Assembly: GCF_032854445.1 (NCBI RefSeq)
Contig: NC_088300.1
Location: 70,714,984-70,778,983 of the forward strand
Length of the DNA: 64,000 bases
Reading direction: 5' to 3'
Origin: Liolophura sinensis
Taxonomy: Eukaryota > Mollusca > Polyplacophora > Chitonida > Chitonidae
Program-made: the position numbers and the translations under genes
In this document: positions 1 to 64,000 of the stretch, one piece after another
Position numbering within the stretch: the first letter of the stretch is position 1
Layout: each line of letters opens with the position of its first letter
The notes under the pieces: model-generated
What the model was told of the DNA's origin: nothing
Database searches by the model: none
The model's input: only the letters and a program-made list of their open reading frames with translations

Positions 1-1178
1 GATCAAGATGTATCTTTTTCAGACTTTAGAATGATTTTAACACTATAAAATAGTGTATGTATAATTATTTTTTGAGGGCACTAATCTCAGCTATTCTTAT
101 TTGGGCTACTGGTATCGATTTTTGTGTGAAAAATCTCTGGAACAGCCTCCTTAAAGTTTTCTCACTATAGGTAATTTTATACCTTGCATTCAGCCTCTAT
201 TTTAAACCCTTAAAAGACAAAAGAAATACGCTGACAAATCATATACAGTGCACATACATACAATGCTTAACTGTTCTCAGGATGTAGAATGATGACAGAG
301 CACACCATGCTGTAGCACTTGTAACACTCCAAACACTGACAGGGAAGCAGTCTCAGCAATTACACTTTTATGAATATACATGTGTATTTGTTTCTCACAA
401 GCTTTGTAGCTATCAACATTCACATCAGACTGAAAGCAAGTTCTCATGTTGTAAAAAGTACACTTCACCAGAAAGCCACTCTTCTAAACAGAAAAAATAT
501 CCCACCCTGATAATTGAGTAGATTTTATGATTTGAATCGTCATAGATATCAAAACATCTCACTTCTTTCTTTCTTTAGTTTAATTATCTGTGATAACTGT
601 GTGTACATACAAAGTCTGCTGACATCTACTTCTGCTCTGACATCCTGAAGCAGATTTCAATCAACCTCTTGAAAGCTCTACGAAAGCTTCACATCCGTCT
701 CATAATGTTAAACAAGAAGAAATGAATTGTGATGTACCAATTTTTCATGGTGGCTTTGAAGTTGGGGACTTGTAGTTTCAGATCATTTGTAATCTATAAA
801 TTAAATCTTAATATTGGAAGGCAATATGATTTTCATGGGCAGTTTAATGATTTTCATTACATATGCATGTACGTTGAACCCGTTAATAGACAAATGCATT
901 AATATCCATCTATGAATCAATATGGATTGATCTGTTTTCATTGATTGTCTTGGTCTGTATCAGCATCAAAAAAGTAAACACTGAGCTTATATGTTTCAAG
1001 AAATTTAGGTTAAAATTTCACACCCAGGGTTTAAATCCCCATATATAAGCGGATAACGATTTTGTCCCTACAGTATTTATCAAATAGAAAGCCAGTCTTG
1101 CATGCATGTATATGTAAAGCTGAGCTAAGAAAAATCATGCTAGCCGTGTTGACTGCTGACATCGCTGGTTTAGTGGCA
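1..1178. other. Downstream flank, no gene seen
   Basis: AT-rich sequence below the 3' end of the carbonic anhydrase gene. I see no convincing exon with splice sites and no recognised protein motif on either strand. It may hold part of the 3' UTR, but I cannot place the polyadenylation site. Confidence 0.4.
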
Positions 1179-1224
1179 TGACGTCACTATGATGCGCTAT
1201 GGAATGCAGCGTTATATTGAAATA

Positions 1225-1842
1225 TGACGTCGGCTAAATTACTGCGCAGGGTATAAGTTTAATGTCACAAAGAAAAATAACATCAGCTAAATTACTGTGC
1301 AGGGCATAAACTTAGTGCCACGAAAAAAAAATAAGGTCAGCTAAATTACTGCGCAGGGTATAAGTTTAATGTCAAAAAGAAAAATGACGTCGGCTAAATT
1401 ACTGCGCAGGGCTTAAACTTAGTGCCACAAAGATAAAAGACAGCTAAATTACTGCGCAGGATATAAACTTAGTGTGTCACAAAGAAAAATGACGTCAGCT
1501 AAATTACTGCGCAGGGTATAAACTTAGTGCCGCAAAGAAAAAAGACGTCAGCTAAATTACTGCGCAGGGTATAACCTTAGTGTCACAAAGAAAAATAACA
1601 TCAGCTAAATTACTGTGCAGGGCACAAACTTAGTTTCACAAAGAAAAATAACGTCAGCTAAATTACTGCGCAGGGTATAAGTTTAATGTCACAAAGAAAA
1701 ATAACGTCAGCTAAATTACTGTGCAGGGTATAAACTTAGTTTCACAAAGAAAAATGACGTCGGCTAAATTACTACGCAGGGTATAAACTTAGTGTCACAA
1801 AGAAAAAATGACGTCAGCTAAATTACTGCGCAGGGTATAATT
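1225..1842. repeat. 53-bp tandem array, about 12 copies, with CRE-like sites
   Basis: Twelve copies of a unit of about 53 bp, each containing GCTAAATTACTGCGCAGG followed by an A-rich CACAAAGAAAAAT segment. Most junctions carry GACGTC; perfect TGACGTCA palindromes occur at 1490-1497 and 1809-1816, and one more lies just outside at 1179-1186. Other copies have TGACGTCG or degraded forms. The array begins about 270 bp beyond the stop codon of the carbonic anhydrase gene, so it could be in its 3' UTR or just downstream. Confidence 0.9.
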
Positions 1843-2109
1843 TAGAATCCATAGTTCCACCCAGCTTATTACGGAACACCTTTGTGGCAGTGTATTTTTT
1901 GTATTACTTGTGTGAAACAGAACATTCTGAGCTTTGTAGGCACACCACTTAAGTCCCCAAAGCATTCAGCAAGTGGTATACAAGCTAGTTTGAAGGTATT
2001 TTGGTATTGTTTGCTCTTAGTGTTGTTGGGTAGCCATCATCAATTGTTTTAAAAAAAACAGTGTACAGGCTGTCTAAAATGTCTTTGATCAGCCAAATAA
2101 AATGACCAA

Positions 2110-5100
2110 TCATAAGTGAGATAACCATTTGATGGTGAAGGTGAGAATGATGAATGTTTTCAAGCTGAAGGATGACACAACAATGTTTGTTCCAGAACAA
2201 AACCGACTGCTGGCAACTTCAGGGATGCCTGAAAAATCTTTAAAGCTTCGGTAAACCACTCGGTCGTTCACAGGCTGAACTGGCCTGAAATTTGTTCTGA
2301 TACGTTTTCGTGGATTGTTGTGGGATCTGTGGTGGGAGCCTGACCCTGGGTGACCTACTACAACTCCCTCTGATGTCCCTGCCCCTCCATGATGCTCTTT
2401 CTTCCTCTTGTCATGACCACTGTCATAGCTTATACCAGATAGAGATTCAGAGTGATCCATTTGAAACATATTCCAAAATTTCTTCAACTGAAAAAAAAAA
2501 AAGTAAAGTGGAAAATATTTTTAATTTTATCTTGCATATAAATTGTATAAGCTGGAAGATGTGAAATTAGTATCTCCACAGCTTAACAGTAGATTTCTTT
2601 ACCCCCCCCCCCCCCTCCTCTCTAAAGCAATATATCTGTAAAGTCACTGTTTTCATTTATTTTCCTTGATATTTTTGCTGAGATTTTCTCATGGCAATGT
2701 GAAGGCTCACCTGAAAAGTTTAGTATACAGCTTCTCTTTGTTGGTATACATGGTAATAATTGTAGGTTTACTCAAAATTTTAGAGAAAGCCAAAAAATTT
2801 GTAAATAATTGGAACTTTCAGGATATTCTGCCACCCTGAAATCAAGATAAAACGACAAATTGTTACTTCTCAATAGTGATTTGATAGACGTACCTGTTTC
2901 TTTGATATTGTTTGGGGTTGTTCAAACAGAGTCCAGATGACACTCTCATGACAGCCAGGTGTGGTGAGGGAACCATTATACCTGTAGTAACGACTTTTGT
3001 CCTTAGGTAGGAAATACTTCACGGATAAGGGCTTTAGCTGAACCTCTTTGTCATCATCTGAAGTGTTCCAAACAATACCAAGCCACATTTTAAAAAATCA
3101 GTTTTGTTAAATCTTTGTATTAGTAATGAGTTGCACATTAATTTCCAGTGGTTTAGCTCCTGAGTTCACCCAAACATTTAAACATGGGTTTTGACGAATT
3201 TAAACTTCAAAGCACGTTTATCATATAGTCATTACCTTTTCGCATCAACCTAACTGTTGTTTATGTGTACTTTAATTCTCCAAATTTATGTAATATAAAT
3301 TTAAGTAAAATGGGAAATAAAATAAACCTTACTTGGATCCTCAACATGTTCCAAAGCATCTATAATAGTCTGTAGAACAGGATTGTCATCAGGAGCAAGC
3401 TGACAACATGAATAGATAATCAAACTAAGCAATCTGCATTTAGTTACTTCATAATTTTCTGAATTTTATAATAGTTATAATTACAACTTTGTTGTGATAC
3501 ATGTAATGAAATATGTACACGGTTTGGCAAAAGAAGCGCCTTAGTTCTGAGTGTAAACGTTCTTGATGACAACTAGATTACAACAAAATGTACTGATGTG
3601 GACATAATATTGTCTTTAGGGAAACCTAATTTGAATGAGAGTAGAATATAATACAATTATACTTTGTCAATAAGCTTTACCTCATAAAATACCCCAAACA
3701 CAGCCAAGCCGAGAGGCTGTGTCATTGCTTCTGTGATAGATGCATATGTCTCAGAGTCATAGTTCACAATATGTAGCTGCAAAGAGAAGCAAATAAACAT
3801 TATGTATTAAAATGAGTTATAAATATCATAAAAAAGCACACTTACTGACATGTAGTAAACAGGGCTGACAAGATGTTTTAAATGATTCAGCTTAGATTAA
3901 TATTAAGAACATTATTACAAATCGCTAATGTAAAGTGATTTTTGTCCTGATTCAGCCATATTCTGATCTCAGAATTGGAAGTTGCAGAAGAGTTTTGCTA
4001 GTACCAATCTGTAAGTTTTACAAAATGGAGATAATTCTTCAATGTCATTTATTGTGGAAAACAACGTGGAGCATTCCAGTGGTAGATTTTATAAGCCTTC
4101 CTTCAAAATCAGACTTCATCAAGAAAAAGTCCGCTCCTTGTATATGTTGTGTATACATGTAAATACAGGTAAATAATTGAAGAATGTGCATGAGTTAGTT
4201 TACGGGTTTTATTGTGATTGATTTGAGGGTTTCATGCTGATGGTAATAATTGGATTTCTGCTCCATCTAGTCTGGTCACAACTCTCTGTTTTAATAGGCT
4301 AACTTATACCTCTTTATTATTGATATCGTTGAGAAATAGATTTAAAATGCTTCATGTCACGCCAGTGGGAAATATTTTGAATTCAGAAGGGTGCCTTTAT
4401 GTCTGTTCCTTTAACTGCCTAAGCTGTCTTTACCCAATGGGGACCCAGGCTTTAACAGTTTCTCACTGTGTGCCCAGGGGCCCAGAGGTGGCCAGATGAG
4501 AAATTCTGCAATGACGTTTTGTCCTCCAGTAGGAGCCATTGCTAACCATGCTGTAAGGTGCATACTGTCTCTTGCCAGAGGCCGAAGTGAGGAATGGTCA
4601 AAGTTTTCCCCTTATGCAGCTGGAATAAAATCATACATATATTGGCCCGAGAGCAATGATCTGGCTGTTTTATGCACCCTTTGAGATTTCATGGGACTTT
4701 AGAGCTGACTTGGACCTCGAAAAACAGGAGCCAAAAGTCAACCTGTGCCCCACATTCTGATTTGTGTTGCCCTTGGGATAGACATTATGGACTTCCTTTG
4801 AATACGAACACCCAAGCTTTGTACCAATGAATAGTTATTTATTGTTACTTTTATTGAATATGGCTTTGATACTTTACTGTAGGCCAGTCATGTCTGGTGC
4901 ACTGCAGGTCTGATCCCTTGCATAGGAATAATCATGATGTGTATAGGTGATTCTCAGTTTGATACATGTATGTTGTTTACCTTGAAATATTTACAGAATT
5001 TGTGGTGTTTGAAGTTTAGTTGGAGAATTAAACCATTAGTTCTGCAGAGCTGTAAGTGTTTAAATATTGTGACATTGGCAGTGATGTAATGCTTTATCCA

Positions 5101-8100
5101 GTACAAACCAAAGAAGGGATCAATTACATTTGGATGAGTACATGTACTCAGACATTTAGTATATCTGAGTGCTGACCCATCTGGTGAAACCTTTCAGACA
5201 GAAAACCTATCAAATGTATTAATCAAGACATGAGAGTGCTCCAGAGAGGTCATGGTGGTGGCTGGGAGGGGTGGGTGGGTGATGTTTTATTCTCTGCCTA
5301 ATCCCTGTGGCTAGAACAGCCTTGGTCCAGCCTCTGAAACCCATAGGAACACTTTTGCTGTCTCTGGTGTATATAGATAACACCTGCACAAGCAGTATTC
5401 ATGACTCTGTCCACTTGATTTATCGGTGGGAGGCTCAGATGTGAAGTTTGTGTAATCTGCATTGAGAGTTCTTCAGTATTCTGCAGCTTTTATCAGCTGT
5501 AGTGAGTCACCATGGGGTGAGGTAAGGGAGAAAAAGAGTAACTAATTTGCAGTTTTGAGAAAAAACTTAGATAATGGAATTTTTAATATGTAGACAAAAG
5601 TGATATATAGATGTACGTATTAGCTTGAACTAAACTGAAGGCTGCTGTTTTAGCACAGAATATGGGTATCTTTGGGTTTTATATGATCACATTTTGGCAC
5701 ACAATTTCACTTGGCACATTGTGGATATGTGAGCCTGTTATATGCCTAAAATAAGTAGTGTTCTGGCTGGCATCCTTTCAACTGCTATAGTTCTGTCAAT
5801 ACAGTACATCCTGTTGTCACCATTCATCCAGGGATTCATAGAAGTCGCGTGGACGAGCCCTTATTGGGTCCGTCGATTGAATAAAAAAATCAATAACTGG
5901 TTATATTTATTCAATTTGATGTTTTTTGATATGCCAAATTTTACATAAACTCAGTTTGAACATATCCAATGTTCCGTAAAGCAACCTGTTCATGTTACAA
6001 GTTATCTCCCTTGTACGGAAATCTTCATGGGGAGGAAACCACCAGTCAGGCCTCGTGCGCTCACATGTAGTCACTTGCGCTACGCTAATCTCAAAAACAG
6101 AAGTTACGACTGGAAGCTGAAGTCAAATTATTCGTGAGGAACGATGTTTGTTTTCATACGCCTCTCCGCTTCCCAAAAGCGGAGAGGCGTATGAAAACAA
6201 ACATGACACATTTTAAGCTTCCTTGGTCTCATATTGTTCCTCACAAATAATTTGACCTACTTTGGCTTCCAGTCGTTCTGTTTTTGAGATTAGCGTAGCG
6301 CAAGTGACTGTATGTGAGCGCACGAGACCTGATTGGTGGTTTCCTCCCCCTCATGTCAGGTATGGGTAATATCTTCAGCTCCTTTCAAGGCAAGCACACA
6401 GTTTCGTTCAGGGTGTTGAGATCCAGCTGTATTGGTCGTGGAAAAAGTGACTACTCATTGATACATAAAGTAGCAGTGTTTTTTATCTCTCTAAATATGT
6501 AGCCTCTCTATGTAAAGATCATTATAGTTAATACTCCATGTGGTAAATCGCTGTATCGCTGTGGGTCTCATAATTTTCTCATTACCGGTGGATGATACTA
6601 CCCTGTCAAATCAGACTTTGTTTTGAACTGCTTTTGTTGATTGAAATCTTTGTTTATTTTGACAGGTAAGGATAATATTTCCAGAGAATTTAGGTAATGC
6701 ACAAAGCATTCAACTGGATGCACTATTCAGATTAGTTTCTAGTATACATGTAATTTTTGATTTTTTGATTTTCTCAAATGTTTTTTTCTTTCATTTTTGA
6801 CTTGTCCTTTTACAGACTGAAAGTGACAACCAGGTATTCCATAAGCCATTAATGCATGACTATTCTGTCTTGAATCACGACTATTGAATATTTTTGAAAA
6901 GTGATGTCAAGACCAGTTGCTCATGTGAGTCTAGATTGACTGATGATCTGGGTTGTAAGCTTTCTGGGCAGGTCTTGCACTTCACTGCACCTTATCCTGA
7001 AATACATGTAGCAATAACTGGAGTGTGTGCCAGTTATCAGTTTGCAGTATCAATTAGGAGGCCAGATTGAGTTCATATATAAGCAGTGATAATTACTTAA
7101 ATCAGTAAAGTACAGCAATATACAAAAATATTAAATTTTAGTATTGAAACAAAAAAAACCCTCAATTTCAGTTGAAAGAAAAACTCAATTTCGCCCAGAA
7201 AGTGGTGGTCGGTACGTGGAAAAATGACTTTTGTGAACCCCTGGCATCCAAGGTTTATAGTGAAACTTAGGCCCCCTGTGTAGGGGCCTGCCCAGTGGTC
7301 TGCCCAGTGATGCTACAAAGTACAGGAAAATGACGTTGTATTTTGTAAAACGGAACATGGTATTCACAGCTACATGTACTCCAGACAGTTATGATTTGTG
7401 ATAAGTTTCATACTTCTATTACTGGAAACTATAGAGATTTGATTTGGGTCTGTTTCTCATGAATGTTTAACCGTTTATGACCTATAGGTTTGGCCAGCAG
7501 TATGTGCTTTTCCACTCTGTTTTACTACAGGATCAACAGCAGTGACCTCTATATCATCATTGTGGACAGGATAGCCCTAATGCAAACTACTTATGAGGAT
7601 TGGGGAGTACTGCAGTAGATATCATGTGTTGTGTAAATGTAAAAAAGCTCTCACATCCTTTGGGTTTGTCGTGGGTATATTCATGCCCTAGGGTGTATGC
7701 TTGTCCAGGGTATATGCTTGTCTTGGATGTATGCTTGTCCAGGGTATATGTTTGTCCAGGGTGTATGCTTGTCTTAGGTATATGCTTTGTCAAGGGAGTA
7801 TGCTTGTCCAGAATCTATGCTTGTCCAGGATCTATGCTTGTCCAGGGTGTACGCTTGTCCAGTGTGTACGCTTGTCAAGTGTGTACGCTTGTCCAGGGTG
7901 TATGCTTGTCAAGGGTGTACGCTTGTCCAGGGTGTACACTTGTCCAGGGTATATGCTTGTCCAGGTTGTTTGCTTGTCTTAGGTATATGCTTTGTCAAGG
8001 GAGTATGCTTGTCCAGAATCTATGCTTGTCCAAGATCTATTCTTGTTCTGGGTGTATGCTTGTCCAGGATGTATGTTTTTCCAGGGTGTATGCTTGTCCA

Positions 8101-11100
8101 GGATCTATGCTTGTCCAGGGTGTACGCTTGTCCAGGGTATGTGCTAGTCCAGGGTATATGCTTGTCCAGGGTGTGCGCTTGTCCAGGATCTATGCTTGTC
8201 TAGGGTGTGCACTTGTCAAGTTTGTTTGCTTGTCAAGGTTGTTCGCTAGTCTTAGGTATATGCTTTGTCAAGGGAGTATGCTTGTCCTGGATGTATGCTT
8301 GTCCAGGATATATGCTTGTCCTGGGTGTATGCTTGACCAGGTTGTTTGTTTGTCATGGGTATATGCTTTGTCCAGGGTGTATGCTTGTCCTGGTTGTATG
8401 CTTGTCCAGGTTGTTTGCTTGTCTTAGGTATATGCTTTATCAAGGGTGTATGCTGGTACTGGATAATTGCTTGTCCAGGGTGTATGCTTGTACTGGATGT
8501 ATGCTTGTACTGGGTGTATGCTTATCCAGGATGTATGCTTGTACTGGGTGTATGCTTGTCGTGGATGTATGCTTGTCCAGGGTGTATGCTTGTACCGGGT
8601 GTATGCTTGTACTGGATGTTTGCTTGTCCAGGGTGTATGCTTGTACTGGGTGTATGCTTGTACTGGATGTATGCTTGTACTGGATGTATGTATTTAGTTT
8701 GTGTACTTGTCCTGAATCTATGATTGCCCTGACTGTACATGCTTGTTTGCCAAAATGAGAACTCAGATCGCGTTTGGGTATTTGCTTGCCCGAGGCAGGG
8801 CTTGAAATAACGCTTATCTAAACTCGCTCAGACTGGATGCTTTTCCTCGGTTGTTTACATTGAATGGTAAGTGCACCCCCTAGTAGGTGAACTCCCGCAA
8901 GTAAGTTTCATTTTGGTGATCGACTTTGCAGAAGTTCTGACAGAATGTTGGATAAAAAAGAAAATGCTACTTACTAAAGCCAACTATATCCTGTAACGCG
9001 GTAGACTGATTTTTTTCTTCGCCAAGGTAGCGATGTTGACGGAATATGCCAACTGACATAACATACGCAAAATGCAACAATGGCGAATGGTAGTGCTAGC
9101 ACAGTTAGACTTCTAAAAACCAGACTGATGGTGACATCAGTACATGTCCCTGCACATGTACATGTCCCTGCCGAGGTGTATGCATGTTCTTGGTGTATCC
9201 TTAATGTTTTGGGTGTATGCTTGCTACAACAGCTGGGATTACCTCAAGAGGATAAGCCTCACTGTCAACAGTGTGCTCAGAACCCAATTTATCGGAACCT
9301 GGTCCTCCCCAGTGAAAGTGAAATTGGACTGTCTTGTAGACTTTGGTAAGACCAGCGCCGGTGATGAAGTACTTCCCTTTCACATTCACTTGAACTGTAA
9401 CAAATGGTATCCAAAAGTTCGTGAAATTGGAATCAAAATGAAAAAGATGATCATGGCATGCAGTATATGACTCTTTTCCTGACATCATGTTACGTGGATG
9501 AAATAAATGAGTCTGAGGATTTTACATTACCAAATACACCGTTCCAAGTAATCATACTTACACAACAGTATCACTGGGCATGTTATGGTGAAGACCAGTA
9601 GTTCTGTTTTTAAATTGAGTGTTGCAAGTCAATGTTCATGAACTTCTCCATGTACACATATCAATTTTTGGATAAGTCACAGAAAATAGCACATGTAGAT
9701 GGCAGATTACAATGTTCGACAAAATATGATTCAGACTGTGGGTTTTACCTATGGAGAATTAATTATATGGATTTAGCTCACCTGTGTGCCCATTGTTCTT
9801 TACAGTCATCTTACTGCCAGGCAGGGGAGGGTCAAACCAAATGTTTACATCTCTGAGGTTTGCATCAAATCTTGTCTGATTTCGGTGGATGTTGATAGGC
9901 GACTGGTGTTGCCCATCACACTCTTTGTCAGGATACATTTCCGCCCATATCTGTGGTCCTTGTTTAATAAGAAAATTTATATCTTCAACGTAATTTGCAG
10001 CAGAGTCTGCATATGTCCTTTTGAAAAATGTAGTTAGAGTTTTTTTATTTGCACTTCCAGAATTCAGGTGAAACTATCTTTAAGGAGGTCTCAATATTAA
10101 AATTTTTATTGTAAAAAAAGCATAATGACTTCAGAAACGTCACATGTCTTTTAGCTGAAAATGAATTACTGTTTTTAAATCAAATTAAAGACACTTTAAA
10201 ATATTCCTTTCAAATTTTATTCATAAAATGAGCAGTTTGTCATTGAGAGAATTAGACATACCCCCAGCTCCTTCATATCCCCAATGGTGCTTTCTCTTCT
10301 TTTCTCCTAAAACAAAGAAAAACATTGGTTCATTGTTGTTTAACACACAAAATCAATGATATGCTTATTGTAGATATATGTTCTGATGTTGTAGAAAAGT
10401 TCTAAATCATTTCACAATCTCTTTGTTTAACTAGTCAAATTGTCTTCAATAGACAGTGGTCACGGACATGAATACATAAATAAATATGAATTTCTTGTAA
10501 GTGGATATCTCATTAAACACTGACATAATAATTATTTCTAAGGAAAGTTGTTTAGATTGAACCATTGGAAAATGGATAGCTTAAGTCACAACTATAACTC
10601 TTTCATGCCTTTAAAGTGCAAACGATAATTTGATCATGACAGAAACCTTGAGATGATAGCATGAAAATTAAATGTTCTTGAATGTTATTTAACCTAGTGA
10701 CACAGGTCAGCAGCAGGATTATTGCCAACTGCAATAGCCTTTGGCTATCACAGAACAGGAAATCCCTGCCATATCCTTTTGTTATCAAAAGCATCACAAC
10801 AATGAAGACAATCATTTAATAGTACAGCTTAACCATAATATCTTCCACAGAATGACAAAATAACTAGTTTGCCCGTTTGACCACTATTCCCACCATTAAT
10901 GCTGCAGAGAAACAAATTGCAACCTTTTATACTGCAATATTGAAACCATCAGTGAGAAGATTTCCAGAGGGCAGATTGTGAAGGCTTTATCTGGGTGTCC
11001 TGTTTAGTGTGTGAAATTTCCTCTTTGTTTGGTAGCTCTAGTGTGTACTGAGAACGACAGGAATTAGATTACTGGGTAATCTGATCCCTGAGTTCAGATC

Positions 11101-14100
11101 TGAGTACTATTGATTCCTGTTGGTCAGCTCCTGTGTACATGCAGCAGTTCCCGGCTTAAGTCGCTAATGTCCAGTGCATTTTGTTTGCTGCTACTATGCC
11201 AAAAATCTAACTATCTGCAGGCAGTACCCTGGTGTCGCAAACTTTCAACCATCACTTCAAATGCACCCTAATTTATATAGTTCCACTGTTAAAGGTTTAT
11301 TTTGAAGCCATCAGAGTGTACATGCATGTGTGACCCGTATTGCTAATATGTGATTTGAGATTTGAGAGCTGTCCATTGAATACCTGAATTGCCAGAATCC
11401 AATTGCACATGGACCCTTTTTTATAATTACTACAACATAATTGCATACAATTGAAAGTCTTGATGTTGGGATTCAAAACTGATTATCAGAGTTGATATTA
11501 GTTCCCTGAAGGCATAGGCTAGGAGCAGATACATCTTTCAAATTATGCATGAAATGTATGCCTATAGGGCATTGTCTTGAAACTATCAAGCAAATCTCTA
11601 GTTTAAGAAAAAGTTGTGAAAGTAGCAAACAGTGATGTGTGTTAAATATAGTGATAATCATAGTATTGTGATACAGTTTAGGTACATTTAGCCATACACG
11701 CCTGTATTTCTTGAAAATTTTGTTGAGAAAATCCTTGAAAAACATGTGTTACAGTTTTGCTGATGATTTCTGATGATGACAGATCACTTTCATTAAGCAA
11801 ATCACTAACTTAATGTTTCATCATGAACTTGATTCATGGTAGCTGGAGTTTATGGTAAAAGCTTTTACTGTTGGATTTTAGGCATGTTTTGTAGACAATT
11901 TTCTCTCTGGTACTGTGTAACATTGTTTAGTTACCCGATAACCTGAAGCTTCGCCAAACCCTGCGGCCATGGAGAGGCTGCACTGGCCTGAAGTTGTCCA
12001 CCATGTTGGGGCCATTGCTTCGACCACTGTTGGTTATCTCCTCTGGCATGGCTTCCGCCCCACCAGTTCCCACATCAGCACCTGTAGGTTTACTGTGACC
12101 ATTTGAATGAGGGTCACTGGGATTGTCCACAGTGTCTGTATGGCCGGTGATGTCATCATCCTTCTCTCTCGGAAAGAAAAGCTCTCTGAACTTTTGCATC
12201 TGTAATAGTTTGTGAAGCAAAGGTTAAACTTGCATTTGATAATAATTTACAGACATTCTTGAGTTAAACATGTTAAACACCATTTAAATAAGTAAATATA
12301 TGTACATTAATTTACGTGAGGTGAAGTGCAGCTTCCTGTGCGACAGAATTAAGTCTTTGTTAAGTATTAAACAGCAAAACATTTGTAATAACATGAGAAA
12401 AAAAGTATTCATTATGTAAACTTCCTTTGGTACCTGATCATAGGAGATTGGAAGTTTCTCGTCAAACACTGTCCAGACTACACTCTCGTAACAGCCCGGG
12501 GTGGTCAGGGATCCGTTGTACCTATAGTACTTGCTGGTATCATGAGGCATCAAGCTCTCGATGCTCACGGCCTTAACAGGTTGTTCAGTATCAGAGTCTG
12601 TTAAAGATGAATTATGTGTACATTCAGCATATGAAGAACTATGTGAAGGGATTTAGCCATTTCCTACACCAAGTGAAAATAAGATGTCAGTGCTTTTAGC
12701 ATTTAGGTGAAAACTGTACCTCTTTAAGACACATTTATAAAGACTGGAAATATGTTACATTAGATTTTTTTTTATCTACATAATAAAGAAATGATTTCTC
12801 ATAACTTCAAGCCATCATCTAGTCTCTGTGAGTATTGCCTTTCTGTTAGAGGAAGCCAATAGCTCACATGTTGTTATGGCTATCTGTAAAATGCCACGAA
12901 ATCCCCCACACTAAAAGGAAGGCCCTGGCCTTTCCTGCTTTCAAAGGTTTATTGACCTCAGACTTGGGGATTGCTCAAGATGTTCCTATTTCGTTTAGAC
13001 TTGGTAAAGCTAGGCATTAAACAGGCTCAAGGAACAGCTCAACATATCTCACGATTACAAAGCTTAAGGCAAAACAAATCAGGTTAGATGTATCCAGATT
13101 ATTGATTGGCTCACCTGGGTCTTTGACATGTGGAAGAGTCTCCAGGATTGGCTCAAGAACTTCATTGTCTTCTTTAGACATCTGCAAAAAGAAATCATTG
13201 AAACTTTTTTTAAAGAGGCCTTTTGAGTTATCACTTATTCCACATCATATGAATCTTGCATTTGTACATGTACATCAAAAGAAGTCTGATGTTTGAATAT
13301 AAGTCATGAAACATTTACATTCGTATTTTCCACAGTTGGCTGAGAAAGCCAAGGGTTAAAATATCATCAGAAATGAAAAAACGGATTTACGTATGTCTAA
13401 GGCCGCTATACACATGTAAATAAACAGAATTATACACAAATTTCTTGTGTTTTTAAGTTACAGTATATATATAAAAAATATTTGCATAATTTATGTCCTA
13501 TTACAGTAAAGGGTAAATACATTGTATATGTATGTGTATAAACAGTACACTTGTACTGATTTTGTCCTTGGTGAACTAACTGGAATGTGCCTTCAGACAT
13601 GTATATTATGGTAGAGTTGAAGTATATCACTTGCTTAATCATTGTTCAATCATTAAAGGTTGTTTAGATAATAATCAGGAATGTGTGAGGTTTAATCAAC
13701 CGTAGGATTGAAACTGTGATTGTTTGTTGTTGACATGGACGTAGAGGTCTTGCCCCAGGCACTTCAGCCTTCTATTCGTTACCATTTTTAGGTCAACTGA
13801 GAAATGTTTTTCCGCCAGGCAGGCAAGTCACTTAGTTGGTAGCCATGCTGATTACCCTTAAAGCAGCTAATATACTGGCCTATTCTTATCAGCAGGTCCC
13901 CTTATTGATTATGGGAAGGGGATTCTTTCTTGACAGATTGAAGGCACATGACCTTGTGATGTACTGCAGCTTCTCAATGAAAAGCTTTCATCTTGCCCAA
14001 CAAAATTCAGTGTGAAATACTGTTTAATCCCCCCCTCTGGCATTCTCATCCTGACCCTTGGTCACCTCCAGTGTAAACGTTTGGACATCTTCCAGATTGT

Positions 14101-17100
14101 TGACATATAATTGAATTCAATTCATCCCCTTGTATTTTTCAAGAAGTAGTTCGATTGTCAAACAGTTACTTTTCTTATTTCCATTTGAGGACAGAAAAGC
14201 AACATTTTCATGACAATTTAGTATTTTAATAGAATGCTGTGATAATCATTAAAGTGGGCATAGTCATTGTGAATTTATGTGCATATCCGACATAATTTAC
14301 AATCCTTAATGTGCTTGTTCCATCTTTTAAGTGTGGAATAATAAAGTATGGTTAAGTGTGGATATTCATTATGGCATCAAAAATCATACCACAATATGAC
14401 TCAAACATCATTCATTCATGTCATTTGTTTGACCACCAATTGTAGTATGCTATGATCTTATTTTGGACAACACAACATTTTGATCCCTTTTTTGCTAGAG
14501 ATAACCTATATAAAGGTAGTTAAAACATGTTCATACATGTACTTCCTTTTCAAACTTTGAACTGACAAGGAAAAAACTTTTTTGTTTTCCACAGTTTTGA
14601 TTGTGTGAAGATACTGTAAATGTGTTGCAAAGTGTGATTTCTGTTCTACAGGTAGAGTAAAAAACACAGAAGAGACAGTGTTTTTGTCAAATCCCAGTGC
14701 CACATTGTCCATCTTTCTTTGTGATGTAATGTCTTTTAGCGTGTAAATAATGGAGATGGGTAACAGCTAAGGAGATCAGGCAATATCATATATTCTTCAT
14801 CAAAATGGGAAAAAAAGGATATGTCCAGATTGAGGTTTGTCTGTTTTCTTTATGGATTACACAGGGAGACCATTGTAAAAAATACCCTGCATCGTATACA
14901 TAAATGATTGTATAGCCAATGTGAGTATGTGTATCATGTGTGGTTATTTGTCCAAAACAAAAAAACTCCGCCTTCTGTAACAGTGTATTATCATGTCATT
15001 AATCTACTGCTGTACATGGTGGATGTGATCGGGAATGTTGCAAACACATCAGAAAGAAACTTTTTGGGTTTGTAATAGTGTTATTTTGGAGGGTGTAACA
15101 TGACACAGTGTATCTACTTACATAAAACAGCACCCCTAATACGGCCAGTCCCTGGGGTTTGTCAATAGCTTCCATGACAGACGAGTACTTTGAATCGTAA
15201 TTCACCACATGAAGCTGTCGTAAAAAAAAAAGTGAACGCTTGTGAAGAAGGAGTACAGAATAACGAGTTTCTCAGATATGTCATTAGTTAATGTACATTA
15301 CTATCACTGCTGGATGGCGTAGAATAATTATTAAATTGAAGAGCTTCAGCTTGATCTTCATATACCTTTATGTAAATAATACCTGTATTACTATCATTTG
15401 TACATATATGTATTTACATGTAAACTGCATGATGTTTTCTCCTGTTATGAGAAAATTTATCAGGCCTCAGTTTCAGTGTTGAAGTATTTGGTTACATGTG
15501 TATAATCATGAACATATTATACTTTGACAAGCTCCAGAGGGGTGATAATCACTATACTGTAAGAATTCATTTCTTGGAACTTGTAATCATATCTGTCTGT
15601 AATGCATGACCTCACCACTATACAGGTATGATGGCATAAATTTGAGGTGATGCACCTATTTGTTTGACTTTCTACATCTTGGTCTATGAGACTCCAGTAT
15701 TGGCTTATACCTTGAGCTTTCCTTTATTAGCATTATACTTTGTTTTGGTTTGGTTGACCATTGTCAAATTGTATCTAGTTATATTAACCAGAAATCGGCA
15801 TGCTAATGTTTCACGCTCGTGAATCCCCAGCAGGCATATGTGCATCAGCTGTGAGTTCCTTTGTTAGGCCTAATCACAGGATGTGACACACCAATGTGAC
15901 TAAAATCCATCAACCTATATTAAATGCCCTAGTGACCATTGACAGCGAGGAACCTGCCAGTAAAGCTGTCTGTCCCTTTGTCAAGAACTGAGGCAATTCC
16001 ATTAAAAAAGGGATATAAATTCTGAGAAAGGAGCCTGTAACAAGTCCAGCTGCCCAGCTGTGTCAGTGAGAGGGTTAAACTGCCAGATTACAGACACTAT
16101 CAAGAAGTGCAGACTTGTGGGGGTGGTAGCCGAGTAAATGAACGCTTGTGGATCATCCTCCGTAAACCATGTTACTCACTAGACTGGAAGAGAAACCCTC
16201 ATCCTTTTTATCTACCCACAACTTTTCCTCTTTCATATCTCTGGAATTAGCTTTAAAGTTAAAAGGTTTGCTGTTCTAACAATAGTACAAGTAGCAATGT
16301 TGAGCACATGTTCCATTAGGTGGTTTGGCATTTCACTTTAGTTGTGGTTATTCATACATGTACATGTACTTGCATATAAACATTCAGGAGTTATTCCCCT
16401 TGATCCCCCTGTGAACAGCCAATATTTGAGATTTGAACTTGAGAAATAGATGTCATATTTTATTCTATAGCATGTAATGCACATTGCCAAAATTCGTGAA
16501 CAGTTTTACCTACAGAAGTGGGAATATATAAGATTAGTGGATTATTTCGATTGTAGACGAATTGAAAAGCCTTTAATTTTACTTCATGTTTCTCCACCCA
16601 TAAACCTTATTGCCACGGTTCAAGGGGAAAATTCTTTAAGGTGGTGTTTAATACAAATGAAATAAATCTGATGAATAAATAAATGCCGAGCTTTCACTAC
16701 TTATGTGTGAAGTTTTATTATTGTAAATCTGTACAACGCTAAATCTGTGAGACTTGTAACACATGTAACACATCAAAAACGACATTTTAGACTGCAATTT
16801 GCTCATATTAAATCGTGCTATAATCCAAGATTGCTGAAGTTTGTCAGTTTCAGATATCACAAAAAACTTAGTCTTATTATTGTAAAAGAAAAATAAGTCC
16901 TTTTCAGTTTTAACATTTTAATATACTTTACTGAATTGCCATACCTCCAGTGGGAAAGCTTGTCCATCAACAGTGTGTTCCGAGCCTTGGTGTTCAGTAC
17001 TACCCCAGTGGAAATGTAATTGGAGTGTCTGGTAGGTAGAAGGTAGCCCTCCCCCATAAACATAATGAACACCGCTATTCATTGTCACTTTCACTGAAAT

Positions 17101-20100
17101 GAACATTTGTGAAAAATCATGTGTTAGTGACCTGTTCTATATCCTTTATCTTAGGTCTGCATAAAACATGGACAATTTTATTCACTCAGCTGAAGTTTGT
17201 GATCAAAGTCAAAGTGATGTGAAATGAAATTAAATGAGTAAAGTGTATAATTAGGAAAATGTACCATACATGGAAAACTTAAACGTCTTCCATTTTATTA
17301 GTTACTATCATAGGAGCAATAGTCTGATATTGTTGAAATTTAATTTTACCTGAGATTAGATTATATCATTTAATGTGCTGCCTTTTCTGTCACATCTGTC
17401 ACTGATTCTGATTTGGCCTCGAACAACCAGACCAAACACCTCATCGTCAGAGAGATTGTGGGAGCATTGGTGATTTTCCTCAAAGATTATTTATGATTTA
17501 ACTGTAAATTGTTTATCTGTGACACTAAAGTCAAACTGAAATACAATTTTCAGCCAGCAGTAAGCTTCACTTACCACCATGTATAGATTTCTGACGTTAC
17601 AGACTTATTATACAATCCATGTTACTTTTGATAATGCTTGTACTTAAAAGGTTTCCTGACAATCTAAAACCATTGTTTTAGGAATTGTTACCTGTGTGTC
17701 CATTGTTTTTAACAGTCATCTTTGTGCCCATTTCCTTCGAGTCGTAGAAAGTGAAATCCTTCAGTTTGGGATTGAAATCAGTCTGCGAAGTGACAATGTT
17801 AATGGGGGACTGTTGTTTTCCATTGCACCTCTCCTCCATATCAGGCCACATATGGGGACCTGAGAAATATTTGTTTTATTGATTTCATTCGTAATTGTGC
17901 AAAAAATCAAAGAAATAAATTTAATGAAGATAAAGTCCTTACTTACAGAATATTACATTTATGTATAAGGTCTTGCCTAAAGACAGGAATTGAAGCAAGT
18001 TTTGAACAAGTAAATAAAATAGTATTTAATACAGTTATCACCTGATCTTATAGATTGATAAGTGTACAGATGCATTATGAATTTACCTGTGTGGCCAGCA
18101 TAACTCCAGCTATGTTTATGTGACCCTCCTCTCTTTCTTTTAGTGTCTGAAAGAGATGGTTGAACAGATTAAACAGTGTTGTGTCAAGAAAAAAAATACA
18201 TGTGCATGGAGATTTACTCATGAACATAGTGATTGTACCCTGCAGATTCATGGTAGATGCTACAGAAGTTCAAATGCAATATTCTCAGGACAGTACAAAT
18301 TTTGAAATGTTAACCTAAATGTCGGCATGGTACATGTATAGTCATGACCAAGTGTAACTTTTAATCAGTGCATATTTTCTTTGAAGATAATCACCTTTAT
18401 GTTTCTACATATGTTGATCTGAAACAGGGAATAGAGGTGACATTTAAACTCAATTTCTGATTAAAATTATATCTTAGGTGCAATTATCACAGGTTTTCTG
18501 CCATTTTGAATTTTGAGTGGAAGTCCATGTAGAAATTCCAGAACCATTCATGACATGTACCTATATCCTTATAGCTTCTCAGAACAACTCTGTCATTGAT
18601 AGGCTGGACAGGACGGTAGTTATCCACCAGCCGTTCTCGCAGCACATCCCCGATCTTGACCAACTCGTCATTGCCATTTGTGCTGTCCAGTGATGGCTGG
18701 ACGTCAATGAGTTTGTGGCCATCATCTGTGGCATCTTGGTGCTTCAGTATCTCACGGAACTGCCTCAGCTGAAACAAAACGTCATCCAAATGTGACACAC
18801 AAGGTTCTTACGGGAAGCGGTCTTGAATAAGTAACAGAATACCAGAATATATCACATATGACACATATTACTGATGATTGTTAATCAGTTCCGTGTAAAT
18901 GTTATTTGTCCTCAACTGAAAGTCAAAAGTGTGATTTGTTTTATCTCTTAAGCGTTTGCACACTATCCTGAAAAACTGAATTATGGGTAGCTTATTTCGT
19001 ATGACAAGTCTATATTTGCTGCACTTGTGTAGTGTCTGTTGTCTTTGTTTTTGGAAGCACACACATCAAAATTCAGGATTTGCAGAATGAGGAGTGTTTT
19101 AATGTGTCATACTTGTTTGTGTGAGAGTTTCTTTGTCTCTTTGAACACTGTCCACACAACACTTTCAAAACAGCCTGGTGTGGTGAGGGAACCATTGTAA
19201 CGGAAGTAGCGTGAGGTGTCTTCAGGCAGGAGATCCTCCAGGAGCAAGGCAGGGATCTTGATCTTCTTGTCCAACTCCGGATCTTCTACCTGCTCCATCA
19301 CATCCACGATTGGCTGAAGGGCAGCGTTGTCGTCATTGGAAATCTGAAGATTCCAAATATAAACCAATGTTATTACCTACAGCAAGGATTTTCTCGTAAC
19401 GGTTGAGAGACCTTTCTTCTCATGGAAGTGATTGAAGCATTGAGGAAATCTTTTATTATTATTCACTGTTTTACAAGGATCTACACTTGCAAATTATCTG
19501 CAAATGTTAAAGGTACTCTATAACTCTTGAAGAATTGTTACCTTTCTTTAAAAGATGTACATTCCTCAAACACTGACACAACATTTGGTCATATTTTGCG
19601 ATGAGTGTTATTCCAACATGATAATGTGTAAATGCAGTTTTAAATTTCAAATCACATGGGTGATATCAAGTCACATGGATGATATCAGTTCAACAGTACC
19701 TAAATTCTATGCATTGAAACAGACATTGAAAAAACAAACAAACATTGAAACAGGACGTTCAAGGTCATTAATCGCAAGACCAATTCCCAAAATGACGTAT
19801 AACACAAACCACAAGAGAGCTAAGAAAGTATATAAAGTAAGAAAATGGGACGGAATCATGCAAGGAGAATCTTCAATGATGTTGGAAAGACAAAGGGGAA
19901 AACCAAGGATTTGTGTGTATCCATGTACTGCTTGATGCTCAGTTATTCCAAGTGACGTACCTCAAATAAGACTCCAAGTACAGCCAGCCCTTGGGGTTCC
20001 TTCATGGCTTCCATGATTGAGGCATAGTTACCAGAGTCCCAGGTTACTATGTGCATCTGAGTAGTGCATAAATATATTCATTGTGTCTGGATTGTATCTG

Positions 20101-23100
20101 TAGTTCAGCTTGAAAGTATTTTGGCCCAAACTGGGCCTGATTTATCAGTGAGATTCTTACCCACAGCTTGTAAAAGCACTTTATGATTGAAAGTTAGTAC
20201 ATTTTCCTTTACAGATAATTAGGTTTGAAATATTCAGATCTGAGGTACTCTAACATACATAATACATTTATCAGGAAAGCATTGTAGATGTGTTTAAAGT
20301 TGACGTAAGACAAGCTGTGGTGACTATTATTTTATCAGGGTATACTCACCTCTATGGGGTAGGCATGTCCATTAACATGATGCTCAGAGCCTTTGTTGTT
20401 CTCCCCTCCCCAGTGGAAGTGTAACTGAGCAATCTTATACTGAGCCTCTGATGGTAGTGACCCACCCCTTACCATATAATCCCCAGAGCCGGCATCTACA
20501 GATACCTTAACTGTGAAATACATATGCAGATAACATGAAAAATAGTCAACTTAATGCAAGTTTCATACAAGTTCATATTATTATTGATAATAAATTGAGG
20601 TGCAATTCACTCCCCTCTGTTATTTAATAATATATACCTCATACAGTCAGTGAATATCAAAAATGATGGTGGGCTTACTGGTATGTCCGTTGTTGTACAC
20701 AGTCATAGTGGGATTAGTGGCCTTGGATGGAATTTGAAGGTCAAAGTCCCTCAGTGATGGCTCGTACTTGGTCTTGTGCTCAGCAATGTTGATGGGAGAT
20801 TGGAGAGAGCCAGCACATCCGGCATCAGGATAGATAGCCTTCCACTGGTCTGGGCCTGAAATTTGGATTGAAGTACACACATGCATGTATACTGAGATAC
20901 AGTGGGTTTGATAACTGCCATCATAGAAGTCAAAAATATGTGAGTACAGGCCATGTTTGATTGGTTAATGGAAAGGATCACTCTAAAATGAAGTATGTAT
21001 CAGATGAAAGACCATTAAAAACTGTCCAGGAATATAGGTGGATTTATTTTTTTTTAGAATTCTTCTAACCGAGTAAAATTGTGTTAAAAGATCAGGTTCT
21101 ATGGTGGTCTGTTGCGATAGAGAAAGAGTCAGTTACGTCACATCTATACTTTTTGCCTGAAATAATTCATGTTAAAGTCAAATCAGCAAATGCATTCATA
21201 GATCTATATGTATTTGCATTTTGAATGATGAAATGTAGCAGTCTGATGTGTGTTAAGGAGCAAAAAACTTTTTTGTGAAAAACTGTAAAAATAAAAATCC
21301 AATTATTTTCCTGGACAAATTTTAATGGTCTTTCATCTAATACATACTGCATTTTAGAGTGGTCTTTGCCTTTAAGGTGCTTGCTTTTCAGTCTCAATAA
21401 TACAAGGCATTCAATCCCATTGTCAGCCACGGATCTTTCACTAATATAGTCTTGCATGAAGTTACCTGGAGACCACTCCTCTTTCACCAATATAACACTG
21501 CACATGTGAGAGAGTTTGCCAGAAAAACTCACCAAAGATCTGTGGTTAAATACATTGTACATGTATGATTGTCTCTCCTTTCATAATCCTTTCTGAGGTA
21601 CAAAGCTGTGTTACCTGTCTCCCCTTTATAGCTCCACACAGCATGTTTACTCTTCATAGCAGCTGTTGGAACTTCACCTAAATAGTACCAAAATCATATA
21701 AAGTATATACAACAAAAATGTAGCAATAAATACCAATTTACAGGTATGTTGAATTGTGTTTAAGAATAAATTGGTTGCGCAGGTAAAATCTAATTTTAAA
21801 ATTAACCATTTACCATGTTTCGTTTATTTTTTTTTTGTTATTATCAAGAAAATGAAATTTACTGTATTTTTCAAGTGACATATTTGCTTGATTCATCGTT
21901 ATTACAGGGGCACTTAAAATTAATGAATTTTGAGTAATTTCTTATCAGAAAAATTTAAATGTTGGCATCCAAAGTATCATATTCTTCTGAAAGTGCATGT
22001 TTATAAACCAAACCTAAATATAGTATTTAAAACAGTCTACTAAGCAATATAGACAAAGATCTACATTTAGTTGTGTATAAACCAAACCTAAATATAGTAT
22101 TTAAAACAGTCTACTAAGCAATATAGGCAAAGATCTACATTTAGTTGTGTATAAACCAAACCTAAATATAGTATTTAAAACAGTCTACTAAGCAATACAG
22201 ACAAAGATCTATGTTTAGTTATGTATAAACCAAACCTAAATATAGTATTTAAAAGTCTACTAAGCAATATAGGCAAAGATCTACGTTTAGTTGTGTATAA
22301 ACCAAACCTAAATATAGTATTTAAAACATTACACTAAGCAATATAGGCAAAGATCTACGTTTAGTTGTGTATAAACCAAACCTAAATATAGTATTTAAAA
22401 CATTACACTAAGCAATATAGGCAAAGATCTACGTTTAGTTGTGTATAAACCAAACCTAAATATAGTATTTAAAACATTCTACTAAGCAATAAAGGCAAAG
22501 ATCTACGTTTAGTTGTGTATAAACCAAACCTAAATATAGTATTTAAAACAGTCTACTAAGCAATATAGGCAAAGATCTACGTTTAGTTGTATTGTTGAAA
22601 TCAGATTTCTGTTTTCTTTTCCCCAACAAATCTAGATTTAAAACAACTGTCTATGACTTAAAGATTGCCAGCTGATCTCCTGAATGTATCTGACCTTTCT
22701 TGGGGAAACTCCTGTAAACTGTGCGTCCATTGAGAGGCTGAACTGGTCTGAAGTTATCCACCACTGTTTCCCTCTCCATATGTGTGTCTTTGTGATGACT
22801 GTGTGAATCAGCACTCCTTAGAATTCCCCGCAACAGCCTCAGCTGGAAAATTCAGTGAAAATCCTGGTATTTGAAATTATTGTACATTGGACCATGAATT
22901 AGAAGTCGCTCACTTTAATCAGTTAGGATGGTAACATACAGATTCAGCTTTCATGGATGCCCAAAAGAACTTGTCAGTTTTCCAGGTCAGATTTTTCAAT
23001 CGACAAAGTCCAGGTCAAACCTAAATAAATTTTGTGGTAGAGCTAAATGGTTAAGATTATGAGGTTTTAAGTGTATGCTTTTATTCAAATATTATAATGA

Positions 23101-24651
23101 ACTTACTGTTTCAGCAGGATGTAAGCTAATTCTTAAAAACTTCAAACAAATTTTTGTAACTTAATCACTTTGTCTTATTGTAAACTGCGCTTTGCAGCCC
23201 ACTGAATATGAAGCCAAGAGAACATAATCTAGGTTTACAGGATACCAAATAGAGTTATCTTCCCTTGTGGTCTTCAGCAAAACAGCACGTCTGCACTTAG
23301 CAATGTGGATTATGAGATCCTTACTCTTGGCTATGAGAGAGAGATGGCAGAAAGTTATGTAGCCATTTGTACAATCTTTTGTAGATTAACAAAAAATCAG
23401 TTTGGTCTCAATAATCAGAAATCAAGAACATAAAGATCTCAAAGCTTTTTCAGTGCATATGTACATAGACGTTCATGGATGATATATAGCAGGACATGCA
23501 GCAGATTCCTACCTGACGTTTAGAAATGTATTGTTTCTCTTCAAAAACTGTCCACACGACACTCTCATAGCATCCGGGAGTTGTCAGAGAGCCATTATAT
23601 CTGTAGTATCTGCTTGTGGAGCTGGGGAGAAGGTCCGTGAGGTGGAGAACTTCTATGGATGTGGTGTCTTTCTCATCTGTAGAAGCAAATGAATGAAGGT
23701 ATAGACAGATTTGTTTGCATCAGCATCTGTAATTCTTCAACTTTCCAACATGGACTGATAGCTCATTTTTTGAGATCTGAAAACATTTTTATATAATATG
23801 AAGGTCTTCAAAAATCACATTGTACGTCCTTATCATTCCAATATTTGTGTTAAGGAATGTCAGTCTCATCTTGAAACTACAGAACGTGAAAACATGTTTT
23901 TGCAAATATAATAAGTGTAGAGGGTTTTGTGCTTAATAAAGAACAAAAACAAAATGATAATTCTGTAGAGCGAATGTTGTTTTATGATATGAAAATGCCA
24001 CTTAATTCCTAACCTGGATCTTTGACATCTTGTACAGCTTTTAAGATGGGCTCCAGTACTGGGTTATCATCATCTGAAATCTGGAAAAGGAAGAGTACAA
24101 GGCCTGTCTAATTCTGGACCAAAGTCAGACATCCCAGACAGAATTATATTAAAGCCCTGGTTGTCTATGATAAATGAGTTTCATGAATCGGTACAGTAGG
24201 ATACAGGGTTCTGCCATGTCTATAAAACTCTGCCTGTCTGCCACCCTTAGTGTATGGAAGGCCATTTCTCAATCATTACACTTATCACCATGACCTGATG
24301 TTCCAGTTCTATCATCACCTTAAAAATAGATTTCTCTCACACTGAATCTGTAAGGAAATCTCTGCCATGATCAAGGTCACGGGTAAAGAACTCTCTCACA
24401 TCACCGTGCAGACATCACACCATATGTAAGTGCTTCAATACCATATTTCACTTAAAGTTTGCTATGTTAAAAAAGCACTTTCATTTTCAATTTACTTTAG
24501 TCACCAATGCATGCAGCCATACAAATGAATTTATGGTGTTTATAAACTTGGCAGGTATGTAAACCCTAAGGGGTTCATTATATCCCAATATAAAATAAAT
24601 TATGGTGTATTGATACCTATAGACTCAAAAGAGTTAACACAAATGAATTTT

Positions 24652-24705
<54 letters not shown>

Positions 24706-27700
24706 AGATAATAGTACCCATTGTATCTGTGGCTGCACTGTAAAACAAGTAAACGTAACGCATGTAAATGAGATGAAGTTCCACAGGCATGAATCTTTTT
24801 TAATTTATTTATTTATTTATTTGATTGGTGATGTACTCAATAATATTTCACTTATACAACGGCGGCCAGCATTATGGTGAGAGGAAACCGGGCAGAACCC
24901 AGGGGAAACCCAAGGCTATCCGCAGGTTGCTGGTAGACCTTCCCACTTACGGCCGGAGTGGAAGCCAGCATGACACAAGCAAATATAGATGGTGTATTAC
25001 AAGTATAACATGATGTGGTGGCTTATCAAGTGTGCATGCCTCGGGGAAGAACCTGCTGGTTCTCTGATCAGTGCATGTATCACATTGGTTAAATCAGATT
25101 GTGTTATCATAATAAATGGTCTCGCCTGTTCATCCCTACACAAACTCCCTCCTCAGCTGCTGTCTGCTTTAAAGTCCTCTTGCAAGTAACCCATTGCATG
25201 TTCTGATGCAGTCTGATCTGTACAGCTTGAGTAGTGTCTAGTTAACTGACACATTTCAAAGCACATTATGTGATGATTTTTCTCAGCTGTATACCACTTT
25301 TTTACCACTGAGTTGGTTAATCTTTTGTCGTATTCACAAAAGAATTCACTTTGAAGGGATTCTTTCCCTGCTAATTTAAATTAAAAATTATCTTGAAACA
25401 GTAGTGTTTGTGAAAAACTAACAGGGCAAACAGTGTAAAGCTCAAACAAGACAAGAACCAGTATGGTAAAACTGAAATCACATCAGTAAAAAAATTGGAC
25501 AGAATGACCCCTTTGTTGTGATAGTTTGTTGGAAAAACTTTTTTTGCTGTTGTGCCATTTATGCAAACAGTGCCTGAGTAGTTATTGTTTTGTAACATAA
25601 TGTATATCATGTAGAGAAACAAGTACATACATGACTAAAAACATTTCATGTTGGGAAAAAAAATCAACCCTTCAACTGTGCAAATGGTAACTTTGGAATT
25701 TTATTGATCCATATATATATAAAGATACAAGCATGGGTTGCTGTTTTGCTGACTGGCCTACATACATGTATAGAATTTAGCTTTAATACAAAAAGGTGCA
25801 GAAAAACAATGAGGATCAATGTACATGCATGTATAAAAGAAGGAATCTTTGTACACATATATATTTGTACTCCATTCATCAGATGAACTTCACCCTGACT
25901 GTGTGTATTGCTGAGTACCCTAGAAAGTGCTGTTGAGTAGTCCAAAAATTGCTTGTTGCACATGAAAATAGTCATAACTGGGCAAGGCTCTGAAGTAGTT
26001 TTGATTTTAAATATATACATATGTCTGATCAAACAAAAAACCATTAATCCATCAGCAAGGTATGAAATTTTTAAGTATATTTGGTTGTGTTTATTTCCAC
26101 TGTTATTGATTATATTCCTCCAGCTATTTTGCCAAGATGGAAAATACTAGGATTTTGATTAGGAACCTAGTATACTTACTGTGTATAATGTTCCCAGCAC
26201 AGCCAGCCCCATGGGGCTCTTCATAGCTTCTCCAATAGATGAGTAGTTCATGTAATCATAGGCAACAACATGGAGCTGGAAAGCGAGGAAATGATTATAC
26301 TGCTTTACAGATTATTTGAGAACAAAATAAAGTTCATTTTGCCATGGTAGGAATGTAAACTTATAATAAGTGGAGCGCTTAGCATTGTTATGAATTTTAT
26401 TGGCCACACATTACCAGTGGCAGAAGTCATCAGTCTTAATGGCACCATCTGTGGTGATGTAATGAAGTTAAAGTGCCTGTATTCCTATTCACACAGAACA
26501 ACTCAGAATGAATAAATGGCTGGGGTTTGTTGCCGCAGTGACAGTATTTCAGCCTTATCGTGGGGACAAAAGTGACATGGAAACAGCAATGCAAACATGC
26601 ACGTACAGACGTTAGATGCTCTGATACTGTGGGAGCGACAGGTGCAAGCCAGACGTGCTGGTTTCATGTCAGGCTCTTTTATAGCTCATTTATAGCCTGC
26701 CTGCATGATATTGTTTAAGTGCGTTATGTGAAATATCAATTACATAAGAAACGTACGTGAATAAATTTAATGGTATGTAAATGGTATGTTGCAAATTTTA
26801 AATTGAAGCAATACACATATGGTATCGTCATATGTTTCAAAGAGCATTTCTGGAATGCATTGTAATTCTCATTACAACCTACCTCCATAGGATATGAATG
26901 ACCATCAATCTGATGTTCAGAGCCTTTGTGGTTGTTTTTTCCCCAGTGGAGATGGAACTGGGCAATCCTGTAGTTACTGGGCAACCCTCCCCCCAGTACA
27001 TAATAATCACCAATTGTGTTTACTTGCACTGTGGAAGGAAAGTGGTCAAGTGTTTCTGTCAGGTTTCCTCTCACCATAATGCTGGCCCCCATTGTAGATG
27101 GGATATTTATTATTTATTTCTTTATTTATTTAATTTGTATTTTACACCGTACCAGTACTCAAGAATATTTCATGTGCTCGATGACCAGCATTATAGTGGG
27201 AGGAGACCAGGCAGAGCATGAGGAAAACCAATGACAAACTGCAGGTTGTGAAATAGTCTTCAACAAGGCCTAAAACAGCAGTGAAATAGCCAAATACAAC
27301 TGCAAATGTGGTCAATATTTCTTTCAGTGGCACTGAAGAATTAAAGACATCTGGGTATGTCTCAGAGACATCGCAAGCAAAATAAAAAAAAAACATACTG
27401 TTGAAGATGGGATTTCAAATTTGGGTTACCAGACATTGCAGTTCCACCATTCCTGGTTATACAAATTATGCTGACATTGAATTGTGGTATCATCTTAGGA
27501 GTAATTAGCAGTGATGGCTTTGCCATGTACACCACATCATTTAGGGCTGACACTGACAACTACCCTTTCTTAAAATATGAATGACACCACTTCGGTGTCA
27601 GTCTAATGTGACAGGGTGGGGTGTCATGTTTGGTCTTTTTGGCATGATACTTCAGTGGTGGTAGCACTTTGGCGGCATAGACTCTCCCTGCCACAAGAAG

Positions 27701-30700
27701 ACACAATTTATATACACACACACCTAGTGCCTCCTCATCATCATAAGACTGAAAATTGGTTAAGTGCAATGTTTTATCCCAAGCAAACATAAATATGTAT
27801 AATTTGAATGAATGGACGAAACCTTTTTTGTAATCGGGGAACTCTACATGATATGTCAAGACTTCCAGCATTTCAACTCTATTTCCTACAGAGTTAGTAA
27901 ACCTGATGAGAAACCTAAAATGTGTACCACTTTAGTGGAATATTTTATGTTGACAACAAATAGATTCTAACCGAAATGGATCCAGAAGACAGTTAACAGT
28001 TTTGTTTGATTCACAGCTCGAAAACAATGCAAGGTTTGTCCTACATGTAGTTCATTCATCAGTCTGTGTGTACTTACGTGTGTGACCATTATGTATGAGG
28101 ATCATCCTTCCCACAGCGTCATGCGGCATTTGTAAGTGGACTGCCGATAAGGAGGAATCAAACTGTGCGTGATCCGTGTCCACGTTGATTGGTGACTGCT
28201 GCCGGCCACGGCAGTGTTTGAAGTGCTCCGGCCATTTGTGGTATCCTGTTGCGATATGACATGTATTTTAAAATTTTGTGAAAAAAAAATGAGAAAAAAA
28301 AAAAAAACTCACAATTCTGCTTCATGATTGTGCTTCAGCTTAGAAACAATTTGAATACTGAAACAGCTATTTGTGGCTAAATGAATTTGTCAGAAGCTTG
28401 TCAGAACTTTCCATTATTGAGGCCAGAGTAATTTCAGCCCCTTATTGGATACAGCTGTGCCCTTATACTGGATGCCTATTATGATAGAACTTAGAATTTT
28501 CTCAATTATGTTGCAAAATATAGCAACAAACTGAGATGTACAGCTAGAGATATGTTTTTTTTATAATGACCAGTGATGCTTACCTCCGGAACTTGAGCTA
28601 GATCTTGTAATAGACGGCAATCTTACCCTCATATTAAATAAAACAAAATTATTTTATACATGGTGAAAGTGTTTTTCAGGTTTAGCCAACTTTAAAGTGT
28701 AATGGTATGGATAACCTTTCTTGAATCCAAGCCTTATGGACTGTGTATGCATTAGGATGAACGTAAATTGTAACTCTTTATTTTCAGAGGGTAAATTTAC
28801 AAAATGAATACTGTCAGTTTAAACCGTTCTTCTCAGAGGTCCCCCAAGACATGGGCATGAAACCTTTCACAGGGTTTTGTTTGCTCGCACTTGTGACCAA
28901 AACAGCTTTAAGAGCTACATAACTTTTCTTACACATAAGTACCATATTTTGTCTGTCTGCTTTACGCATCTTATGTACTCTTTCAATGTTATATTCTCGG
29001 CTGCAAAGAAGGAAGGTGCCATTTCAGCTGATATGGATATGCACTGCTGAAATTTAGATGTGTTCTTAATACTTTTGTCTTCAGATATTTGCACAGTCCA
29101 ATATTCCAGTGATGCATTTTAGACATGTTAATTGGCCCTATTTGAACATGTGGACAAACTGATAGAACTATTATATCATTGAAGCTCTAAAGTCAAGGTT
29201 GGTGTTGCTTGCATCGGTGTGTGAAGATCAAATTGACAAGATTGTTGTGGTACAACTGAACACCTGGTGTTTGTAGCTTTCCTGCTTATTCTTTTGACAT
29301 GTAAGATCCATATGTTAAACAGCTACTACTTTCTTACTGTCTTTCAGAGCTGCATGGACAGAATAAATCTCAGTCTCAAGGATTGCTTGTTAGGCCGGTT
29401 TAGGCTTATAGTAGTGTAGTATAGGATTTGTTGCTCAGAGACGAATTTCCTCTATGCTTTCCAGTTTGCCAAGGATACATGTACATACTTGGTCGAGGGG
29501 TCTAAGAGCTTTTCTGTGTGTGTATGTTTGGGTGGGAAGGGGGATGGGGGTGGGTTAAGGTCAGGAACTTGAATTTTGTTGGAGGTAAGACTTTAAAAAC
29601 AACATACATATGTATCTCATTGCCCTGTAAGATTTTATGATCCCAATAATCACCTTGACCAATTCAACTGTAAACTACATGTGTATTGTACAGGTACCAC
29701 TAGTACAGATATTGTACAAGTACCACTTATACAGGTATTGTACAGGTACCACTTATACAGGTATTGTACAGGTACCACTCGTACAGGTATTGTACCGGTA
29801 CCACTCGTACAGGTATTGCACAGGTACCACTTGTACAAGTATTGTACAGGTACCACTCGTACAGATATTGCACAGGTACCACTCGTACAGGCATTGTACA
29901 GGTACCACTAGTACAGATATTGTACAGGTACCACTTATACAGGTATTGTACAGGTACCACTCGTACAGGTATTGTACAGGTACCACTCGTACAGGTATTG
30001 CACAGGTACCACTCGTACATGTATTGTACAGGTACCACTTGTACAAGTATTGTACAGGTACCACTCGTACAGATATTGCACAGGTACCACTCGTACAGGC
30101 ATTGTACAGTTACCACTCGTACAGGTATTGTACAGGTACCACTTGTACAAGTATTGTACAGGTACCACTCGTACAGGTATTGTACAGGTACCACTAGTAC
30201 AGATATTGCACAGGTACCACTCGTACAGGTATTGTACAGGTACCACTTGTACAAGTATTGTACAGGTACCACTCGTACAGGTATTGTACAGGTACCACTA
30301 GTACAGATATTGCACAGGTACCACTCGTACAGGTATTGTACAGGTACCACTTGTACAAAATCCAAAAAAATACCCTTATTTACTTATAAATCACATTAAT
30401 CAAACTACCGGGGTATTAAAGTGTCTTACCACCCGGATGATCTTCAGTATATTTACACATGCACATACTTCTGTTGATTTTAAGTTGTTAGAAAATTGCA
30501 GTTTGTTCTTAAGAGTCTGGAATGTGGAAATCCTGACACATGCCCTTGGCATTGTGTCTGTATATGAACAGGAGTGTGTTCTCAAGGCTTTTGTAAGCAC
30601 TGTGGCACCAGATCGGTTAATGTAAACCTAGACAAGTGGCCATCTAGGAGGGTGAATGGTGAATTAGCCTTTACTAGGTAAACACTGTAGTCATTCAAGT

Positions 30701-33700
30701 ATCAAGGGATGGCCACATGGCTTCAGCTTTAGACTAGGTCACCCCGTTCTTCTGGGGGCTGCATGACTTAAGGTACGGGGATTTTTGAGTCACTGAAAGT
30801 GAACTACTTGTCTGTAGATTCATATTTTCTTTGACATGAAAAACTTGGTAAGGGAGACCTTAAAAAGCATTCAAAAACATGCCTTATTAGGTATAAAAAT
30901 AACTTGAAAAGAAGCATGGAAGATTTCCTTCAAAATGTGAAGTATGTTAAAATATGGTAAATCCTAGCAAACCATCAAGGAAAAGGATATTATTAAATAG
31001 TATAGGGAGTGAAGTATCTGATAAACGATGAGACGTAATACCATCGATGCCAAGGAACGACATTTTCAGCGAAGAACCACTATTTATATCAGAAAATGAT
31101 TAAAAATTGACTCTCAGGAATTTAAGGGATAATCTGTGAAAGACTTTTTTTTCTGTAATTGTGTCGCTCAAGCCTGGGGTATTATACTTGTATATATACC
31201 AGCTCAAACTTTATACCATTTGCCTGTGTTCATGACCAGGTGTCAAATTTTTTAGGTGACATTATTACATGTATCACTGGTTCCTGAAGCCGCCAGCATG
31301 TTAACTTGGTGAATACTAGTTAAATTTTGCATTTAAATAATTGCATGTTAAAAGTAGTTGCCATGAGTGCAGGGATGCACTTACAAAATGTGAAAGTGGA
31401 CTTTCACTCTTTGGTTACTAGTATTTGTTGATCATTAATATTTCTGGGCACATATCACGCACCTAATGTGATTAAACCAAAACTTGATTGTGTCAGGTGA
31501 CTAGGTAACTTAATTGAACCTTCAACATATGGTCAGGGCCTCTGTGGCCAAGGAGATTAGCGCAGTTAACATGCCGGTTTTGTGTTTTCTTTAAATTTAA
31601 GTCTAAAGCCAGAGCCCAACTTTATCCTGCCTAAAACCACCTTATCTTGTTATCATGTCGCATTTCTCAGGTGAAGCTGTATACATATTTTTAGTGTGGA
31701 TGTTGATCTCTTATCTTTAGTGTTACCTGTATCTAGTGGTATGTTTACCCTGCTGGAACATTCAGGTCAAGCACAGATGTTACAGGTCACTGAGGTCAAG
31801 GACAAACTTACCCTTTTCGCCTGAATAACTCCAGTCCACAGATAAAGCTGAAAGTGAAAAAAACAGAAAGAACCAACATTAAGACAATAATAAAAAAGCA
31901 GAAACGAAAGTGTATTAATATGAATAAGTGTCAGTAAATTTATGTTCATCAGAGCATAACTTTCCTGCACCTAATTAATTGTTGAAGTGAACTCCTGTCA
32001 GTTTCTGACGCGCTTGCTATGAAAGTCGCTCACCCATGAGATACCCGTGAGTTCACGTCTCCCGGTCATGAAACTTTTGGCTTAAGGGTAACTAGTAATA
32101 GCTGTATATTCATTTAAATTCATTCATTCAAACCTCCATAGCAGATTAAGAAGCCCTTCCAATGTCCCTCTTAACAATAACCTGTTCAGTTCAACTTTCA
32201 AATGAAAGCCGCATCCGTTAGGTTTATTATTATTGGACTTATTAACAACAATTTGATGGCTTTGGCTTGTGACTAAATGTCACCAGTGAAGCATGATATC
32301 CGTGAGTTTTGCCCTGTTCCAGACTACATTGGTCATGACAATTCTTTGTGTGCAGCCTAAAGTACCAGTTATATCCAGGACCAGCTTTTTGCATTGTGAC
32401 ACCAAAAGTAACACTGGACTGTACCTTGGAGGAAGCTTAAATTACACATGTATAATCATTGCAGGTCATCAGTGAATTATTTTGATGTCTTTGATTGGTG
32501 TTGTACGCTATTTCTTGTATGATGATGGCCAGCTTTATTGCGGGGAGGAAACTGTCCGATGGAGACCCACTTCCATCCACAGGTTACTGATAGATAACCT
32601 TTTTAACACTGACATATATTCAAATATATGAATTCCTTTGAAATAATAGTCCTCAAATTTTGAATAAATTCAAATATGCCTTGTTTCATGTGCATCATCT
32701 CATTGTATGTAAGTTGATTCTATGAGAATGTTGTAGTATTTAACAGCATTATCGGTGGCAAATAGCAGTAAATGAAACATAGACATGGAGTCAGCGATTA
32801 GAAAGAGTCGTCAAGACTGTTCAGGTTTAATGAGGTATAATAATTGCATTCGCTTGAGTTCAGAACCCTTGAAATATTACAGCTTGAAGGCAGGAGAATT
32901 TATAATGATGACACAGTAGATCTGATTTGAGAGCCTGAAGTATGACCTGTGGGTTATGGGCGAACAGTTTACCGTAGACAACTTACCAGCATTTTATTCA
33001 CAATAAAATGCACTTTTCCTTTATGAGTGGACTAAGATACATTTTAAAAAATGTAAAAGCATTGACAACTTATGACAGATATGTTAAGGAGAATGACTCA
33101 TGTCTAAATGCTACAAATAGATGGCAATTAGACTGCGTGAGAAATCATGACTTGTAGGAAGATACTTGGGTAGTCCTGCAAGTTACTTTAAGAGTTGTTA
33201 ATTCAGATACATGTAAGAGTGCATGAACATAATGCACCTCAATTGTGTTGTTTTTGGAGGCTGTAGCCTACTGTTTTCACCTTGGGATATGAACTTGATA
33301 TTATACGCAGGAATTGATCTGCAGAATGTGGATTATGTGCCTTTTGCAGTAATATTATATCTCCCTAATCTCAGGTATGAACTGATTCTTTAATAATTAT
33401 GTTCCTGCATGAGGAAAACAACATCATAATTATGAAAGTTGAAACTGCCTGTTCTGCCATTATGCTATGGCCCCAGCATAAAACCACTGTAAATTATACC
33501 AATTATAGATCTGTGTTTTACAAAATCTGTGAATTTGCGATGAGGATGGATGAAGGAGACACTTAATTCATCAGGCAAATTGTGTATGTTGGCTGCCCAA
33601 CATGTGTTTAAATGAGTGTTGTGTCTTTTTTCTCCTTTCCTGAGAATCTGGCACATATTTCACTGAGTAGGGTTAAAAAAAGAAGGATCACTTCTACTTG

Positions 33701-36172
33701 TGCTCAATACACTGTGTGCTTAAGTGAAACACTTGTTACATTATCTTTAAATTTGAGATCACAAGTATCATTCTTAATGATAACAGCCAGTGCATCAACA
33801 TGCACTTTTAAAGGTAGTAAACAAACTGAAATTGGGTGCATTTGTATAACAGAATCATGTTGTTACAGAAAAATTTAATATGAGCTGAAACATCAGTCTG
33901 ATAATGTTTAATTTGTGCATTGACATGCCCTGGCAAGTTGTGGCCTGAACTGCTTCCTACATCTTCATGGTTGGCAAAGTTACTTCAGGCTTTGCATATT
34001 GCTTGTTCCTCTTGGTTTAGAAACAATGCAAATATTAATTGCAGTTTAATACAGTGTCTCTGGATAACATGCAGCTTAATCTAGTTTTATAGGGTATGCA
34101 TATGCTGCTAGGTACATGCGGTGTTGTATCTGAAACAACTTTTACAAACTCAACAGTGAGAAATAAAGCACACTGATCTGTTTACTCTGACTAAATCCTT
34201 CCTGGGATTTGTTGTAAATTACATGAGTGAAGTTGCACAGGTGTATATACAAGTAGCGCGCGGAATGGCCTCCAGCACTGACAATTGCATGGCGTTAGTC
34301 ACGTCTTCACATTGCAGTTTGAGGATTAAAACAACTGCCACCAGTGTGCAGTATATCATTGCAGTAGTTGAAGGGTAGTCTGTTGTACTGCTCAATAAGG
34401 ATATGATTGTCTGGTATTTATTTGATACTAGATAAGCTGTTGGTATGAGAATCATTACTGGTAGGCTTTTAAATTATATCGACCTAGGCTCTTTTGAACA
34501 TTTCAGGAGCTAAATCATTTGAAACTGTTAGCTTTGAACTATAAATAAAAAAATTCAAGTTTAAATGTCAAGAGGAAAGCTACTGGTAGTGTTTTGTATT
34601 GAGGTACACCTTAACACATGCTGCCTACAGACGTATAGTGTCTCATGGTTAAGTCCACTTGTACGTGTATGTAAGAAAAATCCTGTTAAAGACATAAACT
34701 TTCATTGCTGTACCTGAAACCATTAATTGAAGCAGTTACATGTTCATAGTATGGAGTATAGGTTAGTTTATGTAAATGGACAAATTCGTGTTTCTGCTAT
34801 GTGTCTTTCACTGTTAACTTTATCACAGTGTAAGGCCATTGTTTGTTTGCACAAGTGTTTCATGTCACATGGGTGTGATTTTAATGTCTCTTGGGTGTTA
34901 CATTAATGTTGCAATGATGTTTAAAGGTGGTAAGTAATTACACTACCTGTTCAAGGCAAAAAGTTGTGTGCAAAATAAAGTATCTTCATGTTAGATTAGG
35001 ACTGTATGGAAGCAGACAAATTCCCAGAAGATTATCCACGATGTGACTTTTTTGCATAGTGTTGCTAGTTTTGTGGCTACAGCGGACCAGTCTATTTATG
35101 AATCTGGTGACCTGACAAGCTGTTTGATGAGATGTGCATTACCTCTAACCATGGTCAGAGATGTTAGCGATATTGGAATGCACGAACCAAATTCTTTCCC
35201 ATGCATGGCCTTATTTAAAGGTGCACTGAGTGAAGTACAAGCTGGTACCTGGACTTAAGATCTTTGTTGACAGGGGTCTTGATAAAAAGAGCTGACATGT
35301 TATAAGGCTTGGCTACCACATGTGTATCGTCATAATCAGGTACACGCTTATTACAAGGCAATAAAGCTATAGGTGTAAGACAGAGAGACCTAATGGACAA
35401 GTGTCAGTTTCAATATAGGAGTTTTCTTGATGTCTGGCATACCTGTCTCAGTAATAAATTTTCAATTGTCATGCAGGAATTGGTGCATTTGTGTTAACAG
35501 TAGTATTATGAAAATATTAATGGCCATTGTTAGAAAGCAAATGTATAGCACATGGATTTGTATACTGACTACATGGTTTGTAAACCAGGCCTTTTGTATG
35601 TGTCCTTTAGTACAGTTTGTCCATTGCGGTCATTAACATGTATTGCTTGCTCTTTTTATTCTTTAATTGTTTGTATTAGTATTCATACCCATGAACTTTC
35701 AGTTCAGGCTATGTTAGCTACAGTTAGGTCTGTTTAAATGTAAGAAAACAACAGTGTGCTTATGTGTGATACCTAATTGAAGTTAATAGAACTTATAATG
35801 GATGATTTCTCTCTAACTTGAGATCAGTGCTGTATATGGAGTGGTTTTTCCACTTTGTTCTATTACGTTATCTATATAAATCACAACTTCGTCTGGAGTC
35901 TATCCTGTTGCATTTGGCATAGAAAAAAGTCTCTCACATTGACTGTAATGAGAATAGATCTGATGCAGGTATGGAGAAAAGCTACATGGAATGCAGTTTT
36001 TCTTTAGGGTCACTCTGTGCAGATTGACCAATCTTGCCAGCAGTGATTATCATCAGTAAAATTCAAATCTGCATTTAGGAGGAATGAATTTTAAAAAATT
36101 TAACCTTATCTTACCTGTGTTTGGCAAGTAGAGAAGTCCCACAACCAGTAATACAATCAATGACTGCTCCAT
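2110..36172 (-). CDS. Secreted four-domain alpha-carbonic anhydrase
   Basis: The protein should catalyse reversible hydration of CO2 to bicarbonate, outside the cell or on its surface. I joined 28 exons (high to low): 36172-36115, 31847-31812, 28245-28078, 27028-26883, 26275-26180, 24080-24014, 23676-23513, 22842-22695, 21677-21615, 20855-20679, 20510-20350, 20056-19961, 19343-19113, 18768-18561, 18146-18087, 17859-17692, 17093-16945, 15214-15122, 13181-13115, 12597-12434, 12199-11935, 10306-10262, 9958-9782, 9394-9243, 3776-3681, 3399-3333, 3057-2894, 2487-2110. Their sum is 3864 nt, exactly 1288 codons with stop, and every junction is GT/AG. Residues 1-19 are a signal peptide; four alpha-CA domains span about 32-290, 310-605, 620-925 and 940-1240; the last 25 residues are hydrophobic. 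Zinc ligands are H113/H115/H138, H405/H407/H430, H709/H711/H734 and H1028/H1030/H1055. A usual alpha-CA is about 260-330 residues, so this is four enzymes in one chain. No intervening stop, promoter or new signal peptide separates the domains. A gene prediction that splits it into several genes cannot be fully excluded without transcripts. Confidence 0.9.
6026..6355. mobile_element. Foldback (palindromic) element, about 330 bp
   Basis: Two arms of about 150 bp are inverted copies of each other. The innermost 26 bp (6145-6170 against 6178-6203, around CATACGCCTCTCCGCT) pair perfectly around a 7-base loop, and the outer ends (CATGGGGAGGAAACCACC against GGTGGTTTCCTCCCCCTCATG) also match. It has no coding capacity. 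It fits a non-autonomous foldback element or MITE in intron 24; I found no clear target-site duplication. Confidence 0.75.
7681..8700. repeat. 17-bp minisatellite in intron 24
   Basis: About 60 copies of the unit TGTATGCTTGTCCAGGG with variants (GTACTGG, GTCTTAG, GTCAAGG). Because the period is 17 and the unit has no stop, it reads through in several frames as a 17-residue repeat, giving apparent proteins of up to 275 residues. These frames overlap each other on both strands and have no gene features, so I treat them as artefacts. Confidence 0.93.
11935..18146 (-). other. CA domain 3 (exons 15-21)
   Basis: This is the third alpha-CA domain, starting with the very basic linker [14 protein letters not shown]. 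It has [19 protein letters not shown] (H709 and H711), [12 protein letters not shown] (H734), [20 protein letters not shown] and [11 protein letters not shown]. Exon 21 carries an insertion of about 50 residues rich in Asp, Gly, His, Asn and Ser between the catalytic core and NFRPVQP. I chose the donor at 11935 (TCGG/GTAAC) rather than 11943 because only it keeps the phase 1 needed by exon 22. Confidence 0.88.
18561..21677 (-). other. CA domain 2 (exons 9-14)
   Basis: This is the second alpha-CA domain, with [19 protein letters not shown] (H405 and H407), GSEHHV, MHIV (H430), [20 protein letters not shown] and [11 protein letters not shown]. It has six exons where the others have seven: exon 13 (19343-19113) joins the two segments that are separate exons in domains 1, 3 and 4, so one phase-1 intron has been lost here. 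The domain ends with a longer Asp/Asn-rich stretch before NYRPVQP. Confidence 0.9.
20967..21374. mobile_element. MITE-like element with about 60-bp terminal inverted repeats (copy 1)
   Basis: The left end (around CACTCTAAAATGAAGTATG and GATGAAAGACCATTAAAA) recurs inverted at the right end (TTTTAATGGTCTTTCATC, CATTTTAGAGTGGTC). The element is about 410 bp, non-coding, and lies in intron 9 of the carbonic anhydrase gene, beginning about 110 bp from exon 10. A diverged copy in the same orientation lies at 51607-52040. Confidence 0.8.
22001..22590. repeat. 74-bp tandem array, 8 copies
   Basis: Eight copies of a unit of about 74 bp containing ACCAAACCTAAATATAG, TATTTAAAACA and GGCAAAGATCTAC. Copies are nearly identical, which suggests recent expansion. 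It occupies intron 8 of the carbonic anhydrase gene and ends about 105 bp from exon 8, between domains 1 and 2. Confidence 0.92.
24656..24702. repeat. (TA)n microsatellite
   Basis: About 23 TA dinucleotides in a pure run, within intron 5 of the carbonic anhydrase gene. Confidence 0.95.
24799..24985 (-). mobile_element. tRNA-derived SINE, 3' part (Meta-SINE-like)
   Basis: On the minus strand this reads through a core with ACCCGGTTT-like and CACCATAATGCTGGC words, then CACCAATCAAATAAATAAAT at the tail. The same core and tail recur at 27052-27245, 38170-38422, 44490-44712, 47213-47342 and 63690-63775. The family name is from memory of molluscan repeats; the shared sequence is what I see. Confidence 0.7.
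25011..26179. other. Intron 5 remainder, nothing recognised
   Basis: AT-rich intronic sequence between a SINE and exon 5 of the carbonic anhydrase gene. Open frames here on both strands overlap and have no splice or protein support. Confidence 0.5.
27052..27245. mobile_element. Two abutting SINE fragments in opposite orientation
   Basis: A plus-strand fragment (27052-27110, GGTTTCCTCTCACCATAATG) is followed by a minus-strand fragment (27097-27245) whose T-rich tail and CAGCATTATAGTGGGAGGAG core are the inverse of the same family. The plus fragment starts only about 25 bp from the acceptor of exon 4, within the likely polypyrimidine/branch region. Confidence 0.65.
29680..30358. repeat. 26-bp minisatellite in intron 2
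   Basis: About 26 copies of a 26-bp unit containing TACAGGTACCACTCGTACAG and ATT(G)TACAGG variants. The unit holds GGTACC and GTAC palindromes and no stop codon in any frame, so it reads through on both strands as artefactual frames of about 210 residues. It lies in intron 2 of the carbonic anhydrase gene. Confidence 0.93.
31848..36114. other. Intron 1 of the carbonic anhydrase gene
   Basis: This intron separates the signal-peptide exon from the mature protein. It contains a SINE remnant at 32480-32605. I see no other exon or element that I can support. Confidence 0.6.
32480..32605 (-). mobile_element. Degraded SINE fragment
   Basis: Minus-strand remnant of the same SINE family: TTTGATTGGTGTTGTACG, then GGCCAGCTTTATTGCGGGG and AGGAAACTG on the plus strand correspond to the inverse of the tail and core. 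The A-rich tail is lost. Confidence 0.5.
36115..36172 (-). other. Exon 1: start codon and signal peptide
   Basis: The ATG at 36172-36170 opens a 19-codon exon reading [19 protein letters not shown], a short polar start followed by a hydrophobic core, typical of a secretory signal peptide. The donor is CAG/GTAAG and leaves the frame in phase 1, which matches the next exon (31847-31812, [12 protein letters not shown]), whose W-SY-SG motif is the usual N-terminus of an alpha-CA. This is the only signal-peptide exon I found, which supports one gene rather than four. Confidence 0.8.
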
Positions 36173-38169
36173 GTTGACTGACTAGCGCCTTGTGCATGCA
36201 CCCGTGGCTAGGACTGGCCCCCTTCTCAGCTGGAATGCCGTTGTCTGACTGCCGGATAGCTTCTCTTAGGGCTTCACTTGTCTTCTACTGGGCCGTGTGC
36301 TGTCTTTTAATCCGCACAAGGAATTAGACCTCACAGTTGTTTCCTTGATAATGGCTACCTGTGTAAAAGCAGGTGATGATCACTTCCAAATTTAAATGTC
36401 ATACTACATGCAAAACTGAACTAAAATACAACTTTATATGCACATACATTATATACATGTAGGCCAGTGAAAACTTTTGATTTGCTCAAGAACTTATTAC
36501 CTGTCTTACAGTTTACAATATTGATTTTCATGTGTAACTTAGCCTATTACAGCAAAAATTGTCTTGTGAGAAATATATAGAAGACGAATTCAAACTTTCC
36601 ATAAATGCTGAATATTGTGCTAAGTTTTAGGTGCATAGATGTTATTTCTAGTTAGAACTAGTTATTATCTTTAAAAAATTTATGACAGTAAACTCTAAAG
36701 ATTTTTTACATGCACACATATTTTAATACCCCCTGCATAATTCTGTGCTTTGTTACTGTATTACAGTGACATCCTTGTTAAAATAGTTTAAATGAAATAT
36801 AGTTACAGTTGGTGCATGAGGAAATTGTGGTTGGATTGGGTGACTGATTTTTTGTGTGATTAAGATGGATGTGTCAGTGCTGCTTCCTGGGGATAAAATA
36901 CAACTATATAAGTCTTCATGACTGAAATAAAACATGTTCTCTTCTGGCAACAGACGAGTTAATAAGATGCAGCTTTAAAGCTAAATGTAACACTTAACTA
37001 AAGTGAGGGTCAAAGTGCAATCTGGAATGCAGGTGTGCAAGTACATTTGTCGCCCTTACCTGAATTGACAAATTTTCCAGGCAAGCTTTTATATACCTGT
37101 ATATGCAGTATGATGACTTTTGACCAGACTGGTGAAACGTGTATGTTTGATCCTCGACTATGAATTAGATATTCCATGACTGAACATAGTGCTTGTCAGT
37201 TATCAGGATTAATGAGTGACGATATTAGATGCTGTATTTAGGAATAGTTGTAAGGTATCCTCTTCTCCATGTCAGCTGTTAATATCTGTCCATTCAGTGG
37301 ATGTGCTGTGTTAATTATACCTGGATATTCATCCTAGCGGAACTTACTGTCATCCGTCCTGGCCCTAACTGCCCCATTAATTACCACTAATGCCTCAAGC
37401 CTGTCACCCCCTGACCAATCTCTTACAGATGTCTACTTTTTTCCAATGGATTTTCTTTATACAAGTATCTGCCCATTACCCGTAACTTTTTAAGAAAAAA
37501 ACATAGAATCAGATTACAAAGTAGTTCGATTTTGAAATGAAATTATATTTGTTTGGTATTAACTATCTCTTTGACTAACTGTTTTGCAGTCAAACTTTTG
37601 GCATTCTAACTTTTATTGTGGGCAATTTACTGAACGACCTGAGGGCTAGACGATTTTTGTAGGATGTTGCAGCTATTGTGAATTTTCACCTCTTAACCTC
37701 TGGGCTACACTAGAAATACAATCCAACAAAACAGTGCTGTGATCTTGAATTAGGAGCGCATGTAGTGAACATCTTGTAAATTTAGTAAAACAGATATGGT
37801 CAAGATTTACAGCCAATTACTCAGCAGTCCCTTAAATGAATGGTACATTGATGAATGAAGCAAATCATTCATTACTCATATTTGAAACTACATTGTATGT
37901 GCACATAGCAAATATAACCTCATACTGTAAGACTGCATCTGAATCAACTCACAAATAAAATTTTCCATTTGACAAAATGGCTACTACATGCAGTCATGAA
38001 CGTTATTATGATGTTGGGGCAACATCAGTGTAATACTGATGGTGCTGGTATTATATGGATAGGGCCAGCTTTGACCCAGCTTTTCAAATCCTTCATTAGC
38101 ATTCTCTTCACTTTAGGTGCATACCTTCAGGCCAGTTCAGTGAATCAGATTAACTCTCTGATATGTGCA

Positions 38170-38422
38170 AGTAGGGGCCTCTGTGGCTCATTTGGTTAGT
38201 GCGCTAGCACAGTGTAATGATCCAGGAGTCTCTCACCAATGTGGTCGCTGTGAGTTCAAGACCAGCTCATGCTGGCTTCCTCTCCGGTCGTAAGTGGGAA
38301 GCTCTGTCAGCAACCTGCGGATGGTCGTGGGTTTCCCCCCGGGCTCTGCCCGGTTTCCTACCACCATAATGCTCGTATTTAGTCACCTATTTAAGGGTCA
38401 CCAATCAAATAAATAATGATTG
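38170..38422 (+). mobile_element. Full-length tRNA-derived SINE
   Basis: It begins GGGGCCTCTGTGGCTCATTT with an A-box-like TGGCTCATTTGG, has a B-box-like GAGTTCAAGACC, then the core GGTTTCCTACCACCATAATG and the tail CACCAATCAAATAAATAAT. This is the most complete copy of the family in the window. A head-only fragment (GGGCCTCTGTGGCCAAGGAG) is at about 31538. Confidence 0.75.
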
Positions 38423-39729
38423 AAATGTACTTAAGGTGGTGTACCTGTATTTTTTTTTTTGTATGGGAATAAGACCTGTTATGATGCTTTCTGTCACTGA
38501 AATGTAAGACCTTCAATATGACTTTCACTTCTACATGTATTTTGGATATTTTATGGATTGTATATTGTGCATGCAATAGTTCCACCTGCTCGGCATTAAA
38601 AGTGTACTTAATATGTGCACCATATCACGTTTTATCTTTTGTAGGTGAACAACTTTCATTAGAGTTCAGTCCACTGACAGCATTTTATGAAGGTTTATCT
38701 TGTCTTGCACAGAAATGTAATATGTCATGTTCCTTTCAAAGAAATTAAAAAAAAAAAATGGTGGTCAAGGCAATCCATCACCAGCTGAGTGTCTGATGAT
38801 GTAAAAGTGGGTGTGTTTTATTGGCACTCCAACACAGCTATATGGAATAGCCAAATGATGGATGTCCTGTAAGGTTTAGTTGTGATGGGAGGAGGGGTTA
38901 TGTTAAGGTATGTATAAGCAATACTGAATATGGGCCCTATTTGTACCTACCTGTAGTGAGGGGTCAACGTAAGCTACCCTAAATCCTCAGCAAATTCCAC
39001 CAGTTAAGTGTAACTTTAGATGCAGTTTGAAAACACAATTCATACCATATTAAATACTAAAACATGTTACCCAGATATGGGAACCTTACAGAAATCATTA
39101 AATAATCTGTCCTGATCAGATATTATTCCTCTAATATGTCAAAACATGGTCAAATTGTTGAGAATTTAATGTGTATGCATGTACTGATTAGACCTCATTT
39201 GTACTTACCTGTATGTGTAGTCTGTGTTAAACATCCCAGGAAATATAAATAACCAAAAAAGGGAAGGGCAGTCAAGGTTAAATAAGTGTAAAGTGAAGGA
39301 CCATTTAAATAGACTATGCAGTGTTAACACTTTTTTCTCAGCTGCTGACCTCAAGAGGAGTCAAATTTGACAGATTAGGTAAATGCCTTGGGGAGTTAAA
39401 GGGCTGGAGGAAGTCAGAATAGTGGCTTACGGCGCAGGGTACACTTGGGTTACAGCCAGGTGTGTTGTGCAGAGAGTCAACAGAGTGCCATGATCTGGCA
39501 AACAGTTCTATCAGGGTTACAACATAGTTGGCCAGGTAACCAGAAGAACTGGAAAACCTACATTAATCTTTCTGTCTCGTGCGTGCAGTTCAGACAGAAG
39601 TTACCATGTCAACCCTGGTCTCTTTATCAAGATAGTTAAGGTGTTAATAGCGGGATTGCCAATCTCTACCTGCAGGGAGGAAAGGTGGCTACTGTTAATT
39701 GTTAAATAAAAGTTTTACTGTATTTGAGC

Positions 39730-40130
39730 TGAAACTTTGTGGGAGCAGGTTGTGGTTCAGTGGGTACAGGCTAAGAGAGACAAGGTACTGGTTCAAGGTT
39801 CTGGTTGACCAGTCGTGGTCAGGGAATGTGGAGGTTCCCTTGCTCTCATAGCGTTCCAGGCCTTGGTGACCATACCCGGTTGACAGCGCTCAAGTGGCTG
39901 TTTGCACAATCTAACATTTCTTGAAGACCACTTATCTTCTACCAATGTTGTGGGCATATCTGTATGTTACGTGTGGGAATATTCATCAGTAATTTACCAA
40001 AGGTCAGTGGTTTATGCTGGGTACTCTGGAGTGCCCGGATTCCCCCACCCATACAGTTGATACTATCGTACATGCATATGTGAAAAATTCTTGCATATGG
40101 TTTTAAATAACAATCAAGTAAATAAAAAAA
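39730..40130 (+). mobile_element. Second SINE family copy
   Basis: It has a tRNA-like head (GGTTCAGTGGGTACAGG and B-box-like TGGTTCAAGGTTCTGG), a long body, GGTACTCTGGAGTGCCCGG-like GC-rich core, and ends TCTTGCATATGG ... CAATCAAGTAAATAAA. The tail resembles the first family, but the head and body differ. Confidence 0.65.
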
Positions 40131-40978
40131 GTACTAATTTTGCCTGATTCTGATGGTGCTTTTCATCTCACAAAGAACAATGAAGCTAAGCTATTTACTT
40201 TCAAAAGGGAAAAAGTAAATTTTTGCTTCAAGAGTAATATTTTATGACAAATGTGGGGGCAAAGTTTTAAGTCAAGTATGGTTACATCGGTTATAGGGTC
40301 TAGCAGGATTCAGGCATGAGCATCACTGTTATATTTCCAAAATGTGCATATGGTAATTTTAACTTTATAGTGAAATAAACTTGTGGAGAATCATTATACT
40401 TTAAGTTGTCACAAATGGGTGTATAGTCTTTAGAAGCTTGTTTCACTTCTATGTATGAAAGGTGAATGGAATGTTGCTAATGCATGTACATTTACTTGAA
40501 AGAGGAATGCAGTGTCTCTGGTGCTACCTTGTCTCTGTGTGGTTAAGTTAGCAGCTGTGAAACAGGCCCTTAATTGAAATTGCTGTCATTAAATAATCAC
40601 TGTAAACATCATGATCCTATATCATTTTGTGTGAGAACAAACTATTAAATATGACAGCTTATAATAATGTAATGAGAAAATCTTAGTCCATGTTTGTATA
40701 GGACCATATGGAAAAGTGAAAAGAACCATTTGATCATTGTCAAGATTGCCTCAATCTCGATTAGATCTGGTCTTTGACTATATTGCATACAAAGTTGGGG
40801 CTGCATGAACAACTAGTCATGCTCATCAGGAATGCCTGAGTGTCTTTGTACATTTGAAACTTACAAATCTGCATCTAATGTCAGATTTTCGAACTGTCAT
40901 TCACCTTAATCAAGCTTGACTCAGATGATTTTGTATTTATGTAAGTTAAACACAGATAGTTACAAATTCAGAATGAAA

Positions 40979-40979
<1 letters not shown>

Positions 40980-41022
<43 letters not shown>
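40980..41022. repeat. (TA)n microsatellite
   Basis: Pure AT dinucleotide run of about 21 units. Confidence 0.95.
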
Positions 41023-41025
<3 letters not shown>

Positions 41026-41813
41026 GAAAATGACACTAAAAATAACTAGTCTATGTCAAAGATGTAAGCTGCAAATTGTTTCTCAAAGCCAACCTCCACT
41101 TTTCTCCAGTATGTGGACATAGGTCTGTAAAAAAAAAATTAAAAGGAGCAAAGATTGTTTTATATGATAGCTGACTGGATTTTGGATAAGGGAATTTGCA
41201 GAAAAATGTGACTTTCATTGACAGATGAATGTTTTAGATGTTAAAGTAGTTATTGAAACCACATCAACCCTTTCACCTTCAAATACACAGGTTTATGTAG
41301 GTGTGTTGCACACATTCCTGTGTTCGTCAGGTGATTATAGGGCCTGCTCAGTTTGTGTGGAAAGTGCTGATGGACAAAAGTCAGCGTGCATAGACACAAA
41401 AACATCTGTAATCTTCTACGCAGCTTTTGTACCCTCACACACAATTTAGGATTTTGGGGGGATATCACAAGCCAAAGATGTTAATTATGGAGCAGTCATG
41501 GACAGAGATCTTTCAGAGATGACGTGAACAGCATGCAGTCAAGTTTAAGTGATTTATTGCTAGCTGAGTGCCAGTGAATGTAAATGAATAGTGTGTATAG
41601 GATATCGGCAGTTGGCCCATACTGCCCCACCCTATGATAGGCTTGTAAGAACTGTGCCATGTAGATCAGATGTTATCATGAAACAGGGAAATTCTGGCAT
41701 ATGTAAAGACATACTGTTTTCACTGGTATATAAAATGATTTAAACAAGACCAACAGGAATCTAATTTTTGAAATTTGATTTCATTATGCTTTCATTTTTT
41801 TTCAGATAACTGT

Positions 41814-41817
<4 letters not shown>

Positions 41818-41861
<44 letters not shown>

Positions 41862-41930
41862 TTGTACATGTATCATTGGAGAGAGTAACAAAGACTGCGC
41901 GCCCCCCCCCCCCCCCCCCCCCAACCCCCC
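41818..41930. repeat. (TA)n tract followed by poly-C tract
   Basis: About 21 TA units (to 41860), then a run of about 21 C at 41902-41922 and a further short C run. A shorter poly-C run also lies at about 2601-2616 beside exon 28. Confidence 0.9.
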
Positions 41931-44211
41931 AATACTAGTTCTGGGCTTTAGAACATGTAGGCTACATTTCCTGCTAGGGCTAGATGTCTACCAACGATGC
42001 AATTTGATTCATCTGCCTGGTTTATACTCTAATCACATCGTCAGCTGACTCCAGTTCTAAACCACAGGTGTGTACTGAATGCTGATGGCCTCAGGCAAAT
42101 TAGTACAAACTAACAGCAGTACAATAAAGTCATCACCTTTGTTAAAATAAAACAGGGAACTGCACCCAGTAAACTAGCTAGTGCAACGTACTGTTGAATA
42201 GTTTAAGTAAAAGTATAAACTTGCTTAATTTTGCTACTTTGATTTTCTTTTATTTTGGCGCTGTACATATTTACTCATGTGCTGACAAATCAAAGATTAT
42301 AAAACTGGAGGAAATACTTAGAAATTCAGGTACCCTCAGGATACAAGAAACTTCATGACCTTGCAAATCCTTATGAGGTTTATTTTGAATGAAAATTTAT
42401 TATAGAACATTTCCAACAGTAAAGTTGGGGATTACCTGTGTAATAATAGAATTATATTCTTAATTACAGAAAAAATCTTGATTTGTTGTGTTGTTTAAAT
42501 AACAAAACTTGTAAAAGATGGGCATGTAAATAGACATGAGTTGAAGTTTTGCATCCCAAAATTATTCTGCGCAACATTTCTTTACTTGTATAGCTTTGGT
42601 GCACAAATGGCATATTGCTCACATTGGTAAACATGGAACATTGGAGAAACCATTAAAATGCTATTATAACACTCCTTAATTTTGACAAATACAGTATTTA
42701 CATGTACAAAGGGAAAATGCAAGAAGCAACAGACTGTTAAGCAAAACAATTTTTATCTTGTCTGTGAAAAGGCATAGCACGTGTGACTGTCCAGTAAGAG
42801 ATCAGGTATATTGAAGTAAATGTTGATTACTGGTATGTCAAAAAGTATGGTACTGCATGAGTTAATGCACAGTAAAATGAGGGGAATGTTTAAGGGTTAA
42901 ACACTGCTGTACTGCTGAACCTTTATTTGTACCCAACTAAATCTTGAGAATGTACAGCAGTTTAATTACGAGGTACATGTATACCGTAAATTACAGACAT
43001 TGTATTAGAATCTGTGCTAATGTAAAGGTTAAAATGGTATCTCAAAAGAACATGTATGTACCGAGCTGAAGTTTTGCATTCATATGTCTGCTACAGGTGA
43101 GCTTTGGTAGCTCTTCTACTGAGTCTATTTTCCATAAATGACCCATTAATTTTGTCTCTTTAAACTTGACAACCAAAATCATAATGGTCAAGGAACATTA
43201 GTCTTGTCAACATTAGGCAGCATAGAGTTTTAGCATAGCTCCCAGTAATTTTTTGATAAACGTCACCTCTATACTAAGCTGTGCAGATTGCAGATGAGTT
43301 TTTACTTTTATTATCATAGTATTTAAGCAGGGGGGCCGGGGGAATAATGTAAATTATTGCCTTTGTGGTAGAGAATATGTTCATTAGTGAAAAGGCTGAT
43401 GAATTTGTACAATTAAAAAACATGTCTATAAATCATAACTCTCAATAAGTGAACACATGGGTGTGTTAAATACCAAATACATGAAACTCAGTAAAACATG
43501 GGTTGTTGTTGTAGCGGATTGATTGCTTTGCAAGATAATTGACATTTTATCAAATTAATTAAGCAGCTGAATTTTAATTACCAAGCTAAAATAACTTGTT
43601 ACCTGTCTTGTTAGCTGGTTTTCTAACAAGCCAATGTGTACTTTTGATCCTAAACTTTCAAGAAGATGCCGTGTTATATGTAAATCTGACTTGGTACAGA
43701 CATATTTGTTTTCAGTAAATAAAACTCTAAACAAATAGTCTTTTGTTTTTGTCTACAAATTTACAATGCTGTAGTCCACAAATATAGAACTCAGGAGACT
43801 TTTTATTGTTACTGTGAATGATATATGCGATATATGCGAATTGAAAGCTACAGTCATTCTACAGTGTAATAGGAATTTTTGAGTTAGAGAGTACACGTAC
43901 TTGTAGAAGGGGGAAATTCAAGTAGCACAGACCCACTTGATCCAAATTATTCCAATGTACATTTTGTTACATGTCAACTACACGCTGACTGAGGTATGGA
44001 AGCTAGAGCCAAGTCATTATCATGCAGACTGTTTCAACTTGGAATTATTTCAACTTTTAGTTACCCTATTTTCTCTGCATGTCAGTTTTAACTGTCTATA
44101 TACCGATAGAGTCCGGCCTCTATCTACCCATTAAATCAGAGAGACATTCAGATTTCTATGAGACAAACTGTATTGTTGCAACAAGTGCAATCACATTTAT
44201 GAAGTTATAAC

Positions 44212-44366
44212 AAAGCCCTGGGTTATGGAAACGTTTATTAAAAGTTAAGCCAGGCTTAAATCTTAATACCAGTGTTGGCCTAATACAAAACTAATGGCAC
44301 TTAAGTGCAGACTAAAGTTAATACCAGGCTTAAATGCTAATACACTTTTGAACAGCTGGGTACTGA
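44212..44366. mobile_element. Small inverted-repeat element
   Basis: The left end (CCCTGGGTTATGGAAACG, TTAAAAGTTAAGCC) is the approximate inverse of the right end (GGCTTAAATGCTAATAC, TTGAACAGCTGGGT). It is similar to the element at 50463-50605 and is non-coding. Confidence 0.45.
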
Positions 44367-44489
44367 AGTCTAAACTGTTCAATGCAATTAGGAATCTACT
44401 ATTCCTTTAATTTTATAAACTGTCTGTACATTCATTCGGTCACCCTGGGAAATCATTGGATGCCACTGCAGATCACAAAGTCTATGTAG

Positions 44490-44712
44490 GCCCACTTCTT
44501 TTCTTTTGAATGTCATTGCTGTGAACACAAGTCCAGTTTGTGTTGGCTATCTATCTGGTGATACAATGGAAGGTGTTGCAGCAACCTTCGGATGGCTGTG
44601 CATGGTTTCCCCTGAGATCTGCCTGGTTTCCTCCCACCACAATGCTGGCTTTCGTTGTATAGGTGAAATTTTCTTGGCTATTGTATAACAGTCAAATGAA
44701 ATAAATAATTGG
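44490..44712 (+). mobile_element. SINE, first family
   Basis: It contains GGTTTCCTCCCACCACAATG, a degraded 3' body, and the tail AGTCAAATGAAATAAATAAT. The tRNA-like head is diverged. Confidence 0.65.
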
Positions 44713-46165
44713 AAATGTCACCCTAGAAATGATTGGGTCATAGAAACCTTGCTATAATCCAAGATACCATAGGTATGCTTTTTACTTGTGTCAATTTTTA
44801 ACCCTAAGAAAGGTTGGTAGCAGCTCAGACTCACCCACTGCAGTGATTTGGAAGCCTTTTGTGAATAGGCTCTCATCAACCCTTAAAAACTATTGGGTAC
44901 TGTGTGAAATTCCCACCTGTAAATAGAACGTGAAAAAAAAAAAAATTTAATGTTGACACTATAAGGTATGGTTACGGCATGTTAAGTTTTCTCCCCGTAA
45001 TATATGCACATGTAGGCATGTGTGTACTTGCTGAAGTGACCTTTGTGTATCTAGTCAAGTTAGTTTTAAATTAGTATCATCATGCATATTCATAAATATG
45101 GCATCGATACAGTAACCAGGTAAATATACATTTATGTGTTGTTGACATACCTGTTTGCTGGATTTATATACACAAGACCATTAGCTAGTCAAGTATTATT
45201 CAATGTAGTATAATCGTGCAGATAGAAGCCAGTGTATTCATCATGATTCAAACTGCCATGTTAATACCTACGCCTATAGAGTAAACAGCACCATATATCA
45301 ACTGGTCACATTAAAAACCGTTAGCATTACGGCCTGAGCTTTCTGGTATTGTCAAGTGTGTGATCAGATTTCCCAGGTAAACACCTCCCTCTAACTGGTT
45401 TAATGGTTTCACTGATCTTGTACTGCCCTGTGTAAACACATGCATAGGCCTAAAACAGGGCAGCTGGCCCTTTCCCAAAACCAATATAATAACATGAGGA
45501 CATTAAATTTAGAAACACTCCATGTGATTGCTCTCCCCTGACTTTTTATTATGTCAACCCAATTTACCCATTATCCAGTATTGAATCCACTTCCCTAAAC
45601 ATGTCATTGTCGATTTTGAAGATATGTGTATATTTGTAAATGTTAACTTCCTTGCATGCTCTTAATTGATTATTCAGCCAAAAAGTTCAAATCATTCAGT
45701 GTGTCGGATTCTCTAAATTTGTCATTTGTCATTAACATTTTAAATTCTTTACTTGGCATCAAGTATGTCTTACGGTTCAAAGGAAGCCTATAAGACATCA
45801 AACATTTAGTCTTCAGGATTTTGTCTACTTATGACATATTTTATTTTGTAATGTTCCTGTCGTTATGCATAAAGTCAAGCCTATTACATCCAGATGCTCC
45901 TTCACATGTGACAAACCATCAGTGAAAGATGATGTTCTGGGATAACAAATCAAGCAGAAATTTAATTTGTTTTGACGCGCTGTCCTTGCCCCACAATAAG
46001 CCATTAATATTATTACTCATATTAGCGGTAGTTTGCATCTGTTGTTTTTCGAAATAGCAAAGAAAACAGGAGAGATGCATTTGTGAATAATAAAATATTC
46101 AGACACTATAACAATTTAACCATTGCCATGGTAACGGAAATGTTACATTGTTGTTGTTGTTGCAG

Positions 46166-49100
46166 ATGAAGACGAGGCCCACATTGCCTTCTGTAGACAT
46201 ATGGAGGAGCAATTAACCCTGTACAAGAACCTGTCTGTGGTGAGCCTGTCAGAGCTGAGTGGCAAGGAGCAGGTGATTGGTGAGGCATTCCTCACACACA
46301 TCCTCAACTACAACTCCCCAAATGTCACCTTCATCGCATTCGATTTTCATGATTACTGGTGAGTTTGGAAAGTGGATATAGTTTTTGGTAGCTCCTCTTA
46401 ATTCTGAAAATGTTTCTGTCACTAGTTCACTGTGACTAGCACGCCTTTGTCCTGTGAAGTCATGTGTTTGGATCCAGCTCTCGCTGTTTGGACTGCGGCT
46501 TAAAATCCAGAGGTTTGTCAGGTATGTAGTGAAAGTGGGTGGTTTTCTCCTGACACCCCGGTTTCCTCCTGACACTCAGGTTTCCTCCACCACTATACTT
46601 GCTTGCCATCTCATACGTGACAAATTCTTGAATGTGCTGTTAAGAAAGTGTCGTTATGGCAACTTGTTTCAAGTGCTGCTTCAGTGAATCATTCAGAGGA
46701 AGACACCGAACATGACACCACACCTGCTCATATCATACTGATATGGGGACTGACCAGCTGGCTCTCTCAGTTTGAGAACTGGATTTGCCAACCTTCATTG
46801 AAAGTACAAATAAAATATTTGTCCACTAGATGTTATGATACTATCAAAATGTGACAACACACTTTCCACAAATAGGATAATTTGTGAAAAATGTAGTACA
46901 GGCTTTTAAAATATTTGTCCCTTTTTATGAATTTTCACAAGTTTTGATTTGAGCTACTAAATTTAAATTTGAATCATTCTGCATGAATATTTTGTTTTAT
47001 TTACAGTCGAGGGATGAAATTTGAAAATGTATCCATCCTGACTGAAGTGATCAGAGATGTGATAAAGGGTATGAGATACTGCTGGTAAGTGATCAGAGAT
47101 GTGATCAAAGCTATGAGATACTGCTGGTAAGTGATCAGAGATGTGATCAAAGCTATGAGATACTGCTGGTAAGTGATCAGAGATGTAATCAAAGCTATGA
47201 GATACTGCTGGTAAGATTGATTTATTTGATTGGTGTTTAACGCCATACTCAAAAAAATTTCACTTATATGATGGAGACCAGCATTTTGGTCTGAGGAAAC
47301 CGGTGCTGATAAGAGCATGGGTTGTTGGTGATCAGTCATCAATTAGTTTGTTAATCAGACATATTTATACAGCTATTTCAACAGCAGAAAACAACGTTGG
47401 GATAATGAATCTTGTAAAGAGACATAATGTTCATATTTCTGTTTGATCCTGTACAACACGTTCTCACTGGTGTCCTATAGAGGGCAAACTCTTACTGAAC
47501 TGCTCATTTATAATTATTCATAAGAACCATGTTTACCCTGTATATGCTTCTGCTTCTGTGGTATTAGAGGGTGCTGGTAAGCTTATATACCCAAAAAAGA
47601 AAAAAAAAACGAAGTTTAGAGTAGTTACAAGGCTGCATGCATATTTGCTTTAGCTAAATGTTCTCATGCGAACGTTTTCTCAATTCTCATTTCAGGGTAG
47701 ATAACCAGGGCATGATTTGCGAGCAGAAGGGCATATTCCGCATCAATTGTATTGACTGTTTGGATCGTACCAATGTTGTGCAGTCAGCCATTGCCAGGAT
47801 CGTCATGGAAACCCAGGTACAGTTACATGTAGTTATTAAGTAGCTTACCTGTGTCCTAGAAGTCTGAAGTAAGCTGTGGTACATGTACTATGATATGTGT
47901 GCAGTGATAATGAATTGTCCTGCAGGCCAGGTGTCTCAGAAACAGGAGGTTAAAGCTCACTGTAAGTGTTCATAGCGAGGAACTTAATGGTCACAAGAAT
48001 TTTTTTTTGTTCGCTAATTTGTTAAAGTGTTATAAGTGTTGTGTTTTCATTCTTGATAAAAATAAACTGCACTATAAACATCTATCCCCATATTCTAGTG
48101 TCGTAAGCTGGGTCTGCTCCCCCCTGATGAAGAGTTACCTCCCAGCTGCAGACAGTTGTACCAGCAGCTATGGGCCAACAATGGAGACGTAATCAGTCAG
48201 CAGTATGCAGGCACAGTTGCTCTGAAGGTCAGCAGTAGCAATCAAAAGTTTGAAATTCTTTCTTTTCAACTACTTCTACCTGTACATATTGCACTCTTTC
48301 AACAAAAAACAATGTGGGGATACTTTTAACAAAACCTTGTAAATCATATTTCTTGTAACAGTTTTCGTAAAAGACACTGTCTAGGTTATAGTTCCATAAG
48401 GTGACATTATTTACGAGAAAAACTATGAAAAATTGCTTTAAGAAGTTTTGTGAAAGTGGTCCCTGTCTCTTTCCACAAATGATTGCATTCTTCATGTATA
48501 AATGGTTATTTAATTATGTTATTTTATGGTAAACTGTTGAGTAAGTACAGAGAGTAGACTTTTTCACTGTATTGTGCATGGTTTGTAACAGGGTGACTAC
48601 ACTAGGACAGGGGAGAGGAAGTTTTCTGGCATGATGAAAGATGGGATGAACTCTGCCAACAGGTAAATCCGAAGGAGCTATAGCAGTCAGACTGGTAGCT
48701 TCTGGGTAATTTCCTCTGAATCTGATATAACCTGTCATGTGGAAATTATACCATCTTGATGGACATAATGGACATTTGAAGGACATAATGGGTCATATGC
48801 ATATTTTCATAGAAATTCCAGACTGATGTTGTCGAGTTATCCATTTTCCCAAATTTGCAAACTCAGGTGTTGTGGGCAGCTTTTTTACACATATAGTCAA
48901 CCTGTGTTGTGACCCTAGTGTTTCGACACCTCATTGGAGAAGCCTGTCAGTTAGTTAGTCACAAACTCTTTTTATCACAGGTACATGTATTACCTGCTGT
49001 TATAAAGTCCCACCTACCACTGGCCTGTGATTTTCTAGGTGATGGTAGATTAGAGATTGGCCTAAATCAGTACGCCAGTCAATCAAACTATAAACTAACT

Positions 49101-52100
49101 GTTGTCTTCTAGTATTACCTGTGGTTTTGTGACACATACCATCAGGCTGTGATTGACCTGATGTGGGGTAAGCCTGCCTCAGAAAAAGTTGGTCTTGATC
49201 GGTCAAACTATAAACTAACTGCTCTGTCTCAGGTATTACTTGAGGTTCCGTGACACATACCATCAGGCTGTGATTGATCTGATGTTGGGTCAGCCCATCT
49301 CAGAGGAAGCTCTGCTCTCAGGGAACAAGCTGAGTCCAGAAGCCCTTGAGGAAACAACCGACCTGTTGGAGAAGGAAGAGAATGTACGGCAGCTGATAGA
49401 GGACTGTAAAAACATGCTGATAGTGGAGCCTGAGGAATGTCTGGGGGGATGGGGGCTCGTGGACGCTGACCCCGTGTGAGTAGCCACTAGAACCTGTCAG
49501 ATGCATGTACATGAGGAAAAATAAAAACAAAATAGATAATGAATATTGTTCTAATTACATATCAAATTTCTATGTAATTTTATTATAATGGATGTTGGTT
49601 ACTGAATCTTACAGGATTGCAGTGTTTTAATGATTGCAGGATAAAATATGAATACATGAGTCTAAAATATCACCATGATGGATTTAAGGGAGTGAGTGAG
49701 TACCTGGGGTTTAACATCATACTTAACAATTTTTCGGTCATACCACGACAAAGGAATCCTTAGAGTGCATGTAATGTGCCTCCTTGTTGTAGGATGGATT
49801 TCCACCGCACTTTTATCTAGTACTGCTTCACTGAGACGCCTTAGCGAAGGCAAGAAAGCCGCCCCACCCGAGCCATTATACTGATATGGTTCAACCAGTC
49901 ATTGCTCTATACCCTTCATGCTGAATGCAAAGCGAGGAAGTTACAATTTTTTCTTTTAAAGTCTTAGGTGTGACCCAACCCAGGATTGACTGGATGGATT
50001 TAAGAAAGGCGCTGAATATACACATTCAAGTGAATAAAGAAATTAAAAAGCTGTATAATATAAAGTGATTGTCTGGTTGATAGGACAGGAGATCCTGACC
50101 GTCAGGAGTTGGATGTGATCTTGTTACTCAGCCAGAGATCTATCTATGTGGCATGGTAAGTGTAAATATACCTGGGGGGTTTAAACTGATAATAGAAAGA
50201 TTAATCGATAAGGTGTCAGCTGGAGTGACAGTGTAGTGTCCATAGGCCAGGCACCAGGATCACAAAGCGATCTTAGACTTAAGTCAAAATTTAAATTTCA
50301 TTAATATGGTTGTTTCTTATGTCAAAAAGTCATAATGTTGCTTGTTGATGTAAATTCTGGGTAGGTTATTGTTCAACAAATTTCAGCTAAAAATATGGAA
50401 AGGGACATACAAAATTTGATGATTGTAGTTTTGACTTCAGTCTAAAATCGCTTCGTGACACTGGGGCCAGTTGCTCAAAAGTTAATTAAAAGTTTTTCCA
50501 GTCTTAACAGTCTCACTCTAATTCAAATCAAGTGACATTGTCAATAGTCTGCACTAAATTTAATAACCAGCTTAAGTCATAATAAAGCTTTGAACAACTG
50601 ATCCCTCCTCCAACTGTCTCTGGAGAAGCTGCACAATAGCCCAGGAATCTGGTGAGGCTTTATTGTTTGCTCCATTGACTTGCTTTACTGCCGTCATCAA
50701 GAGGGGCTACTCATGAAGTAGAGTAAACAAGTAAATATTGGTGATGAGCCAATATAGATGGTTGACAAAAGACACCATATGTGTGTCAAAATTCTTAACA
50801 TTCATTGTACTTTGTGCTGACTTGTCATAATAGCCCAGTATTATGAGTACTAACAAGTTCTATGCTACATGGCTTGTGACTTTAAATTCACCATGTTTGT
50901 TCAGGTATGATGATGACAAAGAAGAGTTCACGAAATACCAAAGAATTTTCCTGGAAGACATAGAAAAAATAGAAATTGGTAAGAGTTGTAGAACTACTAT
51001 GACTTTGGGACAAAATTAAGTTGGCCACGATTGTTTACATTATGCTGCAAGTGGCATTTTGCAGTTAAAATATATATATAAATATATTAAAGTATAAGGC
51101 ATCCAAAATTGAATCCTTACTGGCGTGTACAATATTGTAGGTAACTGTAAGGCTGAATTTTAATGACTACCAACTGCTTCTGTATTCATCTGCATGTGTA
51201 TGCATTTCAGAACGAACATAAGTGCTGTTTGAACAATTTTCCCTGCCGTGATAGAGGTGCACTTTCTGATTTTATTAATGTTGTGTTGTTTCATAAATTT
51301 ACTTTGCTGTCGTCCATGTTTCATGTGTTGTCAGGACCAGAACCGTCGCTGTTCAAGTCTAAGTACATGTTGTTAAGGATACACTACCATAACTACGCAG
51401 AGGAAGGCTACTTTCATTCCTTCAGAACTCCAAGCACACGATTCTTCAACAACACCGTCATCACCATCAGTAATACAGAGGAGGCCAAAGGTCAGGATTC
51501 TGCCACCATCTTTACATCCACCATAAGCGTACACATGTATCACTGTATCAGTTACATGTAGTTAATATGGATGTGTAAGACATTAACACAAATAACCCTG
51601 TAGCTTAAAGACAAAGAAAACACTAAAATAAAGTATTTATCTGATGGAAGATAATTAAACACTGTCAAGGAAACTAGTTTGATTTATTTTCTTTAGAATT
51701 TTTCTAACAAACCAAAATGCAATTAAAACATAAGATTCTATTGTGGCCTGCTGGGAACGAGAGAGTATAAGTGACAGTACAGAAATATTTTTGGCTTGAA
51801 ATAGTATGTTTCAAGGTCCATTTGTCTGAATGAAGATGCATTTTGAATGATGAAATATAGCAATCTGTGTGTCAGGTGGCAAAACCTGAAGTGACATCAC
51901 AGGTCCCAATATGGTCAGAAAAGGCCACAGCAGAATTCAAAATTTGAAATGCATTTTACTAGGTCAAAAAATATTATAAAAAAAATAAGTCAAACTATTT
52001 CCCTTGACAATTACTTCATTCTCGCGTGTTCTTGCCTTTAATGGCATCAATGAAACTATAACATCAGTGTCTTATGGGCTAGCAAAGTGAGTGCCATCCT

Positions 52101-53961
52101 AGCACAAGTAAGTGCAAAACAAATAAAATGTCATTTTTGGTCCTGAAACTTAAATTTTTCTAGTAGGATATGTACCTTCCAAACTCACCTTGAAACACCT
52201 TTCAGCAGAACTCTCAGATTCAAGTAAAATCAGCAACTTAGTCCTAGATGAAATTAAAATCATGTTTGGGAAGTGTTTTTACCATGTCATGATTATTTGT
52301 CCAGAATCTCTGCGGTCAATCTGTCAGTCGTTCACTGGAGCCCTAAAGATCTTTGCTTTGGATCTAGAAGTGGTGGAGAGACAGAAGCTAGACAGGTAAG
52401 TGACTTGAACATTATGAAAGGACAGAAGACCTTAAATACAAACTTAAAACATACCATCATCTGTAAAACAAAAAGGCTTTCTAAATTTGCGACCTGTCAA
52501 ATTTTGTTTTATTTTTATAATTTATGAATGGAGGCAAATACATGTGGCTAGCTGTATATCTTTATGGTATTTTTGGGGATACTATAAAAGGTAAACATTT
52601 ATGTATAAAATTTAGAGATAATAATGCAGGTTCTTGTATCCAATTTGTTTTGCAGGAAAAAGTCCAGACCCCACCCTGATGTCACAGACATTCACAAAAA
52701 ACTTCAGGAAACTTCTCTTGTGGCAGTTAAAATGCCACGCGATAACTCTTCAACAGATTTACAGCAGCTACTACGTCAACGACAACAGACTCGAGAGAAA
52801 CAAAGTCCCAGCAACAAGTCCCCAGCAGGATCTCAAAAAATTAGTCCCGTATCTCCAACCTCCCATCAGCCAGGGTCGTCCAGGCTTCAGCAAGCTTTCT
52901 CCATTGTTAACAAGAATTATAACCGTGTCATGCCTCATATTAAAATGCCTGTTCCAAAAATGAACTTAAATCTAAAGAAGTTAAACCCACTGGACATTAA
53001 AATACCAGTAAGAATGTCCGTGCCAAAGATGACTTTGAAAAGTCTAAACCCTCTACAGATGATAAAACAAGGTGAGAAAAAGATGGCAGAGAGTAGTGAC
53101 AGAGATGCAACTGACATCCCAGTTGTCCCAGAGGGTGTGGCACAGGACGTGGAGGCTTCTCCTGGAATGTTGACGCGAGAATACAGTCAGGACGATTCCT
53201 CGCTTGTTGGCACCAGGGAGGTGGATCTGATAGATGCTGTGGCTTCTGGGAAGCTGGAACTGGATCAGGAGACGGATGATGAAGTGATGCTGCACAGCTG
53301 TGGGATTTTAGCCACGACCCATGGACAGCTTCTGGCAACAAGCCTTAGTCTTAGCTCACCGGATGAACCAGAAGGAACAATAAAACTGACAAATTCTGAA
53401 AACAAAAGGTCGAGTGCCCCACCGAATACAGTATTTAACAGTTCAGCATCTGTAAGCAGTTATGTAAGCGAAAAGCCGACAGATACTTTACCTTGTCCCA
53501 CAATTGGAAGAAACCCTTTAGGATCTAAATCTGACTCTCAAATCATACTTCAAGACAAGAAGGGTGATGGCAGAAGTGACTCTCAACAGACTGTGAGTAT
53601 TAGACAAAGTGCATCTGGGGCTGAGTTGACACTCAGTGGGGAGACCAGTGACATATCTAAATGTGACAAACTTCACCATCCAAGTATGAAAGCTTCTCTC
53701 AGTGAAGGGGCCCTTTCTCAGAGCCAGGTGAAAGTACCCAGCATTGCAGATGAAACTGACACTGTCAGCAAGGAAAGGATGGGGCCGCTATCAAAACTGC
53801 GCTCATTTCGCTTACCAAATATCAATTTACCAACATTGCCAAACAGCTCCAATGTACCTAACAAAGTCCGCCGGAAACTAAGAGGCCCAGAATCCCTCAA
53901 TCAGCTAATTGAGGCAAAAGCTAAAGAGGGAAAATGCAACACCAAAATTATCATTATTTAG
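46166..53961 (+). CDS. INPP5F/Sac2-like phosphoinositide phosphatase (3' part)
   Basis: Sac2 proteins remove the 4-phosphate from phosphoinositides on early endosomes. Eleven exons join in frame: 46166-46358, 47007-47084, 47696-47816, 48099-48227, 48592-48662, 49233-49475, 50084-50155, 50905-50978, 51335-51490, 52305-52395, 52656-53961, giving 843 residues plus stop after a partial first codon. The SAC catalytic core is in the third exon: NCIDCLDRTN, a CX5R(T) motif with the nucleophilic Cys. RGMKFENV, ANNGD, QQYAGTVALKGDYTRTGERK and GGWGLVDADP match the human protein as I remember it. The ninth and tenth exons (EKIEIGPEPSLF onward) correspond to the hSac2 domain. The last exon encodes a long Ser/Pro-rich tail ending CNTKIIII. 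The first exon has an acceptor but no start codon, so the N-terminal third is missing from this model. Confidence 0.9.
46500..46615. repeat. SINE core-like fragments in an intron
   Basis: Repeated GGTTTCCTCCTGACA and GGTTTCCTCCACCACTATAC words resemble the SINE core in degraded or rearranged form. It lies in the first visible INPP5F-like intron. Confidence 0.35.
47047..47210 (+). repeat. 42-bp tandem repeat over a splice donor
   Basis: The last 38 bases of the second visible INPP5F-like exon plus its GTAA donor are repeated three more times (47085-47126, 47127-47168, 47169-47210), each ending TACTGCTG/GTAAG. Four donor sites are therefore present. Reading past the first gives TGG TAA, an immediate in-frame stop, so only the first donor makes a full protein. 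Confidence 0.95.
47213..47342 (-). mobile_element. SINE fragment, first family
   Basis: Plus-strand TTGATTTATTTGATTGGTG and CAGCATTTTGGTCTGAGGAA are the inverse of the family's tail and core. It abuts the last copy of the 42-bp repeat. Confidence 0.65.
49074..49320 (+). repeat. 120-bp tandem duplication over a splice acceptor and exon start
   Basis: The block with CAAACTATAAACTAACTG, the acceptor and the start of the sixth visible exon occurs twice, 120 bp apart. The upstream copy (exon-like part 49113-49167) has a usable-looking CTTCTAG acceptor and GTAAG donor, but lacks the leading G, so splicing to it would shift the frame and soon reach a stop. The downstream copy at 49233 is the one that fits the protein. 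Confidence 0.9.
49688..50040 (-). mobile_element. tRNA-derived SINE, third family
   Basis: A plus-strand GAGTGAGTGAGTACCTGGGG start, TTAACAATTTTTCGGTCATA, CTTCACTGAGACGCCTTAGC, GCCGCCCCACCCGAGCC and GGTGTGACCCAACCCAGGAT follow the order I recall for a common molluscan SINE read on its minus strand. The tRNA-like head at the right end is truncated. It lies in the intron before exon 50084-50155. Confidence 0.6.
50250..50468. mobile_element. MITE with about 40-bp terminal inverted repeats
   Basis: The left end GGCACCAGGATCACAAAGCG is the approximate inverse of the right end CGCTTCGTGACACTGGGGCC, and the match continues inward through TTAGACTTAAGTCAAAA against TTTTGACTTCAGTCTAA. About 219 bp, non-coding, in an INPP5F-like intron. 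Confidence 0.75.
50463..50605. mobile_element. Second small inverted-repeat element, abutting the previous one
   Basis: GGGGCCAGTTGCTCAAAAG at the left is the approximate inverse of CTTTGAACAACTGATCCC at the right. It shares the GGGGCC junction with the MITE at 50250-50468. Confidence 0.5.
51607..52040. mobile_element. MITE-like element (copy 2 of the 20967 element)
   Basis: It shares AACACTGTCAAGGAAAC, GATTTATTTTCTTTAGAATT and GCATTTTGAATGATGAAAT with the element at 20967-21374 in the same orientation. Inverted ends are recognisable (AAAGACAAAGA against TCTTGCCTTTA) but more diverged. It lies between exons 51335-51490 and 52305-52395. Confidence 0.7.
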
Positions 53962-54639
53962 ATCTACATAACCTTTTTGCTTTTAGCACACCATAAATGT
54001 TATTGCATCAACAATCCTTTGAAAAGAATTTTTATCCAAGTTTTATCATGGGGAAGGCTTGATGTCTGTAACGAGTAGCTTCCTGTTATGGATTTTTAAG
54101 AGTTTTATGGTTTTGAGTTTGATCAGTATTACTTTGTCAGAGTAGAATTTTGGTCTTTGTTGGATTTGATACAAAAGTTGTCTTCATTCAAGTGACACAG
54201 TATGAAAATGCTTGATACGGAATGGTATGCTGGAAAGAGTGGTCTTTAGGGTTATTTGTTATTACTTGTACTTCGTGGGAATATTAGCCAAATAGAGACA
54301 TAAAAATCAGATGTCTAAAAATCTTGTCATGACACAGTTACTTTGTATATTGGTTTTGCTATGAATAATAGTAACTTCTATAACATGTACATGTAAGCCC
54401 ATGATTATTATAGTTGCAAGCTAATGTAAGTAAAATGCTTCTCTTTAACAGAAAGTTGAAGAAGTCAGAATGTTTGACTGGAGCTTTAGCCTGTTCTGGT
54501 TAAAATATATCTCTTTTATTAAAGAACTGTTTTTGTTATTTAACCTCGAACTTCTGACAGCTTTAGGGGACATACCAGGCAATGCATGGATGTATATATT
54601 TTCACATACAGATATACATACAATATGAGGTGCTAAGAT

Positions 54640-54892
54640 TACATGTACATGTACACTGATTTAAGCACCTCTTACACCTGCATGTTCATGTACACTGATT
54701 TAAGCACTTCTTACACCTACATGTTCATGTGCACTGATTTAAGCACCTCTTACACCTACATGTTCATGTACACTGATTTAAGCACCTCTTACACCTACAT
54801 GTTCATGTACACTGATTTAAGCACCTCTTACACCTACATGTTCATGTACACTGATTTAAGCACCTCTTACACCTACATGTTTATGTATATTA
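54640..54892. repeat. 39-bp minisatellite, about 6 copies
   Basis: Unit containing ATGTTCATGTACACTGATTT and AAGCACCTCTTACACCTAC, nearly identical between copies. Its period is a multiple of 3, so it reads as a 13-residue repeat in one frame, but it follows the INPP5F-like stop codon and has no other coding evidence. Confidence 0.92.
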
Positions 54893-55014
54893 ATTTTCTC
54901 TCAAAAGGTAAAGGTATGATGGTATATAATTAATGGATAAGTTAAGGAGTTGTTTTGGGGTGGGGTGGTGGTTGCTATTTGGTTTGTTGGAGTTTGGCTA
55001 CATGTCTGTTGTTT

Positions 55015-55020
55015 AATAAA
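55015..55020 (+). promoter_or_regulatory. Candidate polyadenylation signal
   Basis: AATAAA about 1.05 kb after the INPP5F-like stop codon. Other AATAAA sites lie further downstream, so this choice is tentative. Confidence 0.3.
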
Positions 55021-55427
55021 GTTACATCTCCAGAATACATTGCAGTGTGACATAAACCTCCATAGAAACATGTGAATATGTTACATTTTAAAAAAAAAAC
55101 GAAGATAGAATTAGTTTTATAATATATAACATGGGACAGGCCTAACAGTAAAATCAAAATATTTTTTTTCTTCCTCTTTTTGACCTTTACACTTGCGTTT
55201 ACAAATTAATATGTTTAACAATCGAATATGGTACGTGCAATATGTAAAGCTAGGTGTATCTTTTTGTAAGTAGACAGGGTTTTCTTGTTCTCATTGAGAT
55301 CATGTAGCCTCAGTATTACTTAGTACACATACTTAAGTTTGCTAAACGCTTATATACAAGTTGGTTGCATTGGTCATGAACTTTAGGCCTATGTTGCATA
55401 ATATATGTGTTTAACAAGCTAGCTTAA

Positions 55428-55548
55428 AGGGATACAGAATTGATTCTGATTTGCTGGTATCAGAGATAAGCTGAAGCGGAATTTTTGGTATGGCAGATTT
55501 ATTCAAGCGTCTCCACTGTCAGCCAATCAGTGTTGATTCTGTATCCCT
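55428..55548. mobile_element. piggyBac-type MITE with TTAA target duplication
   Basis: A 121-bp element begins AGGGATACAGAAT and ends ATTCTGTATCCCT, a perfect 13-bp inverted repeat, and is flanked on both sides by TTAA (55424-55427 and 55549-55552). TTAA duplication is the hallmark of piggyBac-family transposition. It has no coding capacity. Confidence 0.85.
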
Positions 55549-55552
55549 TTAA

Positions 55553-57289
55553 TGATGTCATGTCTTAGTTAAAACTGTATATGTATTCAGTGTAGATCAA
55601 AATATTGATGGGCACATTATTCAGTCAAAATTTATTACAGTGCTTTAGCTGCACTTGTGAGAAATGTTCAACAAAAGTATGTTTTTTTTGTAAGCACTGC
55701 TATTATTGTCAAAAAATTGTGTAATATAGAATATATATGTGTATAGCAACACACCGACTTCAGTCATAACGTCTAGCCATGATATTGCCAACTCTAATGC
55801 AGCATACACATGGTTGAAATGATAATATTATTATGCTATACTTTAATATATTGTGGGTTCTTCTTTAACGGAGACAGTCAGACACCATGGATGTGATTAT
55901 AAAGACATCGTTCTAAGATCAGAATTTTTTTTTTTTTTTTTCAAATTTCAGAAATGAATGTGATGTTTTGTCTCAAGCAAATAGTAAAATTTAGGCAGTG
56001 ATAATTCCACTACCTGTAGATGATTTTGAAATGGTGCTCAGAAGTCCAAATTTGTAATGATGCAAGTGGAATATAATACATGTATAAGTCACAGAGACCT
56101 ATACTTGATCGATTTTCAAGGTCAACCACAACTTAGACTTCACCCATAATTTGCTGTAGCAGTCCCAAAGTATCAGTTTATATGATGTATTTCAAACACA
56201 TAGCTGAATTTACATTATTACAAATAGAACTACATGTATAAGATGTTTTTTTAAAGATTTTGGCAAGAAAGGAAGCGGTGTGTTGGGTTTTCTTTTTGTA
56301 GGGAATGGAATCTCTCCAAAACAAGGGTACAATTTATTTAGGAGAACAAAAAAGGAACATTTACTATAGTGATAGACAAACAAGTGTAACTGACTGTGAT
56401 ACATGCATTTGTTTATAGAGAATTGAAAGTGTTACTTATAACATAGATCTTGAGAAAGGTTACGTTTTGTAAGGAAACATACCTAATTTATACATGTATA
56501 TGTTGAGAAAGTGTTTAAATCTATGTTTTTAAGCGAATGTACCGCCTGAAATGCATAAAAGCAAGAACAGTTGTTAAAGGTAGCAATCTTTAAGATAAAC
56601 TGTCTTGTCTTTTCCTTGTCCTGTTTATACGCAGGTAAAAGTTGTATAGATATATTAGATTCATAAGAGTAACAAATCTATCATTGTTTTTACCAAAGAA
56701 CCATGTGATTTTATAATGCATTTGGTTTATTCTTGAGATGAACCATTGTCAGACTTCACACATTTTTTTTATTCTAATTTTGTTTTCTTGTTTTTCATAA
56801 ACAAATCCAAGAATTTACTAATTCAAGCTTATTTGTATAGGTTTTATATTTTTTGTCAGAAGCTTTCCTAGTATAAAACTGTATAAAGTATCTTGCTTTG
56901 ATTTGAAGTGTAATGTTTTAGTATTGAAGCGTTGAGTAAAGCATAATTGAAATCTAAAGTTTACACTTACAATAAAATCCGTTAAAATTGCTGAATGACA
57001 TTTTCCCTGCTGAACATTTCCTTGTTGACATCTGCATCCTAAGTACTTTAGCCCAACTATACTTATTTCATGAAATGTTTACAACGGCAATCAGGTTTAT
57101 TGGCGAATGAAACCAGTGCATCAGGAGTATACCACTGACCTTCACTAGATCCCTGACAAACCTCCTAACTCAAGTCACACCCAAAGCAGCTAAAGCAGGA
57201 TTTGAGGTGTGATCCCATTGGTCAAGGACCTGAGCCAAGGGAAGCCCATAGCCCAACTATACATTTTCTAATTAATATTATCCCTAATA
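55553..57289. other. No gene seen
   Basis: AT-rich sequence with poly-T runs. I see no exon-like segment with splice sites and no element I can name. Confidence 0.5.
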
Positions 57290-58445
57290 AATATTTTCTC
57301 TACTGATATCTCCCTTTGATAGACATTGTATACTTGCAAGACAAAACCTTGACTAGACATCATAAATCGTAGAAATCTCAAATTGATGTTATACTTTCCT
57401 TCTACCTGAATCCACTCACCTGTAGACATATTCCTATCTGACATTAGCCAACAATAAATCACTCCCATCATACGCCAAAAAGGCATTCTCACCTGTAGAC
57501 ATTTTCCTATCGGAAATTATCCGACAAGGACTCTCCCACCAAAAAACACAGACATTCACATCTTTAAACATTTTACTATATCACATAATCCCACAAGGAA
57601 TTTCTCCCACCACACATCACAAAAACATTCTCACCTCCAGACATATTCCTATATATATCACATTATCCCACAAGGAATTGGTCCCACCAGACGCCACAAT
57701 GATGTTCTCACCTGGAGATATATCCCAGTCTCACATTATCCATTAGGAATCAGTCCCACCACACAACACAGACACTTTCACCTGTAGACATATTCCTATA
57801 TATCTCACACTATCCCACAAGGAATTGGTCCCATCACATACCACAAAGACACTCACCTGTAGACATATCACAGTCACACATTATCCATTAGGAATCAGTC
57901 CCACCACACAACACAGACACTTTCACCTGTAGACATATTCCTATATATCTCACACTATCCCACAAGGAATTGGTCCCATCACATACCACAAAGACACTCA
58001 CCTGTAGACATATCACAGTCACACATTATCCATTAGGAATCAGTCCCACCACACAACACAGACACTTTCACCTGTAGACATATTCCTATATATCTCACAC
58101 TATCCCACAAGGAATTGGTCCCATCACATACCACAAAGACACTCACCTGTAGACATATCTCAGTCACACATTATCCATTAGGAATCAGTCCCACCACACA
58201 ACACAGACACTTTCACCTGTAGACATATTCCTATATATCTCACACTATCCCACAGGGAATTGGTCCCACCACACACCACAGTGATATGTTCTCACCTTGA
58301 GACATATCCCAATCTCACATCATCCATTAGGAACCAGTCCCACCACACACCATAAAGACACTCTCACCTGTAGGCATATTCCTATCTCACATTATCCGTT
58401 AGGAATCTGTCCCACCACACACCACCACAACATGTTCTTACCTGT
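57290..58445. repeat. Tandem array with a 145-bp higher-order unit
   Basis: Monomers of about 72 bp share CACCTGTAGACATAT, TTATCC or CTATCC, and AGGAAT-GTCCCA. In the centre, pairs of monomers form a 145-bp unit that is nearly identical in successive copies (CCTGTAGACATATTCC at 57781, 57926, 58071 and 58216). The outer copies are diverged monomers. Confidence 0.9.
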
Positions 58446-61400
58446 AGACATTTTCTAACCACCCAGATAAGTCCATGTTATTGTTGTGATTTTAACTATG
58501 ACCAAGCCTGTTGTCCATTTAAAGAAGCACTAATGGCACATATGGCATTGATACACAGAATGTATAATTAAAGATTTGCTTTCGTTATACATATAGTTTC
58601 TGTCCAAATTTGACCATATTTATCTTTGAAGAACAAATACTGCAGTGGAGTGTACATAATGAGAACAGAAGTCTTTTAGCTTGTTAGCCTAACCTGTGTA
58701 TATTGTATATACATTAGCACACCTACATGTTGTAGGTAAATCAGCCACCCTAATACTGATGGCAGGGGAAAATGGTTGATATTTCTGTCACACCAGATTG
58801 TTATGAACAAGGTAGTGGTCTTTGTGTGTATATTTAGGAAGTCAGTAATCACATTTTTACATTTGTTGTATAAATGTACACATTCTTGTTGCTTCAGATA
58901 GGTATGTTTGTGTATGAAAAGTGAGTAATTCTGTGTGCTGTGAATATAGAAGGGTAGTAGGCTTGTTAGGGAGAGGGGTAGAAAAAATAATCATTATATA
59001 GGCTGTATTTGTGGTTTTTAAATACAACAAAAGCGAGTAACATTGGTGAAATTGTATTGTACTGTGTATGTGTATACTAGTGAAGTCTTCATGCTGACTA
59101 TAATATCCGGTATCCAATGGTACAATGTATGAAATCCTGTGCTTGCTCATGAAACTCACCATTTACTATGTGGACAATAAATTCTGAATGTATCAGGTAG
59201 CATAATGATTGCACATGATTGCAGTCATTGTCAGGAAATAGTTAGAATATGAAATCGTAGTCGATGTGTTCCCTGTTGAAGGTTACAGTTAGCTTCTGTA
59301 ACACTGAATCATCTCTCATAGTGCATTCTGAAAATGCCATGTGTATTTGTCAAAACCATTTATTGTGCACAGATGGACCCTAACAAGAGAACCGATCTTA
59401 TCTGTCTGGGTAAATTATCAGTGTAGAAACTCATACACGTACATGTAAAATGTATCTATATAAGAGATAGACCTCTGGAAACACTTTCACAAAGCCTCAT
59501 AAATCAGTTTTGTCATAATTCTCTTCGGAAGTGACATCAATTTATGGCACTATAGATGTCTTTTATGAAAAAGTTACAAGAAGTACAGCATACAAAGTTT
59601 TGTGAAAGTGGCCCCTGGTCTTAATCTATATGGTTTAAGGTTCTGCCTATAGACTCTGTTTTAAGGGGTGAAATGTTTGTCATTTCATTTTGTTACATGT
59701 AGATGCAAAGTAGAACTTCAATAGCAAAGGAGGTTAACTGCGAAGGGATATTTAAGAAGAGAATTTGTTTATGATGTTTTGTACTTGGTGATAGTTTTGG
59801 ACTGTAACTTTATTTATTGTTTTAAATTGAATTTACTTGTTAAATCTCTGTGTTCTTGAATTAATGGTTAAGAATTATCTGTGTTACAGAAGTTGTAAAG
59901 GTGAAATTGTGTAACATATACATACACAATGATCTGTTGACTGTAGACTATTGGTAGTTCATTGTTTGGTCCAAACTCACATGAATGTCCACATGTTCAC
60001 ATTGTATCAGTTTATGTGAAGCTTTGAACAAATGTTCCACGATGCAACGAAACCTTTTAAATTTCTCTGAAAGTTGTATTTTCCTGGGTGTAACGTTTGT
60101 TACGATGATATATGCAAACAAAACCATCAGGTTTTCTAGCCTACTGTAAATGACCTAAACTTTTGCCTCCAAAAATACATTTTTAGAGCCAGATAAATGT
60201 CATAAACTATTACATTTGGTGCTGAAACATTTTCTCAGTAGAATATTACCTAAATAAACCTCAAAACACCTCTGTAAGATCAGTGTGGAGCTTTAAGAAT
60301 CAAGCAAACTGAATACCTTAGTGATGGGTGAGATTTTAGGTCATTCACCATATATAAAACATTAGCCTGGCAGTGATATTGTACCTCTGCCTATTATGTT
60401 TCTAGTATTGCTTGTCTGGTTTTGCACAGCATCAGCCTACATATTGTACTTGTCTTTCACATGATTAGGGTGGCTTAAGTGTAGCTGGTTACAGATCACA
60501 CAGCTATGCTTATATTACGATAGAAAATTGTTTAATGTGAACATAAAATTAGTTGAAAGAAGATTGTAATTGCAACTCAAAATAAATATTTTATTATTTT
60601 TGAAATGAAAACATTTCATTTAAGGAATAATCATTTGAACAAGGTGCCTTTATAATATGTAGAATCTTTTTTTCTCTCTTCTGCTAATAAAAAATACCTT
60701 TGTGGCATGTGTGGTACTCAAGACTGATGAAAATTATGTCACATTTGAAAGAAGTTACAAGTAAGTTGACATTATTCCACAAGGAATCCCTCCCACCAAC
60801 AGGTAGCTTTCATATGTCTGCTAACTACTGGGCCACGAAGGCCCTGCCAGATTTTAGACACGGGCTAGAATTCTCCACCATAACTCTGATATTAGTTTTG
60901 TTTATGCTTTAAAGTAGTCTTACATAATAAGTGTATCTCCAAAAAAACAAGACCGAATTTTACTTGGTATTTCAGCGCTTTCTTTTATCATTATCAATTC
61001 TGAAATGGAATTGGTAGAACGCAAGGTTTTAAAAGCAGTTTTGCAGTCATATGACAACATTTACCTTTAATATATTCATTTCCTGTCTTGGGTGTAATAT
61101 TTATGACTAAAAGTTACAGCACTGTTTTTTTTATAAATAGGCTTATGGTATTGCTTTGTCTGCGTCATTCATGTTTAGCTCTACTTAAAACATTATGTGA
61201 TAGGCATGGGTAAATATTCACGTCTTCAACAGCCATTTTGGTCATCTGTTCTACTTTATTATCATATTTTATGTGGCTTATATATATCTTAGTCCAAGTA
61301 TTTTTGTGATCTCTTTTATCGAAACTTCACATGAACCTCTGTTTCTCAGGATTTATCTACAATGTATATATTTTGCCTTTGATATATTTTATTTTGTTAG

Positions 61401-62070
61401 TTCATATTTGTTTCCCCTTTCATCATTTTACACAAACTTTGCATCTCAATCCACTATTAGGTTTATTAAATTTGTTTAACATTGTATAGGCTTCAAAGAA
61501 TGGAGTCAATTCAGGTAAAAATTATTTGTGGACTGTGTTGATGTGGAATAGAAAAGTCTCTGATCTTAAGTCTTATGTGTTACATTGTGGTATACATGAA
61601 GTAAAAATACAAGAAATATCAATCTGTAGCTTACTCTAGCATATACAAGTACATGTATGTGAACCAATCAAGCCATCAACATCAGCATGATGATGTTTCA
61701 TTGGACAGTTTAATATAGAATCATATGGAGATGTGTTGGTATAAACGTGGGAAACTTGATGTTCAGTGCGTTTTGGCCTGTTAAAAACTGTGACTTATTT
61801 GACCTGTTGATAGTGATACTACTGTACAATAGCCAGTTAGTGTAGGGCTTTATACGTTATGGGTTCTTTAGCCTAGCCATTGCTTGTCGGCCTTCATTGT
61901 TTGATTGAGTATAGCTACATGTATGTACAAGTAGGTGATGTATAATGATAATGCTGTGTCCAGAAACCAAACCAGAGAAATAAAGAGGTTACAGTTGCGT
62001 ATAAAGCCTGCGTTCTGGTGTTCACCTCCCACATGCTTTGAACATGACAATGTAATTACACACAATGGAC
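58446..62070. other. No gene seen; one small inverted-repeat element
   Basis: I found no supported gene. At 59472-59618 an element-like segment has inverted ends (CACTTTCACAAAG against TTTTGTGAAAGTG); its right end resembles sequence at 48446-48466. Confidence 0.4.
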
Positions 62071-62079
62071 ATAGACCAG

Positions 62080-63260
62080 GGTTTGAGCATGGACATTCTC
62101 AACCCTGGAAACCCTGGACCGTCTTCAACCATAGATTCATGGACAATGTCCATGCTGAACCGTGGAAACCCTGGACAATGTCCATGCTCAACCATGGTAA
62201 TCTTGGGAAATGTTCATGCTTAACCATGGAAAACGTTCATGCTCAACCATGAAAATCCTGGACAATGTCTATGCTCCACCATGAAAACTGTGGACAATGT
62301 CCATGCTGAACCATGGAAACCCTGGACAATGTCCATGCTCAACCATGGTAATCTTGGGAAATGTTCATGCTCAACCATGGAAAACGTTCATGCTCAACCA
62401 TGAAAATCCTGGACAATGTCTATGCTCCACCATGAAAACTGTGGACAATGTCCATGCTGAACCATGGAAACCCTGGACAATGTCCATGCTTAACCATGGT
62501 AATCTTGGGAAATGTTCATGCTCAACCATGGAAAACGTTCATGCTCAACCATGAAAATCCTGGACAATGTCTATGCTCCACCATGAAAACTGTGGACAAT
62601 GTCCATACTCAACCATGAAAATCCTGGACAATGTCCACACTCAACCATGGAAACCTTGGAAAATGTTCATGCACAACCATGGAAACCTTGGAAAATGTTC
62701 ATGCACAACCATGGAAAAACTGGACAGTGTTCATACTCAACCATGAAAATCCTGGACAATGTCCACACTCAACCATGGAAATCCTGGAAAATGTTCATGC
62801 TCAACCATGAAAATCCTGGACAATGTCCACACTCAACCATGGAAATCGTGGAAAATGTCCATGCTCAACCATGAAAATCCTGGACAATGTCCACACTCAA
62901 CCATGGAAATCCTGGAAAATGTTCATGCTCAACCATGAAAATCCTGGACAATGTCCACACTCAACCATGGAAATCCTGGAAAATGTTCATGCTCAACCAT
63001 GAAAATCCTGGACAATGTCCACACTCAACCATGGAAATCCTGGAAAATGTTCATGCTCAACCATGAAAACCCTGGACAATGTCCACACTCAACCATGGAA
63101 ATCCTGGAAAATGTCCATGCTCAATAGTAGCACTCTTGGATAGTGTCCATGCCCCACCCTGGAAACCCTGGACCGTGTCCATTCTCAAACCTGCAGACCC
63201 TGGACAATGTCAAAGCTCAGTCGTGGAAACCATGAACAGTGTGCAGTGTTTCCCTGGTTT
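62080..63260. repeat. Approximately 32-bp satellite with 151-bp and 64-bp higher-order units
   Basis: The monomer is about 32 bp (AACCATGGAAATCCTGGA, then AATGTTCATGCTC). In the left part, five monomers form a 151-bp unit (CCATGCTGAAC at 62150, 62301 and 62452). From about 62740 the array switches to 64-bp dimers that alternate CCACACTC and TTCATGCTC versions. The apparent frames reading LNHGNPGQC are repeat artefacts. Confidence 0.92.
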
Positions 63261-63689
63261 ACCATGAACATTGTCGGTGCTTTCCATGGTTGTGCATGAA
63301 CATAACCCATGGCTTCCAAAAAGTGTGACAAAAAATCGGTCAGTATACGGCTCTCATACAACAGCTTCCGTACAAAAATGTACAATACTATAGCTTCATA
63401 TCTGAAATGAGAAATTATTGACAAACATGAGTACTGTAATACGGTGGAAGTTCGATTTTGCTTGAAAGATAAATTTCAATTTAACATGTCTATCTTCTTG
63501 CACATGTATGACTTTGGTCTGAAAATTGGCCATGTTTGCTGTTGAATAGCACATAAATAAACATTCGGTGTATTTGTTACATGTAGCCTAACAATAGACA
63601 TTTCACTTACAGGATATTAAACATTATACATGAAGACGTTTTGTACAGACGGTCCCATTCTTTTCAGACGTCATACGTTGAAAGGTATG

Positions 63690-63775
63690 GCTGTGGGTTT
63701 CCCCCGGCTCTATCCGGTTTCCTCCCACCATAACGCTGTCCGTCGTCATAAGTATGAGAAATATTATAACCGAAC
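63690..63775 (+). mobile_element. SINE core fragment
   Basis: GGTTTCCTCCCACCATAACG with GTGGGTTTCCCCCGGCTCT before it matches the first SINE family; the tail is lost. The rest of 63261-64000 shows nothing I can name. Confidence 0.55.
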
Positions 63776-64000
63776 CGCTCTGACTTACTAGACAGGCAGG
63801 TGAAAGGAAAGGGATTAGTTATCAAAACGTCTGCCGGCGCAAACTGTGGGATTATTAAACAATAGGCCTACTAGTCAAAGCCAAACCAGGTGCATGGCCT
63901 GGCTCATCGGCAGACCCATCAGTGGGCTGACACCCAATTATCCGATTATTGCAAGGGACATAGTAAATACAATGTTGACATGAATTCCACCTTGTTGACA

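Follow-up and report, generated by a model that had tools for sequence, protein, structure and literature searches.

According to the giant-clam paper of 2018, the tandem alpha-carbonic anhydrases (CAs) of animals were known at that time only with two domains and in symbiont-hosting clams, and two-domain alpha-CAs are described there for Tridacna, Phreagena okutanii and Dunaliella (PMC5879104). As presented in that paper, the DDCA of Tridacna squamosa and the tgCA of T. gigas have a signal peptide, tandem alpha-CA domains with catalytic residues and a C-terminal anchor region, and one of the two domains of DDCA, a protein of 601 amino acids, was proposed to be intracellular (PMC5879104). The MCACO2 of Phreagena okutanii, as told in the same source, has 594 amino acids, with two alpha-CA domains outside the membrane and a C-terminal transmembrane or GPI site, and it was proposed to serve the carbon supply of symbionts (PMC5879104). 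A chain of 1337 amino acids with four tandem alpha-CA domains has been described in a red alga, Pyropia yezoensis (alphaCA15; also P. umbilicalis, Pu-alphaCA11) (PMC7423979).

Regarding chitons, one carbonic anhydrase is named as a possible shell gene in the first genome paper (PMC7850002), carbonic anhydrases have been reported from the plates and spicules of Acanthopleura loochooana (Liu et al. 2024, as cited in PMC12046283), and a term search did not find carbonic anhydrase in the main text of a comparative chiton genome paper (PMC12005716). Our literature search, with subscription journals and preprints outside its reach, found no four-domain animal CA among the matches listed. As far as this search shows, we found no earlier report of a four-domain alpha-CA in animals, the two-domain animal forms and the four-domain red-algal forms being already known.

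The locus described here lies in a window of 64,000 nucleotides (contig NC_088300.1, here C6, at 70714984-70778983) from a chiton whose assembly was published as L. japonica (PMC11068029), the species being later corrected to Liolophura sinensis (PMC12441733). We consider it likely that this locus is one chiton gene, produced by in-frame tandem duplication and encoding one secreted, probably anchored chain with four extracellular CA sites. The gene occupies the minus strand from 36172 to 2110 and consists of 28 exons (Table 1) that add up to 3864 bases, that is, 1287 codons and a stop in a single open frame. All its introns (27/27) start with GT and all (27/27) end with AG, and the stretch contains 0 N.

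Table 1. Exons of the four-domain carbonic anhydrase gene in coding order, with positions given in the window.
Feature	Position	Strand	Remarks
Exon 1	36115..36172	-	initiation codon plus signal peptide; phase 1 at the end, with donor GTAAGAT
D1 e0	31812..31847	-	WSY exon, phase 1-1
D1 e1	28078..28245	-	QSPIN, NGHT
D1 e2	26883..27028	-	FHLHWG zinc histidines, GSEH
D1 e3	26180..26275	-	third zinc histidine, LAVLG
D1 e4	24014..24080	-	
D1 e5	23513..23676	-	SLTTPGC
D1 e6	22695..22842	-	His-rich loop, NFRPVQPL; ends in phase 1 at donor
D2 e0	21615..21677	-	linker exon with WSY, without signal peptide; one in-frame ATG
D2 e1	20679..20855	-	
D2 e2	20350..20510	-	LHFHWG
D2 e3	19961..20056	-	EMHIV spans splice
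D2 e4+e5	19113..19343	-	fused exon, intron lost
D2 e6	18561..18768	-	ends in phase 1 at donor
D3 e0	18087..18146	-	linker exon, 414 bp after D2 e6
D3 e1	17692..17859	-	
D3 e2	16945..17093	-	LHFHWG
D3 e3	15122..15214	-	ELHVV spans splice
D3 e4	13115..13181	-	
D3 e5	12434..12597	-	SLTTPGC
D3 e6	11935..12199	-	long His/Gly/Asp-rich loop; ends in phase 1 at donor
D4 e0	10262..10306	-	linker exon
D4 e1	9782..9958	-	
D4 e2	9243..9394	-	FHFHWG
D4 e3	3681..3776	-	ELHIV spans splice
D4 e4	3333..3399	-	
D4 e5	2894..3057	-	SLTTPGC
D4 e6	2110..2487	-	loop rich in His and Gly, end of the domain, then hydrophobic, GPI-like tail and stop

A first spliced-profile alignment, obtained with an incomplete profile, gave 26 exons and 1060 amino acids, lacking the three interdomain linker exons, truncating the last exon of D1-D3 and splitting that of D4. 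The model was completed by reading the domain ends and searching for the absent WxY exon ahead of each domain, and the alignment was then repeated on a profile built from D1-D4 themselves, a gene break being allowed at a cost. This second run returned 28 exons and 1287 amino acids as one gene, a result that is partly circular because of the origin of the profile. In a Pfam scan of the joined protein, Carb_anhydrase (PF00194) was the only family found, in 4 stretches and with 1080.5 bits against a cut-off of 27. Each domain is made of exons e0 to e6 with intron phases identical across D1-D4, and D2 alone deviates in exon number, since the loss of one intron has fused its e4 and e5 (231 bp = 67 + 164). 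Chance is excluded as the source of this arrangement, because the four Carb_anhydrase stretches come from an independent scan and the intron phases recur in all four domains. The original prediction, made from the letters of the window, was reproduced in its exon number, codon number, limits, uninterrupted frame and lone signal-peptide exon, and its four tandem CA domains were recovered by the profile scan. Of four polyadenylation-signal words sought downstream of the gene within the window, AATAAA is absent; five copies of ATTAAA, from 1687 on, and a single TATAAA are present. The window gave no Rfam match at gathering scores.

The four domains also retain the residues expected of active enzymes. 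Using the usual residue numbering of CAs, the canonical residue was found at 19/19 checked positions in 4/4 window domains, a state reached by 7/30 domains in the genome overall, including only 3/26 of those outside D1-D4; all three zinc histidines are present in 18/30 genome domains. For instance, the three zinc-binding histidines together with Thr199 and Glu106 are found in the four domains (4/4), and residue 117 is Glu in all of them (the acceptor CAG lying outside the coding sequence). Nine cysteines occur in the chain, two per domain at the positions of the Cys23-Cys203 pair of extracellular CAs (4/4 domains), where a disulfide is predicted, and one in the tail. As each domain keeps the full zinc site, the proton shuttle and the extracellular-type cysteine pair, each should be active extracellularly, interconverting CO2 and bicarbonate outside the cell, in agreement with the earlier description of the domains as apparently active. 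The best solved-structure matches, obtained with a rough join of D2 without its last exon as the query, were to CA XIV and CA IX (1rj5, 3.1e-44; 4lu3, 5.1e-44; 6rqn, 3.5e-41), and, at the checked positions that these structure chains cover (17/17), their residues are those of D1-D4. The vertebrate CA XIV and CA IX have a single CA domain.

Hydropathy points to one signal-peptide-like segment for the whole chain and to a hydrophobic C-terminal tail, where a 19-residue window from residue 1263 has a mean of 1.61; no 19-residue window starting at residues 8-1262 reaches a mean of 1.4. The membrane-anchor-like tail noted earlier is thus the only segment besides the signal peptide to reach 1.4, but its hydrophobicity is modest. 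Probably, the tail is a GPI-attachment or membrane-anchor signal, and a single-domain CA paralogue on C10 ends in a tail that looks alike and lies in the corresponding exon. As the signal peptide and the tail are the only hydrophobic segments and the cysteine pairs are present in all domains, the four domains should share the same, outer side.

By description, the chiton chain is like DDCA and tgCA in its signal peptide, its tandem domains with catalytic residues and its anchor-like C-terminus, and like MCACO2 it is tandem. However, it has four domains instead of the two of either clam protein, its cysteine pair is found in all of them, whereas one DDCA domain was proposed to lie inside the cell, and a hydrophobic segment of the DDCA type, splitting the sites across the membrane, was not found by the hydropathy window, which is a simpler test than TOPCONS, the predictor applied to the clam protein. 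The Pyropia protein is also likened to it by description, but its origin is probably independent, as it belongs to a red alga.

Nacrein is another molluscan CA with an inserted region, a Gly-X-Asn repeat described as lying between CA subdomains (PMC11291548) or, in other words, between two CA domains (PMC3374290). By contrast, the chiton inserts, read by eye from the sequence, are rich in His, Gly and Asp and are located in the last exon (e6) of each domain. A nacrein-type insert was considered for the e6 loop and rejected, since the repetitive region of nacrein is placed between consensus domains V and VI (PMC6639325) and its composition is different.

Although the frame is continuous, tandem clusters of separate-looking CA genes exist elsewhere in this genome (C1 and C6), and the locus could, in principle, consist of four separate single-domain genes that have been misread as one. 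The spliced-profile program is of little help here: in a control array on C6, it joined separate-looking CA genes through poor exons, and the case for one gene thus rests on the exons, the phases and the intervals and not on the program. The interdomain introns measure 1017, 414 and 1628 bp, and each contains one locus of an in-frame, phase 1-1 WxY linker exon with an acceptor and basic linker residues; as several alternative exon ends are available at each of these loci, those with the best sites were taken. The positions near 21.7, 18.1 and 10.3 kb, where a separate first exon would have indicated separate genes, are precisely those of such exons, which have no signal peptide. Additionally, a scan for signal-peptide-like first exons found 0 in the three intervals with its first limits, while recovering the true one at 36172. 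Chance would likewise yield zero (shuffle means of 0.05-0.09), and the count speaks against separate genes only because each of them would need its own signal-peptide exon.

With looser limits, two nested, weak candidates with poor donors appeared at 11446 and 11410, in the third interval (D3-D4), and they may be counted in favor of separate genes, as may the stops that an unspliced read-through of e6 reaches in D1-D3 within 24 codons of the donor. The whole-strand scan with the first limits gave one further signal-like site at 12412 (nested start 12394), but it lies between e5 and e6 of D3, in the wrong place for a start of this domain. Against separate genes, one of the intervals measures only 414 bp, and the extracellular cysteine pair of all four domains leads one to expect that each needs secretion, whereas the signal peptide stands only before D1. 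Altogether, we regard four misread genes as very unlikely, and a single tandem multi-domain CA gene, secreted and with four apparently active domains, as the best reading of the genomic frame, the splice sites and the intervals.

A related explanation accepts the single gene but adds alternative transcripts to it, so that shorter forms would accompany the four-domain chain (e.g., D2-D4 translated from the ATG of D2 e0, or products ending after D1, D2 or D3). Shorter products are conceivable because that ATG is in frame and the read-through tails that follow e6 in D1-D3 are short. However, the cysteine pair of D2-D4 is of the extracellular type, whereas a chain started at D2 would lack the signal peptide, and an internal promoter has no positive support. 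Consequently, such additional forms seem unlikely, and, together with the polyprotein considered below, they are the main rivals of the single four-domain product.

In the polyprotein model, convertases would cut the basic linkers (PKK, TKRKR and EKKRK), releasing three soluble CAs and leaving an anchored fourth. In fact, all three interdomain linkers have at least two adjacent basic residues, and every domain is complete and self-contained. Nevertheless, the furin pattern R-x-K/R-R was matched nowhere in a scan of the chain, the D1-D2 linker offers only KK, and adjacent basic residues are also found inside the domains, where cleavage would be destructive. We thus judge this processing to be quite unlikely and retain an uncut chain as the preferred product.

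Pairwise identity among D1-D4 is 45-51%. Codon positions 1 and 2 are identical in 55-72% of cases and third positions in 32-38%, and fourfold sites are identical at 121/369, summed over the six domain pairs. As protein positions are conserved while silent sites are near random, the domains are old copies, all four kept by selection, and these patterns indicate that this purifying selection has been long. The same data bear on a possible assembly artefact, in which a single CA gene would have been repeated four times. Tandem copies can indeed be mis-joined in assemblies, but the divergence of the domains refutes this explanation, third positions being near random and the stretch containing no N, so that we consider it extremely improbable.

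In a tree of 24/30 modelled genome CA domains and two structure chains, D1-D4 form one clade (support 97/92), whose internal branching order the tree does not resolve. The domains have a common origin, and in-frame tandem duplication is the most likely way in which the gene arose. Both borders of the domain module are in phase 1, as is the end of the signal-peptide exon; as a consequence, the frame is preserved when further copies are inserted, which offers a simple reason why fusions of this kind could recur.

In fact, the same genome contains a second CA fusion in another clade. Of the carbonic-anhydrase Pfam matches in the genome, counted exon by exon (at least 108), 14 are in the window, on the minus strand and in four sets. 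On C11 (7550328-7561400, that is, 7.55-7.56 Mb), at least two CA domains are fused, exon 7556289-7556478 ending one and starting the next. The fused domains b and c are sisters (100/99) and stand apart from the D1-D4 clade; unlike in D1-D4, the first cysteine of the extracellular pair is missing from the aligned position. In a neighboring C11 domain (7.542-7.547 Mb), the first zinc histidine is changed to Arg; this domain seems to be terminated by a stop codon of its own.

Other loci were observed in the course of this survey. Two near-identical, clustered single-domain CA copies are found on C1 at 91.138 and 91.207 Mb (L017 and L018; branches of 0 and 0.0069), and both have a Glu aligned at the proton-shuttle position. 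The C7 domain and 8/9 of the C8 domains keep one zinc histidine and look like inactive CA-related proteins, and, in the C8 and C7 loci (L019-L028 and L031), one or two zinc histidines are missing in 10/10 domains modelled; inactive proteins of the CA-related type may thus have expanded in this chiton. On C6, the copy at 14863510-14867685 (L004) looks degraded, with a stop inside the match and the LTTPPC motif changed to LITPLC.

Regarding the function of the four-domain gene, we propose that it would yield one chain of about 145 kDa, presumably from a single transcript, which the signal peptide would direct into the secretory pathway. The four complete alpha-CA domains would follow, joined by short basic linkers, and the hydrophobic C-terminal tail would act as the GPI-attachment or membrane-anchor signal, so that interconversion of CO2 and bicarbonate by each domain outside the cell would provide four active sites per anchor. 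Most likely, the product would be a secreted enzyme held at the surface and speeding CO2/bicarbonate exchange at an epithelium, such as that of the mantle, the girdle or the gill, where it could participate in calcification, acid-base control, gas exchange or CO2 supply. A more ambitious proposal would see in it an ancient, fully active four-site extracellular CA, conserved across chitons or beyond, in which protons would be gathered and handed on by virtue of the His-rich loops and of sites held at fixed distances, forming an anchored local relay of CO2, bicarbonate and protons at a mineralizing or gas-exchange surface; we find this version doubtful. In any case, a four-domain chiton form with all its sites intact would show that tandem CA fusion is not confined to symbiont-hosting clams, and the gene provides a test case for whether active sites linked on one anchor improve CO2/bicarbonate exchange at a mineralizing or breathing surface.

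Several repeats were observed in the introns of the gene. Minisatellites with 17-bp and 26-bp units, located at 7690-8690 and 29683-30357, make long spurious open frames, and the D1-D2 intron contains a tandem array of a 74-bp unit (21998-22590; 95% matches) that covers 593 of its 1017 bp. The long plus-strand open frames in the introns (7.6-8.8 kb and 29.6-30.4 kb) were rejected as genes, as they lie on tandem repeats; six had no Pfam match over the cut-off. Upstream of the CA gene and on the opposite strand, plus-strand frames at about 47820 and at 52609-53961 could be parts of a gene for an inositol phosphatase with a Sac domain, a family marked by the motif CLDRTN, which is present here. 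Finally, repetitive plus-strand frames of a short unit (HAQPWK...) at 61935-62874 probably correspond to a minisatellite.
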